Below, in pieces: positions 1 to 64,000 of a DNA stretch of 64,000 bases (its first letter is position 1; the number at the start of each line of letters is the position of its first letter). This DNA is from Ricordea florida (lineage: Eukaryota; Cnidaria; Anthozoa; Corallimorpharia; Ricordeidae). A program made the position numbers and the translations under genes. The notes under the pieces are model-generated. The model ran no database searches. It was not told the DNA's origin and was given only the letters and a program-made list of their open reading frames with translations. The stretch is taken from NCBI GenBank assembly GCA_949710005.1, contig OX453276.1, positions 31,306,591 to 31,370,590 of the forward strand. The letters are read 5' to 3'.

Positions 1-638
1 TACAATCTTTTTTTATCTTTTAATATTTTTCATACCTCTCTTTGGCTGTTGGACACGGAGTATTTTAAAGTTATGCGTCCGACAGTTCCAGTAAAGAGTG
101 AAAATCAAGTCCCATGTAGATTTCAAATTCGCTATAGAGTGCCGGGCTCTACTAGATAATTTACATGAAGATTTGTAGCGGTCATCTTGTGCAACTGGAC
201 CTTCGCATTAATACTATTTTAAAAGTTTAAGTTGGAAAGGACTACATACATTTGCTGTAATTTTCAGAAATTTATCGACTGTCGGACACGGACCTCAGCC
301 GACTGTCGGACACGGAGACATTTCGTAAAATTTAATTACAGACAGAGCTTGATTCAAGTTCTTTGTTTTCAAACTGGTTGGTAAGATGCAATTCTTTTAC
401 TGCATAAGAATGACAGCAATTTTCTAATTACTGAATCTAAAGGACCTACAGCGGTCAGTTGTGTAAGAGCATAATTTTTGATCTGCAGATTTTGAGCACA
501 ATCCGGATTGGGGGGAGTTATTTTTTAGCGCTTACTTATTAAGTATAGTATCTCAGTGTGTTATGGCCTCCACAGACAGGCGGACTTTAAACTTGTCGCC
601 CTCATCATGGCTGCCATACTTTATAAATAAATAAATAA
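1..638. other. non-coding flank
   Basis: No gene is recognised. Around 540-612 lies a diverged single copy of the unit that recurs as the 410-bp tandem repeat further on; both end in ATGGCTGCCATACT. The rest shows no open frame or repeat I can support. Confidence 0.5.
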
Positions 639-640
639 AT

Positions 641-1000
641 GCCTGTATTCAATTCGAAATGCCTGTATTCAATTCAAAATGCCTGTATTGAATTCAAAAT
701 GCCTGTATTTAATTCGAAATGCCTGTATTCAATTCAAAATGCCTGTATGCAATTCGAAATGCCTGTATTCAATTCAAAATGCCTGTATTCAATTCGAAAT
801 GCCTGTATTCAATTCGAAATGTCTGTAATCAATTCGAAATGCCTGTAATCGACTCGAAATGCGCGTATTCAATTCAAAATTCCTGTATTCAATTCAAAAT
901 GCCGCGACCAGGCATTCTGTATCTGATTACGCCTGGTCGAAAGAATTCAATTCGATATGCGCGTATTCAATTCAAAATGCCTGTATTCAATTCAAAATGA
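641..1000. repeat. 20-bp tandem repeat array
   Basis: About 15 copies of a 20-bp unit close to GCCTGTATTCAATTCAAAAT run head to tail. A different stretch of about 40 bp (901-943), itself flanked by ACCAGGC/GCCTGGT, interrupts the array. Because 20 is not a multiple of 3 the array is open in several frames, so its short reading frames are not genes. Variants (TTCAAAAT, TTCGAAAT, TGTAATC) are interspersed. Confidence 0.9.
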
Positions 1001-1167
1001 CAGGGAACGTATGATTTTAAAATCCACAACGAAGGGTGTACTTTTGTTATTTTGACCATGATAACGCGCCATACCTTAAGTCATTAATCTGTTTGTCTTC
1101 TTTATCTTTTTTAATGTTGTTCCATTTTTTTATACTTTGATTGCTCAGTTTACTTTTTTTTAAATTC

Positions 1168-1208
1168 AACCTCGTTCCCAGGGTCTCTCTTACCCTGGGA
1201 ACGAGGTT
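1168..1208. repeat. perfect 17-bp hairpin (MITE-terminus-like)
   Basis: AACCTCGTTCCCAGGGT at 1168-1184 is followed after a 7-nt loop by its exact reverse complement at 1192-1208. It looks like the collapsed ends of a small inverted-repeat transposon; that identity is inferred. Confidence 0.7.
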
Positions 1209-1491
1209 GTTTAAAATTCTGATTATTTCTAGCTTTACTCCCATGCTGCATTCTGGTTTTGAGTAAGAACTGTTAAGTCTGTTAAAAAAAGGTTGAGCTC
1301 AGTCAAGTAATAAACATGTGGTCAAATGACCACTCGCTCTAAAAATAACCAGGGTATTTTCCCGATGCGTCAGCACATTTTATAAATTCCAAGCGCAGTG
1401 AGTTGCATGTGCAGTGAGTTAGCAAAGAGTGGTTTATACTGAACGTTGTACAAACGGTATAGAGAATTAACATCCTTTTTCATTAACTTAC

Positions 1492-2402
1492 GGTAAGTGA
1501 TTCAGTCAAATATCTGTGTTATTGGCCTCCACATTCAGTCAGATATGTTATTTGTAGCCTTCACCATAGCTGCCATACTGCAGGCATAACAGTTCTATAT
1601 TTTCATGTGGTATTTTCACGGTTATTCGTTTTGACCAGGTTGCAAATGACCGGGGATTGTCACGATTCATCACTTCGTTACAACATCAGTTTAAATTCTG
1701 CCTTGTCAAAGCTTAATGTAATATCTGTCAGAGCCTCATACCTTTAAGTTTCAAGAGATTGCTGAGCTGAAAGTCTTTTACCCATAAAAATCACCGCATT
1801 TTTTCTACAACTGGATATAAAGCACCTAAAGCTATTAGTTATATGAGTATCATTTTTATCTGCAGCTTTTGTGCACATCGGAATTTCACGGAGTTGTTTG
1901 AGACCGGTAAGTTATTCCATCTAGTATTTGTTATGGCTTTTACACCCAGTCTGATATGATTTAAATTGTCGCCCTCACCATGGCTGCCATACTGCAGGCA
2001 TAACAATTCTATATTTTCTTGTGGTATTTTCACGGTTACTCATTTTGACCAGGTTGCAAATGACCGGGGATTGCCCCGATTCATCACTTCGTTACAACAT
2101 TTAAATTCTGCTTTTCCAAACTTAATGTAATATCAGTCAGAGCCTCATACCTTTAAGTCTCAAGAGATTGGTAAGCTGAAAGTCTTTTACCCATAAAAAT
2201 CACCGCATTTTTTTTTCAACTGAATATAAAGCACCTAAAGCTATTAGTTATACGAGTATCATTTTTTATCTGCAGCTTTTGCGCACATTGGGATTTTTTG
2301 CAGTTTTTTCAGAGCGGTAAGTCATTCAGTCTAGTATTTGTTATGGCTTTTACACCCAGTCTGATATGATTTAATTTGTCGTCCTCACCATGGCTGCCAT
2401 AC
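1492..2402. repeat. ~410-bp tandem repeat, two full copies plus a partial
   Basis: The unit starts at GGTAAGT-type sequence at 1492, 1906 and 2316, giving spacings of 414 and 410 bp. Each unit contains the landmark AAAGCACCTAAAGCTATTAG and a block ending CATGGCTGCCATACT. The third copy stops after about 87 bp. The unit has no open reading frame of note. Confidence 0.85.
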
Positions 2403-3998
2403 TTTAGGTGTTGCTAGTGCTGCTGTAATCTGCTAACGTGTATTGACTAAAACTCGATGATATCAGCTCAAGTTCGACTGTTTCAATTTGCTCAGTGAAG
2501 TTGTTGTCAAGAGGCCTGCTGACCTGGCAATGAGCCGCGAGTGACGAACATCGATCTGCTTTGGCCTCTGACTACTAGATCAAAAATATCTCAAAAATGG
2601 CAACAGTTTATTAAGTTTTGATCACAAGTATTCTTGGTTTTGTTTCCTATTCAGTCTGAGTGAGTAATAACTTGACATGGTCACGTGTTATGGTGTTTTA
2701 AAATATAAAGCGATACAGACATTGGATCAGGAGCACAAGGGCGTAAAGACTCTATGCAAATTTCTCGCGTTTTTCTGTTTCTTGTTGAAGTAGACAAGTC
2801 CACAATCTTTGTTGAGAAGTTCACGACGTTTATATAGCGACTTATTAAAGAACAGATAAGGAGCGAATTGAGAGTGGCGTGAGAATACATACAATTTAAT
2901 AGGGTACGTGCATGTTTATTCTGCGCGAGATCAAAGCCGGAACATGAAGCAATGGAGCGTGAAAGAATATTTCAGAATTTGATTCTTTTATTAACTCTTT
3001 TCCATCAATAACCGTGTAAATCACTTTAATGGATGCGATGATTATGAGAAGATGAAGGATTTCCCACTACACTACTAGTCATTGTCACAGGGCATCAAAT
3101 CTTACTCCTTGCTGCACTGAGTGTTAACAGCTTGGGTTTGCTTTGCTCTTACTCAATTGTTTGGGTGACCCACTCAGTCATATCGAGGCCGCACCAACTA
3201 TAGACTACTTGGGAAAAACGTAGTGTACTAATTCAAGTTGTCAGTGATCTGAATAGTATAGTAATAACTAATGAAAATCAATAAAAGTTCTGCTATATTG
3301 GACGTTTTTATACTAGGCCAGGACGCATTACCCATCTATCCCTGCTAGCAGAGGCCTCCACAGTCGATGTAAACGAATTGGGGCAAACATTCGTAGTTCT
3401 TATGGTTATACGCATCTTGCATAAAGAAGGGCACAGAACGCATTATGCGTCCTGTGAAAACCTTGAGTTAAGGGTCGTTCAAGATGCATTATTGGTAGTT
3501 CATCTAAGTGCATCAAAGGCAGCAAAGCACCAAAAAAAATATGTTTGCACTTCTTAACTAACGGCGGCAAAACTCTTGGTGCTTTCTAAATCAACCAAAA
3601 AAAAGTGCTGCTTCTATCACGTGACGTTTAGCGGCAGTTTGTTAAATTGATCATGTCAAATTGTTGACGGCTTCCAATTAATTGAAATACATTATTCATA
3701 AAATAGCTTTTACTTTATAACTGTGTCTAAAATAAACCTGTTTTCGTGGAAATTTTTGCAATTAAAAGAACTAAATGAGATGCACCGGAAAATATCATTA
3801 ACTAAATTTTTTTAAAATTGTCAATTTTGGGGTATACCCATACAACTTTTTGCATTTAATAGTGCAACATGGATCTTAATTATAAAAAGTCGGCTTATTG
3901 ACATGGAAATAACAGTGTGGACACCGAACCGTGAACGCGAGAGTTTTTTTCAGACATTTTTTCTATATTCTTTTGAAAACGGCCAGTGAGGGGTTAGC
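2403..3998. other. non-coding host DNA
   Basis: Only short frames without recognisable domains are present, and no clear repeat is seen. This is the left flank of element 1. Confidence 0.5.
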
Positions 3999-4003
3999 TC
4001 GGT
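3999..4003. repeat. target-site duplication, left of element 1
   Basis: TCGGT here abuts the outer end of the left terminal repeat and recurs at 19154-19158 just outside the right one. Confidence 0.75.
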
Positions 4004-4104
4004 ACTACTATGTTGGAGAAGTTATCGACCAATTTCGATTTTATCAGAGATTTATCAGAGATTTATCCAGAGATTTTACCAAGAAATTAATTTTGATATC
4101 AAGA
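4004..4104 (+). repeat. left terminal inverted repeat, element 1
   Basis: The outer 101 bp match 19053-19153 inverted with one mismatch seen by eye. Internally it holds repeated TTTATCAGAGA-like units. Further in, the two ends diverge and then become alike again for about 50 bp just before the start codons of both terminal genes. Confidence 0.9.
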
Positions 4105-4247
4105 TTTTATCAGAGATTTATCAAGGATTTTATCAAGTATTTTCTTTTTCTAGTCAAAAATTTTTATCAGAAATTTATCAGAAATTTATCAGAAATTTTA
4201 TCAAGGATTTTATCAGGATTTTTTAAAAAATGAATTTTTAAAACAGA
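4105..4247. repeat. subterminal TTTATCAGAAA/TTTATCAAGGA repeats
   Basis: Ten or so degenerate 11-12 bp units built on TTTATCA lie between the terminal repeat and the first gene. Similar units occur at all four element ends in the window, so they are candidate sites for the replication or priming machinery (inference). Confidence 0.7.
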
Positions 4248-4255
4248 TTTAAAGA
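4248..4255 (+). promoter_or_regulatory. TTTAAAGA box for the zinc-repeat gene
   Basis: The octamer TTTAAAGA starts 31 nt before the ATG at 4279. The same box stands at a similar distance before most genes of both elements, so it is likely a TATA-like promoter. Confidence 0.55.
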
Positions 4256-4278
4256 AATAATAATGAATTAGAAAATTG

Positions 4279-4860
4279 ATGGAGAAGCTAAATGTGAGAG
4301 AATTGGAGAAGCTAAATGCGATTCAATTGAAAGCCCTAGCTAAAGAGCGGGGTATTGAAAGATATTATTGGAAGACTAAACCCAAACTAATTGAATGTTT
4401 AGGTGATATAGACATAGACCCAAACACATTATCAAATATTATTAATAAAACAAAAACTAATAAGTATTATTACTGTATTCATGGAAAGTATAAATATTAT
4501 TGTAAGGAATGTTTTGGATCTCAACTATGTCCTCATAATGGAAGGAAAGATCGATGTAAAGAATGCTGTAACGGTACTAGTCTTTGTGAGCATAAAAGGG
4601 TGAGGTATATATGTAAAGACTGCAATGGGAAAGGAATATGTATTCATGGAAGAAGAAAGGCATATTGTAAAGAGTGTGGAGGATCTCAAATATGTATTCA
4701 TGAAAGAAATAAAGCTTATTGTAAAGAGTGTGGAGGATCTCAAATATGTATTCATGGAAAACAAAGAAGTTTTTGTAAGTTATGTGGAGGATCTCAAATA
4801 TGCGAACACAACAAACAGAAGACACATTGTAAAAAATGTCACACAACACAAGATACATAA
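4279..4860 (+). CDS. SAP-like / CxH-CxxC zinc-repeat protein
   Basis: The protein is about 193 residues if the ATG at 4279 is used; the in-frame TTG just before it is not a likely eukaryotic start. Residues 1-50 resemble a SAP-type helix-extended-helix DNA-binding motif ending in LGDIDID. From about residue 65 seven 18-residue units follow, each of the form C-x-H-x6-C-x2-C with GGSQI-type linkers, which looks like tandem zinc binding. A DNA- or RNA-binding role is inferred. It faces inward from the left terminal repeat. The homologue in element 2 has a different N-terminus, has lost two units and is frameshifted. Highly repetitive DNA in this gene also opens meaningless frames on both strands. 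Confidence 0.75.
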   Translation: MEKLNVRELEKLNAIQLKALAKERGIERYYWKTKPKLIECLGDIDIDPNTLSNIINKTKTNKYYYCIHGKYKYYCKECFGSQLCPHNGRKDRCKECCNGTSLCEHKRVRYICKDCNGKGICIHGRRKAYCKECGGSQICIHERNKAYCKECGGSQICIHGKQRSFCKLCGGSQICEHNKQKTHCKKCHTTQDT

Positions 4861-4940
4861 CAAAAAATTAAGTTATATAATGCAAGTCAGTGTTACATAA
4901 CAAAAATTTATATAATTCAGTCAATTTGAGTGAAAAAATT

Positions 4941-5576
4941 TTATCTAAATCTTAAACTTAAAGTTATGGGAGAACCCTTCAGATCAAGTTTTTTCCATTC
5001 AATGTCTAAGATGCTTAAATCGAAGTGGTTTATGAGGCTCTCATATTTTTGAACTGGAATTGTTGGATAATCTTGTGAGGGTATGTTAGCAAGTAGGTGT
5101 GAGGGTGAGAGTTTCACAAGTTCTCCATATTGAGTTTTATTCATATATGACGACTTATTATCTACTATACTACACATAAGTCTCAGTGGCTCATTAATCT
5201 GTATATTTATGGGGTATAATTTACCAGGATTTATGATTTCAGGCACCCCTAAACCAACTTGTAGCCCTCTCGTAAGTTTAATGTTGAAGATCTTATTGGA
5301 ATATAGATAGTCAACAGTATCAGTCTCAATGATTGTTATCTTCGCCCTTTCAGTATCATTAAGAAAGATCGATTGGATATTACGCAGTGAATATGTACCG
5401 GGCATAATTATTATGAGGGGCTGATTCTTATCATTGAACAATATCTGTTGATCCTTGAAATTAATCAATCTTTTGGTTTTTATATTACAATCCAGGAGTT
5501 GTATCTCCCGAAGATTTTTCAGTGGAGGATCCAAATACACCCTAGTTTCAGACTCGTACATGGTAATGCTCAACAT
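4941..5576 (-). CDS. beta-type protein, 211 aa (possible minor virion protein)
   Basis: I do not recognise a named family. The N-terminus (SETRVYLDPPLKNLREIQLL) matches that of the 128-residue protein at 8092-8478, and the C-terminal halves also align (MCSIVDNKSSYMN against MCDLVDSKSSYSN), so the two are paralogues; this one has an extra central segment. The PGTYSLRNIQSIF stretch resembles a motif seen in structural proteins of invertebrate virus-like elements. It has no membrane segment and alternating hydrophobic residues suggest beta-structure. A minor capsid or spike role is a guess. The element 2 copy has a premature TAG. Confidence 0.6.
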   Translation of the reverse strand: MLSITMYESETRVYLDPPLKNLREIQLLDCNIKTKRLINFKDQQILFNDKNQPLIIIMPGTYSLRNIQSIFLNDTERAKITIIETDTVDYLYSNKIFNIKLTRGLQVGLGVPEIINPGKLYPINIQINEPLRLMCSIVDNKSSYMNKTQYGELVKLSPSHLLANIPSQDYPTIPVQKYESLINHFDLSILDIEWKKLDLKGSPITLSLRFR

Positions 5577-5830
5577 TTTGTTTGTTTTGATTACTATATA
5601 TTCGCCTTTAAATTTCTATAATCAACATCTGAGAGGAATCGATCCTTAACAAAAAAATTTGCATTGACGTAATCACATTCCTGAGCGACGTTAGAAACCA
5701 GCCTTTTAAAAGTAAAGTTCAAATCCACTTTCCAACTTGCTTGTTGCTATGTCGTAAAAGTATGTAATCTATTGTTCTACACGTGAGCATTAATTTACAC
5801 ACAATCATAATCACGTGAAATACTCATGAA
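5577..5830. promoter_or_regulatory. intergenic region upstream of the 211-aa gene
   Basis: This 254-bp gap is conserved in element 2 (55303-55570). It holds a CTTTAAA box near 5604, about 30 nt before the ATG of the 211-residue gene. It is unusually long for this compact element and may also contain the 3' end of the 516-residue transcript. Confidence 0.4.
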
Positions 5831-7381
5831 CTACCGAAATAGATACCACGCTAATCCACCAGCGACAACTATGAATGCTAATATATTCTTTTCATGCTGC
5901 GTTGAGTCAATATTATTTTCGTGTTTCGTTGAGTATGTTTGCGTTGAGTCTGTTTTCATTGGTGGTTTTGATTTCGTTTCAGTTCTATGAGGTAACTTTA
6001 CCTTTGAAGATCCCATGTTATGACTTATTCCAACCTGTTTTGGTTCAGTGTTTATGGAATTATTCACTCCAAAACTCATATCATTACTAGCTTTCATAAG
6101 TTTATTATTAAAACCAGTCACGCTCTCAGTGTTGATTATCATATTACTAGGCATTAGCCATACACCAGGAGCAATAGCTAAATCAAGCCGTAATTTCGCT
6201 TCCTGTACAGCTAATTGATATCTTTGGATAGAACTAGAAATGTCATTCTCGATCACACTACTCTCAAATAAATTTATGAATTCTTGTTGAGTTTCAATCG
6301 CTCCACCACCACTACCGTAAATCGAATTTCTGGTATTGACTTGCGCCCCCAATATACAGTAAACAAAAGCTTCAACAGATCGATTCAATCTACCAAGTCC
6401 AGCTTTAGTGAGTCCATGACCACTTGTTGGGATAAACCAAGCATATTTGAAATCAGAAAAATCATCATTACGGATGAATGAGATTAGGTCACCTTTTTCT
6501 TTCTTACCACCTTCATCAGCAAATTTACCACCTTCACCAGGCCACTGATCAGCTTCATCATCGTAATTCCTTACAATATGAACATTTTGATTTCCTCCAC
6601 CTATTCCATTATATCCAGCACCATAATCAATAAATATATCACCTAAACCTCCGTTTCTTCCACCTTTCCATCTAAAGTCAGAGTTTTTTGAGATTCCAAA
6701 TTCTACACACAATCGTTGATATGCTACTTTACTATAGGGATTATTATTTATTACAAAAGGTTGCTCATCAGGTAAGGGAAGACTCAATTCATATAATATC
6801 CTCCTTATTGTGAAATACACATGAAACTTGATAAAGCTACTCACTACTTTAGGATAATTTAGGCTCTCAAAAGGACTTATACCACAACCAGAGGTCGCAC
6901 ACCAAACTGCAAAGTTAAGTTGTTGAGGCCAATAATTCATATCGGCTGCGTTCAACCATTTTCTACTCTGTTTACCAAATTTGAAAGTTACAACTTGGGA
7001 TGTAAATATGTTTCTCATCTTTGCTGTGAATTTCTTAGTATTTGACACGTATATATCCAGCGAGGTTAGCATTTTTGTTATGTCGCTTGTAAAGTCATCA
7101 AAATCAATTGCAGGTATTGGATAAGATCGATTGGTTATAGTTAAACTCTTTGGGAATGAACTCAATTCATCATCATCCAATCCTAAATCTTTCCATAAAA
7201 GTCTTTTCAAACGGGGTGATAGGTTATCAGTCCATGTTTTTCCAGTGAGGTCATCATAAGACATGATTGTTGTATCATTCACTTTCCACTTAATGTATCC
7301 TCCATACGGATCAGCCACAACTTTGAATTGACCTTGATCAGCCTTTGGATATTTATTTCTGAAATCATTTAGTAAACCCAT
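5831..7381 (-). CDS. 516-aa protein with C-terminal membrane anchor
   Basis: I do not recognise the family. Most of the protein looks globular (about residues 1-390), with a glycine-rich stretch near residues 240-290 (GGGNQNVH and neighbouring GEGGK). A low-complexity linker rich in Thr, Ser and Lys follows, and a single hydrophobic segment closes the chain (ILAFIVVAGGLAWYLF), so it is probably tail-anchored in a membrane. A large virion surface or vertex protein is possible but not shown. It begins the minus-strand block next to the glycine-rich protein. The element 2 homologue is split by a SINE. Confidence 0.65.
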   Translation of the reverse strand: MGLLNDFRNKYPKADQGQFKVVADPYGGYIKWKVNDTTIMSYDDLTGKTWTDNLSPRLKRLLWKDLGLDDDELSSFPKSLTITNRSYPIPAIDFDDFTSDITKMLTSLDIYVSNTKKFTAKMRNIFTSQVVTFKFGKQSRKWLNAADMNYWPQQLNFAVWCATSGCGISPFESLNYPKVVSSFIKFHVYFTIRRILYELSLPLPDEQPFVINNNPYSKVAYQRLCVEFGISKNSDFRWKGGRNGGLGDIFIDYGAGYNGIGGGNQNVHIVRNYDDEADQWPGEGGKFADEGGKKEKGDLISFIRNDDFSDFKYAWFIPTSGHGLTKAGLGRLNRSVEAFVYCILGAQVNTRNSIYGSGGGAIETQQEFINLFESSVIENDISSSIQRYQLAVQEAKLRLDLAIAPGVWLMPSNMIINTESVTGFNNKLMKASNDMSFGVNNSINTEPKQVGISHNMGSSKVKLPHRTETKSKPPMKTDSTQTYSTKHENNIDSTQHEKNILAFIVVAGGLAWYLFR

Positions 7382-7484
7382 CTTATTATTTACGTTGATA
7401 ATAGGATGCTTTTAAATCAACACCGTTCTTTTCTAATACCAACCTCACAATTCCATCCTACAGGCGTTCTCTCAAATGACATTT

Positions 7485-8081
7485 TCAACGTACGGGAGCT
7501 GTTAACTCCTTTAATATTTCCGCTCGAACCTCTGTTCTTATCTGGTTCATATTTAAATTTTTTTCTGTATCTTTCCTGTTTTTTTGACGGATTTCTAGTT
7601 TTAGTTTTTCAAACTTATCCACCTCTGATAAAATTAGCGAAAATTCTTGGTCAGAGATAGCGTTATCTTTCAGTGCCTTTGAAACCAAGTCGTGAATGGT
7701 ATTTACTTTTGCTTTTGCCAGAGAAACTGTCTGTTCATGTTTACTAACTTTATGGGAAAGTCGTTTAGAAGCCGCACCGAATCCAACCGATATTCCCCCA
7801 CAAATACCTCCCACCGCTCCTAATGGGATACCAACAGCAGCACCAAAACCAGTAAGGGAGGTTCCAAGTCCACTTGCAGATAAAATAACTGAAAACACCC
7901 CACTACCAACACTTATTTTTGTAAATATTCCCCTCACTCTATTGTATTTTTTCCTAACATCCTCGTAATGTTTAATTTCCTTCTCAAGATTTTGTAGTAC
8001 TTCGCATGACTTTTGTAGTCTGAAATTATTTGGATCACCATTCATAGGTAATTGTGGATAAATTCTATTGTAGTCTTCCAT
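7485..8081 (-). CDS. glycine-rich membrane protein, 198 aa
   Basis: Residues 1-50 and 120-198 are charged and helix-prone. Between them (about 55-105) lies a long Gly/Ala/Ser-rich hydrophobic stretch with GFGAAVGIPLGAVGGICGG, suggesting a membrane-inserting hairpin. It differs from the element 2 copy (52599-53195) at only about six positions, so it is under constraint or recently duplicated. A membrane-penetration or inner-membrane virion role is inferred from composition and from its place among other membrane proteins. No named family is recognised. Confidence 0.65.
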   Translation of the reverse strand: MEDYNRIYPQLPMNGDPNNFRLQKSCEVLQNLEKEIKHYEDVRKKYNRVRGIFTKISVGSGVFSVILSASGLGTSLTGFGAAVGIPLGAVGGICGGISVGFGAASKRLSHKVSKHEQTVSLAKAKVNTIHDLVSKALKDNAISDQEFSLILSEVDKFEKLKLEIRQKNRKDTEKNLNMNQIRTEVRAEILKELTAPVR

Positions 8082-8091
8082 ATTTTACTGA

Positions 8092-8478
8092 TCAACACGA
8101 TATCTTTAAATAAATTCGAACAGGTTTGTTATTCAAGTCAACCTTTTTTCCATTTTCATCTAAAAGCAATAAAGTAAAGTAGTTGACTGGATTTTTGTTT
8201 TTTGGAACTCTTAAACAAGTATTATTTGGAGATGGAATAACAGATAGTAGTTGTGAGGGTTTAAGTTCTATATTTTCACCACTGGGGATTATATTGGAAT
8301 ATGAAGACTTTGAATCTACAAGATCACACATTAAGTAGAAAGGTGAGTCATACCTCGCTATATTCGTGTAGATAAATATCAATTCTATCTCTTTTACATT
8401 GGTTAAGGGTGGATCCAGATAAATTCTTGTTTCAGGAGTTAGCATAGTGATATATAGAAAAATTGTATCATTCTTCAT
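8092..8478 (-). CDS. beta-type protein, 128 aa, paralogue of the 211-aa protein
   Basis: The protein shares the opening motif (TPETRIYLDPPLTNVKEIEL) and the C-terminal half with the 211-residue protein but lacks its middle. An inner Met just before TPETR could also be the start. Four differences are seen from the element 2 copy. The gene abuts the 198-residue gene (10-nt gap), whose promoter box lies in its last codons. Function is unknown; a minor structural role is plausible. Confidence 0.6.
   Translation of the reverse strand: MKNDTIFLYITMLTPETRIYLDPPLTNVKEIELIFIYTNIARYDSPFYLMCDLVDSKSSYSNIIPSGENIELKPSQLLSVIPSPNNTCLRVPKNKNPVNYFTLLLLDENGKKVDLNNKPVRIYLKISC
8103..8110 (-). promoter_or_regulatory. 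TTTAAAGA box for the 198-aa gene
   Basis: TTTAAAGA (minus strand) lies about 22-29 nt before the ATG at 8081, inside the 3' end of the preceding gene. It is conserved in element 2 at 52570-52577. Confidence 0.55.
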
Positions 8479-8489
8479 GTTTTTTTTAC

Positions 8490-9689
8490 TTATCGTCTCT
8501 TCTTTTTAAATTGTTCCACAAAATATAGAACCACAGCCACTATCAACAGCCAAGCGTTCTTACCTAAAAATCCAATAACCTCACCCGCTGTTTTGAAAAG
8601 AAAGCTCACGATAGCTCCAACCATTCCAGGCAATATTTCACCTAGTTTCTTACCAATAGTTTTCAAACCATTACCAACACCTTTACCCAATTTGGTTAGA
8701 CCTTTAGAAAGATTAGAAATTATAACACCAATGACCACACCTACGGCACTTACAACGGCAAAGACTGTAAAACCATACTTTTTGAAGATAGCCTTAACAC
8801 GATCACGAAGAGGCATATTTTTAAGTATTTTATCATTTTGTCTCTCTATAGCGCTTATTTGTTCTTGACTTAAAATTATCTGCTTTCTAGATAGTTCTTC
8901 AAATTTATTAACCCTTGATTGTAACTGATCATTACTTTGTTCTAGATTTTTTAAATTGGATAGTCCCTTCTTATATTTTTCGAGTTCATCTTTGTATCGA
9001 TTCAATTCAACTTTAAGTTTATCAACCTCTGTTTTAGATTCTATCTTCTGTTTAACAGCTGCATCTAAATGGCTTTCAATTTCCGCGATTCTGGTTTGAT
9101 GTTGCTCGATTATTCTACGCTTCTCTTTATCATTAACAATATAACTTTGTATCTCAAAATCATTTGTTTCCAATCTTGCTCTTAACCTATTTAGTGCATT
9201 AAGTAAATCCTTAATTTTTTCATTCTTTTCATTCAAATCATCAATTAGTTTATTATTATTTAGAATAAGACTCTGAGAATCAATACCAATTGCTCTCTTG
9301 ATTGTAACAGGAAGTGGCTCATAATTTACCAAATCCCCATTGTTTTTAATAAGTAAATGTTCCTTATTGTCAACTCGATCAGTCAATCTAACCCATACCC
9401 CTCCATCATCATCGATTCTTGCACTGAATGGTGATTCTAGTGGGTTGAAATTGAAGAACTTCTCTTCTATCTTTTTTAAAGCGCGAGCCCTATTGTCTTC
9501 TTTACTTTCATTAATCGGTGGAGATTCTTTATCATCACCATCTAACGAGGTTTCCTCCTCCTCCTCCTCATCAATGTCAATTAGACGAGTGGTGGATGAT
9601 ATTGGATCCATTTCCATATTTTCAGCATCAACATCACCACCTAGATTGGGTGGTTCAAAATCAGGTATATCTTTTACTCCATCTGCCAT
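8490..9689 (-). CDS. acidic coiled-coil membrane protein, 399 aa
   Basis: The order is an acidic N-terminus (residues 1-70, with a run of Glu), a variable middle, a long coiled coil (about 140-280), then two hydrophobic segments (about 300-325 and 360-390) around an amphipathic Gly/Lys stretch (LTKLGKGVGNGLKTIGKKL), and a basic tail FKKKRR. The first 36 and last 150 residues match the 380-residue element 2 protein closely, while the middle is strongly diverged. It could bridge a membrane to a virion core or host partner; this is inferred. No named family is recognised. Confidence 0.65.
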   Translation of the reverse strand: MADGVKDIPDFEPPNLGGDVDAENMEMDPISSTTRLIDIDEEEEEETSLDGDDKESPPINESKEDNRARALKKIEEKFFNFNPLESPFSARIDDDGGVWVRLTDRVDNKEHLLIKNNGDLVNYEPLPVTIKRAIGIDSQSLILNNNKLIDDLNEKNEKIKDLLNALNRLRARLETNDFEIQSYIVNDKEKRRIIEQHQTRIAEIESHLDAAVKQKIESKTEVDKLKVELNRYKDELEKYKKGLSNLKNLEQSNDQLQSRVNKFEELSRKQIILSQEQISAIERQNDKILKNMPLRDRVKAIFKKYGFTVFAVVSAVGVVIGVIISNLSKGLTKLGKGVGNGLKTIGKKLGEILPGMVGAIVSFLFKTAGEVIGFLGKNAWLLIVAVVLYFVEQFKKKRR

Positions 9690-9713
9690 GATTTTTTACT
9701 CATCAGTAAGAAA

Positions 9714-9721
9714 TCTTTAAA
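9714..9721 (-). promoter_or_regulatory. TTTAAAGA box for the coiled-coil gene
   Basis: The minus-strand octamer lies about 25 nt before the ATG at 9689. Its counterpart is at 51017-51024 in element 2. Confidence 0.55.
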
Positions 9722-9737
9722 CTGCTCACACATTTAT

Positions 9738-10130
9738 CTAAAATAATTTACTAACCATATAACCCAATGCCAGCATACCACCACCTACATATACCATCTC
9801 ACCCATATTTTGATTGTCACTAGGTCTATAATAATCAGAGAATTTTGGTTCATGTGTCTGACTATAAAATTTCAAAGCTTCATCGGTATTCGAAATATTT
9901 TGTGAAGCCTGGTGTTTAGCATCCTTCTGTTTAGAGTACCAATCAATTAGATTCTGTCTCTTTTCCTGGTATGTAGCATAATCTTTTTGATATTTTTCTA
10001 ATGCCTTATCGTGTCGTATTCGCTCTGAATCTGTTTTATCACCTGAGAGATATTTTGCAAGATATGAGCCACCAACGAATGTAGTAGCATTCAAAATAGC
10101 TCCACCAACCATCATTGCTATTGCTGCCAT
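9738..10130 (-). CDS. small protein with two membrane segments, 130 aa
   Basis: A hydrophobic N-terminal segment (AIAMMVGGAILNATTFVGG) and a C-terminal one (GEMVYVGGGMLALGYMVSKL) flank a charged, Tyr/Gln-rich middle of about 80 residues. Only a few residues differ from the element 2 copy. The start is 6 nt from the stop of the 72-residue gene, and no clear box precedes it, so the two are probably on one transcript. Function is unknown; a virion or assembly membrane protein is a reasonable guess. Confidence 0.65.
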   Translation of the reverse strand: MAAIAMMVGGAILNATTFVGGSYLAKYLSGDKTDSERIRHDKALEKYQKDYATYQEKRQNLIDWYSKQKDAKHQASQNISNTDEALKFYSQTHEPKFSDYYRPSDNQNMGEMVYVGGGMLALGYMVSKLF

Positions 10131-10136
10131 AAATCA

Positions 10137-10355
10137 TTAATTTGGTAAAATCTTTTGATCCTCTAAATATGTTTTTAGGTACATACTACCAGACAGGACA
10201 GCGACCCATTTAGCATAGTTTGTAATACTTGATGATGGATCATTCATAAATGATTCTTTCAGAGCCTTTTTAGCTACATATCCAACTCCAGCTGCTAATC
10301 CGATAAGGACTGCTGAATCAGTAACAGTTTTCACAAGTTTGTTTTCAGTTGACAT
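10137..10355 (-). CDS. small membrane protein, 72 aa
   Basis: The chain has an Ala/Gly-rich hydrophobic segment (SAVLIGLAAGVGYVAKKAL) and a second weaker one near residues 48-60. The frame is complete here, but in element 2 one A is missing from a homopolymer near the end and the last residues change. Function is unknown. Confidence 0.6.
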   Translation of the reverse strand: MSTENKLVKTVTDSAVLIGLAAGVGYVAKKALKESFMNDPSSSITNYAKWVAVLSGSMYLKTYLEDQKILPN

Positions 10356-10383
10356 GATTTTTTTTTATTGTGGTTATATAATA

Positions 10384-10391
10384 TCTTTAAA
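10384..10391 (-). promoter_or_regulatory. TTTAAAGA box for the 72-aa gene
   Basis: The octamer lies about 29 nt before the ATG at 10355. In element 2 it reads TTTAAAGG near 50349. Confidence 0.5.
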
Positions 10392-10400
10392 CTACTTTCC

Positions 10401-10823
10401 TCAGATCATTCCTATTTTCGGAGTTGGTTTAGGTGGTGGTTGGGAGGGTTGGGTGGGAATATTTGAAGGTGGAACTTTAGTCGGAACGTGAGATAAATCA
10501 ACTATTCTGTTTTTGTAATATCTCATAAACATGTCAACTGCAGTAAACCCTATTCCAACAATGGATAACACAGTAGTAAAAGATAGCTCTGGAATCCATG
10601 CTTTTGTGGTTTCTTCTTCTTCTTCATTGGAATTTTCTTCCTTTTTGGTTTCCGCTTGTTCCTTTTCACGTTTCATTTCCCTGGCTAACGCTTCTTTAGC
10701 TTTTTTATTATATTCTGCTAGTTTCTTACCAGCCGCAACCTTTTTAGGATCTTTCTCTTTCTTTTTAGTATCTTTCTTTTCAGGTATAGGATCCATTGTA
10801 ATTTGTTCAACTTGATCAGACAT
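10401..10823 (-). CDS. lysine-rich single-span protein, 140 aa
   Basis: Residues 1-70 are very rich in Lys and Glu (DTKKKEKDPKKVAAGKKLAE is typical). One hydrophobic segment follows (about 82-98, TVLSIVGIGFTAVDMFM), then a Pro-rich tail. The basic N-terminal part could bind DNA on the inside of a membrane or capsid, which is inferred from composition only. It is well conserved in element 2 (139 residues). Confidence 0.6.
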   Translation of the reverse strand: MSDQVEQITMDPIPEKKDTKKKEKDPKKVAAGKKLAEYNKKAKEALAREMKREKEQAETKKEENSNEEEEETTKAWIPELSFTTVLSIVGIGFTAVDMFMRYYKNRIVDLSHVPTKVPPSNIPTQPSQPPPKPTPKIGMI

Positions 10824-10850
10824 TATTATTTTATTTCACAAAGTAAAGAA

Positions 10851-10858
10851 TCTTTAAA
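10851..10858 (-). promoter_or_regulatory. TTTAAAGA box for the lysine-rich gene
   Basis: The octamer lies about 28 nt before the ATG at 10823 and touches the 3' end of the upstream gene. Confidence 0.55.
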
Positions 10859-11374
10859 TCAGTTGTGCTCAGTGACCTGCTCAGTTTTGTTAGAATCATC
10901 AGCATTTGTACTTGAAGCTTCTTGTATTTTGTTGATTTCAATGTGCTTTGCAACCTGGAATAGTCCGCTGGCAAGTGCTACCAATCTTCCACCTTTTAAT
11001 GCTAAGAGACCTACAAAGTTTGTCAGTTCACGATTAACCAACTCATCATTCTTCAAATCTTTACAAAGTGCTTCAATATCATCTACAGGAACCATGTAAG
11101 AAATGACTTGAGAAACTAATTGAAGAGATGAATCTACTAATCCACCACTAATTTTCTTACCTAATACTGTCTGATATCGATTATAATATTTTTCAACATC
11201 TTTTACCGATAGTTTCTTTATATCACCTAGACTCATCTCAAAACCTAAATATTCCTTTGTAGTCCCAAGAGATGCGAGAATAGCTAGTGATTCTTGTTTT
11301 ATTTCAATATCATCATCTTTTACATCATCTTTTACCTCTGGTTGTTCTTCCATAAAATCTTCAACTTCTGACAT
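10859..11374 (-). CDS. acidic helical protein, 171 aa
   Basis: The first 25 residues are strongly acidic. The rest is predicted helical and ends near residues 130-150 in a moderately hydrophobic stretch (FVGLLALKGGRLVALASGLF). The element 2 homologue (173 residues) has its differences concentrated at the N-terminus and the last 15 residues. It lies between the ATPase and lysine-rich genes. No family is recognised. Confidence 0.6.
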   Translation of the reverse strand: MSEVEDFMEEQPEVKDDVKDDDIEIKQESLAILASLGTTKEYLGFEMSLGDIKKLSVKDVEKYYNRYQTVLGKKISGGLVDSSLQLVSQVISYMVPVDDIEALCKDLKNDELVNRELTNFVGLLALKGGRLVALASGLFQVAKHIEINKIQEASSTNADDSNKTEQVTEHN

Positions 11375-11405
11375 ATTTTAATTTTGTAATAATACTTAGA
11401 TTCTT

Positions 11406-12032
11406 TTAAATCACCGCAGGAATCTCTAAATAACATTGGAATGGATAACGTAAACATAAACATAGTCTAGAATATTTTTCAGTTTTCAACATTTCTACAA
11501 ATTTTTTACATGTTTCAGAGTCTAAATCACCTCCATAATCTTCGAAAAGCATCTTCATACCTTTCTGTGATGGATTATGGAATGTAACAACACAAGCTAC
11601 ATTTTCACGGAATGGTTTTGCTATGGATGTTAATTGCTGAGTGAGAACCCATACTGATAATCCATGATGTCTTCCAGAGAATGCTAGATCTATAAACTTG
11701 TTCGATCGTTTCTTTAGATCATTCGAAACAGCACAATCGTCTAAAATTATTAGTGTATTAGTACCAGAGAACAAAGTTTGACAATCAGTTAATAACTCGT
11801 TAATCTCATCGCTGTTACTAGCATCTGGTGATAATACAAAGAAACGTTTATCTCCGTGAGCAAATTTATGATAGGTTTTATTTTTAGAAAAAGTCGGACA
11901 TATTAGAACAATGTATTCAAAAACTTTTCGAAATGGTCCTCGAAGCTGATCTATTATGTACTTTGTCTTTCCACAATTTGTTGGTCCAGTTATAATACAA
12001 TGAAAAGGAATTTTATCTCGTAATTCTTCCAT
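11406..12032 (-). CDS. A32/FtsK-HerA-like genome-packaging ATPase, 208 aa
   Basis: A Walker A loop is at residues 16-23 (GPTNCGKT) and a Walker B strand follows near residues 94-100 (TLIILDDCAVS). Next comes a sensor-like segment ending in WVLTQQLTSIAKPFR. Size and motifs match the packaging ATPases of Polintons and related double-jelly-roll viruses, which drive DNA into the capsid. The gene lies directly behind the capsid gene (7-nt gap), the usual pairing. Only two residues differ from the element 2 copy (48705-49331). Confidence 0.88.
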   Translation of the reverse strand: MEELRDKIPFHCIITGPTNCGKTKYIIDQLRGPFRKVFEYIVLICPTFSKNKTYHKFAHGDKRFFVLSPDASNSDEINELLTDCQTLFSGTNTLIILDDCAVSNDLKKRSNKFIDLAFSGRHHGLSVWVLTQQLTSIAKPFRENVACVVTFHNPSQKGMKMLFEDYGGDLDSETCKKFVEMLKTEKYSRLCLCLRYPFQCYLEIPAVI

Positions 12033-12039
12033 CTTTTAA

Positions 12040-13276
12040 CTAATACATAATTGATCTTAAGTTTGAATTCATGATCTCCATCAACGCGTCGGCTACCACG
12101 AACATGTAGCAGGTCATAATTCCAGATCCACTAAGATTTCTTTTAATTTCTATTTTTACACCATCTCGTGTATTGTTTAAGACTAGGCCTCCTCCATGAA
12201 TACCATTATCAGGGTGAGTTCTCAAATCAATCCACAGAGCAAACTTATTAGAATAAAAATCCTTTTCCTTTACACCATCTCTTCCGAAACGTTTCTTTAC
12301 CGATTCCCAGAGGTCTGACGGCACCATTCCCTTAGAGTAGATACGGTTTGGTATACCATCAACATCGATATTTATTGAGGTGATACCTGGATTGAAAAAA
12401 ATTCTCAGAGTCTCGTGCTCCTCCACCGTATGGTATTGTAAACAAACATAATATCCCTGTCATTGACCTTCTAGGTAGATTAATATGCTGGTTTATAACA
12501 CTGTCAGAAGTTCTGGATATGGTGAAAGTTTTGTGTAGAGTGACATTCTCGTAAAAGAATCCTTTACCAACCTGATAAGCTGACTGTGCCTCACGAGCTA
12601 AGTATTCGCTTGATATGCAAGAATATTCCAACTCAAGGTTTGTGATTTTGTAAGTTGGGGGCTTGGTAGTGTCAGAATAAACAACAATATCAGAAACTGG
12701 AGCTAGTGTAATCTCAAAGATTAGTTGATGATCTAACGCCTTTGGATAGAAAACCCCATGATCGTTGAGAATAGGATGATTTAGTGGAATATGGTACTTG
12801 GTGTTGTGTACTACTGCAAGAGCTACTTCCTTAGAATCTGTGTCTACCTTATCACCTGCATTTGTCCTAAGCTTCCTCATGTTTTCAGAAGAAATACCTT
12901 GTTTTAATCTATCCTCACGATCTTCATCTGTTAAGAATAAGTCATGGTATGTTTGAAATAGATCGTATCTTTGAGTATCCTGTAGTGTTTCACCACCAAA
13001 AAGAACCCTGAGCCTGGATACAAGGTTACTACCTACATTATTCACGAGGGTGTTATAAGCATGGCCATCAACAGTCAAGTTAAATAGTAGAGATAAACTT
13101 CCAGGTACAAGAACTAAATTCTCGGTAAGTTTTGGAATATTTACATATAGTGTTTCTCCAGGATTAGCTGATGATGGATTTAGTGTAATTCTATTCAATG
13201 TTGATTCCGCTTTCAAACCGAGTGGCTCTCTTGGAATCCTGTTTGGATTAATTTCTTCGGATATAGCTTGTGACAT
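12040..13276 (-). pseudogene. probable double-jelly-roll major capsid protein, frameshifted
   Basis: The gene reads in two overlapping frames: 12359-13276 (N-terminal about 295 residues) and 12040-12426 (C-terminal part). Comparison with the intact 411-residue copy in element 2 places the break in a homopolymer at about 12395-12401, which has seven A on the plus strand against six equivalent bases in element 2. The identity as major capsid protein rests on length, beta-rich composition, position beside the packaging ATPase and the element type; I see no short diagnostic motif. Either a real disabling mutation or a sequencing slip in the homopolymer would explain it. Confidence 0.75.
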
Positions 13277-13303
13277 ATTTTATTTTAAGGATGGGTGGAG
13301 TAT

Positions 13304-13311
13304 TCTTTAAA
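13304..13311 (-). promoter_or_regulatory. TTTAAAGA box shared by capsid and integrase starts
   Basis: On the minus strand the box lies about 28 nt before the capsid ATG at 13276. Its last base is the first base of the integrase ATG (13311), so the 34-bp gap between the divergent genes must serve both. The same arrangement is at 47427-47434. Confidence 0.6.
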
Positions 13312-14300
13312 TGAGTAACGAAAACATATTATCAAAAATATATTATTCAACTTATGGATATTGGAAAGGATATTCTGCAATTCCTAAATTAGCTGAGAAA
13401 GCAAAAGTTAGTGAAGATGAGGCTAAAAGATGGCTTGAGAAACAGGCTCTATGGCAAATCTATCTACCAGCTCCAAAATATATCCCTAGACCCCACTGGA
13501 CTGTGGATAAACCTAATCAGATTCACCAAGCAGATTTATTATTTTTACCACATGATAGAGTTGGAAGAAAGACATATCGATATGCTCTGGTTGTGATTGA
13601 TATAGCCAGTCGATACAAAGATGCTGAACCATTAACATCAAAAGAAAGTCATGAGATATCCAAAGCCTTCAGTAATATTTACTCTAGAAAGTTAAAATAT
13701 CCTAAAACATTAATTGTTGATCCTGGAAGAGAATTTATGGGTGATGTAACAAAACTTATGAATAGATATAATGTAACAATACAGAGAAGTGAAGCTGGAA
13801 ACCATGGAGCTCAAGCATTTGTTGAAAGAGCAAATAGAACATTAAGTGAACGATTATTTAGTCATCAATATGCACAAGAAATGATTAGTAATGATCGATC
13901 TAGAGTATGGGTGAAACGATTACCAGCTATTTTGAAAACTCTGAATAGTGTGCCAACGAGAAAAACTGGTGAAGAGCCTGTAAAAGCTATAAAAATGAAA
14001 GAGGTTGATATTGATCCTCCAAAATATAAGCGAGTTGTTGGACATGATGAGGTGAGGCTGCCGCTTGGGGTCAGGGTTAGATACTTACTCGCTCCGGGTG
14101 AACTTGAGGGTGGTGAACGAAGACGAGCTACGGATCCTATTTGGAGTATTCAGGTTTATGATATATCACGTAGTGTGGTTTCATCTAATCAGCCAGTGTT
14201 GTATTATTTACTAGATGGTCCGAGACGTGGTTTTGTGAGGGAAGAACTTCAGGTTGTACCGGACGATACAGAACTCCCACCTAATTCTGTGATGAAATAA
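13311..14300 (+). CDS. retroviral-type DDE integrase (rve), 329 aa
   Basis: The catalytic core shows D75 (in QIHQADLLFLP), D137 (in LIVDPGREF) and E172 (in AQAFVERANRTL), the last pair 35 apart, as in Polinton and retroviral integrases. An N-terminal helical region precedes the core, and a basic beta-type tail (about 240-320) probably binds DNA. It would insert the element into host DNA; the 5-bp duplications at both elements fit such an enzyme. It is divergent from the capsid gene and convergent with PolB, whose stop lies 2 nt beyond. About 95% of residues match the element 2 integrase. Confidence 0.9.
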   Translation: MSNENILSKIYYSTYGYWKGYSAIPKLAEKAKVSEDEAKRWLEKQALWQIYLPAPKYIPRPHWTVDKPNQIHQADLLFLPHDRVGRKTYRYALVVIDIASRYKDAEPLTSKESHEISKAFSNIYSRKLKYPKTLIVDPGREFMGDVTKLMNRYNVTIQRSEAGNHGAQAFVERANRTLSERLFSHQYAQEMISNDRSRVWVKRLPAILKTLNSVPTRKTGEEPVKAIKMKEVDIDPPKYKRVVGHDEVRLPLGVRVRYLLAPGELEGGERRRATDPIWSIQVYDISRSVVSSNQPVLYYLLDGPRRGFVREELQVVPDDTELPPNSVMK

Positions 14301-14301
14301 G

Positions 14302-17300
14302 TTAATACAAAGGCTTTGTGTGAATTCCATCTTCTGCAACAATACGTTTATCGTAGTAGGCGCTCAATCCTAATTTATTTTGAATGTATGTTACAATTTG
14401 ATTATTGTTAACTCTAAAGCCGGTATTTTTTACTTTATCTATCGCCCCTTTCAAAGCTTCGTAGTATCGATCCCATGTCATATCATTTTGTTTTCTGGAG
14501 GTTCCTTTACAACTAAACTTTGTTTTTCCGTTCTGGTCTTCGGCGTAATAGCATTTTGGTGCAAGAACAATCATTCGAGTTCCTTCAAACTCCAGCTTGA
14601 ACAGCCCGGGTGTCTTGTCGTGGTATTTTGAGGTTGATAGGAATTTTTCTTTTCCTCCACTAAAGTATTCTTTTTGTAGTTCAGGTTTTATAATCTTATC
14701 AAAATTTTCATTCGAAAGACCTATGTAGAAACTATCAGTGTCCATCTGAATAAGTTCGAAATCCCTTCTATCGACATATTTATCAAGAAAATCGTAGTAG
14801 AATTCCAACATGCGAAGTTTAGCTAATTGATATACCGCGATGCCACATTGATAAGGTCGATTTATGTTTACCTGACGTTTTCGTTCTTTTAATTCATATG
14901 TTTCATTGATGACTTCTAAATCTTCAAAGAAAGGACTTCTAAAAGCCTTATCAACCTCCTTCTCGTCTTTAGTATATCTTGTTTTTGTATGTCTTTTGAG
15001 ATCTTCGATCATTTTTCCATAGAATGAATTTCCTTTTAGTTTGTAAGTATCGCCCAGTTCTTTGCAACCTTCATACTTGGAATTCAGTTTTTCAATCAAC
15101 ACTTGAAGGTCTTTGTTCTCTTCAATCAATGGGACTATAGAAGGGAATTGCTTCAATTCATTAATAGTGGTGTTGACATCATCTCTCTTGTTGTCATTAA
15201 CAGCTTTACGTAACTTTGCGGTCATAACCTCGATATCACCATCTCTTCGAGCGCTACTGACTTCATCTGGGAACCATTTAAAAGGTCTTCCTGCTTCATA
15301 TTTTAAAATCTTGTGTATAGCTGTTACCTCTAAACCATGATTAAGATACCATTTCAGTAGGGGTGTAGATAGCAAGATCTTCTTTGCCTTAGTCACCCCA
15401 AGTAATTTTTTAGTACCTTTTAGAGTTTTTCTTCCCGTAGCTTTTTGGTATTCTTTCATATGTTCAGGTACTAGATCTTCTGGAATACTATCCACAACAA
15501 ACAACGGTGAAAACTCTTCAAATTTTTCTCTGAGATTGTTAGGGACATGGATATCCACTTGACAAAATCCAAAAAGGTTGTTAGCTAGAATGTCTTCACA
15601 AACCTTGTTAACATATTCAGAATCTGTTGGTTTTTCAACCTCAATGAATTCCTCTTTACCACAGGGCATTTCTTGACCCGAGCAGTATAGATATAACCCG
15701 TTTGCATCATAACCAACGATATACCAACAAGTTTTTGGGTCTTTATATTTATGAGGGCGAATCTTTGTCTTACCTATATCTGCATAGCGGATAAACACAA
15801 TACTAGGCCCTCCAACCATACCTGTTTTCAAGAGTTCATAAGCCTTGTTTTTAGGACATTCTGTACATTCTTTCCTTACCTTGGAGCACTCTTTACAACC
15901 CTTTTTACTACAAGTCTTAGCACATTTGTGAAAGCAAGGTTTACCCGGAGCATATAAGGCAGGCTCGTATCTCTTCTTCATTTTTATGGCTTTATTAAGC
16001 ACATACATCATTGAGATACCTGGGATAGATACAGCATCTTTTAATATATCAATTTCATCTGGGTAATATTGCTCCCGTGTCTTTTCCAAAGCTTCTACGA
16101 AAGGTACAACGTCAGCTAGGTTATATTCCCTCAACCAATCCATCATGGTAACACAACCCCTCTTTTGAAATTCGATCTTAAATTCTTCATATTCTTGATG
16201 GTCCACTGTGATTTTCTGATGTAGGCTTGAGTAAAAGTCTTTATATTCCACAGGGCCTACGTGAGAAAGCTTCTCATAACTATCCAACCATTCGTAAGGA
16301 AAGACAAGTTTTTGTACTGCACAATTATTTGCTTTACACCACTTATCAAAAGAGAGTCCGGGGGCTAAGTAAGACATTGCATCTAAAAATTTAAAATGGT
16401 CAGTTGTCAGGAACATATACCTATTCTCTTTCTTTGCCACAAAAATCTCTCCAGCTTGCTCGGTCATGTGTTTTACAAAATGTTTTTTGATCATATTGAT
16501 ATCATACTTCCCACTATTGAACCCTAAAACAGGAACTTGATTACACCACTTTCTGTACTGCTCTAACACGTTCTTAGGGATAGAATCTTCATCGGGAAGC
16601 TGGTATTCTTTTGCAACTTTTTCTATGATGTTTTTCCAACGGTGTTCTAAATCTGTAATAAAGTCTTTGATAAGTTCTTCAGGGTTTGAGTTTACAAGAA
16701 AGTTGGGTTTGTTTGTAAAATTATCGGTGATAGCAACACTAACTGGAATATGTTTGTTACTAAAAGTTAGGTCGTCAGTCATATGTTGATAAAGTTTGTG
16801 GAGTAATGCTTCAAAATCGTAAACAATAAAATATGGATATGGGGTAAATTTCTTTTCAAGTATCATATCACTTAATTCAGGTTTTTCATGCCCCCAAACC
16901 GATACAACATTATACCCCAAGTCTTTGATCATCTTTTCCATTTTGAGAGTTTCATTGTATCTCTTTTCATCGTCAGTTGAACAGGGGCAGCCGTGCCATT
17001 TACACCCATAGAATTGAAAAACGGTCTTAGTCTGCGGCTCGTATCCATCAACCAAAATCTCCTTTTTACCGTTCTTCACACACCGCTCACCCCCATGCCC
17101 ACAGAGAGCGTGATGAATATGTTTACCTATATGTCTAGACTGTTCTTCGATCCATCGGCACCCCGCGTAACTAAATTGGGTATTACCTCCATAAAACACC
17201 TTTTCTGAACTGTTCATGATGTGTTTGAACTTTTCCCCTTTACATATCAATTGTGTCTTTCCTTCTGAACATCTTTTTTCCGTAACGTGTCTATTGTAAT

Positions 17301-18873
17301 TGTCGTGTCTGTTAAATCTTTGCTGGCATCCAGAACATTCCCAGAGTTCAGTTAACAGCTCTATATTCTTGATGTAAAAACAGTGCCCTTCATAAAGTCC
17401 GATATCTACACATGATAAATTCGTTTTGAACTGGTCTTTACCGAACACTAGTTTCCAAACCTTTTGGTCTTTTGGTTCATACAGACGGATGTTAACAGAA
17501 AACATCTTAGCAATACCCTCAAAATCGACAAGTTTCGTTGGTCGCACTTCTGAAGGTTTCAATTCTTGGTTATCATAAAAATCTCGGGCCAGTTTTAGTG
17601 CCTTTCTGGTGGTGTCCTTGGCCGGTCTAGGATTCTTATCACGATAGCCCATGTAAATAGCGAGACACCTCCAGACACAGAGATTGTCGTTCTTATCATC
17701 TACGGCGTGAATACATTTCTTGTTACGTAACCAATCTGGTAATGGTCCACACCCCATTAAAGGTTCGTTGCTGTGAATTATTTTTACTGTTATCTTAGTG
17801 AACTCAACCCTACCCTGGTAGACGCCTGGGGTTTTAACGACCTCTGTTGCTGGTAGGTACGCTTTGATCCACACTTCTGCATTCTCCAAATCTAACCTTT
17901 TGGTCTCACACCTTTCTATATAAGCCTCTATTTCAGATAAACTTGTAAAAGTCCCCTCCCCACGAAGGGTTTTTTGATAATCAACTTTTTCTCCACTCCC
18001 ACGATGAATTCTAGCCGTAAAACTGTAAACAATCCTTGAACGCATCTCTATTTCCGGTCTTAGTTTGTTAAAAATCATGTTTGATAAGTCATTATTCAGA
18101 GCAGCATTAACTTCGTGGCGATTTGGGTTTGGTGGGGTTTGTACTTCCCTTTCATCCAATTCAGCTTCCGGTGGTTTTAGTGGTCTGACTATAAGGGTTG
18201 TTGGAGGACGTCGTTTGTTTGGTTCAGCTTTTTTAGTACTTGTGTCTGGGGTAGGTCTTTTCTGCTGGTTGGAAATATTTTTTATCGGTTTAATGATATT
18301 TTTATTGGTGAGATCCTTAAGCGATTCATAAAACTTAACTCGATCCTTCACTTTAAATCTCAGATTCTTTGTCCAACTAAAAGTCTTGTTCGTTGTTTTA
18401 GGGGTGGTATTCACTAACCGATTGCCACTATCTATAAAAGTAGATACAATATTTTTTCTGGGTCTTTTCGGCTGGTTGGAAATATTTTTATTGGTGAGAT
18501 CCGTAAGCGATTCATAAAACTTAACTCGGTCCTCCACTTTGAATGTCTTATTCTTTGTTTTAGGTATTGGTCTTTGTGGCTGGTTGGGGGTATTAGTTCT
18601 AGGTGCTGGGGTGGGTTTGGGTTGAGTAGTTTTAGTTCTAGGTGCTGGGGTGGGTTTGGGTTGAGTAGTTTTAGTTCTAGGTGCTGGGGTGGGTTCGGGT
18701 TGAGTAGTTTTAGTTCTAGGTGCTGGGGTGGTTTGGGGTTGAGGAGTTTTAGTTCTAAGTGCTTGTGCTTTTGTTATAGCTTCAATGAGTTCGGCTTTTT
18801 TCATTCGATAATATCCTTTAATACCCAGTTCTTTGGCTATGGGTTGCAGTTCTTTTACTTTGAGTTTGTCCAT
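14302..18873 (-). CDS. multidomain protein-primed DNA polymerase B (SAP, Cys/His protease-like, C2H2, PD-(D/E)XK-like, Exo, Pol)
   Basis: About 1,523 residues from the ATG at 18873. The order is: a SAP-like DNA-binding motif (1-38); Pro/Thr-rich 13-residue repeats and a duplicated KFYESL-LTNKNI linker (40-220); a Cys/His OTU-like domain (Cys near 400 in NLCVWRCLA, His near 498 in YEGHCFYIKN); a C2H2 finger (about 510-535); a nuclease-like segment (608-630, VDGY then FQFYGCKWHGCPC); exonuclease motifs near 685 (VYDFEALL) and 788 (FNSGKYDINMI); and polymerase motifs A near 1055 (GYDANGLYLYC), B near 1283 (KGNSFYG) and C near 1378 (MDTDSFYIG). It would replicate the element from its ends by protein priming. 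It is unrelated in domain content to the element 2 polymerase apart from core motifs. Confidence 0.9.
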   Translation of the reverse strand: MDKLKVKELQPIAKELGIKGYYRMKKAELIEAITKAQALRTKTPQPQTTPAPRTKTTQPEPTPAPRTKTTQPKPTPAPRTKTTQPKPTPAPRTNTPNQPQRPIPKTKNKTFKVEDRVKFYESLTDLTNKNISNQPKRPRKNIVSTFIDSGNRLVNTTPKTTNKTFSWTKNLRFKVKDRVKFYESLKDLTNKNIIKPIKNISNQQKRPTPDTSTKKAEPNKRRPPTTLIVRPLKPPEAELDEREVQTPPNPNRHEVNAALNNDLSNMIFNKLRPEIEMRSRIVYSFTARIHRGSGEKVDYQKTLRGEGTFTSLSEIEAYIERCETKRLDLENAEVWIKAYLPATEVVKTPGVYQGRVEFTKITVKIIHSNEPLMGCGPLPDWLRNKKCIHAVDDKNDNLCVWRCLAIYMGYRDKNPRPAKDTTRKALKLARDFYDNQELKPSEVRPTKLVDFEGIAKMFSVNIRLYEPKDQKVWKLVFGKDQFKTNLSCVDIGLYEGHCFYIKNIELLTELWECSGCQQRFNRHDNYNRHVTEKRCSEGKTQLICKGEKFKHIMNSSEKVFYGGNTQFSYAGCRWIEEQSRHIGKHIHHALCGHGGERCVKNGKKEILVDGYEPQTKTVFQFYGCKWHGCPCSTDDEKRYNETLKMEKMIKDLGYNVVSVWGHEKPELSDMILEKKFTPYPYFIVYDFEALLHKLYQHMTDDLTFSNKHIPVSVAITDNFTNKPNFLVNSNPEELIKDFITDLEHRWKNIIEKVAKEYQLPDEDSIPKNVLEQYRKWCNQVPVLGFNSGKYDINMIKKHFVKHMTEQAGEIFVAKKENRYMFLTTDHFKFLDAMSYLAPGLSFDKWCKANNCAVQKLVFPYEWLDSYEKLSHVGPVEYKDFYSSLHQKITVDHQEYEEFKIEFQKRGCVTMMDWLREYNLADVVPFVEALEKTREQYYPDEIDILKDAVSIPGISMMYVLNKAIKMKKRYEPALYAPGKPCFHKCAKTCSKKGCKECSKVRKECTECPKNKAYELLKTGMVGGPSIVFIRYADIGKTKIRPHKYKDPKTCWYIVGYDANGLYLYCSGQEMPCGKEEFIEVEKPTDSEYVNKVCEDILANNLFGFCQVDIHVPNNLREKFEEFSPLFVVDSIPEDLVPEHMKEYQKATGRKTLKGTKKLLGVTKAKKILLSTPLLKWYLNHGLEVTAIHKILKYEAGRPFKWFPDEVSSARRDGDIEVMTAKLRKAVNDNKRDDVNTTINELKQFPSIVPLIEENKDLQVLIEKLNSKYEGCKELGDTYKLKGNSFYGKMIEDLKRHTKTRYTKDEKEVDKAFRSPFFEDLEVINETYELKERKRQVNINRPYQCGIAVYQLAKLRMLEFYYDFLDKYVDRRDFELIQMDTDSFYIGLSNENFDKIIKPELQKEYFSGGKEKFLSTSKYHDKTPGLFKLEFEGTRMIVLAPKCYYAEDQNGKTKFSCKGTSRKQNDMTWDRYYEALKGAIDKVKNTGFRVNNNQIVTYIQNKLGLSAYYDKRIVAEDGIHTKPLY
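18590..18765. repeat. 39-bp coding tandem repeat in the polymerase linker
   Basis: About four copies of a 39-bp unit encode TPAPRTKTTQPKP-type repeats between the SAP motif and the protease-like domain. They are in frame, so copy number can change without breaking the gene. Confidence 0.85.
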
Positions 18874-18896
18874 CAATTTTCTATTATATTATTATT

Positions 18897-18904
18897 TCTT
18901 TAAA
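18897..18904 (-). promoter_or_regulatory. TTTAAAGA box for PolB of element 1
   Basis: The box lies about 24 nt before the ATG at 18873, in the inner zone shared by both ends of element 1 (compare 4248-4255). Confidence 0.55.
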
Positions 18905-19052
18905 TCTGTTTTTAATAAATTCAAATTTTTTTATTTAATTTTTTATTTGGTGATAATTTATTAACCAAGAAATCTCTGGATAAAATCTCTGATAAATTTA
19001 TAATTTTTTTTTTTAATCAGAACAAAAATCCTTGTTAAATTTCTTGATAAAT

Positions 19053-19153
19053 TCTTGATATCAAAATTAATTTCTTGGTAAAATCTCTGGATAAATCTCT
19101 GATAAATCTCTGATAAAATCGAAATCGGTCGATAACTTCTCCAACATAGTAGT
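19053..19153 (-). repeat. right terminal inverted repeat, element 1
   Basis: This is the inverted copy of 4004-4104 with one mismatch. Inside it, 18905-19052 holds diverged TTTATC-type subterminal repeats and a TTTTTGTTCTGATTAA stretch also present in the element 2 terminal repeats. Confidence 0.9.
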
Positions 19154-19158
19154 TCGGT
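19154..19158. repeat. target-site duplication, right of element 1
   Basis: TCGGT, identical to 3999-4003. Confidence 0.75.
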
Positions 19159-19296
19159 TGAAGGCTCGCGCCTTATTTGTTGTTTGAATGCCGGTTTTGA
19201 AAGGTCTATGAATACTTGTAAGCGCTTCGAATCAAATAAATAGAACGGTCATGCTGAATGCAACAAAAATATTTTATTCACAGGTTATATTTACTG

Positions 19297-19702
19297 CCCG
19301 ACGTAACTAATTGATGAAATTGATAATTGGCATCAATTGACAATCAATTGATATCAATTTACTAATTCATTATCAATTATTATCAGCAATTGATAACAAT
19401 TGATAACCAAAATTTCAGTGAGTGCAATTGATAATAATTGATAAATCAATAACAATTGATAAGCAATTGATAATAATTGATAACAGTTGATAGAAAGCAC
19501 AAGCAAATGATAGCAATTGATAATAATTGATAGAAGCCGCAAGCAATTGATAACAATTGATAACGTGGAAAATCTGAGTGAGTATCAATTGTTATCAATT
19601 GCTGATAATAATTGATAATCAATCAGTAAATTGATATCAATTGATTATCAATCCTATCAATTGGCAATTGATATTCAATTTCTATCAATTAGTTACTTCG
19701 GG
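19297..19702. mobile_element. hAT-type MITE with AATTGATAA repeats
   Basis: The ends CCCGACGTAACTAATTGAT and its near-complement ATCAATTAGTTACTTCGGG face each other. The flanks carry a perfect 8-bp duplication ATTTACTG (19289-19296 and 19703-19710), the length typical of hAT transposons. The inside is almost wholly built from AATTGATAA/AATTGTTATC units arranged as a large inverted repeat. It codes for nothing. Confidence 0.85.
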
Positions 19703-19710
19703 ATTTACTG

Positions 19711-20229
19711 ATAGCTTGACTCACGCGGCAATTTCTGTGGACATATTATTCTGTCCATATTGCATGACAACTTTGTTGACAAAAGCAAAGCTATAAACAC
19801 GGACATCCTGCGTTATATTTCCGTCTGTGCCATTTCCTGATGGTTGTCGGAAACTGTTATTATCGCATTTTAAGTTAGTGTTATTGAATCTGCCAAGAAC
19901 TCCATTAGTGAGACAAGCAAGCTTAAAGAAGAGAATCTCGTGACCTAAATTGAACATTCCACTATATGGCGTATTGACAGATTTCCTAAACAATGTATGT
20001 GCGGTATTATATATCCTTAGACAACTAAACTTCACTGTAGAGAGTGAGAGAGGGTTATAGGCCGTTCAACCAACTAATAAATTAGAACCGAGAACATCGT
20101 GTGTTTTCTCCCTTTCCGAAATGGTAATTGTCGAGTATTCTTTGTCGGGTGATTTGAGTTGAGGCTTTCACGTTACTACACCCATGTATAGTATATACAT
20201 ATAATTATATATAATATACAAAGGGCGAT
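19711..20229. other. non-coding host DNA
   Basis: A 104-residue minus-strand frame (19721-20035) has no recognisable domain and no support. A short AT-rich run (TATATAATATAC-like) lies near 20190-20220. Confidence 0.4.
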
Positions 20230-21656
20230 AGTTCTGAATTTAAAGTTTATCATTGTCCTTGTATAAAGGGGTAACCCGCGCCATTTTCCACAATGCTGGG
20301 ACCGTCCCATCTGTAATCGATTTATGAACCAAATAGGTAATTGACGGAGTCAACTCCTAAACAGTCTCGTAGGGATTTCACCGAAACCAGCCGCTTTGTT
20401 TATTCTCAATGAGCATAAAATCTTCTCCACAGCCTTATGGCCAACCTGTTGCAAATCCCAGAGTTCTATGTCAAAGCAGTGCTTCTCCTGCTCGTATTTT
20501 TTCCAAGCATATGTTGGTACGATTTTAGCAGAACCTATTGTACTTCGTCGCCACTTCCTTTGGTTGTAAATGAAGGCGCTTCCCGTCTTGTACTTGCCAC
20601 CGTTCGTTTAAATCCTTAGCTGATTCTATTTTGTTTTTATAATGCAGAGCCTGAGCCGATTTTAACTTCCTGTTTGTAAGGTTTCTCAGTCTACGATAAT
20701 TGTTCCATTGTTCCTGAGCAGCGGATTTCTTTACAGTCCTTTTAGCATAATCCCTTTCAGCCATTTGCTTTCTTAGTTTCTTAAATCCACGGCTTAGACA
20801 CACTTTTCATTTTAATTTTCTTTAATGGTGCATGTGGATTGGCCACATCAATAAAAAGTTCATTCCAGATAGCCACGGCATCATTTATATTTTCAAAGGA
20901 TTCCAGAATAAATTTATCTGAATTCATACACGGGGGCTTATACATTATGGCACATATTGTATTCTTAGCTTTGCTGGGACAGATCTCCACGCACACCATT
21001 TCCAACAAGTCAGATTCCAAGTCATTTCTTCATTTGCAAGGCCATTTGTTTTTAACAAATAATGCACAGCCACCACCGTTACGATTTCTGTCTTTCCTGT
21101 AACAAGCATAGCCATCAGGGCGTATTTGACAGTCAGATATAGTGCTTTCTAAACGCGATTCTGTCACCCCAAACAGATCCAAATTCTCCTTTTCCAATGA
21201 AACGTCAACATCTGCACTGTGTCCGGGCAAGGTTACAATATTGACATGAGCAAATTTCATCCCTCTCTTTTTTAAATTAGGTTTTAAAACCATGCTTTTG
21301 GTACTTCGTTTTCCTTCGCCTCGTCTGTTGTAGATATTTTTTGAGAGCAACGAATTGGTGTATCAAAACCAAGAAACAAACATTTCATACATTGCCAAGC
21401 TTTGGTTGAATCGCAAAGCTAGTCATACTCCGACGCCTTCATACCAATATACTTGGCGTGAAACCATTGATCACACACCGATATCACACTGAATTGCTTT
21501 CTGATTTTTGCGACAACCCTTCGCGCAAATAAAACAGGGATCTTTCACTGGTCTCGGATTCTGATACATATCTCCAGCCAAGAGAACCATATAAGTAGCA
21601 CAAATAGTATCATTTGCCAGCTTAAAACCAACAAGACACTTTAAAAATGGCGGCAA
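20230..21656 (-). pseudogene. LINE (CR1/L2-like) relic: 2A-like start, endonuclease, RT start
   Basis: Read on the minus strand, pieces follow in order. At 21471-21656 is a segment with LLAGDMYQNPRPVKDPC and a Cys-rich start, recalling the GDxxxNPGP plus zinc-finger N-terminus of many LINEs. At 21030-21350 is an apurinic-type endonuclease fragment (ENLDLFGVTESRL, then GYACYRKDRNRNGGGCALFV). At 20525-21020 is the linker, and at about 20260-20437 the beginning of reverse transcriptase (GFGEIPTRL, then TVPALWKMARVTPLYKDND). Stops and frameshifts separate them, so it is inactive. The catalytic RT part is absent. Confidence 0.75.
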
Positions 21657-23149
21657 CGAATATGACCGGGGGATACTTCCTTATATGAGCTATACAGGTA
21701 TGTGCAGCCCCACGGGGTGGGGTTTTTAAGTCCTTTTGGTCATAAATAGGCTATCGTGTTTAGCCATTTTGCCGCCATTTTGGTGATAAATAGAGTATCG
21801 ATTTTTGTACTCTAGTCTTCAATTCGGTTTTTTTAGACGAAGCTACTCCTTTATCATGCTCTCCTTCTTCCATCCGTGCTTTGTCTTCGTTTACCCTGTT
21901 TGACGCGTGATAAGATAAAACCAGCATTGGTCTGAACTGGGGAAATAATTACAAGGCAGGTCTGAAACAGAGTAATGATCTAAGAGTGTAAATAAATATA
22001 AATTGGGTATCCAATTTTTGGTCAGGTCATAAACAGGGTAGAGAAAAGCGCAGATGTTGGTCATATTAATAGGGTAAGAGGTTTGGGAAGCGGGCCGCAC
22101 ATCCCTACCCAATTTTTCTGGTTTCCCCCTCCCTCCCCCCCAACAGGGGACCACAGACGTGCTTCATGAACTTTCGAGGCAAACCAAAATTACGCGTCAG
22201 ATAGTGTTTAACTTCCAAACTGTTCATTATGAATATACTACCATACCACTTTTCTAAGCCCAAGACAAACACAATAAGAAACCAAGTGACCAACAGCCAT
22301 GCGAACTTTGCGGTCATGTTGTAGTTCAGTACAAGTCGGTAGCTGCAAGTTCCTCTTTAGGAACTTCCACCCTCTGTGCTGGATTAGGTGAATTAGATTC
22401 TTTTGCTGGATTTGTGGATTAGATTCTTATGCTGGATTAGTTGGATTACGCTTGGTGTTGAATTAGCTGAATTACATTTTATTAGAGTGCTAGCAGGTTT
22501 CTCAAGATTTCGCTTAGTAGTGAAAAATGATTTATCCTGGTTTAATACTTTTGTCGATGAATTGGCATTTCCCTAATACTTATGTTAAAGTCTGATTGTA
22601 AGAATTGCGTATTATGTAACTTTTGACACACAAGCTGACCTAATTGTTTTATCGTTTATTGAACATTCTACATGTAGTTACTGTGAATAATTGTATTATC
22701 TTATTGTAAACAACCATATCTTTTAATTATGAATAACTATATATTGTATAATTGTTATCTAAGAATTAGTTTTATTTTAGTGTTCCCTCCGCTAAATACT
22801 ATATTTTGACACTTTAATGAAGTCATGATGATGATGATGATGATGATGGCAATTAACAAAACCGATAAGTAAGGATGGGCCGATACCGAGACCAGATTGG
22901 AAAATATCGATACCGGGGAAAAGTATGGATGATTTCAATACCGCGCTAGATCATAAAAATTAAAATTTCCCTGATTGTGATTGGTTTAAAAAATTCCTAG
23001 TTTCCACTAATTTACTTGCCAAGTGCAATAAGCCAACCACATTCAAAGTTGAAGATTGAATCAACCAATTACATTCAAAGCTATAGTTTAAATCAACCAA
23101 TCATACCATTGGTTTCAAACAGTGTAATTAAACAATGACAATATTCTTT
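21657..23149. other. non-coding host DNA with a GAT microsatellite
   Basis: No gene is recognised. A (GAT)n run of eight or so units lies near 22825-22849, and a duplicated TAGATTCTT-type sequence is near 22390-22420. Confidence 0.45.
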
Positions 23150-23605
23150 TTATAAGTTGCATTTGCCTCTTCTTCTTTTCTTGGAAATTGTAATTTTTAC
23201 ATCCAACCGCTCACAAGGAGCCGCAAACTCTGTGATCTCGAGACCTGGTAATGAGTGAACTCTTGTCAATAGTTCGGATGTCTTTGTCATCTTATAAATT
23301 GAAATTTCGATGCAACTATAGAGTATTAAATGACAGTCATCATTGACGACGAGTATTGTTTTGTCAAATAGATCACGTAACTTATTTGATTTCATTTGAT
23401 TTAACTTGATGACGTCACAGTCGATAACGATATTGGAGAATAACGCGAGTGTCGTACTCGATATTTTATCGATTTGAAATAGTCGTGTCGGCCCGTCCTT
23501 ACCGATAAGATTTGATGGAACGCGCGAGAAGCAGCATGGCAGGCAAAACTCAGTGCGATTTGCAAGGGCGAAAGGACGCCTCACATAGGACAGTCCTTTG
23601 AACAA
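23150..23605 (-). CDS. hypothetical ORF, 151 aa
   Basis: An open frame on the opposite strand to, and about 170 bp upstream of, the immune-receptor gene. It has a basic C-terminus (SKKRRRGKCNL) and no recognised domain. It could be an exon of a divergent gene or chance; there is no splice or homology support. Confidence 0.2.
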   Translation of the reverse strand: MFKGLSYVRRPFALANRTEFCLPCCFSRVPSNLIGKDGPTRLFQIDKISSTTLALFSNIVIDCDVIKLNQMKSNKLRDLFDKTILVVNDDCHLILYSCIEISIYKMTKTSELLTRVHSLPGLEITEFAAPCERLDVKITISKKRRRGKCNL

Positions 23606-23775
23606 AGTAGCTAAACGATGTTTGGAATATTTTACTAATTGTTCTATTCTTAAATCATCATGATTTACGATGACGGTAGTTTGCTTTAAGAAGTATCATG
23701 GAATGAGAATTAAATTTCTTTTTTTATTTATCTAGATTTTTCCTCAACGCGGGAGTAAAAGTGAACAACACCGAA

Positions 23776-26667
23776 ATGGAATACTCAAGTGATCAGCTAA
23801 ATTACTTTCGAGTGTGTTTTCTCGTAAGAAATATCATCACAAATGGAGTTCGATCTGTATTCAAAACAGAATGGAACACGAGATACAAAGCTTTGCTAGG
23901 AGAATGGCAAGACCAACGAAAGAATGGTCAGGACTTCTGGAACCGGGAAGGAGCAGCAAGTCGACGAAAGAATGGAGAATTACTGAAGATCATAAAGAAT
24001 GGTGACACTAAAGAATGGGACTGTACTGTTTTGTTCTTTGCCATACTCTACTCTGATAGTATTGGCAAGTCTCTTAGCAGACTAAGTACAACGTTTACTC
24101 ATGTGGACGGACTTCGTAAATTTCGTAATAAAGTATTCCACGCCTTGCCGGAAGAAAAAATGTCCGATTCTGAGTTTCAAAAGATGGTTCAATCTGTAGA
24201 ATCAATGTTCACAGGGCTAAACCTCCGTACAGATGACATCAAAGCTCTAGCCAGTCAGAAAGAATTCCCTACAGAAGAGTTGAGAGACGCGAGGGACAAA
24301 TTGCTGGAAGAAAAACGTCGTGCTGCTGTCCTTGAAGAAAAATGCGCAGCCCTCGAAGAGGAACTGATGTCCATACCGAAATCGTTTCTGGGCACCCTTC
24401 CTTCCAAACCGTCCCATGTGGTTCAAAAACGCGAATACGAGGTGTCAGAAGTTATCAATAAGTTAAGAGACCTTTCCCAAACCCCTGGTGACAGTACAGT
24501 GTACCTTTCTGGTAATCCAGGCTGTGGAAAAAGTCAACTTGCCAGACAGATCGCCGAACAATGGTACGATCAGGCCAGTTACAATGGAACGCTATCTTTG
24601 GTGGCAACGTTGGATGCTGACACGCGTGAGAAAATGGTCTGCTCATACGAGAAGCTTAGCCGCTATCTGGGATGTACTGAGTATTCAGTGGGAAGGATCG
24701 CGTCATCTAGCGATCTTACTCCACAGCAGAAACTGGAAAAGTTTAAGTGCCTGACAGCTCCAAAACTGAAAGATTTCCCATCCTGGGTGATTATTGTAGA
24801 CAATGTTGTTGATTTAGCAGAGGTGCGTGAGTACTGGCCCACTAGCGATTGTATTCAAGATGGCGTCGGTAAGGGTGGGAACATCATTGTCACAACTCAG
24901 GACTACAGAGGCATTCCCGAGTGTGGCCCAAAATGTCATGACCTTCGACTTAGTTCAGGAATGCGACCGCACGATGCAGTGAACTTGCTGAATAACATCA
25001 CGCAGTCTGCTGATCCGGATAATTCAGAGAAGGTTGCACAAGTTTTGGACTGGCAGCCGCTTGCGATCGCATGTGCTGGATTGTATCTTTGCAACGTGAG
25101 AGCTCATGGATCCCCTCAATTTGGCTGGAAAGACTACTTGGAAAAACTGAATGAAGGCAAGGAAGAACAAATGGGAAAAGTGATGGAGGAAAAAGAGACT
25201 TTCTACAGAGATTCGATGTTCAAAGCTGTAAAAATGGCGGTAGAAAGAGCTGTAGAGAATGAAGAAGTATTATTTCATTCACTACACTTTCTTTCTGTAT
25301 GCGCACCATCGCCAATCCCGCTGGAGGTTGTTGTTCAATTTGTCCGCAAGCGCACCACTGACCGCGACGACCAAGAAATTCGCGCCAAAATTATCGACTG
25401 TTGTCTTCTCCAGTTTGACAGATGTGATGACACTTTGTCATTTCACCAGATTGTTCACAGAGTCATCAAAAGGGAGAAAGATTTTGACTTTACTTCAACA
25501 AAAGCTTTTCAACTGATTGCCGCAGCATTAGAGCCAGTGAAATTAATGACAGACGACAAGAGCAGCAGAAAAAAGCTTTTTGTAGAACATGTCAGTGATT
25601 TTCTTTCGTACGTCACTTCAGTTCATTCAGCTCACACAAATTTTTATGCTGAACTCAACGAAGTTGTGGACCTTGGGTTCTTTTTTTACGCCTTCATTTC
25701 CTGTGCAGATACTTGCTTAGACTACAGAAAAATGGCTGTGGTTAAAGAATGCTACGAGTTGGTTCGTAAGTTCATTGAAGACAACGGCGCCACCAAGGAG
25801 GAGAGCTCTGTTCGTGACAAGTTATCTGCACTGCTGTTGTTCTTCAGTGGACTTGTTATGGTGGAACTCAGTGAATTTAACTCTGCAATGGAGTTCTACA
25901 ATAAATCACTGAGACTCTACCGTAACATTTATGGCGGACAACATGCAGCCGTGGCACTGTGTTTGCACAATTTGGCGGGCATTCACCGCAGTCTCCATCA
26001 GTTGTACAAAAGTGAAAGCTACTTTCAGGAGGCTCTTTCTATTCACCTCGCAGTCAATGGAGACAAACATGAATCAGTGGCAATGTGTTTACTGAATTTA
26101 GGAACAGTTAATATAGAGCTTCATCGCTACAAAGAAGCTGAGAGTTTTATTCAACGCGCCATGTCAATCTACCGTGAAGTTTGTGGAGAAAACAGCGAAC
26201 AAGTGGCGAGATGTTTATTGAGTTTGGGACGAGTTAATCACCACCTTTGTAAATTCAATGAGGCAGAGGAACTTTTTATCAAAGCTCGTGATATCTCCAT
26301 TGACATTTATGGATCATGTCACCCACTAACAGCAGAATGTTTAAATAGTTTGGGTTCAGTTTACTTGAACTGTTGTCGTTACAATGAAGCAAGAGATTTG
26401 TTGGAACAAAGTCTTCGTATCTTTGATGATGCTGGTGACCAAAGTGGAGTCGCTCTGTGTCTTCATAATCTTGGTGGTGTTTGTGAAGAGTTGTTAAACA
26501 TGGAGGAAGCTGTGAACTATTTCAACAGCGCATTGAAAATAACAACAACTCTGTACCCAGAGGGACATCCATGGATACAACTCTCTGCTGAAGGACTTGA
26601 CAGAGCACAAAGAAAACTGAACGAACAAAAAAATACAGAAAAAGATGAACAACAACAACAAGAATGA
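23776..26667 (+). CDS. HEPN/NB-ARC/TPR STAND-type immune receptor-like protein, 963 aa, single exon
   Basis: The likely start is the ATG at 23776; an acceptor-like CTAG near 23733 suggests an intron in the 5' leader. Residues 10-150 resemble the HEPN-type domain of DZIP3-like proteins (FRNKVFHALPE). A NB-ARC-type NTPase follows, with Walker A near residue 246 (GNPGCGKSQLA) and Walker B near 338 (WVIIVDNV). A winged-helix-like region leads to about six TPR units from about 690 on (ALCLHNLAGIHRSLHQLYKS and similar), of the kinesin light chain/NPHP3 type. STAND proteins of this build act as oligomerising sensors in innate immunity and death signalling; the ligand is unknown. The frame is intact across 2.9 kb, unlike the surrounding relics. 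Confidence 0.8.
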   Translation: MEYSSDQLNYFRVCFLVRNIITNGVRSVFKTEWNTRYKALLGEWQDQRKNGQDFWNREGAASRRKNGELLKIIKNGDTKEWDCTVLFFAILYSDSIGKSLSRLSTTFTHVDGLRKFRNKVFHALPEEKMSDSEFQKMVQSVESMFTGLNLRTDDIKALASQKEFPTEELRDARDKLLEEKRRAAVLEEKCAALEEELMSIPKSFLGTLPSKPSHVVQKREYEVSEVINKLRDLSQTPGDSTVYLSGNPGCGKSQLARQIAEQWYDQASYNGTLSLVATLDADTREKMVCSYEKLSRYLGCTEYSVGRIASSSDLTPQQKLEKFKCLTAPKLKDFPSWVIIVDNVVDLAEVREYWPTSDCIQDGVGKGGNIIVTTQDYRGIPECGPKCHDLRLSSGMRPHDAVNLLNNITQSADPDNSEKVAQVLDWQPLAIACAGLYLCNVRAHGSPQFGWKDYLEKLNEGKEEQMGKVMEEKETFYRDSMFKAVKMAVERAVENEEVLFHSLHFLSVCAPSPIPLEVVVQFVRKRTTDRDDQEIRAKIIDCCLLQFDRCDDTLSFHQIVHRVIKREKDFDFTSTKAFQLIAAALEPVKLMTDDKSSRKKLFVEHVSDFLSYVTSVHSAHTNFYAELNEVVDLGFFFYAFISCADTCLDYRKMAVVKECYELVRKFIEDNGATKEESSVRDKLSALLLFFSGLVMVELSEFNSAMEFYNKSLRLYRNIYGGQHAAVALCLHNLAGIHRSLHQLYKSESYFQEALSIHLAVNGDKHESVAMCLLNLGTVNIELHRYKEAESFIQRAMSIYREVCGENSEQVARCLLSLGRVNHHLCKFNEAEELFIKARDISIDIYGSCHPLTAECLNSLGSVYLNCCRYNEARDLLEQSLRIFDDAGDQSGVALCLHNLGGVCEELLNMEEAVNYFNSALKITTTLYPEGHPWIQLSAEGLDRAQRKLNEQKNTEKDEQQQQE

Positions 26668-28280
26668 AGCGACAACAAGGACTGCAGAAAACGAAAAACA
26701 AGTCAGTGCATCTTACTTTAAACACAAGAACAACAAACATTACAAGAATGTAAAAACTGCAAAAGAAAAGAACTGATATGGAAATCATGATATAAACAAC
26801 AAATGATATTTTTGTATTTTAGCGATGTTAGATTGTTGTTTTATCGTTGAAATTATCTCACAGTGTTTAGTTTAGTTTGTACTCTAAATCACAAAAACTC
26901 TGTTTGTTTGCCTTAACTTTTCTTTGCAAAACCTGTTGTTCTTTACAAACCTTTGTTGCGTTATTGTACTGAATGAATTTGTCACCATTTTAATTGACAT
27001 TTGTTCCCTGAATTTTTCTTCTTCATTCAAGAAGATTTTTGTGTTGATATTAATGTCGCTATCACTCGAAGAAGTTTGTTCGCTGTGTTTAGTCATGTAC
27101 AAACATTTGATAATTTCGTTGCTTTTTATCACTGAAAATAATTGCATTACTTTATTTCTTTGACAAAATTTTTTCTCTCATCATGCATTTTAATTCACAT
27201 TTGTCTCCTGAATTTTTCTTCTTCCTTCAAGAAGATTTTTCTGTTGATATTATTGTCGCTATCACTCGAAGAAGTTTGTTCGCTGTCTTAAATCACGTTT
27301 GTTGCTTTTTATCACTGAAAATAGTTATTGCATTACTTTATTTTTCTGACAAAATTGTTTTCCCTCATCAATTAACTGCCAAAAATTTCCTATGCTTTTG
27401 TTGTTGCAAAAAATATTCGCTTGTCTATAAGCTGTTTTTTTTATTAAATATGCTTTGTAATAATTATGAAAACTTTTTATTCTTTCATTCTGTAGTGTTT
27501 TTGTGCCATTTATGTACATAAACAATTGGCATATTCCTTTCCGATTGAAAGGTTACGGTGTTTTTGTGCTTGAGAGAGTAGTAGTAAATTAGCTTGAGAA
27601 GAGTTCGTGGCTGTTTTCTTCATAGTCCAAAATTCTTCACTGATATTTTGCAGTCATTCAAGAGCGTGTAAGCGTTCATTAATTGTAGTGACTATGGCCA
27701 TTTTTTCTGAATCTGTTTATGTGCTTTAATAATATTGTCAAAACAATTTATAAGTTTCAAAGTAACTCAAAATCTACAGGTTAAACAAATTTAACATCCT
27801 GAATTTTTAGTGGGGCAACTTTGAATTTTTAAATTTGGTTTCTTTTGGGCTTTAAGTGTTTGTTTGCATATGTTTTTCTTAGTTTGTGTGTGATTAATTC
27901 AGGTGCTTGCAGGCACAAATATTTTTGTTCAATTTGGAAATAATAGAATGAAAAAAATTCCTCTGACAGCCAAATTGGAGTTTGCTCATGGCCTTGTTCA
28001 AATTTTGTATTCTTTGAAATTTTAAAATGTAAAAATTTGTTAGTGGACATTAACTTAGCTCATGAAACAGTAAGCAAACATGTCAGTGAGTGTGTATAAC
28101 CAATAAACATTATTAGTGATGAAATTATTGCAGTCTGAATTGATTTTAAATCATTCCCATGGGTTTACCATTGTGTCACAATTGTTCTAGTTTTTGAGTG
28201 GACTGCTTTGCTGTTTCATTGTAAGGGTTTCTGTGAATTAAATACTACTTATTAACCAAGAGTGAGGTCATTACAGGGAA
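26668..28280. other. 3' flank of the receptor gene
   Basis: AT-rich, no coding support. It holds the 200-bp tandem duplication listed separately and probably the 3' untranslated region. Confidence 0.4.
26985..27375. repeat. ~200-bp tandem duplication
   Basis: Two diverged copies (about 26985-27185 and 27186-27375) share TTTTTCTTCTTC, GTCGCTATCACTCGAAGAAG and TGCTTTTTATCACTGAAAAT in the same order. They are non-coding. Confidence 0.8.
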
Positions 28281-28454
28281 ATTTCGAACCAAGACCTTGA
28301 TAGATTGACCAAATGAGGTCAATACAGTCAAGGCAGACGTCCGAGATTTCCTTGTCATGACCGAACAGAGGAGGTTAATATGTTATTTTATTTATTATAT
28401 AGCCTTTTTAGCACTGGAAAAAGACAAACGGAAGGGTTTTTTAATATAGGCTTC

Positions 28455-28915
28455 CGTGCAAGAGGTCATTCAAGGTCATGTTCACTGAAACAAAACACGC
28501 GTGACCATGCAATCAAGACCAGAAGTGAAAGGGAAAAAATGTTTTTAAAAAATTTTTATAATGCCCTGTCATTACAAGAAAATCTTGCCTGCTCAGCATC
28601 CAATCAGAGCATGCCTACAATTGTAACCATATAATAATTAAGAAATAGAAAACATGTACCGTGTTTCTATCGAGTTACAGAAACAAGAGTGAAAGTTTGG
28701 GAGAACGAGAAATGCAGAGGGAACAGGAGCTGCAGGCGAGTGTTTCCACAACTTTTTCGAGTTCTCGCAAACTTTCACGAGGGACCTGTCATTCCAAGTC
28801 ATGTTCACTAAACCGTAACAACCTGACCATGCAATCAAAACCAGAATTAGGAGAAGAAACAATGCCCGGTCATTACAAGAAAATCAGAGCACATGTACAG
28901 TTGTAGCCATATAAT
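28455..28915. repeat. ~310-bp imperfect tandem duplication
   Basis: Blocks with GTCATGTTCACT, GACCATGCAATCAA and GTAGCCATATAATAAT-like sequence occur near 28470-28635 and again near 28790-28918. Both copies are non-coding. Confidence 0.6.
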
Positions 28916-29204
28916 AATGTAGAGTTACATGCAACATGTAGAGATAAACAGAAAAGTATCATGAGGGAGTGGAAGTAAGTATTTATCATATGTCTACAGT
29001 GAAGTGTTGCTAAAATCATCAATATAATGTGCAACCTTATTAGCTAGGCATGAGGCAGGATTCCCCTGTAATGCCCATGATCATTATGAGTTATTGTTAA
29101 TTCTGTGCATGACTGGATGTGAACTTGCTATGACCACCTTCACTACAACTCCATCTTTGCCCCAACAAAGTCAAATGATATACATCTTATTAAGGGACCG
29201 TCCA

Positions 29205-29420
29205 TTATTTATTGGAGGGGGGGGGGGGGTGGGTGGGAAAATGAGGGGACTTGAAATTTTAGCCACTGCAAAGAGAGGGTACTGAGGTAGATTATATTTT
29301 AATAATGGGGGGGGGGGGGGGCTTGAAAATTTAAAGAGGCAAAGTGTTATTGAAATGCTTCTCTAATAGAATAGAGGAAAGCTGAAAAACCCAATTTTAC
29401 TAAAGGGGGGGGGGGTTCAT
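29205..29420. repeat. three poly-G tracts
   Basis: Runs of G occur near 29217-29229, 29308-29320 and 29405-29414, spaced about 90 bp. They begin just after GGGACCGTCCATTATTTATT, which looks like a MITE end. Confidence 0.75.
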
Positions 29421-29989
29421 GGAAATAAAAAGGACGATCATGGCATTGAGGGAAGGGTGCAAGGGAGGAACAGTTCCCAAACTATCAGAAAGGGCTGATA
29501 ATTCAATTATCTTGTTAGTGTTTGAAGGATTCCTTTTAATCAATTCTTGCCTGGCTCTGAGAGTAAACAAGATGAACCAAACCCTGCACAATGATTCATT
29601 ACACGAGTATGCAAGCTGAATAGGATTGGCTAAAAACAATTTCCACCCCGAAGGGTTTCAAATACAGAAACCAAAAAAAATATACTGCTTTGACCAATTT
29701 TTAAAATGGCGAGAGAGATTACTCTATCAAATATACTCTTTAACGTATTTCACTGGCAAATAGATCCCCTTATATTTTTACCCCAAAAGGTACCACAAAA
29801 ATTTTGCCAATGGTTATTTGATTGTGTACTCCAAGAGGTACCAAGCTACAAATTTTGACCTCAGGGTACAATTTGCAAACTTAAGAAGGCCTGTCATTTT
29901 TTTTTTGTAACATATAATGGAAAGGGTAGGCCATCTAAAAGCTATCCATTTCTTAAGTTACACAAATTGCATGCAGATAAACAAAATTA

Positions 29990-30425
29990 AACCTAGAAAT
30001 AGCTGACTTTGAACCCTGTAAAATGACCACCAAAATCAGCTGATTTTCAACTGCCAATTATTACATCCCCATTAAAACGACCAAAAACACCTGATTTAAT
30101 GTATGAAAAAATGACCACGAAAAGCAGCTTATTTTCAACGCAGAAAAATGACAACCACAAACAGCTGATTTTTTATGCCCTTAAAGCGACTTTCAACAAT
30201 CAAATGATTTTCAACCCCAAGAAATCACAACCAAAAATAGCAGATTATTACACCCTAAGAACAGCTTCGAAAATCAGCTGATTTTCAACCCCCCAAAAAT
30301 AACAACCAAACACATCTCTCTTATCACGCCCAAAAATTACCACCAGAAACAGCTGATTTTCAATTTTAAAACAATGACCACAAAACAGCTGATTTTGAAC
30401 CCTGAAAAATAACTAACAAAAAAGG
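29990..30425. repeat. degenerate tandem repeat with CAGCTGATTTTCAA core
   Basis: About ten to twelve copies of a roughly 35-45 bp unit centred on CAGCTGATTTTCAA, alternating with AAAATGACCACCAAAA, occupy this stretch. It is non-coding. Confidence 0.8.
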
Positions 30426-30429
30426 CTTA

Positions 30430-31206
30430 AGGCACTGTTAGACTGTGCAATGTTTCATGCAACTTGTCTTGCAATGGCGTTGCGAATCAAGTTGCAAGAT
30501 ACACATCGCACAGTGTAACATACCTTGCAATGGCCAAAATCGTTGCAAGAAGGGTTACATGAACCGTTGCAGAAAGTAGAACGTGATTGCAGTAATACTA
30601 ATTTATGTTTTTTCCCAGTAGTTCTCATTGACATCTGCGTCTTCCTTGCTTAAGGTCCCTAATATCTTCCAGGTGGTGCCTTGTACGATCAAGAATCCAC
30701 TTTACTCTGAGGAAAAATGATACTAGAACTTAACAAAATACTAAGTTGTACTTCCCCTTAGTCCTTTTATAGTTAAATAAAGACTGAAATAAGAAGCAGG
30801 AGAAAGTATTTAGTTATTTACCTCTTTATCAAACCAGTTGTGTCAGGGGCTAACGACCGCGCGTAGTGCAGACATAAACCACTTCCTGATTTCCAAGTTC
30901 CTGAAGATTAACAGGATAAACAGGTTTTACAAGGTAAATAGAAAACTGATGAAATAGCTGTATCACGATGCAGGATTGATGCCATGTGTCAGAGATAGTA
31001 ACTATGTTACAATTATTTTACAGTGCTAACTTCCTATCAAAGAAACGAGATCAAACCATTTTTTGAAAAGAAAAAAAACTACTTTGAGTGGCAGGGACTT
31101 TAAAGGAAGTCACAGCCTAATTAGTGAAGAAAATTATGCAGGGTGACCATTCTATGGAAAGCTACTGAATAGTACTGTACTGTGGTACTGTTTGTTTTAC
31201 TATACA
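30430..31206. other. non-coding, MITE-like start
   Basis: At 30433-30560 there is an internally repetitive block rich in TTGCAA/CAATG pairs that resembles a small inverted-repeat element (GACTGTGCAATG, then GCACAGTGTAAC). Nothing else is recognised before the terminal exon at 31207. Confidence 0.4.
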
Positions 31207-31738
31207 TTATGGTTCTAATTTTTTCATCTGTGGATCAAACCATCCAGTGGCCTTAATTATTGCGTCCGCAAGTAGTGTGGCTACGTCCTGTGGCTTGCAT
31301 AGGTTTCTTCTGCAGGCAAATAAGAGTTTTTGAAAGAATTGGATAACAATAAAAATACAGCTGACTGGTGAGCTGCTGAAAATTACCTGATATGCTCCAG
31401 CTCGTATTGTCTTTTGTTCACCACATTGTATACTTCATTTTGTGTCGCGTCAGTCCTGTAAAACGGATACAATTTAACGACACATTACACACAATAAGAT
31501 TCTAGTGCGAATGTGAATAATAGTGCAAAGGTTTAGTACAGGAAAAGGAAGACTATAAATTTCCCGAAAAGTTCAGGTTTGCCAAAGCTATGTTATAATT
31601 AGCGATAATAAACTTGTACCACAACACTCACTTTATGAGGGCCATTTTCATGTTATGAGTCGTATGCTCCACAAGGTGCATTAGCTGCTCTTCAGCACTT
31701 AGTATGGGAGCCCCAGGCGGGAAGGCACTAAGAAGGCC
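31207..31738 (-). CDS. three terminal exons of an unrecognised host gene (partial)
   Basis: Minus-strand exons at 31632-31738 (107 bp), 31387-31455 (69 bp) and 31207-31309 (103 bp, ending in TAA) each have AG before and GT after where expected, and their phases (2, then 2) join without a stop. Together they give about 92 residues, from GLLSAFPPGAPILSAEEQL through RQYELEHIR to GWFDPQMKKLEP. I do not recognise the protein. It lies on the same strand and downstream of the SAC3/GANP-like exons, so it may be the end of the same gene or of a separate one. Confidence 0.6.
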
Positions 31739-32945
31739 CTAGATGTATACACTGTGTTGGTATGCTTTCAGCCACCTCACAAAAATGACAACGTTAATGT
31801 TGTTATCCATATCTTCAGAGAAATCAAGAATTGTAAAGCTTATTAGTACAAAAATATCAATACGTATTGACGGAAAGACGAAATATGTCGGCAGTCTAAT
31901 ATCCACCCCACAAATACCACAATCCTTTGCCTAGTACAGATTACAAAGACTCTTCTTGATTGGTTTGTGTATTTTTCAAGTGCATAGGTTTCAATGAATA
32001 TATCAAAAACAAGGGTTTGATAACAGGGTTTGATAACAGATCAAACACCAAGAAGAGAGCTGATAATACGATGCAGAGCGGGGTATTTTTAGCAAAATTT
32101 GAGGTGTTTGATAATTATGTGATCAAACTCATGTATTGAGTGTTTGGAAAATCGTTTAGAAGGAGAAATAAACGATAAAAAAACGAGCCTTTGTCTTTCT
32201 GTTATGCATTATAATTGCATTATAAATTGTGTTTTTCCTTGGTGAGGCTTTAAGTAACTTAATAATATATGGTCCTGAGGGAAACACTTAGTTTTGTTTC
32301 TCTGAGAATCCTGATGTTTCCCTTGACTTCGTCTCAAGGAGCATCAGGATTCTCGGAAAAACAAAACTATTTTCCCGAGGGACCATACGCTAAGTGCTTT
32401 GTTATATATTGACTTTTCCTTAAACAAGATATAGCAAAAGCAAACAAACAAAGATGGTTCAACTTGCGTGTGGGCAGCAGCTACGCAATTGTATGCCAGT
32501 CGGGATACATTTTTTGGCACATGACCAAGATTCAACCAATCACAGTGCTTGTTTTGTTGAGTGAACGTTAAACAAGCTGGCGTGTTAGAGACCTAGCAAC
32601 AGTTACTTTAGAAACAAACCTCTTTATATAACTAAGCATTCATAAAGTCGGTTATTGAAACGGGGACCAACTAAAGCCACAGTTTGTAAAATTGGAAGGG
32701 TTGGAAACTGTCCAACAGGCGATTGATTCAATGAGACTGATTCATTTTAAGTAGGTATTGACTGTTTAATCTTTTGTGGTAGAAATGAGATTGACAGGTT
32801 ATTTGACACGTTAACCACACCCACCTCTTCACTGTAAACAACTGTCACCCTGGGTTGAATTTCGGCAACCTGAAAGATGGTAATATGTTCATAAACTTCA
32901 GCAGGAAACAGCTGCGAAGTCCACCATGTATTGTTCTATACTGGA
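31739..32945. other. non-coding, intron-like
   Basis: No exon is recognised. It contains the foldback MITE at 32265-32395. Confidence 0.4.
32265..32395. mobile_element. foldback MITE
   Basis: Two arms of about 50 bp (GGTCCTGAGGGAAAC...GAGAATCCTGATG and CATCAGGATTCTC...CCCGAGGGACC) pair imperfectly around a loop containing CTTGACTTCGTCTCAAGG. It is non-coding. Confidence 0.7.
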
Positions 32946-33654
32946 CTTCCTCATTGCTGCCTTGCCTGAACAACTGGCCGCAGGGGAGGGGTAACAGTTG
33001 CAACAGGCAAAATGGGCGTCACGGCAGCCACCCCCTCAGGGAAACCTTTTGTTGGTTCGGCAGGCGTACTTAGAATCTTCCCTCCAATGCCGTTGGTACT
33101 TGTTTCCACTGGAAGCGACACGGCATGAGATTCTGATGCGGGAACTTTGTCTTTCAGTATGATAGAGAGCAGATCTTTGACATCCTTGACAAACACGCCT
33201 TGTTCATTGAAGCTGAGACCAGGCTGATGCTAAGGGGGTGATGGAAGGGGACCGTTGTACACAACCTGTTAGATTTCAAGAAGACAGTTGGTTAAACCAA
33301 CTTTCTGTTACACAAACAATATTATAACACAGCTTTACCAAAGTGCGCGCTATGATTGGCTAATACGCTCAAGCCATTAGCCCATGGGTTGAATGCTGAC
33401 ATCAGGGGCTGGTTGTTCGAAGGCTGATTAGCTAACCCAGGGTTCAATTTAAACATGGGTTTCTTTTCCTCTTGTTAAAAAAGCGTTTTCTCTGACTGAT
33501 AACTTTCTCTATTTTATTCAGAGCACACAATCATCAAATTGTATTCAAAAAGAATTATACTGAATGTGCTTTTTAAGCCCTCACTCACCTTAAATCTGCA
33601 TTTAAATTTTGCACTAACCCAATCATAGCATGATCTATAAGTCCAACCAAGATT

Positions 33655-33985
33655 TTAATTGCAGCACTAATAAAATGACTTCACTGCACACATTCACAAC
33701 AGTTTTAAAGCATGAAACATGTAATTGGAATACAAATTATGTAGTGTAATATGAAATGAAAGAGATTTCAATTGCAGCGCTGGTAAAATGACTTCATTTC
33801 TCACATTCACAACAGTGTTAAAGCATGAAACATCTAACAGAATACAAATTATGTAGTGTAATATGAAATGAAAGAGATTTCAATTGCAGCACTGGTACAA
33901 TGACTTCAGTTCTCACATTCACAACAGTTTTAAAGCATGAAACATCTAACAGAATACAAATTATGTAGTGTAATATGAAATGAAA
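33655..33985. repeat. 113-bp tandem repeat, three copies
   Basis: Three copies with GCAGC(A/G)CT near 33661, 33774 and 33887 each contain TACAAATTATGTAGTGTAAT and CACATTCACAACAG. They sit in an intron-like gap of the SAC3/GANP-like gene. Confidence 0.9.
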
Positions 33986-34509
33986 GCCTGGAAGTATGAC
34001 TCACCTCTCCAACTGAAACTTTTCTCTTAGACTCAATAAGTCCCCAAGCCCTGTTTGAGTGGAAATCGGGTCTCAGGTTTGATAAAAGACGACCGAGAGA
34101 AAAGAACACATCCTTCAGACACTGAGAGCCCATGAAACATGCAAAAATTCACCAACCTGTCAATAAATCAAAACACAAAATGGAAAAATCACTTACTGGT
34201 TACTTTTGTTAGGTTAAGATATTGGCACAGACAATTTGTTTCTGTGTGTTCATGTCGGGAGAGGAATACAGACAATGTCCATAAAAACTGAACAGACACA
34301 TGAGTCAATCAGTGCTAGGCATATCGTCCACACCAAGCAGACAACAAAAATTAAAAATCAATAGTGATAAGCAGGAATACTTAGAGAAATACCTCAGATT
34401 CATTTTCAAAGCCCAGGATTTCCAGCAGATCTTTTAGTGGAAAGGACGTTGTTCGGTTAGAGATTCCCTCTGAATGATTCAATGTCTGAATGCCTTTATA
34501 CTGTGCACC

Positions 34510-36660
34510 TAAAGGGAAAGATGTATGATGCGCTAATCAATATGAAGACTTAAGTACGCTGTTGCTGCAATGGGATTTGAATAAAGGTAAAGAAATTCAA
34601 GAGTTCTCAGAGCTTGTGTTTTCTTTAAAACTGTGCAATGACGCTTTAAAAAAGTGTCTAAAAAGAGTCATGCCTTGAAATGAAATGTTACAGGAGATTG
34701 CTAAGACAGATCACAGAATCGACGATTCATCACAAAAAAATAACTTAACAAAGCAGAATTTTGGTTAAAGCGAAAGAACAAACTTTAAGGGATAGGTAGA
34801 AAACGTTTTTGAACTGCAGTCTAAGAGTTGGTGTACATTAAGATAAGTACATGTATTTAGAAAAAGACTGAGGATGTTGAAGAAGAACCTTCCCTATGAA
34901 ACCTTCCTCATTGCTAAGGAAAAAAAATATGCTTCATTAAGATCGTTCCTTCTTTTAATTTTCCAATCTAAGACATAGTTGCAAAAACTTTAATCAGCTG
35001 ATTCTACGCGTACATTCCTTCACTATCACAAGAAAGTTTGTAGTTGCATCTTAAGGTCTCGAGAAAAGGTCACAAAACAGCGATATTAAATTCAACACAG
35101 GTTAACGCGACGCATGTATGTTCCACTTGTTTATTAAATTAATGTGAACGAGAATTTCAGGTATCAGATTTAAAGTTCAAAACGATTTTATTGGACTCTC
35201 ACCTGAGTAAAGTATCGGTGTAGCAGAGCGTTAAGATAACTTGCATTCCTTAAACACATAAAAATACTATGAATAAGTGTTAATCAACTTATAAAAAATT
35301 AATCATTTACTGGAGTCAAGGAGGATATTGTATGGTTGCGTGGAGATACAAAGTTTCTCATCAAGTGTTGGAAAATATTTTTTTATCATGGGAAAATAAA
35401 ATCCCTACTTCCAAGCAACCAGGTAATTCACTTTTTATTATAACAAATTTTGTGGTATATCAAGTACCGAGTGGCAGCAAATCAATAAAAACTTTACTTC
35501 ACATAATAAATAAAGTATATCCTGTACGTCAACCAATTTCACAGGAAAACTGGTCCTTGCACGCTTTGAGCACATGCTCAACAAAATAACAGTTTTGGAA
35601 ATTTCGTCCATGACTGCAGTTTTATTTCTTTTTCTTTTTTACACTTTCACAAGTCACATCTGTTGACAAAAGGATTCAAAAGCCAGAAAAGGAACACAAA
35701 TCTACCTTGGGGACATTTCAACCAGAAAAGGGATCACATTTCTAGTTGGTGGAATGGTAAAGCTATCTACTGTATCTTCTTACCTCAGGAGTCGGAAAAA
35801 TCGGACAAAGTTATTACTTTTCAGGGCGTGAAATATCGCCATTGCAAATCACACGACAAGAATTTTACACTTCATCGCGAAACGTCATGACCTCCCTGAA
35901 AAAAAATATATAATCTGTGCAGGAAATGATTGACATGAGAGTTCTACGGAAATAAAATAGTATTCATTGCTGAATATTTAGGTCACAAAACATACATGTT
36001 CCTTAAGATGTTAAAAGAACAACAATCACAACTTATTTTTAATCTAAGATTGGGCCACTGTTTCATTACCAATGGAATATCAAGTGAGCTTTTGCAGTAA
36101 AACATGATACGTTCACACGTCAAAATACATTTAATATACCTGTACACATGACAGGATCCCTGTTGCTACACTGTTCTACTTTAGGACTACAAAAAATTAT
36201 CCAAGTGACAGTTTGATATTAATTCTTATTTGTGTTAACATGGCAAACAGACATTGAGATGGCTGTTTAGAGATCTACATTGCTTCATTACTAGACCAGT
36301 GACCTCCACAAATTTTATTATCAACAGTTATTATCCATTCAAACTATTTCTTGTTTTCTCATTGGCCCAAATACATGCACATTGGTTTCACCCTACCGAA
36401 CAAGCTGGATGATGTCAACAATCCTAAAGTCAAGGAACTGTTTTACTCTTGACAAAAAATTTAAATATAACAGGTGGATTTTGGGATTGCCAATTGTGGT
36501 TTGTAAAAATAAAATAAAACCAAACACAAGAAAAAAAACCCTGTCCTCTACTAAAACTGTGCATTGTAAAACAAAAAATAAAAAAAACTGATTCATAAAA
36601 ATAGGAGAAAAAATCTATATGCTTTGTACCTTCCTAATTCCTCCTGTTCTGTTCCACAAG
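34510..36660. other. intron-like, no exon recognised
   Basis: Several short frames occur on both strands, but none shows a recognisable domain or paired splice signals. The missing SAC3 core exons should be here if the gene were whole. Confidence 0.4.
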
Positions 36661-37099
36661 AAATCACACCACTCTGCCTCCCTCCCTCCCCTCCCCTGCA
36701 TCCATGATGTTTGTCACCAGGTAGTCCATTGTCATTTTAAGTACTGGAACTGGACGAAGTTCATGAGGCTGTGGTTCCTCCTGGAAGAGGAAAACAGCGT
36801 GGATAAACTTGCTTAGCCTACTGAAGCTCAACAGAAGGCTCAACAGAAGGCTTTCAGGGTTCTTTGGTGGTCATAGTGATGGTTATAAGAGTTGAGGGTA
36901 GGGTTGGGTGGGTGGGGATAGTAACAGCTTTTTGTAGTGTCCCTCTAATTCTTGGCAAACTGACTTGTTTCAACTTGACAAACACCCTCTGTATTTCCCT
37001 CTGACTGATTTATGGGTTTTTTTGGAATAAAATTAAGTATAGAAATTCACAGTGCAAGTGCAATCTTTCCTGTTTCCTCTTTGAACACCTGAAACCCAT

Positions 37100-37225
37100 T
37101 GCAGTTATATACACAACTTAAACATTGCACCAATATCACAAGGTCCTGGGTTTGAATCCCGTTCAAACCTGAATTTTTTCAGATCTTATCTTTGCAAGTG
37201 CTTAAATTGCTCACATAACTATGAT
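37100..37225 (+). mobile_element. possible tRNA-derived SINE fragment
   Basis: GGGTTTGAATCCC-like sequence near 37148-37160 matches a polymerase III B box, followed by AACCTGAATTTTTTCAG. No convincing A box or tail was found. Confidence 0.35.
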
Positions 37226-38812
37226 GATCAAGTGCACTTGTTAAATCTTTCTTCTGCAGTTCACATATATGAAGGTTCTAAAACAAATTCTTTAAGCAAG
37301 ATGTCCTAAAACTGAAAGCTAAAGGAAATAGTTGGAGTCATCATCCGCATACTTGTCTTAATCTGCTAGAAAACAATTCACTGCCTGCAAAAATAACACT
37401 TAATCTGAAAAGTGTATAATATTATGGGGTGACTTACAATGCCACCTGTTCCAGAAATGGACTCAAAAACACTCAGTCCTTGGTACTCCCTTGTGTATCT
37501 CTCCTTTAAAATACAGTAACAATTATTGCATACAGTATAATTATTAAGAAAAAATACATGTACTCATTGCTCCAAATGGCCATTGTTCCCTAAGTTCCTG
37601 AAACAGCAATATCTGTCTGAATAATACTAACAATTGGGTTATAACTAAAATACTGCAAAACTATCAGTTTGAACTCTCAAATCTGATGACCCATTTCAAC
37701 AACTAAACATGTTTAGTTAAAGCAGGTTTTAAAACTTGAAAATTGGTAGCCGAACACTGGAACACAACTTAAATTGTCTGGGTGTAAGAAGTTCCGAAAA
37801 GGACTCCTGTTGATGTTGACTAATGTTTCAGCAACCTGAGCAGAAGCATCAGTGGAGTCAAGTACACTGTGTCAGCACGTCATTAGGTGCTGATATTTAT
37901 GTCTCTGTTCAACATTGTGATAGGTCGTTTAAAATGTAATGTTATTGGCTGTTTATCAGTAAGGCCATGGTGTGTGGGCTATAATAATGTTGGAAGGTAC
38001 ACAACTGAACTTAACAGTTAACCCTAAGTACCAGTGGTGAGCAGCATCCAATTTCTCATAACAATTACCGTAATATTCAGTGTTCATCAACCATTCAGGT
38101 TTTGAGAATAATGAAAATGATCACCAAAAAAGAGCTGTGTTGATATTTACAATTAATAAATTCTCCTCACCATAACAAAAAATATAATTATGAGAACAGT
38201 TAGGAGAAAATCAATGTTGATATCAGGTCTTAAAGGGTAAACAGGAGAAATCCTGTTACTGTACCTTCTCTGGACACATGTCTTTGCAAGTTCCAACCAC
38301 TGCTTCAGCTTTCCTGATATCAGAAGGCCTCTCAAAAACTGTACAACAACAAACATGCATTATAAAAATTACTTTTAATAACTATAATCAACACAACAGA
38401 TAAATTAAAATGACTGCTGGATAACCACACAACAGGAGGTTGATTTTATGTCAGTATGATGACAGGCTACACAGTGGATGGCACTATACTTGGCTTTGTT
38501 GTCACATGTTATAGTTATCAACAAAAACTACAACAGTATATTTATGGCAGAATTCCACAGGGTAGGAAAACATGACTGTATAGCATGTTATACCTTGACA
38601 AAGTTTCTTGTCAATTCCTTCCAAAACCTGTAGTTTGTCTTGAGCATGTTAACATGGGTTAAGGGACTGCAGATCTTTGATCAGAAAATAGGAACAGAAT
38701 TATTGGCAAGAATACAATCCTCTCTTCACTGAGTTGGCAAAAATAGCTAAACTAAAGGACTTCATGACTGTTTGAAGATGGGTGCTAGTGCGTAATAACA
38801 CTCCCAAACGTA

Positions 38813-40760
38813 CAGTACAGCCCTAAAATAATGCACGCGCAAGAACTTCTTTTTGCGTCCGCAAGCCGGCAACTTCTTGCGGCTTCAGTCTTGGGGGTCG
38901 CTTGCGCTTGGATCCTGAGAGACGCAAGAACTTCTTTGCGTTTAGAAGTTAAAACCGCAAGAACTTCTTTGCGGTAGGATTTTCAAACCGCAAGAACTTC
39001 TTTGCGCTAACATTTTTGCACGCAAAGGACCGTAAGAAGATGCTTCATGCGAATTAAGGCAAAAGGCACGGTCGAATTCATGTTTGACCAGCACTTACCA
39101 TAAGAACTACATTAGCGACAAATGCTTAGCTCTTACTAAACAAGTTAAACTTTAACTTTACGAGTGACATTATAAGTCGTTTGAACGGCTCGTGAAAAAT
39201 GTCGAACGGCTGACTTGTATGAAGTCTAAAGTACAGAGATCTCTGGTTTTATTTGGCGCAATTTCGTAATTCAAACGTTGAAATTACCTTCCCTTGAAGA
39301 AAATATAGTTTACTTGCTGCGCCGTTTTGCGAAGTTAATTTTCTTGCTAGGGTAAGTTGTGTCACTCGGAATGCGTCGGAAAGTAGGTGTTTGTTGTTTT
39401 TCGAAGCATCTAAACAATTGCCAATTAGCTTTTCAGGTAACTCTCCAATGAATTACCTGATTTATCGATGCGTTTTGGGACATCGAAGGAGCTGAATGCT
39501 TTGCCTACAGTCGTGTTTGAGGGTCAGTAAATTATTTGTCTGATAAGACTAAACTAATTTAAACTTCGACGGCATAAGGTCCAATGCACTGAATAGAACC
39601 AGGATCTTCGAAGATAATAATCACATTGAAAATGAAAGTGTTTACTGCTTCCAGTTGCTTTGGAAATGCTTTCTTCCATGAAGTATGAGAATTCTGGGAG
39701 AATAAAGATGACCGCTTCAGATTCATGCGTGGTGTAGTCTTACTTAAAGTCGTTCGAACGGATGAGTGTTTCTTCCAAACAGATGACCAAGTCGTTCGAA
39801 CGGATGAGTGTTTTTACTAAACGGGTGATCAAGCCGTTCGAACGGATGGGTGTTTTTTCCAAACGGGTGATCAAACTAAAAGAGGTCGACACGTTCTGAT
39901 GTGAAGTACTATGCATATATGACGAAAGCGTGACATTTTCACGTGTGAGTAAATTTGAAACTTTATGCAAATTAGAGGCGTCACAACAACATGATTGTTA
40001 TCTCACTGTATTTGCTGTTTGAAGTATTCGAAATAAGAGGAATGCACAAAGGCAAACACATTAGATCTCGACGTTCAGAAAATCATTCATGTTCTTATCA
40101 CAACATACCGGGAATATTTTTTTTTCGTATTGCAAGCAGGGTAGAATTTACGAAAGCCGTCCGCTTCCGTAGGCGACTTTCAAGTTTCCTTGATTACCGT
40201 TTGTTTAGAAACACAAAATATTTTTCTCTGCAAAAGCTTTCTGGCTGTAAGAATAACTCTGCAAAACGTTCTAATAGAAATTTACAACATCGTGGCGTAT
40301 AATTTGTTTACACACGTAGTCTTTGTGGTTCAGTGCACGAGATTCGAACGAAGGTTGTCTTCGCTCACAGATGATCGCCACGCTGTTCGAAAATTGAAGA
40401 TGATATAATTATTAAATCTCTTCCCACTGCAGTGGCTTATCTTATGGACAACATTGCGAGCAAGCGCTGAGCATTTCCACGAACACGGCATTACGAATTA
40501 GATCTGAACGGTTTGACTAGACGCAACTTCTTGCGCCTTCTTGCGATAAGATTCATAAGTTCTTGAGGCTTCTTGCGCTTAGATTTTCAACTTCTTGCGG
40601 CTTCTTGCGGTTAGGCTTCTAACTTCTTGCGTTTCGAATGTTCTTGCGGGTAAACCGCAAAAATATAACATTTTTACTTCTTGCGGCGGATTGCGTGTTC
40701 TTGCGGCGCAAGAACTTCTTGCGCTTCTTCTTGCGCGTGCATTATTTTAGGGCTGTACTG
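38813..40760. mobile_element. foldback Tc1/mariner-like non-autonomous element, ~1.95 kb
   Basis: Perfect 33-bp inverted ends (38813-38845 and 40728-40760) start CAGTACAGCCC and are flanked by TA on both sides, as in Tc1/mariner elements. Inside each end lies an array of TTCTTGCG-based repeats (38846-39015 and 40520-40727). The middle is non-coding; it contains three copies of a CGTTCGAACGGATG unit at about 39750-39850. No transposase was found. Confidence 0.8.
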
Positions 40761-41155
40761 TATGCCCAGGTGCCAAATGCAGATGCCCTCTGAGACTACA
40801 TTTCCATATCACCCTACACTTCATTATACATGCATACAAACACACTTTATTGAACCCTTTCCCAAAGGGGCTTTTCAGCGTCAATTACAGAAAAGAAATT
40901 CAAAACTATACACAAATTATTGAAATATCATTCCTCCCTCTTAAATTTGTCTAAAAGTGCCCTTCTAAGCTTATTCCTAAAACTAGTAACATCAATACAT
41001 GACTTGTTGTCTAAATTATTTCAAATGTTAACTATCCTATAGTGAAAAGTTTTCTGCCCAGTAGCAGACCTAAATAAAGGGATATTTAGCATCTGTGAAT
41101 TTCTGGTTTTCCAGTTACTTACAGTACTATGTGTAATTAATTTATCACTAATCCC

Positions 41156-41888
41156 TCGGTCACACTCGCGCTAGAATTGTGCTTGCTTTGTCAATTTTTG
41201 TTTATCTAGCAAATTCCAAGCTTGTTACAAATGTGAACGATCAATCTTGGCATTGCTTGCTTGCTTAAAAAAGAAGGTGGAGTTGTTTAAACTTCAAACG
41301 AACTGCAGCTCAATTCAAGAGCGCTGCTGAGTGCTCTTGAGCTGAGCTATATAATCAAATGACCAATCAGGACAAGCACTGTTTGACAGTTTGGCATTTC
41401 CTTTACTTTTTGGGCATTAACAAGTGCATGCAGACTGTTGGGCGTTGTGAGTATTTTCTCTCTTCAAAATATGTCAAGCTCGAGGACTCCGTCTCCATGT
41501 GAGACTTCAATTTCAAGGTCTTGGTCAACTCCATCTCCCATTCCGTTTAGCGAGGTGCCGAGAACAGTTTACAAATTATTTTATTTACTGGAACTGTTTG
41601 AACAAAATATTCTGAAAACCTGGTATTTTGAAGAAACACCTGTCACCGTCTTCGTCGTAAAGCTCTTTTTCTTTGCTTGCGTGCGCGTAAAGTGAAAACG
41701 GTAAAAAACAGGAGTATTGAGAATTTGTCCATATCGAAACGCGGGTTAGATATATTATAAATAAGCAAGCTGTTCTTTCAATGTGACCAGATCCCGCTTG
41801 CTCGAATCTCTAGCTCGTGCTAAGGCTTGCTTGTCTGACGTCACAAGCAAGCATGCTTCAGAGTGATTTCAAGCACGAGTGTGACCGA
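41156..41888. mobile_element. MITE inserted in the LINE relic
   Basis: The ends TCGGTCACACTCG and CGAGTGTGACCGA are inverted repeats. The flanks match the uninterrupted sequence TTTATCACCAAGGTACGCTG near 42093-42112, which shows the empty site. The interior has many GCTTGC/GCAAGC units and no transposase. Confidence 0.75.
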
Positions 41889-41930
41889 AGCATAAGGTAC
41901 GCTGGGGCTAGTTCTGATATGCATTTGAAA

Positions 41931-42028
41931 GCTATTACAGCATCACTCAAGTATAATTACTTGGGCCCAAGTAATTATACTTAATTACTTGGGCCCAAGT
42001 AATTATACTTGAGTGATGCTGTAATAGC
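41931..42028. repeat. perfect 46-bp-arm palindrome
   Basis: 41931-41976 and 41983-42028 are exact reverse complements separated by 6 bp (ATACTT). Each arm is LINE coding sequence that appears once, uninverted, near 42132-42174. Confidence 0.9.
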
Positions 42029-42230
42029 GGTACCGGTGTATCCCAAAGGGAGCCCAAGTTTAAAATTGCCCTTACAGTACTATGTGTAATTAATTTATCA
42101 CCAAGGTACGCTGGGGCTAGTTCCGAAATGCATTTGAAAGCCATTACAGCATCACTCAAGTATAATTACTTGGGCGTATCCCAAAGGGAGCCCAAGTTTG
42201 AAATTGCCCTTCATTTTTGTTTGCATTCAG

Positions 42231-42525
42231 TCACAAATCGCCGTCTGGGTCTTAAAACGTATGCATCCCTTTGTGTTCCTGATTGTTGTCTCTGCACATG
42301 CACACATACGCACATCAGCACAAGGTGGATTTATCTCAAGCGTTGTTCTTGGAATGAAGCAAGAATACTATGATTTCTTCTACGCTCAAACCACATACAA
42401 ATGCACACACCATTTGAAGTAGACCCACACTAAATGTTTTTAAGCGTCGAGAGAACATTTCTGAGTGAACCTAACGAGAACCATGCTACATGTATATCAA
42501 ATGAGCTATCCAATGTTAATCATAA
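42231..42525. other. non-coding left flank of element 2
   Basis: No gene or repeat is recognised apart from a short CACACA/GCACAT-rich stretch near 42295-42320. Confidence 0.4.
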
Positions 42526-42530
42526 AAAGA
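42526..42530. repeat. target-site duplication, left of element 2
   Basis: AAAGA, repeated at 57128-57132 outside the right terminal repeat. Confidence 0.75.
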
Positions 42531-42749
42531 AGAGAGTATGTATTCCACGAAACGAGCGCACTGGTTAATTTTCAGTTAATTTTGAGTAAAAAATTTATCA
42601 AGGATTTATCAAGGATTTTATGGGATATTTTTGTTCTGATTAATAAGAATTTGTCAAGAAATTTATCAAGGATTTTTAACAGCGATTTTTAAAAAAAATT
42701 AATTTTAATATTGGTCTAAAGATATATATTTTAATATTAAAAATGGAAC
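42531..42749 (+). repeat. left terminal inverted repeat, element 2
   Basis: It is 219 bp, starting AGAGAGTATGTATTCCACG, and matches 56909-57127 inverted with one mismatch noticed. It ends seven bases inside the polymerase coding sequence (ATGGAAC), so it contains that gene's promoter and start codon. Confidence 0.93.
42715..42722 (+). promoter_or_regulatory. TCTAAAGA box inside the terminal repeat
   Basis: A variant of the element-wide TTTAAAGA box, about 21 nt before the polymerase ATG. Because it is in the terminal repeat, the same copy faces the zinc-repeat gene at the other end. Confidence 0.45.
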
Positions 42750-45700
42750 CGCAAAGACTAATTATGGATGAACCGATACCTGAGATTAATGTTCCCATTC
42801 TCGATCCTTCTAAACCCATATCCCAACCCACATCACTTAAAAATTTAACAAGCAGAGCTGTCAAACCGATAAATAAAGAGATTAACAAGTTCGCTGATTG
42901 GATACTATCTTATATCCCAGAACCCAACAAAAAGACTGTAAACAAACGAGTGGAAAGTTTGAAGAAAAAGGTTAACCGTATATTCACTTTAAAAAGTCTG
43001 GTTTCTAAACGAATATTCAACAAACGCATAACTCCAAAAGAAATAGAAACAGCGTTGAAGGGTTATCTGAAAACCTATAGGATAGATGGACAGAAAGGGT
43101 ATGATCCTAAAATGTTTATCAATAAAATAAAACAAAAAGTTATAGATCTTATTAATCAGAAAAAGAAATCAATCAAGTCGAAATCGATCAAGGTGAAATT
43201 TATCTTAACGTGTAAGTTTATAAGAAGTAGTCTACTAACTAACCATATTAATAAAACTTTAAAATACTTTCATTCACCTGAAGAAATAATTGCTGAAGCA
43301 ACTGATTTATCTAACTTATTCGATACTATGACTAATAACCAACTTGAGGAGTTTGAGCGATTTAAAGATAATGCTTACGGTTTGAAATTCAACCATGTGG
43401 ATTGCTTTGATATACACATCAACCCTTTTGAACCACTTTCTGGAAGTTCTTATATTCAACTACCATCAAAGATAGCTTCCAAGCAAGCAATTATAAACGT
43501 TAAGAATGAGAATGATCATGAGTGTTTCAAGTGGGCAGTAACTTCCGCCGTGTTTCCTAAAGAAAAAGATCCACAAAGACTAAATAAAAAAATGAGAGAG
43601 AACTCTGAGAAGTTTGACTGGTTAGGAATAGAGTTCCCAGCTGAATGGAATCATATTGATAAGTTTGAAAAGCAAAACCTCCAATATAAGATTAACGTCT
43701 ATGGATATGAAGGAGAGGTATATTCTTTAAGAATAAGTAAGAAACGAGAAGGTCAGGAGATCGACTTACTTCTAATATCTAATGATGAAACAAACCACTA
43801 CTGTTGGATAAAGAATATGAGTAGACTTTTATCCTCTCAAGTCAGTAATGGCCAACACAAACGTGAATTTTGTCGCAGATGTCTTAACTCATTCCCATCA
43901 AAAAAATCATTGGAAAAACATAAAGAATACTGCAATGCAAACGAAGCAGTTAAGATTGAAATGCCTGAAGATAAAGATGGAAATCAAAAGTATATTAAAT
44001 TCAATAATTATAACAGAAAAATGCGAGTACCATTTGTTGTATATGCAGATTTTGAGTGCTATCCAGAGAAAATACACACCTGCTCTCCAGATGAAAGTAA
44101 AAGCTTTACTAAACAATATCAGAAGCACAAACCATCTGGATTCTGCTATCTCATAAAGTGCTTTGACGATAACATATCTCCACCCACGCTTGTACAATAC
44201 ACAGCTGAATCACCAGACGATGATATCCCACAGATATTTGTGGATGAATTAGAGTTAGATATTATAGCAATTTATAATAAGTTTGTTATTAAAACCAACC
44301 ATAAGGAAGTTGAGAATATGCCTCAAAATGATAAAATAAACTATAAAGATGCTACTCGCTGTCATATATGTGAGGGTGAATTGGGAGGAGATAAGGTATT
44401 AGACCACTGCCACCTTACAGGAAAGTATAGAGGAGCAGCTCATAATGATTGCAACTTAAATTATAAGATTCCAAAGTTCTTTCCAGTAATATTTCACAAC
44501 CTATCTGGATATGACGCTCATCTTTTTATAAAGAATCTTGGAAAATCTAAAGGTAATATAAACTGTATAGCTAATAATGATGAAAAGTATATTTCTTTCA
44601 CAAAACAAATTGTGGTTGATAAAGAAGATAAGCAGCGTGATGCTAAGCTAGAGATAAGATTCATCGATTCATTTAAATTTATGACAACAAGCCTTGAAAA
44701 ATTAGTAAATAATCTGCCAAAAGAATCTTTCAAAAACCTAAATAGTTACTATGATTGTGAGAAATTAGAGATATTATTGAGAAAAGGTGTATTTCCATAT
44801 GATTGGTTTGATGGATTTGATAAACTAAACGAAACCAAACTTCCACCAAAGGAGGCATTCTATTCAAAACTCAATGATGAAGATATAACAGAAGATAACT
44901 ACCAACATGCTCAAAAGGTGTGGGAAACATTCAATATGAAAACAATGAGGGAATATCATGACCTATATCTTATGTCAGATGTACTACTTTTAGCGGATGT
45001 ATTCGAGAACTTTAGAGATGTTTGTCAAAAGAATTATAACCTTGACCCCGCTTGGTATTATACAGCACCAGGACTGGCTTGGGATGCAGCATTAAAGATA
45101 ACAAAAGTGAATTTGGAGCTGCTAACTGATATTAACATGCTACTTATGGTTGAGAAAGGTATTAGAGGAGGTGTATCTCAGATATCTAAAAGATATGCTA
45201 AAGCTAACAATCCATACATGACCAACTTTGTTTCTAACTTACTCATAAAGTATATTGAATATCTTGATAGAAATAACTTATATGGTGAGGGAATGAGTAA
45301 ACCACTACCTACTCATGGTTTTAGATGGATGAATGATCATGAGCTTACAAACTGGAAAAATATTCCATGCATATTAGAGGTTGATTTAGAATATCCTCAC
45401 CACCTTCACGATTTACATAACGACTATCCTCTAGCTCCAGAGAGACTTGTTGTTAATAAGGTTGAGAAATTGATACCAAACCTAAATGATAAGGTAAAGT
45501 ATGTTGTTCATCATGAAACACTAAAACTTTATGAAAGTCTTGGATTAAAAGTAACAAAGATTCATAGGGGTATTACATTTGAAGAGTCAGCTTGGCTAAA
45601 ACCATACATTGACTTGAATACCAACCTAAGATCAAAAGCAAATAACGATTTTGAAAAAGATTTCTTCAAGCTTATGAATAACTCTGTCTTTGGTAAAACC

Positions 45701-46489
45701 ATGGAAAATATTAGAAAAAGGGTAGATGTACGATTGGTTACGAATAAAAAAGATGCGAAAAAATTAATATCAAAACCTAACTTTCAACATCGTACTATCT
45801 TTTGTGAAAATCTGGTAGCCATCCACATGAAGAAAACAAAGATAAAATTCAATAAACCTGTTTACTTAGGCATGTGTATTTTAGATCTAAGTAAAACAAT
45901 AATGTATAATTTTCACTATAATTATATCAAACCTAAATATGGTGAAAAATCAAAATTGTTGTTCACAGATACAGATAGTCTTGTATATGAGATAGAAACA
46001 GAGGATTTCTATAAGGATATCAGTCCAGATGTGAGAGAAATGTTTGATACTAGTAATTATCCCAAAAACCACCCATCAGGTATCGAGACTGGTGTAAACA
46101 AAAAATTAATCGGCAAGTTCAAAGATGAAGCTGGTGGTGAGCAGATAATTGAATTTGTTGGTCTAAGACCCAAGCTATACTCTATAATGATGGATAATGG
46201 TGAAGAAGAAAATAAATGTAAGGGAATAAAGAAGGTAGTAGTAGAAAAGACAATAAGTCACAATAATTACAGGGATTGTCTGTTCAATAAAAAAACTCAG
46301 ATGAGACAGATGAATGTAATTAGAAGCCACATGCATGATGTTTATACTGAAACTGTTAATAAAGTTGCACTATCTGCTGATGATGATAAGAGAATAATTT
46401 GTGAAGATGGTATACATACTTTAGCCCACGGACATTATCGTTCCAAAACAGAATTGGGTGGTAACTCAGTATCGTCTGGTACAACCTGA
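42743..46489 (+). CDS. multidomain DNA polymerase B (Cys/His, C2H2, HNH/endonuclease VII-like, Exo, Pol), 1248 aa
   Basis: A basic N-terminal region (1-200) has no SAP motif. A Cys/His domain follows (ECFKWAVTSAVF near 257; NHYCWIKNMSRLL near 352), then a C2H2 finger (FCRRCLNSFPSKKSLEKHK, about 375-395). Exonuclease motif I is near 436 (VVYADFECY). An HNH/recombination endonuclease VII-like insert lies at about 537-575 (CHICEG, DHCHLTGKYRGAAHNDC). Exo II is near 583 (FHNLSGYDAHLF). Polymerase motif A is near 839 (YLDRNNLYGEGMSKPLP), B near 977 (LMNNSVFGKTM) and C near 1074 (FTDTDSLVYE). It replicates the element, presumably by protein priming. The last 12-15 residues are encoded by the antisense of the integrase end. 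Confidence 0.9.
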   Translation: MEPQRLIMDEPIPEINVPILDPSKPISQPTSLKNLTSRAVKPINKEINKFADWILSYIPEPNKKTVNKRVESLKKKVNRIFTLKSLVSKRIFNKRITPKEIETALKGYLKTYRIDGQKGYDPKMFINKIKQKVIDLINQKKKSIKSKSIKVKFILTCKFIRSSLLTNHINKTLKYFHSPEEIIAEATDLSNLFDTMTNNQLEEFERFKDNAYGLKFNHVDCFDIHINPFEPLSGSSYIQLPSKIASKQAIINVKNENDHECFKWAVTSAVFPKEKDPQRLNKKMRENSEKFDWLGIEFPAEWNHIDKFEKQNLQYKINVYGYEGEVYSLRISKKREGQEIDLLLISNDETNHYCWIKNMSRLLSSQVSNGQHKREFCRRCLNSFPSKKSLEKHKEYCNANEAVKIEMPEDKDGNQKYIKFNNYNRKMRVPFVVYADFECYPEKIHTCSPDESKSFTKQYQKHKPSGFCYLIKCFDDNISPPTLVQYTAESPDDDIPQIFVDELELDIIAIYNKFVIKTNHKEVENMPQNDKINYKDATRCHICEGELGGDKVLDHCHLTGKYRGAAHNDCNLNYKIPKFFPVIFHNLSGYDAHLFIKNLGKSKGNINCIANNDEKYISFTKQIVVDKEDKQRDAKLEIRFIDSFKFMTTSLEKLVNNLPKESFKNLNSYYDCEKLEILLRKGVFPYDWFDGFDKLNETKLPPKEAFYSKLNDEDITEDNYQHAQKVWETFNMKTMREYHDLYLMSDVLLLADVFENFRDVCQKNYNLDPAWYYTAPGLAWDAALKITKVNLELLTDINMLLMVEKGIRGGVSQISKRYAKANNPYMTNFVSNLLIKYIEYLDRNNLYGEGMSKPLPTHGFRWMNDHELTNWKNIPCILEVDLEYPHHLHDLHNDYPLAPERLVVNKVEKLIPNLNDKVKYVVHHETLKLYESLGLKVTKIHRGITFEESAWLKPYIDLNTNLRSKANNDFEKDFFKLMNNSVFGKTMENIRKRVDVRLVTNKKDAKKLISKPNFQHRTIFCENLVAIHMKKTKIKFNKPVYLGMCILDLSKTIMYNFHYNYIKPKYGEKSKLLFTDTDSLVYEIETEDFYKDISPDVREMFDTSNYPKNHPSGIETGVNKKLIGKFKDEAGGEQIIEFVGLRPKLYSIMMDNGEEENKCKGIKKVVVEKTISHNNYRDCLFNKKTQMRQMNVIRSHMHDVYTETVNKVALSADDDKRIICEDGIHTLAHGHYRSKTELGGNSVSSGTT

Positions 46490-47427
46490 AGTTCTTCCCT
46501 CACAAAACCACGCCTCGGTCCATCTAGTAAATAATACAAAACTGGTTGATTAGATGAAACCACACTACGTGATATATCATAAACCTGAATACTCCAAATG
46601 GGATCCGTAGCTCGTCTTCGTTCACCACCCTCAAGTTCACCAGGGGAGAGTAAGTATCTAACTTTAACACCAGGTGGTAACCTAACTTCATCATATCCAA
46701 CAACTTGCTTATATTTTGGAGGATCAATATCAACCTCTTTCATTTTTATAGCTTTCACAGGCTCTTCCCCAGTTATTCTCATTGGTACACTATTCAAAGT
46801 TTTCAAAATAGCTGGTAATCGTTTCACCCATACTCTAGACCTATCATCACTAATCATTTCTTGTGCATATTGATGACTAAATAGTTTTTCTGATAATGTT
46901 CTATTTGCTCTTTCAACAAATGCTTGAGCTCTATGGTTTCCAGCTTCACTTCTCTGGATGTTTACATTATATCTATTCATAAGTTTTGTTACATCCCCCA
47001 TAAATTCTCTTCCAGGATCAACAATTAATGTTTTGGGATATTTTAACTTTCTAGAGTAAATATTACTGAAGGCTTTAGATATCTCATGACTTTCTTTTGA
47101 GGTTAGTGGTTCTGCATCTTTGTATCGACTGGCTATATCAATCACAACCAGAGCATATCGATAAGTCTTTCTTCCAACTCTATCATGTGGTAAAAATAAT
47201 AAATCTGCTTGGTGAATCTGATTAGGTTTATCCACAGTCCAGTGAGGTCTAGGGATATATTTTGGAGCGGGTAGATAGATTTGCAATAGAGCCTGTTTCT
47301 CAAGCCATCTTTTAGCCTCATCTTCACTTACTTTTGCTTTTTCAGCTAATTTAGGAATAGCAGAATACCCTTTCCAATATCCATAAGTGGAATAATATAT
47401 TTTTGATAACATGTTTTCCTTACTCAT
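46435..47427 (-). CDS. retroviral-type DDE integrase (rve), 330 aa
   Basis: The same architecture as the element 1 integrase: D75 in QIHQADLLFLP, D137 in LIVDPGREF, E172 in AQAFVERANRTL, and a basic beta-type tail. About 16 residue differences from that copy were counted, so roughly 95% identity. Homology to element 1 stops abruptly four codons from the end (tail SVLER against SVMK). The gene overlaps the convergent polymerase gene by 55 bp. Both catalytic and terminal parts look intact. Confidence 0.9.
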   Translation of the reverse strand: MSKENMLSKIYYSTYGYWKGYSAIPKLAEKAKVSEDEAKRWLEKQALLQIYLPAPKYIPRPHWTVDKPNQIHQADLLFLPHDRVGRKTYRYALVVIDIASRYKDAEPLTSKESHEISKAFSNIYSRKLKYPKTLIVDPGREFMGDVTKLMNRYNVNIQRSEAGNHRAQAFVERANRTLSEKLFSHQYAQEMISDDRSRVWVKRLPAILKTLNSVPMRITGEEPVKAIKMKEVDIDPPKYKQVVGYDEVRLPPGVKVRYLLSPGELEGGERRRATDPIWSIQVYDISRSVVSSNQPVLYYLLDGPRRGFVREELQVVPDDTELPPNSVLER

Positions 47428-47434
47428 TTAAAGA
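47427..47434 (+). promoter_or_regulatory. TTTAAAGA box between integrase and capsid genes
   Basis: The box lies about 28 nt before the capsid ATG at 47462, and its first base is the first base (on the minus strand) of the integrase ATG, as in element 1. Confidence 0.6.
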
Positions 47435-47461
47435 ATACTTCACCCATCCTTAAAATAAAAT

Positions 47462-48697
47462 ATGTCACAAGCTATATCCGAAGAAATTAACCCAAACAGG
47501 ATTCCAAGAGAGCCACTCGGTTTGAAAGCGGAATCATCATTGAATAGAATTACACTAAATCCATCATCAGCTAATCCTGGAGAAACACTATATATAAATA
47601 TTCCAAAACTTACCGAGAATTTAGTTCTTGTACCTGGAAGTTTATCTCTACTATTCAACTTGACTGTTGATGGTCATGCTGATAACACCCTCGTTAATAA
47701 TGTAGGTAGTAACCTTGTATCCAGACTCAGGGTTCTTTTTGGTGGTGAAACACTACAGGATACTCAAAGATATGATCTATTTCAAACATACCATGACTTA
47801 TTCTTAACAGATGAAGAACGTGAGGATAGATTAAAACAAGGTATTTCTTCTGAAAACATGAGGAAGCTTAGGACAAATGCGGGTGATAAGGTAGACACAG
47901 ATGCTAAGGAAGTAGCTCTTGCAGTTGTACACAACACCAAGTATCATATCCCACTAAACCATCCTATTCTAAATGATCATGGGGTTTTCTATCCAAAGGC
48001 GTTAGATCATCAATTAATATTTGAGATTACACTGGCTCCAGTTTACGATATTGTTGTTTATTCTGACACGACCAAGCCTCCAACTTACAAAATTACAAAC
48101 CTTGAGTTGGAATATTCTTGCATATCAAGCGAATACTTAGCTCGTGAGGCACAGTCAGCTTATCAGGTTGGTAAAGGATTCTTTTACGAGAATGTCACTC
48201 TACACAAAACTTTCACCATATCCAGAACTTCTGACAGTGTTATAAACCAGCATATTAATCTACCTAGAAGGTCAATGACAGGGATATTATGTTTGTTTAC
48301 AATACCCAACACCCCAGGAGCACGAGACTCTGAGAATTTTTTCAATCCGGGTATCACCTCAATAAATATCGATGTTGATGGTATACCAAACCGTATCTAC
48401 TCTAAGGGAATGGTGCCGTCAGACCTCTGGGAGTCGGTAAAGAAACGTTTCGGAAGAGATGGTGTAAAGGAAAAGGATTTTTATTCTAATAAGTTTGCTC
48501 TGTGGATCGATTTGAGAACTCACCCCGATAATGGTATTCATGGAGGGGGTCTGGTCTTAAACAATACACGAGATGGTGTAAAAATAGAAATTAAAAGAAA
48601 TCTTAGTGGATCTGGTATTATGACCTGTTACATGTTTGTGGTAGCCGATGCGTTGATGGAGATAATGAATTCAAACTTAAGATCAATCATGTATTAG
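47462..48697 (+). CDS. probable double-jelly-roll major capsid protein, 411 aa
   Basis: An intact frame; the element 1 copy is the same protein with a one-base shift. The sequence is beta-rich throughout (SSANPGETLYINIPKLTENL, RLRVLFGGETLQDTQRYDLF), with no signal or membrane segment. Length and placement directly before the packaging ATPase (7-nt gap) fit Polinton major capsid proteins, which form the hexagonal shell. The assignment is by context and general fold impression, not by a diagnostic motif. Confidence 0.78.
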   Translation: MSQAISEEINPNRIPREPLGLKAESSLNRITLNPSSANPGETLYINIPKLTENLVLVPGSLSLLFNLTVDGHADNTLVNNVGSNLVSRLRVLFGGETLQDTQRYDLFQTYHDLFLTDEEREDRLKQGISSENMRKLRTNAGDKVDTDAKEVALAVVHNTKYHIPLNHPILNDHGVFYPKALDHQLIFEITLAPVYDIVVYSDTTKPPTYKITNLELEYSCISSEYLAREAQSAYQVGKGFFYENVTLHKTFTISRTSDSVINQHINLPRRSMTGILCLFTIPNTPGARDSENFFNPGITSINIDVDGIPNRIYSKGMVPSDLWESVKKRFGRDGVKEKDFYSNKFALWIDLRTHPDNGIHGGGLVLNNTRDGVKIEIKRNLSGSGIMTCYMFVVADALMEIMNSNLRSIMY

Positions 48698-48704
48698 TTA
48701 AAAG

Positions 48705-49331
48705 ATGGAAGAATTACGATATAAAATTCCTTTTCATTGTATTATAACTGGACCAACAAATTGTGGAAAGACAAAGTATATAATAGATCAGCTTCGAGGA
48801 CCATTTCGAAAAGTTTTTGAATACATTGTTCTCATATGTCCGACTTTTTCTAAAAATAAAACCTATCATAAATTTGCTCACGGAGATAAACGTTTCTTTG
48901 TATTATCACCAGATGCTAGTAACAGTGATGAGATTAACGAATTGTTAACTGATTGTCAAACTTTGTTCTCTGGTACTAATACACTAATAATTTTGGACGA
49001 TTGTGCTGTTTCGAATGATCTAAAGAAACGATTGAACAAGTTTATAGATCTAGCATTCTCTGGAAGACATCATGGATTATCAGTGTGGGTTCTCACTCAG
49101 CAATTAACATCCATAGCAAAACCATTCCGTGAAAATGTAGCTTGTGTTGTTACATTCCATAATCCATCACAGAAAGGTATGAAGATGCTTTTCGAAGATT
49201 ATGGAGGTGATTTAGACTCTGAAACATGTAAAAAATTTGTAGAAATGTTGAAAACTGAAAAATATTCGAGACTCTGTTTGTGTTTACGTTATCCATTCCA
49301 ATGTTATTTAGAGATTCCCGCGGTGATTTAA
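48705..49331 (+). CDS. A32/FtsK-HerA-like genome-packaging ATPase, 208 aa
   Basis: Walker A GPTNCGKT at residues 16-23 and Walker B LIILDDC near 95. It is identical to the element 1 enzyme except for two residues (D/Y at 6; S/L in KKR-NKF). It would power DNA packaging. No sign of decay. Confidence 0.88.
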   Translation: MEELRYKIPFHCIITGPTNCGKTKYIIDQLRGPFRKVFEYIVLICPTFSKNKTYHKFAHGDKRFFVLSPDASNSDEINELLTDCQTLFSGTNTLIILDDCAVSNDLKKRLNKFIDLAFSGRHHGLSVWVLTQQLTSIAKPFRENVACVVTFHNPSQKGMKMLFEDYGGDLDSETCKKFVEMLKTEKYSRLCLCLRYPFQCYLEIPAVI

Positions 49332-49362
49332 AAGAATCTAAGTATTATTACAAAATTAAAAT

Positions 49363-49884
49363 ATGACAGAAGTTGAAGATTACATAGAAGAAAAGACTGA
49401 GGTAAAAGATGTGGTAAAATATAATGATGATATTGAAATAAAACAAGAATCACTAGCTATTCTCGCAGTTCTTGGAACTACAAAGGAATATTTAGGTGTT
49501 GAGATGAGTCTGGGTGATATAAAGAATAAACTCACAGAAAAAGACATTGAAAAATATTATAATCGATATCAGACAGTATTAGGTAAGAAAATTAATGATG
49601 GATTAGTAGATTCATCTCTTCAATTAGTTTCTCATGCCATTTCTTACATGGTTCCTGTGGATGATATAGAAGCGCTTTGTAAAGATTTGAAGAATGATGA
49701 GTTGGTTAATCGTGAACTGACAAACTTTGTAGGTCTCTTAGCATTAAAAGGTGGAAGATTGGTAGCACTTGCTAGCGGACTATTTCAGGTTGCTAAACAC
49801 ATTAAAATCAACAAAATACAAGAAGTTTTAAACACAAATACTGATTATTCCAACAAAACTGAGCAGGTCACTGAGCACAACTGA
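49363..49884 (+). CDS. acidic helical protein, 173 aa
   Basis: The homologue of 10859-11374. The acidic N-terminus (EVEDYIEEKTEV) and the C-terminal 15 residues differ most, and the central helical part is nearly unchanged. Two residues are added relative to element 1. A TTTAAAAGA box overlaps the end of the ATPase gene upstream. Function is unknown. Confidence 0.6.
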   Translation: MTEVEDYIEEKTEVKDVVKYNDDIEIKQESLAILAVLGTTKEYLGVEMSLGDIKNKLTEKDIEKYYNRYQTVLGKKINDGLVDSSLQLVSHAISYMVPVDDIEALCKDLKNDELVNRELTNFVGLLALKGGRLVALASGLFQVAKHIKINKIQEVLNTNTDYSNKTEQVTEHN

Positions 49885-49892
49885 TTTAAAGA
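49885..49892 (+). promoter_or_regulatory. TTTAAAGA box for the lysine-rich gene
   Basis: About 28 nt before the ATG at 49920; overlaps the stop region of the gene before it. Confidence 0.55.
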
Positions 49893-49919
49893 TTCTTTAC
49901 TTTGTGAAATAAAATAATA

Positions 49920-50339
49920 ATGTCTGATCAAGTTGTTGAACAAATTACAATGGATCCTATACCTGAAAAGAAAGATACTAAAAAGAAAGAGAAAGATCCT
50001 AAAAAGGTTGCAGCTGGTAAGAAACTAGCAGAATATAACAAAAAAGCTAAAGAAGCGTTAGCTAGGGAAATGAAACGTGAAAAGGAACAAGAGGAGACTA
50101 AACAGGAAGAAAATTCTAATGAAGAGAGCGAATCTAAAGCATGGATTCCAGAGCTATCTTTTACTACTGTGTTATCTATTGTTGGAATAGGGTTTACTGC
50201 AGTTGACATGTTTATGAGATATTACAAAAACAGAATAGTCGATTTATCTCACGTTCCGACTAAAGTTTCGCCCTCAAATATTCCCACCCAACCCTCCCAA
50301 ACACCACCTAAACCAACTCCGAAAATAGCAATGATCTGA
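49920..50339 (+). CDS. lysine-rich single-span protein, 139 aa
   Basis: Same build as 10401-10823: Lys/Glu-rich N-terminal half, one membrane segment (TVLSIVGIGFTAVDMFM) and a Pro-rich tail. The acidic patch just before the membrane segment is shorter here. Function is unknown; a DNA-binding membrane protein is possible. Confidence 0.6.
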   Translation: MSDQVVEQITMDPIPEKKDTKKKEKDPKKVAAGKKLAEYNKKAKEALAREMKREKEQEETKQEENSNEESESKAWIPELSFTTVLSIVGIGFTAVDMFMRYYKNRIVDLSHVPTKVSPSNIPTQPSQTPPKPTPKIAMI

Positions 50340-50380
50340 GGAAAGTAGTTTAAAGGTTTTCTATATCATCAATAAAAATT

Positions 50381-50599
50381 ATGTCAACTGATAATAAACT
50401 TGTTAAAACTGTTACTGATTCAGCAGTCCTTATCGGATTAGCAGCTGGAGTTGGATATGTAGCTAAAAAGGCTATGAAAGAATCATTTATGAACGATCCC
50501 TCCTCAAGTATTACAAACTATGGTAAATGGGTCGCTGTATTGTCAGGTAGTATGTACCTAAAACATATTTAGAGGATCAAAAGATTTTACCAAATTAAA
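50381..50599 (+). pseudogene. 72-aa membrane protein homologue, frameshifted near its end
   Basis: The first 60 residues match the element 1 protein, but CCTAAAACAT has four A where element 1 has five. The frame therefore ends early (50572, KHI) and loses the last dozen residues. As only the tail is affected it may still work; a base-calling error in the homopolymer is possible. Confidence 0.65.
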
Positions 50600-50604
50600 G
50601 ATTT

Positions 50605-50997
50605 ATGGCAGCAATAGCAATGATGGTTGGTGGAGCTATTTTGAATGCTACTACCTTTGTTGGTGGATCATATCTTGCAAAATATCTCTCAGGTGATAAA
50701 ACAGATTCAGAGAGAATAAGACATGACAAGGCAATAGAAAAATATCAAAAAGATTATGCTACATATCAGGAAAAGAGACAGAATCTCATTGATTGGTACT
50801 CTCAACAGCGGGATGCTAAACACCAGGCTTCTCAAAATATTTCTAATACCGATGAAGCTTTGAAATTTTATAGTCAGACACATGAACCAAAATTCTCTGA
50901 TTATTATAGACCTAGTGACAATCAAAAGATGGGGGAGATGGTATATGTAGGTGGTGGTATGCTGGCATTGGGTTATATGGTTAGTAAATTCTTTTAG
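50605..50997 (+). CDS. small protein with two membrane segments, 130 aa
   Basis: Homologous to 9738-10130 along its whole length with few changes. Hydrophobic segments lie at both ends and a charged Tyr/Gln-rich middle between them. It starts 5 nt beyond the remnant stop of the preceding gene. Function is unknown. Confidence 0.65.
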   Translation: MAAIAMMVGGAILNATTFVGGSYLAKYLSGDKTDSERIRHDKAIEKYQKDYATYQEKRQNLIDWYSQQRDAKHQASQNISNTDEALKFYSQTHEPKFSDYYRPSDNQKMGEMVYVGGGMLALGYMVSKFF

Positions 50998-51016
50998 AGT
51001 TAATTGTGTGATCAGT

Positions 51017-51024
51017 TTAAAGAT
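51017..51024 (+). promoter_or_regulatory. TTTAAAGA box for the coiled-coil gene
   Basis: About 24-31 nt before the ATG at 51048, as in element 1. Confidence 0.55.
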
Positions 51025-51047
51025 TTCTTACTGATGAGTAAAAAATC

Positions 51048-52190
51048 ATGGCAGATGGAGGAAGAGATATACCTGATTTTGAACCACCCAATCTAGGTGG
51101 TGATGTTGATGCTGAAAATATGGAAATGGATCCAATATCATCCACCACTCGTCTAATTAACCCTGATGATGAGGAGAAGTGGGATGAAACTAGTGCCATA
51201 TTGTTTAGGGAGATGGAAATTGAACAAGATGAAGCTTGGGTTATAATAAAATCAAAATTCCCAAAAGTTGATACTTCTAAGATTATAGCCGGGATTAATA
51301 AATTTAAACAAGTAGTCGTAAAATTGATTAGGAAAGGATCAAAACCTCATTTGTTATTCAAAGGTAATGGTGAATTGAATGATTTATTACCGCCTACCAT
51401 TAAAATAGCTCTGGGGATTGATCCGACAACCTTAATTATAAGAAATGATGAACTTATAACACAATTGAATGAAGATAATGAAAAAATTAAGCATTTACTT
51501 AATACAATAGATGGGTTAAAATCAGTAAATGAAACAAGTAAAATAGAAATGGATCAATTGGTTACAATTAATAAAGAGCTGCGTGAATTCATTGAGAAAC
51601 AACAAGTAACAATCGCGGAAAAAGATAGCTATTTAGATAAAGCTAAAACAGATGCTGAGAAACTTTTGAGTGAATTAAATCGATACAAAGATGAAATCGA
51701 CAAATATAAGAAGGGAATGTCAAATTTAAAAAATTTAGAAGAAAATAGAGATAGTTTACAATCAAGGGTTAATAAATTTGAAGAACTTTCGAAGAAGACT
51801 ATAATTTACAATCAAGAACAAATATCCGATATTGAGAGAAGAAACGAGTTAATAATAAAACAACTACCATTAAGAGAGCGGGTAAAGTATATCTTTAAAA
51901 AGTACGGTTTTACAGTCTTTGCTGTTATGAGTGCTGTAGGTGTGGTCATTGGTGTTATAGTTTCTAATCTTTCCAAAGGTCTAACAAAATTGGGTAAAGG
52001 TGTTGGTAACGGTTTGAAAACGATTGGTAAGAAACTAGGTGAAATATTACCTGGAATGGTTGGAGCTATCGTAAGCTTTCTGTTCAAAACAGCGGGGGAG
52101 GTTATTGGATTTTTAGGTAAGAACGCTTGGTTGTTGATAGTGGCTGTGGTTCTATATTTTGTGGAACAATTTAAAAAGAAGAGACGGTAA
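51048..52190 (+). CDS. acidic coiled-coil membrane protein, 380 aa
   Basis: The first 36 residues (DIPDFEPPNLGGDVDAENM) and the last 150 or so are close to the element 1 protein. Between them, about residues 38-240, similarity is weak and the length differs. The coiled coil (about 120-265), amphipathic Gly/Lys stretch and two C-terminal hydrophobic segments with basic end FKKKRR are kept. A role at a virion membrane is inferred. Confidence 0.65.
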   Translation: MADGGRDIPDFEPPNLGGDVDAENMEMDPISSTTRLINPDDEEKWDETSAILFREMEIEQDEAWVIIKSKFPKVDTSKIIAGINKFKQVVVKLIRKGSKPHLLFKGNGELNDLLPPTIKIALGIDPTTLIIRNDELITQLNEDNEKIKHLLNTIDGLKSVNETSKIEMDQLVTINKELREFIEKQQVTIAEKDSYLDKAKTDAEKLLSELNRYKDEIDKYKKGMSNLKNLEENRDSLQSRVNKFEELSKKTIIYNQEQISDIERRNELIIKQLPLRERVKYIFKKYGFTVFAVMSAVGVVIGVIVSNLSKGLTKLGKGVGNGLKTIGKKLGEILPGMVGAIVSFLFKTAGEVIGFLGKNAWLLIVAVVLYFVEQFKKKRR

Positions 52191-52201
52191 GTAAAAAAAA
52201 C

Positions 52202-52588
52202 ATGAAGAATGATACAATTTTTCTATATATCACTATGCTAACTCCTGAAACAAGAATTTATCTGGATCCACCCTTAACCAATGTAAAAGAGATAGAATTG
52301 ATATTTATCTACACGAATATAGCGAGGTATGACTCACCTTTCTACTTAATGTGTGATCTTATAGAGTCAAAGTCTTCATATTCCAATATAACCCCCAGCG
52401 GTGAAAATATAAAACTTAAACCCTCACAACTACTATCTGTTATTCCATCTCCAAATAATACTTGTTTAAGAGTTCCAAAAAACAAAAATCCAGTCAACTA
52501 CTTTACTTTATTGCTTTTAGATGAAAATGGAAAAAAGGTTGACTTGAATAACAAACCTGTTCGAATTTATTTAAAGATATCGTGTTGA
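52202..52588 (+). CDS. beta-type protein, 128 aa
   Basis: Homologue of 8092-8478 with four changes seen, and paralogue of the 211-residue gene further on. It is intact and ends 10 nt before the next ATG. Function is unknown. Confidence 0.6.
   Translation: MKNDTIFLYITMLTPETRIYLDPPLTNVKEIELIFIYTNIARYDSPFYLMCDLIESKSSYSNITPSGENIKLKPSQLLSVIPSPNNTCLRVPKNKNPVNYFTLLLLDENGKKVDLNNKPVRIYLKISC
52570..52577 (+). promoter_or_regulatory. TTTAAAGA box for the 198-aa gene
   Basis: Inside the last codons of the preceding gene, about 22-29 nt before the ATG at 52599. Confidence 0.55.
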
Positions 52589-52598
52589 TCAGTAAAAT

Positions 52599-53195
52599 AT
52601 GGAAGACTACAATAGAATTTATCCACAAGTGCCTATTAACGGAGACCCACTTAATTTCAGACTTCAAAAATCGTGTGAAGTACTACAAAATCTTGAGAAG
52701 GAAATTAAACATTATGAGGATGTTAGGAAAAAATACAATAGAGCTAGGGGCATATTTACAAAAATCAGTGTTGGTAGTGGGGTGTTTTCAGTTATTTTAT
52801 CTGCAAGTGGACTTGGAACCTCCCTTACTGGTTTTGGTGCTGCTGTTGGTATCCCATTAGGAGCGGTGGGAGGTATTTGTGGGGGAATATCGGTTGGATT
52901 CGGTGCGGCTTCTAAACGACTTTCCCATAAAGTTAGTAAACATGAACAGACAGTTTCTCTGGCAAAAGCAAAAGTAAATACCATTCACGACTTGGTTTCA
53001 AAGGCACTGAAAGATAATGCCATATCCGACCAAGAATTTTCGTTAATTTTATCAGAGGTTGACAAGTTTGAAAAACTAAAACTCGAAATCCGTCAAAAAA
53101 ACAGGAAAGATACAGAAAAAAACTTAAATATGAATCAGATAAGAACAGAGGTTCGTGCAGAAATTTTAAAGGAGCTAACCGGTCCCATACGTTGA
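52599..53195 (+). CDS. glycine-rich membrane protein, 198 aa
   Basis: About 97% identical to the element 1 copy. The hydrophobic Gly/Ala core (SLTGFGAAVGIPLGAVGG) is unchanged. Intact. A membrane role in the particle is inferred from composition. Confidence 0.65.
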   Translation: MEDYNRIYPQVPINGDPLNFRLQKSCEVLQNLEKEIKHYEDVRKKYNRARGIFTKISVGSGVFSVILSASGLGTSLTGFGAAVGIPLGAVGGICGGISVGFGAASKRLSHKVSKHEQTVSLAKAKVNTIHDLVSKALKDNAISDQEFSLILSEVDKFEKLKLEIRQKNRKDTEKNLNMNQIRTEVRAEILKELTGPIR

Positions 53196-53298
53196 AAATG
53201 TCATTTGAGAGAACTCCTGTAGGATGGAATTGTGAGGTTGGTATTAGAAAAGAACGGTGTTGATTTAAAAACAACCTATTATCAACGTAAATAATAAA

Positions 53299-55302
53299 AT
53301 GTTACTCAATGATTTCAGAAATAGATATCCAAAGGCTGATCAAGGTCAATTCGTATTTGTAGCTGATCAATATGGAGGATACATTAGGTGGAAAGTTAAT
53401 GGTACAACAATCATGTCTTATGATGACCCTACTGGCAAAACATGGACTGATGACCTATCACCCCGTTTGAAAAGACTTTTATGGAAAGATTTAGGATTGG
53501 ATGATGATGAATTGAGTTCATTCCCAAAGAGTTTAACCTTGACAAATCGATATTATCCAATACCTGCAATTGATTTTGATGACTTTACAAGCGACATAAC
53601 AAAAATGCTAACCTCGCTGGATATATACGTGTCAAATACTAAGAAATTCACAGCAAAGATGAGAAACATATTTACATCCCAAGTTGTGACTTTCAAATTT
53701 GGTAAACAGAGTAGAAAATGGTTGAACGCAGCCGATATGAATTATTGGCCTCAACAACTTAACTTTGCAGTTTGGTGTGCGACCTCTGGTTGTGGTATAA
53801 GTCCTTTTGAGAGTCTAAATTATCCTAAAGTAGTGAGTAGCTTCATTAAGTTTCATGTGTATTTCACAATAAGGAGAATATTATATGAATTGAGTCTTCC
53901 CTTACCTGAGGAGCAACCTTTTGTAATAAATAATAATCCATATAATAAAGTCGCATATCAACGATTGTGTGCAGAATTTAGCATATCAAAAAACTCAGAC
54001 TTTAGATGGAAAGGTGGTAGAAACGGAGGATTGGGTGATATATTTATTGATTATGGTGCTGGATACAATGGAAGAGGTGGAGGAAATCAAAATGTACATA
54101 TGGTAAGGAACTATGATGTTGAAGCTGATCAGTGGCCTGGTGAAGGTGGTAAATTTTCTGATGAAGGAGGTAAGAAGGAAAAGGGTGATCTCATATCATT
54201 CATCTGTAATGACGATTTTGCTGATTTCAAATATGCTTGGTTCATCCCAACAAGTGGTCATGGACTCACTAAAGCTGGACTTGGTAGATTGAATCGATCT
54301 GCTGAAGCTTTTGTTTACTGTATATTGGGAGCGCAAGTTATAATAATAATAATAACGAGGCATTTATATAGCGCTTTATCTAAGGCTCAAAGCGCTTTAC
54401 AACACTTTTCGGGGGACTTTGCCAGACTGCTTATTAAAGGCGCAAATTGCAGCCATGCAGTTCACAATCTTATTAGAGTGAATAGTAGAGTACACAGGTG
54501 CCCCCAGAACAGAATAAGTGATAGACCATCACACCGGGGACTACGTCCCCTTCTCTTTCCGAACAGTGTGTGGGTTCTTTAACGTCCCACACCAGTACGT
54601 ATACGGTGAGACGGGACCTACGTTTATCGTCCTTATCCGAGAAGACTAGAAAGTCTAACCATTTGGAGATGTCATTGCAAAGGCAGCACTTTCTCCTCAG
54701 TTATTTAAAGACCCTGAGTGTTGGTCCGGTCGAGGATTTGAATCCACGACCTCCCGCACAGTAGTCCAGTGCCCTACCAACTGAGCTACCCGGTCGGCGG
54801 TCAAGTTAACACTAGAAATTCGATTTACGGTAATGGTGGTGGAGCGATCGAGACTCAACAAGAATTCATAAATTTATTTGAGAATAGTGTGATCGAGAAA
54901 GACATTTCTAGTTCTATCCAAAGGTATCAATTAGCTGTACAGGAAGCGAAATTACGGCTTGATTTAGCTATTGCTCCTGGTGTATGGTTAATGCCTAGTG
55001 ATATGATAATCAACACTGAAAGCGTGACTGGTTTTAATAACAAGTTGATGAAGGCTAGTAGTGATATGAGTTTTGGAGTAAATAATTCCCTAAACACTGA
55101 AGCAAAACAGGTTGGAATAAGTCATAACATGGGATCTTCAAAGGTAAAGTTACCTCATAGAACTGAAACGAAACCAAAACCCTCAATGAAAACAGACTCA
55201 ACACAAACATACTCAATTCAGACAGACTCAACCCAACATGAAAAGAATATATTAGCATTTATAGTTGTCGCTGGTGGATTAGCGTGGTATCTATTTCGGT
55301 AG
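53299..55302 (+). pseudogene. 516-aa anchored protein homologue, split by a SINE
   Basis: The N-terminal part (53299-54333) and the C-terminal part (54809-55302) match the element 1 protein on either side of the insertion point, which lies between ILGAQV and NTRNSIYG. The inserted 54341-54801 sequence puts stops and foreign residues in the frame, so the intact product cannot be made unless the insertion is spliced out. The C-terminal anchor is still present. Confidence 0.85.
54341..54801 (-). mobile_element. tRNA-derived SINE, ~460 bp
   Basis: On the minus strand the head has an A box TAGCTCAGTTGG (54777-54788) and a B-box-like GGATTCAAATCC (54734-54745), as in a tRNA. The body is about 370 bp, and the 3' tail is a (TTA)n-type run at 54341-54355. 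A 6-7 bp duplication (CAAGTTA) flanks it at 54334-54340 and 54802-54808. It is transcribed, if at all, by RNA polymerase III. Confidence 0.85.
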
Positions 55303-55570
55303 TTCATGAGTATTTCACGTGATTATGATTGTGTGTAAATTAATGCTCACGTGTAGAACAATAGATTACATACTTTTACGACATAGCAACAAGCAAGTTG
55401 GAAAGTAGATTTGAAGTTGAAAAGTAGATTTTAAGTTTACTTTAAAAAGGCTGGTTTCTAACGTCGCTCAGGAATGTGATTACGTCAATGCAAATTTTTT
55501 TGTTAAGGATCGATTCCTCTCAGAGGCTGATTATAGAAATTTAAAGGTGAATATGTAGTAATCAAACAAA
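55303..55570. promoter_or_regulatory. intergenic region upstream of the 211-aa homologue
   Basis: Matches 5577-5830 of element 1 with one short local duplication-like change near 55412-55440 (GTAGATTTGAAGTT followed by AAGTAGATTTTAAG). A TTTAAAGG box lies about 30 nt before the ATG at 55571. Confidence 0.4.
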
Positions 55571-56206
55571 ATGTTGAGCATCACCATGTATGAGTCTGAA
55601 ACTAGGGTGTATTTGGATCCTCCACTGAAAAATCTTCGGTAGATACAACTCCTGGATTGTAATATAAAAACCAAAAGATTGATTAATTTCAAGGACCAAC
55701 AGATATTGTTCAATGATAAGAATCAGCCCCTCATAATAATGCAGCCCGGTACATATTCACTGCGTAATATCCAAGCGATCTTTCTTAATGATACTGATAG
55801 GGCAAAGATAACAATCATTGAGACTGATACTGTTGACTATCTATATTCCAATAAGATCTTTAACATTAAACTTACTAGAGGGCTACAAGTTGGTTTAGGA
55901 GTGCCTGAAGTCATAAATCCTGGTAAATTATACCCCATAAATATACAGATTAAGGAACCACTGAGACTTATGTGTAGTATAGTGGATAATAAGTCGTCAT
56001 ATATGAATAACACTCAATATGGAGAACTTGTGAAACTCTCACCCTCACACCTACTTGCTAACATACCCTCACAGGATTATCCAACAATTCCAGTTCAAAA
56101 ATATGAGAGCCTCATAAACCACTTCGATTTAAGCATCTTAGACATTGAATGGAAAAAACTTGATCTGAAGGGTTCTCCCATAACTTTAAGTTTAAGATTT
56201 AGATAA
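55571..56206 (+). pseudogene. 211-aa beta-type protein homologue with premature stop
   Basis: Codon 24 is TAG (55640-55642) where element 1 has GAG. The remaining frame is open to 56206 and nearly identical to the element 1 protein, with an in-frame Met in the following 60 residues only weakly placed for reinitiation. Recent single-base inactivation is likely. Confidence 0.8.
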
Positions 56207-56246
56207 AATTTTTTCACTCAAATTGACTGAATTATATAAATTTTTG

Positions 56247-56915
56247 TTATGTAACACTGACTTGCGTTATATAACTTAATTTTTTGTTATGTATCTTGTG
56301 TTGTGTGACATTTTTTACAATGCGCCTTCTGTTTGTTGTGTTCACATATTTGAGATCCTCCACATAACTTACAAAAACTTCTTTGTTTTCCATGAATACA
56401 TATATTCCTTTACCTTTACAGTCTTTGCACATATACCTCTCCCGTTTATGCTCACAAATACTACCACCGTTACATTCTTTACAACGTGATTTCCTTTGAT
56501 TATGGAGGCATATTTGTGATCCATGACACTCTTTGCATTGATATTTAAAACTTCCATGAATACACTCATACTTTTTTGTTGCTGTTATTATTTCATCAAT
56601 AATATTCGATAATTTGTTTGAGTCTATGTCTATATCACCTAACTCTTCAATCAATTCAGGTCTAGTCATCCAATAATATTTTTTAATACCCTTCTCTTTA
56701 GCTATAGCTCTCATGTGTTCTACATTTAGATTTTCCAATACTTTATTAATAGGTTGTTTGAGGTTTTCAGGGGTAGATTTTTCAACAATATTAATGCTTG
56801 GTGCTTGTGCTTGTTTTATAGCTTCTCTGAGTTCTGCTTTAAGCATTTGAGAATATCTTTTAACACCCAATTCTTTAGCAATAACCTTCAATTCTTTTAC
56901 TGTTAACCGTTCCAT
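56247..56915 (-). pseudogene. double-SAP / zinc-repeat protein homologue, frameshifted
   Basis: Residues 1-40 form one SAP-like motif (VKELKVIAKELGVKRY) and about 65-95 a second one (MRAIAKEKGIKKYYW) ending in LGDIDID. Three CxH/CxxC units follow. Then two extra bases (AT in GGAATATATGT against GGAATATGT) shift the frame, and the last two units are read wrongly; two further units found in element 1 are missing. The first SAP motif resembles the start of the element 1 polymerase rather than the start of the element 1 zinc-repeat protein. Confidence 0.75.
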
Positions 56916-57127
56916 TTTTAATATTAAAATATATATCTTTAGACCAATATTAAAATTAATTTTTTTTAAAAATCGCTGTTAAAAATCCTTAATAAATTTC
57001 TTGACAAATTCTTATTAATCAGAACAAAAATATCCCATAAAATCCTTGATAAATCCTTGATAAATTTTTTACTCAAAATTAACTGAAAATTAACCAGTGC
57101 GCTCGTTTCGTGGAATACATACTCTCT
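56909..57127 (-). repeat. right terminal inverted repeat, element 2
   Basis: Inverted copy of 42531-42749, also running through the start codon (ATGGAAC) of the zinc-repeat gene. Confidence 0.93.
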
Positions 57128-57132
57128 AAAGA
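57128..57132. repeat. target-site duplication, right of element 2
   Basis: AAAGA, identical to 42526-42530. Confidence 0.75.
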
Positions 57133-57363
57133 ACAAGCTTCACATGCATTATCGTGTATTTAGACGTGATTGTGAACCCAGCACAATACCAATACGAACT
57201 CTGGAATGATTGAGGAACAAGAACAGAAAGGTTAGAGAATTTGTTTATAAAGGTAATATTTCCTTCATACACACCAAGGTCCTCCAAAGTGCATTGTTAC
57301 ATGTATGTAACAGTTATAAAACAATGAAAGAAAGGACCTGGTACAATCCATAAAAGTCTATTA

Positions 57364-57778
57364 CAGGGTTCATACAAAAAATTGCAACCATTTTTCAAGG
57401 ACTTTTCAAGGATCAAAGTGATTTTCAAGGAACCCAAACAGGAATGTAATTTCAGGGATGGCAAATACAAATAGACATACGCATATTCCAAACTAACAGG
57501 TTTTCAAGGCCACAAGTTTTTGCTCCACCTCCTTGTGACTTGCTGTTTACCTTAGGTGGCTTATTTTGCCATGTTGCAAGTTCCTTGACATCAGATAAAA
57601 GAATAATGCAAAGCAACTTTGCTTTCGACTCCACCTCGTTCAAAAGGTTGAGAAAATTCAAGGACTTTTCAAGGACTTGTAAAGAAATTCAAGGACTTTT
57701 CAAGGATAAATTGAGTTCAAGGACTTTTCAAGGACTCCCCCTAAAATTCAAGGACTTTTCAAGACTGTGCGAACCCTG
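57364..57778. mobile_element. hAT-like MITE with TTCAAGGAC repeats
   Basis: The ends CAGGGTTCATAC and GTGCGAACCCTG are near-inverted repeats of the CAGGGTT type used by hAT elements. TATTA flanks both sides (57359-57363, 57779-57783), shorter than the expected 8 bp. TTCAAGGACTTTTCAAGGA-like units fill both arms. No transposase. Confidence 0.75.
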
Positions 57779-57882
57779 TATTAAAGTTAAGAAAGAGAGC
57801 TGGGCGGTACTTGTCATTGTTTTCTCCAAACAGACTGTGTCAGGCCCATGCAGCGAATTATTGTAAATTTAAATTGATTTCA

Positions 57883-57906
57883 GACATAGAAAAGAACCCT
57901 GGTCCT
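57883..57906 (+). other. 2A-like ribosome-skipping motif in the LINE leader
   Basis: Codons read DIEKNPGP, matching the 2A consensus D-x-E-x-N-P-G-P. A stop follows six codons later (TPMHV then TAA), so the present copy could not exploit it. Confidence 0.7.
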
Positions 57907-60900
57907 ACCCCAATGCATGTCTAATCCAGCAAAACAATTGCAGCACCATAGCCAAGGTAATGAGTTAGTACTTCGACAAAATGCAGGGCAATAATGTGTA
58001 GCAATGAGTTTATGTTCTTTGATTTACAATACCAGACAAAGCATTAATTCTGCTCAAGATCTCATCAACATAATGAATTTTGGAAATCAATTGTATTCAA
58101 GTTTGTCTCAATTTATAGCAAGACAGTCCTATTTAATGCAGACAGAATTGCCAGCTATGTTAAATGTGTTTCGGGATGACTATCAACTAGAATACAGTGA
58201 AAGCTATTCTGGCACTGTGCATCAAGAGACAATAATAGAAGGATATCAGTACTGTACCTCTTTACAAAGAGCCTTTGAATCACTCATCTGTTGGTTACAC
58301 TCACTTTATATTAACAATAGGGGTTATTAGTGTTGCTATCTACTGTTATGGTAATATGGGGTTTAAAATATTTGATTCTCATGCAAGGAATTTATATGGC
58401 AGAGGGCATCCTCAAGGTACATGTGTACTGCTTGAAATACCATCACTGATAAGCTTGGTACATTATTTTCAGAGTATACATGATCACGAAATATTTGAAA
58501 TAAAAGGAGTACAGATTAATCAAGCTCAAACCAATTCTTTTGGAATGCAAAAATTCAATCTTAGTTGCGCAGTAGCTATCTACTCTCTCTAGCTGGTACT
58601 CTAAAATCATGTAGTTAATGGAATTCAAACACTTAATTATGTGACAATCTAATTTTTCACCAGCTCATTTGCCGAAGACTGTTGAAATTTTTGGATCTGA
58701 AGTAATTCTAGAAGTTTTAGAACTTATCAGCCTTCCAAGGCAGTTTAAATGGTCCACAGACTCTAAAGAGTCTTTCACTTATGCACTAAATTCTGATGAG
58801 ATAAAACAACTTATTCATGATTTTGAACTTTCAAACTTCGAGCATGTAGGGGATATAATCACTATTGTTAAGAAATTTGCAAATATATTAGAAACTGCTG
58901 CAAAGCAATCGTTAAAACTTGTAAAACAAAACAAAAAATCAAAACGTCACTCCAAAATCTGGTTTGATCAGGAGTGAAGTCGTGCCAGAAAAAATCTAAA
59001 TCACCTTTCCCATAGAAGGCATAACAACCCCTTAGATGAACAAACCTGACTTGAATATCTCTCGACAAGAAGTCAGTATAAACAGCTATTACAAATTAAA
59101 AAGCTCTAACACCGAGATAATCAAATTGATGAACTAGTTAAAACTAGACATCCACTTAATTTTTGGACCAATCTGAAATCTCTTTCGAGTCAAGTTAAAA
59201 GTTCACCTGACTCGCCTGTTCCTATGCGCAAACTGTATAATCATTTTCAACAATTACACTCAGAACCAAATGCAAATCTACTTGAGAAACAAGAAGTAAT
59301 AAGGAAAAAGTTAAAACACAAAAAAACAATACTATCACAGCTAAATAGCCTGGATAAACCTTTCTCTGAAGAAGAAGTTAAACAATCAATTAAAATGCTT
59401 AAAAATAAGAAAGCAGCTGGTCTTGATCAATTAAGGAACGAAATGTTGAAATGCGGAGCCCATTATTTGACCACTTCTTTAACAAAATTATTCAATTTCA
59501 TACTTAGCAAAGGACCTTATCCAGATTCATGGTCTTCTGGGCTTATAAGTCCAATCTTCAAATCAGGGAATAAATCTGATCCTTCAAATTATAGAGGCAT
59601 TTGTGTCACTAGTTGCTTAGGCAAATTATTTTCCACTGTTTTAAATAACCGCTGACTTAACTACCTCCAAGACCACCATTTAATACATCCCTCTCAAATT
59701 GGTTTCCTCAAAGGTTCCCGAACATCTGATCCCATCTTCTCATTAAGAACACTTATTGACAAATATATATGTGACTCGTGCAAACAAGGGAAAGTTATTC
59801 TGCTGCTTTATAGATTTTCAAAAAGCTTTCGATTCTATTTGGCATGATGGTTTGCTACACAAATTAGTATACAAAAACATAGGTGGACAATTTTATCATT
59901 TAATTTCTGATATGTATTTAAAGACTAAATGCGCTGTCAAAAACGGTAACAAGACAAGTTCCTTCTTCGATGCAGATGATCTAATCTTAATATCAAGAAG
60001 TGCCGCTGGTTTTCAAAAGCAACTGAATATCCTCCACAGTTATAGCGAGAAATGGTTACTAAAAATTAATCTTAAAAAGACAAAATCATTAATTTTCAAA
60101 AACAAAATCGCAAATCAACATGTGATAAGTTCTCTTTCTTTTCAAACCGCATTCCAATTGACAAGGCCTCACAGTACAGTTATCTTGGCATTACTTTCAA
60201 CACAAATGGTAGTTTTGCTAATTCCAAAAAAAGGTTTGGTTGAGAAAGCCAGAAGATCAATATTTGCTACTAAACATTATCTTGACTTTAACAAATTGCC
60301 AATCAATACGTGTAATACACTCTTTGATACTTTATTCCTTCCCATTCTTTTATATGGTTCTGAAATTTGGGAAGCTTATGAACTTCAAAAAATGGGAAAA
60401 TGACCCAGTAGAAAGACAACATACACAATTCTACAAATACTTTCTTGGCCTCAATAGAAGAGCACCTAATGTGGTAGCTCGTAATGAAACTGGACGTCTT
60501 CCCTTAAAGTTGAATATCTTATTAAGAATAATTAAATTTTGGATACACCTTAAATCTCTTCCAGAAAACAGTATTGCCAAACAATGCTTAATAATTTCCA
60601 ATCAATTGGCAAATGAAACAAAATCTTCTTTCATGTTAACGGTTAATGAAATTATTCATAACTATATAGACGTTCAAAAAAAATCTTATAACAAAACAAT
60701 CCAAAATAATATTATGCCCACAATTAAAAATAATTTACAAAAAATAAAATCTCAAATCTCAAACCATTTAAAAAGACACCAACTGGAGTTAATCCGCTCT
60801 AATAAAAAGTTATGTTTCTATTCTATATTCAAAACAGATATAAGCAAATCTGATTATTTAGAACAAATAAAGAACCTAAAACATAGACGAGCTGTAGCTA

Positions 60901-61050
60901 AACTACGGTCAGCCAATCACAGTCTTCGAATCGAGTCTGGACGTCACTGTGTACCTAAATTACCGGAATCTCTTAGGATTTGTCAACACTGCTGCTCTAA
61001 CAAAATTGAGAACGAGAACCATTTCTTATTCAATTGTGATCGTTATTTAA

Positions 61051-61090
61051 CAATTAGACCCGCAGCCCGCAAGGGCTACGGGTCAATAGC

Positions 61091-61124
<34 letters not shown>

Positions 61125-61151
61125 AGCCCTTGAGGGTGAAGGGTCTAATTG
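61051..61151. mobile_element. palindromic MITE inside the LINE
   Basis: CAATTAGACCC at 61051-61061 and GGGTCTAATTG at 61141-61151 are exact inverted ends of a near-complete palindrome (GGGCTACGGGTCAATAGCCC against GGGCTATTGATCCGTAGCCC). It is non-coding. Confidence 0.75.
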
Positions 61152-61354
61152 TTTTAGTATCACCCAACTAGTCGGACAGAAAAAGCAATAATAAAGTTAG
61201 CAAATGCAAGTTGAAGAAAGATTTATTTGGGAATAAAACAAAAGAAAGCGCCACGAATTTCGCTACTCAGGGACTATTACTAATAGACCACTAGTAGCGT
61301 AGCGAATCAGATTGCGGTATTTGCATTAGTCCACTAGTTGGGTGATACTAAAAC
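61151..61354. mobile_element. 204-bp MITE adjoining the palindromic one
   Basis: Perfect 22-bp inverted ends (61151-61172 and 61333-61354, TTTTAGTATCACCCAACTAG). The LINE frame before 61053 resumes after about 61357 at the same codons (TIR, then QQITND), with ATTAGAC at both junctions, so the two MITEs together form the insertion. Confidence 0.8.
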
Positions 61355-61640
61355 ACTATTAGACAACAAATAACAAATGACATTGTACTTAAATATCCGT
61401 CATTTGATCTTTTGAACGATACTGATAAAACTATATTCCTATTTAATAATGTTCGTTCCTTCATTTATAAGAAACTAGGTTATTTTGTATACGAAGCATT
61501 ACATATAAGAGAAACTTGTAATCTTATCTAGTCTAATGTGATTAGCGTTATTGTAATTTTACATATTTGTTATTAGAGTAATTTTGCATATTGTTATTTT
61601 AGGTAATACCATCTGTATATGGGAATACAAATAAATTTGT

Positions 61641-62269
61641 TGTTGTTGGTTGGAAAGGCTGTTTTTTAATGGTAAACATCACGTGATATGGGTGTACACG
61701 CAATGCGTGCAAAGTTACATGGTATGCCACAAATTCCATCCGAAAAATTCACAAAACCACCATGTCTACATAATATTTATTGTATGACAGGCCGAGCGGT
61801 CAGTTCGTACTCATTGTCTGACGGTAAAATGTTACCCCAATTCTGTGCCTCTTTTTGGATAGATTTGGGCCACACCATGCTAAGTATTGCTTTTCTTGCA
61901 TACATAGATGGATTCAATAGATACGAATAACACTATTAAATGAAATGGGAAGCTATATTATCAGAGCTACAGGTACGAGATTCTGGAAGGACTGACCGGG
62001 AAATATACATCATTTGAGAGGAAATCAGCACAAACTACGTGTACATATTAACAAGAGGTAACTACCACAGAGTGACCTAGCTCCAGATACCTTTTTTCTG
62101 TCGAATCCGGCTCAGCATTTGTACAACAAAACCTGTGTTTGCCTGTGTTATCTTCCGAGGAAATCGAGAGTGCATTGCAGCGCGAAAACAAACTTTTGAA
62201 TAAACTACGTGAGGTAATACACAACGTACTGACAAACCGCTGAAAGGAGTTGTGCCCTTAGTGTGTCAC
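61641..62269. other. non-coding host DNA
   Basis: An 80-residue plus-strand frame (61688-61930) has no recognisable domain. Nothing else is supported. Confidence 0.4.
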
Positions 62270-62515
62270 TTAGTATCTAACAATCTGTCTACAAAAACAA
62301 GATGCTCTGGTTTGCCCATGGGCAATGGGTAACTCGCTGATTGGGTGGAATGCAGCTCGGTAACAATTATGTAGGGAAATTAGAGCTCTGTCAAAAAGGC
62401 TGGACCCAACCATAGGAAACTTTGTAAGAATTTTAAACATCAATCTTTCTTTAACAGGAAGCAAATGTAGGTTATCAAGAGAACATAACAGGACAGAGAG
62501 GGACACTCGGTGCGT
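62270..62515 (-). pseudogene. small LINE RT C-terminal scrap
   Basis: The minus-strand frame reads LHLLPVKERLMFKILTK, the conserved LHWLPV-x-RI-x-FKI motif downstream of LINE reverse transcriptase. The flanks are not open, so only this piece remains. Confidence 0.55.
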
Positions 62516-64000
62516 CGGCTGGGTTATGAAAAGTTTGAAAAATTATTTATAGAAACGGAAGTACGTTTTTCGACAGGTCCCAATGACTCCACTGTAACCC
62601 AGTCCTTCTAGCCATCTGTGTTTACTGGCCGCTCGCGGCTCTTGAACAGGTACGAGTTTCTCCCACTGATGGATTATTCAGGTGGATTTTACAAACAAGA
62701 GTCCCAGCCTATTCGGTGCGCCATGGGCATCACGATGAGGCATGAAAACCTATCCAAAACAGACTTACGTGTCCAAAAATAACTTTTCTGCAGTTTGCAT
62801 ATCCCAAGGGCTGGACTGGGTGTGTCCCCCTGTGTCCCTTATGCTCTCTTGTACCTACAGTATTTGATATTTGAGTAATGACATCCATCCCAGCGAAATT
62901 TAATCCTGGTATTTTCAGCAACTTCCTTTTACAAATATTACAGTAAAGAGAGACAACAATTTGGCAGAATCATTCCGTTCTCTTTAGAGATAGGAACCGT
63001 GCACACGACGAAACCACAGTCAAGTACAACGCAGGTATCATTTTTGTGGCTACTGCCTGGTAACCAGGCAGTAAGCCTCTATGTCATCGGTCGTGTAAGT
63101 GCGTGCGTGCGTAAGTAAGTAAGTAAGTAAGTAATACTCGAATCTTCGGTTTATCTTCGGTTTTTCGGCAGCGATTTTAGTCGAAAGAAAATCGGTTTCC
63201 TCTCGAATGAGTCAGGAAGATATTTCGGGTTTGTTTCGTGTATCTACGGCAAGTGATACGGCGAAGATACGGCGACGGATTGTGCAAACGATAATTACCG
63301 ATATGTTTTCGCCATTTTGTCGAATTTATATCGACTGCAAGAAGAATGAGCTGCGTCAACCCTTTTTCCATGTGCTCGTCGAGTGAAGGTAAGATAAATA
63401 CTTTACTATGTTTTATCGTTATTTTATACCACAGATCAGGCACAGCATTCAAACACTGTGGCTAACATTTTTTCCTAAAGACATTTTTAAGTTTTTTCGA
63501 AGGTGTAAGCTTTAGAGTTTCCAAAAGAAAATGGAATTTTGCCGAACCGCTAAGATGTTTGAAAGACCACCATGATGAGCGCGTGATGTGTGTTGCTGCT
63601 CAAAAGTGTTCTGGGTCATTCAATTTCCTTCGGGAAACCAACAATTCCCTTCGGGGAACCAACATTGACCTTTGTGACACGAATTATTTCCTACAGGAAA
63701 CCAACAATTCATTTCGGGGAATAAATGCTGACTTTGAAAACACGAATACAAGTTTCTTGTCAGACGCAAATTGCAGCCAAAGGGATTGTGGCGATAAACA
63801 AGTTTAAAAAAAGGCTGTCACACTGAAACATGTTTGATTTCTGTGCCTGGTTTAGAATGTGATGATAAGGCTTTTGATGATAAAATGAATATTGCATTAG
63901 AAGCTGACAATAATTATAAAAGTGTATTTAATATTACTGATCATTGCAGTAGGATTTTGCAGCAGTCCAGACAACTGAGGAATCGAAAAGTAAGAGATAG
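62516..64000. other. non-coding host DNA with simple repeats
   Basis: A 10-bp-stem hairpin (TACTGCCTGG-TAA-CCAGGCAGTA, 63051-63073) is followed by a GTGC/AAGT microsatellite at about 63095-63134. An 82-residue frame at 63559-63807 is low-complexity with repeated TNNSLRGTN/TNNSFRGIN wording and no known domain. Confidence 0.5.

Follow-up and report, generated by a model that had tools for sequence, protein, structure and literature searches.

Two Polinton-type insertions, elements A and B (Table 1), lie in opposite orientation in the window, a 64,000-nucleotide stretch of the Ricordea florida genome. They are best explained, with a probability of about 0.8, as belonging to a single large Polinton-type family in which two replicon classes, each made of an end and a PolB, surround a shared and recombining virion cassette. 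A replicon class would comprise A- or B-type PolB, the two outer ends, the outer zinc-repeat gene and the final ~400 bp of the integrase (INT) gene. The cassette would reach from mid-integrase gene to mid-zinc gene and recombine often between classes. Two PolB classes, a common cassette family, a linkage map, matched left and right ends and 5-bp duplications in both classes were demonstrated. The initial annotation had described two such elements with a shared virion cassette and different replication genes, and this proved real, with terminal inverted repeats (TIRs), target site duplications (TSDs) and a ~10-kb cassette aligning mostly at 90-100% between A and B.

Table 1. Features of elements A and B (positions in the window)
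Element	Feature	Position	Strand	Remarks
A	Whole element	4004..19153	.	end-to-end Polinton-type insertion, A-type PolB; TIRs and 5-bp TSD TCGGT
A	Left TIR	4004..4305	+	starts ACTACTATG; inner TTTATCA repeats
A	Zinc-repeat gene	4276..4860	+	outer part linked to PolB type, inner part cassette-like; N-terminus Rho_N-like (profile match below cut-off)
A	Minor-capsid-like ORF	4941..5576	-	assigned by reading the sequence; without Pfam match
A	516-aa ORF	5831..7381	-	without Pfam match
A	198-aa ORF	7485..8081	-	ORF list
A	128-aa ORF	8092..8478	-	1 synonymous difference in 83 sites against B
A	Coiled-coil/membrane-like ORF	8490..9689	-	assigned by reading the sequence; middle 8654-9554 divergent
A	130-aa ORF	9738..10130	-	ORF list
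A	140-aa ORF	10401..10823	-	ORF list
A	171-aa ORF	10859..11374	-	ORF list
A	Packaging ATPase	11406..12032	-	99.0% identical to B homologue, which matches Pox_A32
A	MCP gene	12040..13276	-	frame broken: two ORFs, 12040-12426 and 12359-13276
A	Integrase	13311..14300	+	rve; from ~13893 onward linked to PolB type
A	A-type PolB	14302..18876	-	Rho_N, linker, OTU-like/C2H2-like region, weak Vsr-like region, exo, pol
A	Right TIR	18847..19153	-	
B	Whole element	42531..57127	.	end-to-end Polinton-type insertion, B-type PolB; TIRs and 5-bp TSD AAAGA
B	PolB-side TIR	42531..42749	+	starts AGAGAGTATG
B	B-type PolB	42743..46489	+	Endonuclease VII-like insertion; 3' end overlaps integrase gene
B	Integrase	46435..47427	-	rve; 46435 to ~46840 linked to PolB type
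B	MCP	47462..48697	+	411-aa open frame; double jelly-roll fold (predicted structure)
B	Packaging ATPase	48705..49331	+	Pox_A32 E 1.6e-11
B	173-aa ORF	49363..49884	+	ORF list
B	139-aa ORF	49920..50339	+	ORF list
B	130-aa ORF	50605..50997	+	ORF list
B	Coiled-coil/membrane-like ORF	51048..52190	+	middle divergent
B	128-aa ORF	52202..52588	+	ORF list
B	198-aa ORF	52599..53195	+	ORF list
B	Homologue of 516-aa ORF	53299..55302	+	interrupted by ~460 bp (~54339-54801) absent from A
B	Minor-capsid-like ORF	55679..56206	+	ORF list
B	Zinc-repeat gene	56247..56915	-	Rho_N E 1.1e-14; outer part 56437-56740 linked to PolB type
B	Zinc-side TIR	56909..57127	-	

Polinton features of the two elements

Both elements encoded an rve integrase (PF00665 above cut-off) and a packaging ATPase (Pox_A32 in B and its homologue in A), and both were bounded by long TIRs (302/307 bp in A, 219 bp in B). 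The TSD was 5 bp in both, not the 6 bp usual for Polinton/Maverick elements, and in 14 further copies it was 5 bp in 11, 6 bp in one and absent in two; excerpts of PMC12220804 give 6 bp as typical of rve integrases and 5-6 bp for PLVs. An adenovirus-like cysteine protease is identifiable in 74% of Polintons (PMC4028283, in part). Here no protease family was found with Pfam at E 0.1 among the scanned ORFs, and a diverged one may be present.

The AlphaFold model of the MCP (pLDDT 71.7) matched iridovirus and PBCV-1 capsids best in Foldseek (E 1.8e-14) and mavirus MCP at E 4.4e-10, and in BFVD mostly large-DNA-virus capsids came on top, an adintovirus protein ranking 12th. The match to Pfam Capsid_N (E 4e-4) was below cut-off, and the MCP sequence profile found no match in PDB. 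Neither window PolB matched Pfam DNA_pol_B_2 at E values up to 1; the PolB assignment was supported by another copy with a PF03175 match (L001), which was 67.6% identical to the element B PolB (residues 329-1113). The exo and pol motifs were read by eye. A Cys and a His, read as OTU-like, were among the invariant columns in 15 aligned PolBs; the AlphaFold model of this A-type accessory region was poor (pLDDT 41) and was discarded. The Vsr-like region of A-type PolB is a candidate, with a match at E 0.026.

Divergence between the two cassettes

In self-blastn, A 4299-14290 matched B 56742-46448 in three blocks (85.8%, 91.3% and 94.7%), while the two PolB genes did not match one another as DNA. 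A 101-bp stretch at the start of the A PolB matched the zinc gene of B. Amino-acid identity was 95.1% for INT, 99.0% for ATPase, and 96.9 and 100% for the MCP pieces, 87-97% for other ORFs, 67% for the coiled-coil gene and 62% for the zinc gene. The range of 95-99% first given for the cassette was thus too uniform, and uniform divergence was set aside. In 11 of 14 comparisons dN/dS did not exceed 0.33, so the cassettes diverged mostly under purifying selection.

Linkage to PolB type across the genome

At least 31 A-type and at least 37 B-type long copies were found in the genome, and a linkage sample of 42 was formed by the window pair and, for each type, the 20 best additional copies. The INT and MCP families were carried by 20/20 A-type and 20/20 B-type non-window copies, and ATPase was found in 38 of the 40. 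On the MCP tree PolB type needed 15 changes (shuffled mean 14.3), at least 7 of them forced by starred branches, and on the ATPase tree 13 (shuffled 13.5), at least 5 forced. PolB type is therefore random with respect to the capsid and ATPase trees, or nearly so, and a trace of linkage persists in parts of both genes. The INT tree needed only 2 changes (shuffled 14.3; reached in 0/500 shuffles).

In 80-bp steps of INT from the PolB side, nearest-neighbour accuracy for PolB type was 1.00, 0.97, 0.90, 0.81, 0.83, 0.77 and 0.50, so linkage covered the final ~400 bp of the integrase gene and fell to chance about 500 bp from PolB. All 45 near-fixed class differences lay at 46351-46684 of element B, and MCP and ATPase had none. 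Among the 11 in INT, 4 were at stop codons and the amino acid was altered only at codons 252, 255 and 285; co-adaptation of the integrase C-terminus with the ends was rejected, as hitch-hiking is simpler with so few amino-acid-changing differences. Linkage in the 3' part of the integrase gene with near-chance association in MCP and ATPase implies that the window pair are two samples from a repeatedly recombining pool.

A capsid family kept mainly with B-type PolB was also considered, since 18 of the 120 listed MCP matches were on contigs of the same size as listed B-type PolB and 2 as A-type; the copies in the host's own genome did not confirm this for the host, so it was not counted as evidence of direction.

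Ends and the outer zinc gene

The annotated joint change of terminal repeat and polymerase was borne out. Nucleotides 10-40 of the right end classified PolB type in 37/37 located ends (0/500 shuffles), including the class-specific ends located in 35 of the 40 further copies. The left ends agreed: all 14 recovered best matched their own right end, 11 of them identically over 40 nt. The outermost hexamer was not strictly class-bound, since AGTAGT, as in most A-type ends, began 4 of 17 located B-type right ends. The window TIRs differed, as annotated, in their outermost ~45-83 bp, while their inner halves were related (0/500 shuffles reached the score).

Plain proximity could explain why end and PolB are coupled on the right side, and the left TIR could regain its identity by being copied from the right one. 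Independent long-range evidence therefore comes from the outer zinc gene, which was nearer to its own class in 6/6 A and 6/6 B copies, three of these 12 being marginal (L095, L108 and L113). The left change fell at about 4604-4754 of element A, where zinc gene similarity jumped from ~78% to 97%, in agreement with the breakpoint expected in this gene.

Origin of the pattern

The cassette would be exchanged by homologous recombination between co-resident copies, probably during replication outside the chromosome. Both PolB classes are taken as protein-primed by kinship, and TP and vOTU domains are described as fused to polinton PolB (PMC11071308, in part). PolB with its fused terminal-protein domain would initiate only on its own end sequence, and molecules with unmatched ends would fail or get lost, so ends would stay with their own polymerase. 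We regard it as an even bet that these are two mutually incompatible protein-primed replicon classes with one effectively sexual virion gene pool, in which capsid and ATPase genes are unlinked from PolB while both ends, 10 kb apart, are tied to it by own-end recognition, and in which end recognition, not capsid identity, delimits lineages. Parts of PolB may recombine too: among the 120 listed A-type database relatives, 15 had an N-terminal extension resembling B-type polymerases (60 sampled pairs gave a median of 45% in the extension against 30% in the core; shuffling gave a median of 26% and a maximum of 50%).

A possible, less probable explanation is that ectopic gene conversion between chromosomal copies mixes the cassette, with internal tracts leaving the ends in place. 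Short tracts would give the drop of linkage to about chance within ~500 bp, and also the bimodal MCP of the 20 A-type copies (96-98% or 80-84% to element B) between less variable INT and ATPase; the copies are also dispersed over many contigs. If exchange took the form of short conversion tracts inside the cassette, the ends would stay together without any recognition. However, conversion among dead copies would not hold dN/dS near 0.1 in INT, MCP and ATPase, nor would it leave 51 of 68 PolB copies with no in-frame stop listed (best candidates listed first; frameshifts lie outside the count); conversion among live young copies could do so. Homogenisation of the neighbouring pair is not the cause, since the MCP of a database contig of 31,594 bases (P0241) had a distance of 0.054 to that of element B, against 0.051 for element A.

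A single recent transfer of the intact cassette between the window elements, broken at the INT/PolB junction and within the zinc gene, is improbable. DNA similarity was lost abruptly at 14290/46448, the zinc gene showed its jump and the ATPase tree placed element A nearest to element B. Against this, the INT tree placed A inside an 18-row starred A-only clade and B outside, and INT dS between the pair climbed toward PolB, from 0.15-0.23 (codons 1-220) to 0.35-0.37 (codons 221-329). The nearest rows to B in the MCP tree were L051 (B-type), L017 and L011 (both A-type), not A; dS was uneven across cassette genes (0.012 to 0.25, coiled-coil and zinc genes left out), and the pattern was population-wide across the 42 copies. 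The position 14290/46448, annotated as a breakpoint, is only the end of homology, and genealogies change within the 3' part of the integrase gene. Modular exchange of replicon and particle genes was upheld by the discordant PolB and MCP trees, and not as a single swap between the window pair.

Descent of both elements from a single common ancestor, with only PolB and ends evolving fast, is hardly credible. The two PolBs share about 25% identity and a distant homology along most of their length: 1,130 columns aligned in profile-profile comparison (100% probability, E 2e-51), N-terminal regions included. The initial annotation had therefore overstated the case in finding no alignable sequence beyond core motifs, and the accessory domains overlap more than it claimed. 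Yet each type had 120 listed database relatives (identity 64-76% for B, 56-80% for A), the window polymerases fell in separate starred clades, and a tree forcing them together was rejected (lnL lower by 1525, p-AU 0.00036). The MCP protein tree, by contrast, had the two MCPs in one starred three-row group. Scans of IMG/VR and GTDB contigs gave no relatives of MCP or PolB.

An assembly chimera, to which high-copy repeats are prone by mis-joining, is scarcely conceivable, because both window elements have matching TIRs and a target duplication, and in the 40 further copies INT of the window family follows a PolB of one class or the other, 35 with class-specific located right ends.

Relation to known systems

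Replicon/particle exchange between lineages is already known. Adintoviruses combine Alpha and Beta hexon and PolB as AA, BB, AB and BA (PMC11071296, in part); as here, a two-clade PolB is paired in all combinations with virion genes and there is an rve integrase. The OTU-like domain at the N-terminus of adintovirus PolB has a putative counterpart here, and adintovirus hexons can be recognised among one another by BLASTP. In the excerpts of that source the pairings concern deep clades from separate datasets, whereas here one capsid pool in one genome gave a measured linkage map; A- and B-type are not equated with Alpha and Beta, and the MCP here is likened by fold to iridovirus and PBCV capsids. 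In cryptophyte polinton-like viruses, pDNAP and MCP phylogenies are incongruent (PMC12220804), the replication gene is likewise replaced relative to capsid genes and there are many copies per host; the hosts there are protists, and class-specific ends are not among the features reported in the excerpts of that paper. EMALE01 and EMALE02, endogenous virophages of Cafeteria burkhardae (PMC8547959, in part), are also homologous in one half and unrelated in the other, with inferred exchange of the morphogenesis module and regenerated TIRs, but they differ in the capsid module, and the elements here in polymerase and ends, with recurrent exchange. Polintons/Mavericks with a PY capsid protein share PolB, rve integrase, packaging ATPase, double jelly-roll MCP, ~15 kb length and TIRs, as far as the excerpts of PMC4028283 describe them; unlike them, the elements here had 5-bp duplications and no recognised protease. 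Among the papers listed in the literature search, none gave a linkage map within one genome.

Earlier inference of replicon/virion exchange in Polinton-like viruses came from discordant deep trees and odd pairings. With dozens of copies per class, one genome is enough to follow exchange by population genetics, and the linkage map places one border of the replicon module within the integrase gene and the other within the zinc gene. The map also allows a test of whether protein-primed origin specificity keeps both ends and polymerase together. If the long-range coupling has a function, lineages would most naturally be defined by polymerase/end recognition, and capsid trees would not track lineages.

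Organization of the two elements

Two end-to-end Polinton-type elements, A and B, were found in opposite orientation in the 64-kb window with about 23 kb between them. Their gene order was identical: a zinc-repeat gene, a minor-capsid-like gene with small ORFs, an ATPase, the capsid gene (MCP), the integrase gene (INT) and the DNA polymerase gene (PolB). An rve domain was identified in INT of both elements above the Pfam cut-off, and the Pfam match of the ATPase was Pox_A32. In a structure model the MCP was predicted to be a double jelly-roll, with iridovirus and PBCV-1 capsids as the nearest PDB folds. No protease was recognised in the ORFs scanned of either element. The MCP reading frame was disrupted in A, and about 460 bp (54339-54801), absent from A, split B's homologue of a 516-aa ORF, so neither element was fully intact.

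Elements and neighbouring features in the window
Feature	Position	Remarks
Element A	4004-19153	inverted terminal repeats; 5-bp target duplication TCGGT
Open frame between A and B	23761-26667	968 aa, NB-ARC/TPR; probably a host gene
Element B	42531-57127	inverted terminal repeats; 5-bp target duplication AAAGA
Reverse-transcriptase fragment	59756-60403	RVT_1, E 5e-10

The cassette, consisting of the virion genes and INT, could be aligned from 4299 to 14290 in A with 56742 to 46448 in B, mostly at 90-100% per 150-bp step, in contrast to the PolB genes, which gave no DNA alignment, as the initial annotation had described. Two divergent spots were present inside the aligned stretch, one in the outer part of the zinc gene (about 76-79%), the other in the middle of the coiled-coil gene (A 8654-9554, 50-89%). 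The latter (51184-52026 in B) was flanked by near-identical ends and its dS was saturated at codons 41-132, which looks like the exchange of a distinct allele; as a guess, this region may be exposed or bind a receptor. Between A and B, dN/dS was 0.11 for INT, 0.13 and 0 for the two pieces of MCP, 0.05 for the ATPase and 0.07-0.33 in seven other cassette comparisons, with higher values for the zinc gene (0.40), the coiled-coil gene (0.54) and ORF128 (about 1.1, from five differences). Excluding the zinc and coiled-coil genes, dS ranged from 0.012 (ORF128) to about 0.25.

The terminal repeats had been described as different, which held for their outer 45-83 bp (482 of 500 shuffles scored equally high) and failed for the inner halves, where a TTTATCA-rich sequence was common to A and B (0/500 shuffles). 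When A's outermost 83 bp were compared with the first 83 bp of B, the score also exceeded all 500 shuffles, which we think is explained by the shared inner sequence already inside that stretch of B.

Two types of DNA polymerase

The two PolBs were about 25% identical and homologous over most of their length, and not alignable only at core motifs as first thought. An Endonuclease VII-like insertion was present in all 12 aligned B-type members, and a region of A-type PolB gave a weak Vsr-endonuclease match. Among the aligned members, Rho_N occurred in 4 of the 13 of A-type and in 10 of the 12 of B-type, and was not found in B's own PolB, which starts at the inner edge of the terminal repeat (42743-42749).

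Database relatives at E up to 1e-3 numbered 964 for B-type and 1457 for A-type, with 120 of each listed; the three named relatives among the listed B-type PolBs came from sea anemones. In a tree of 42 PolBs (20 of the 120 listed per type and the window pair), the types were split with SH-aLRT 100, and forcing the window PolBs together was rejected (p-AU 0.00036). Both window MCPs fell in one starred three-row group of an MCP protein tree (n=122, 120 listed rows and the window pair). Thus PolB and capsid have different histories, in agreement with the initial annotation. In 15 of the 120 listed A-type relatives (P0139, P0166, P0220 and 12 others) the N-terminal extension was B-like (45% vs 30% in the core), which suggests exchange within PolB itself elsewhere among the relatives.

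Copies in the genome

The assembly containing the window comprised 537.8 Mb in 48 contigs. At least 31 long copies were found with the A-type PolB query (82-100%) and at least 37 with the B-type query (79-100%), both counts being lower bounds. Linkage and ends were analysed in the best-scoring non-window copies, 20 of 30 A-type and 20 of 36 B-type. For each, the PolB-side (right) end was taken, along with a 3.4-kb piece running from the 3' end of PolB across INT, MCP and ATPase; the opposite (left) end piece was taken for 20 of the 40, five of these being extended. INT (80-95% to that of B) and MCP (67-99%) were present in all 40, the ATPase in 38. Among the A-type copies (L010-L048, even loci), MCP was 96-98% identical to that of B in 5 of 20 and 80-84% in 15, a difference lying mainly in its second half (about 47900-48650 in B), between the less variable INT and ATPase. 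In addition, four PolB (PF03175) matches with near-equal scores occurred on one contig of this genome (C8: 21371593, 21376908, 21382222 and 21398704), the first three spaced 5,314-5,315 bp, as in a tandem array with a different PolB element of about 5.3 kb as its unit.

Linkage of cassette genes to polymerase type

Gene trees, which were quick trees distorted by within-gene recombination, were built from 42 copies for INT and MCP and 40 for ATPase. PolB type took 15 changes on the MCP tree vs 14.3 when shuffled (a count this low or lower in 380/500 shuffles; starred branches force at least 7), 13 vs about 13.5 on the ATPase tree (at least 5 forced), and only 2 vs 14.3 on the INT tree (0/500 shuffles). 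MCP class (at least 95% to that of B, or less) was independent of PolB type (6/21 A vs 7/21 B, Fisher p 1.0).

A tree-free map, giving nearest-neighbour accuracy for PolB type in 200-bp windows (chance 0.5), agreed with the trees. The final 400 bp of INT scored 1.00 and 0.95, and the remainder of the gene 0.63-0.75; values were 0.52-0.68 across MCP and 0.42-0.56 across the ATPase gene. One INT 5' window exceeded chance nominally (p 0.000, 200 shuffles), as did two of the six in MCP (uncorrected p 0.02 and 0.01). The within-class identity excess was tiny (0.002-0.004) and reached nominal significance in each of the three INT 5' windows and in two of the three for ATPase. A residual trace of linkage therefore argues against full unlinking.

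At finer steps, accuracy was 1.00 next to PolB and had dropped to 0.50 by INT codons 145-171, with a further value of 0.70 beyond, at codons 92-118, and all 45 near-fixed differences between classes lay within 46351-46684 of B. Thus the genealogy changes inside the integrase gene and not at 14290/46448, where a breakpoint had been placed. INT dS between A and B increased toward PolB, as a change within INT predicts.

Element ends and polymerase type

Visual inspection located 37 of the 42 right ends (20 A, 17 B). Nucleotides 10-40 assigned PolB type correctly in 37/37 by nearest neighbour (0/500 shuffles); accuracy was 0.84 for nucleotides 1-9 and 0.90 for 31-60 (0/500 shuffles as high for each). 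A-type ends started with AGTAGT (15/20), AGTAGG (2), ACTACT (2, element A and copy L027) or GGTGTT (1), and B-type ends with AGAGAG (13/17) or AGTAGT (4/17). Such short terminal repeats, 2 or 3 bases long, are reminiscent of sliding-back initiation in other protein-primed genomes.

The left end was present in 14 of the 20 pieces taken. Its best-matching right end was that of its own copy in 14/14 (8 A, 6 B; perfect label agreement has odds of 1 in 3003 by chance), and the two ends were identical across 40 nt in 11. This likeness may be kept up by copying, and the outer zinc gene, beyond the terminal repeat, is more independent evidence than the left repeat. In the 12 non-window copies matched, it was nearer its own class in 6/6 A and 6/6 B, three being marginal (L095, L108 and L113). 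On the adjacent cassette side, for which 11 of the 12 gave a match, there was no class difference, ten being slightly nearer to that of B regardless of class and one tied. Direct repeats next to the ends, found in both classes, measured 5 bp in 11 copies and 6 bp in one (12 of 14 in total), so both types of end appear to be inserted by a single integrase family.

Proposed mechanism and known systems

In polintons, a terminal-protein domain was reported at the N-terminus of PolB, together with a vOTU domain that probably frees it (PMC11071308). In the most likely mechanism, priming by each PolB is confined to ends of its own kind, so that a viable molecule would require a PolB and two ends that all match. 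Co-resident molecules could then undergo homologous recombination anywhere in the cassette, and products retaining both ends of one class would survive. A single crossover would give a product with one end of each class, and no such copy occurred among the 14 for which both ends were available. Internal conversion tracts that never reach the ends would explain the same pattern of ends and PolB, with no recognition required.

Adintoviruses were reported to combine hexon and PolB in both AB and BA pairings, and adintovirus-like PolB and INT to occur alongside large-virus capsids (PMC11071296). PolB and MCP trees of PLVs were incongruent (PMC12220804), and a half-swapped virophage pair was described (PMC8547959). 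No comparable within-genome linkage map was found by title or abstract in the literature searched, which included few subscription papers. This kind of exchange is already known, and its population-level form inside one genome seems to be new.
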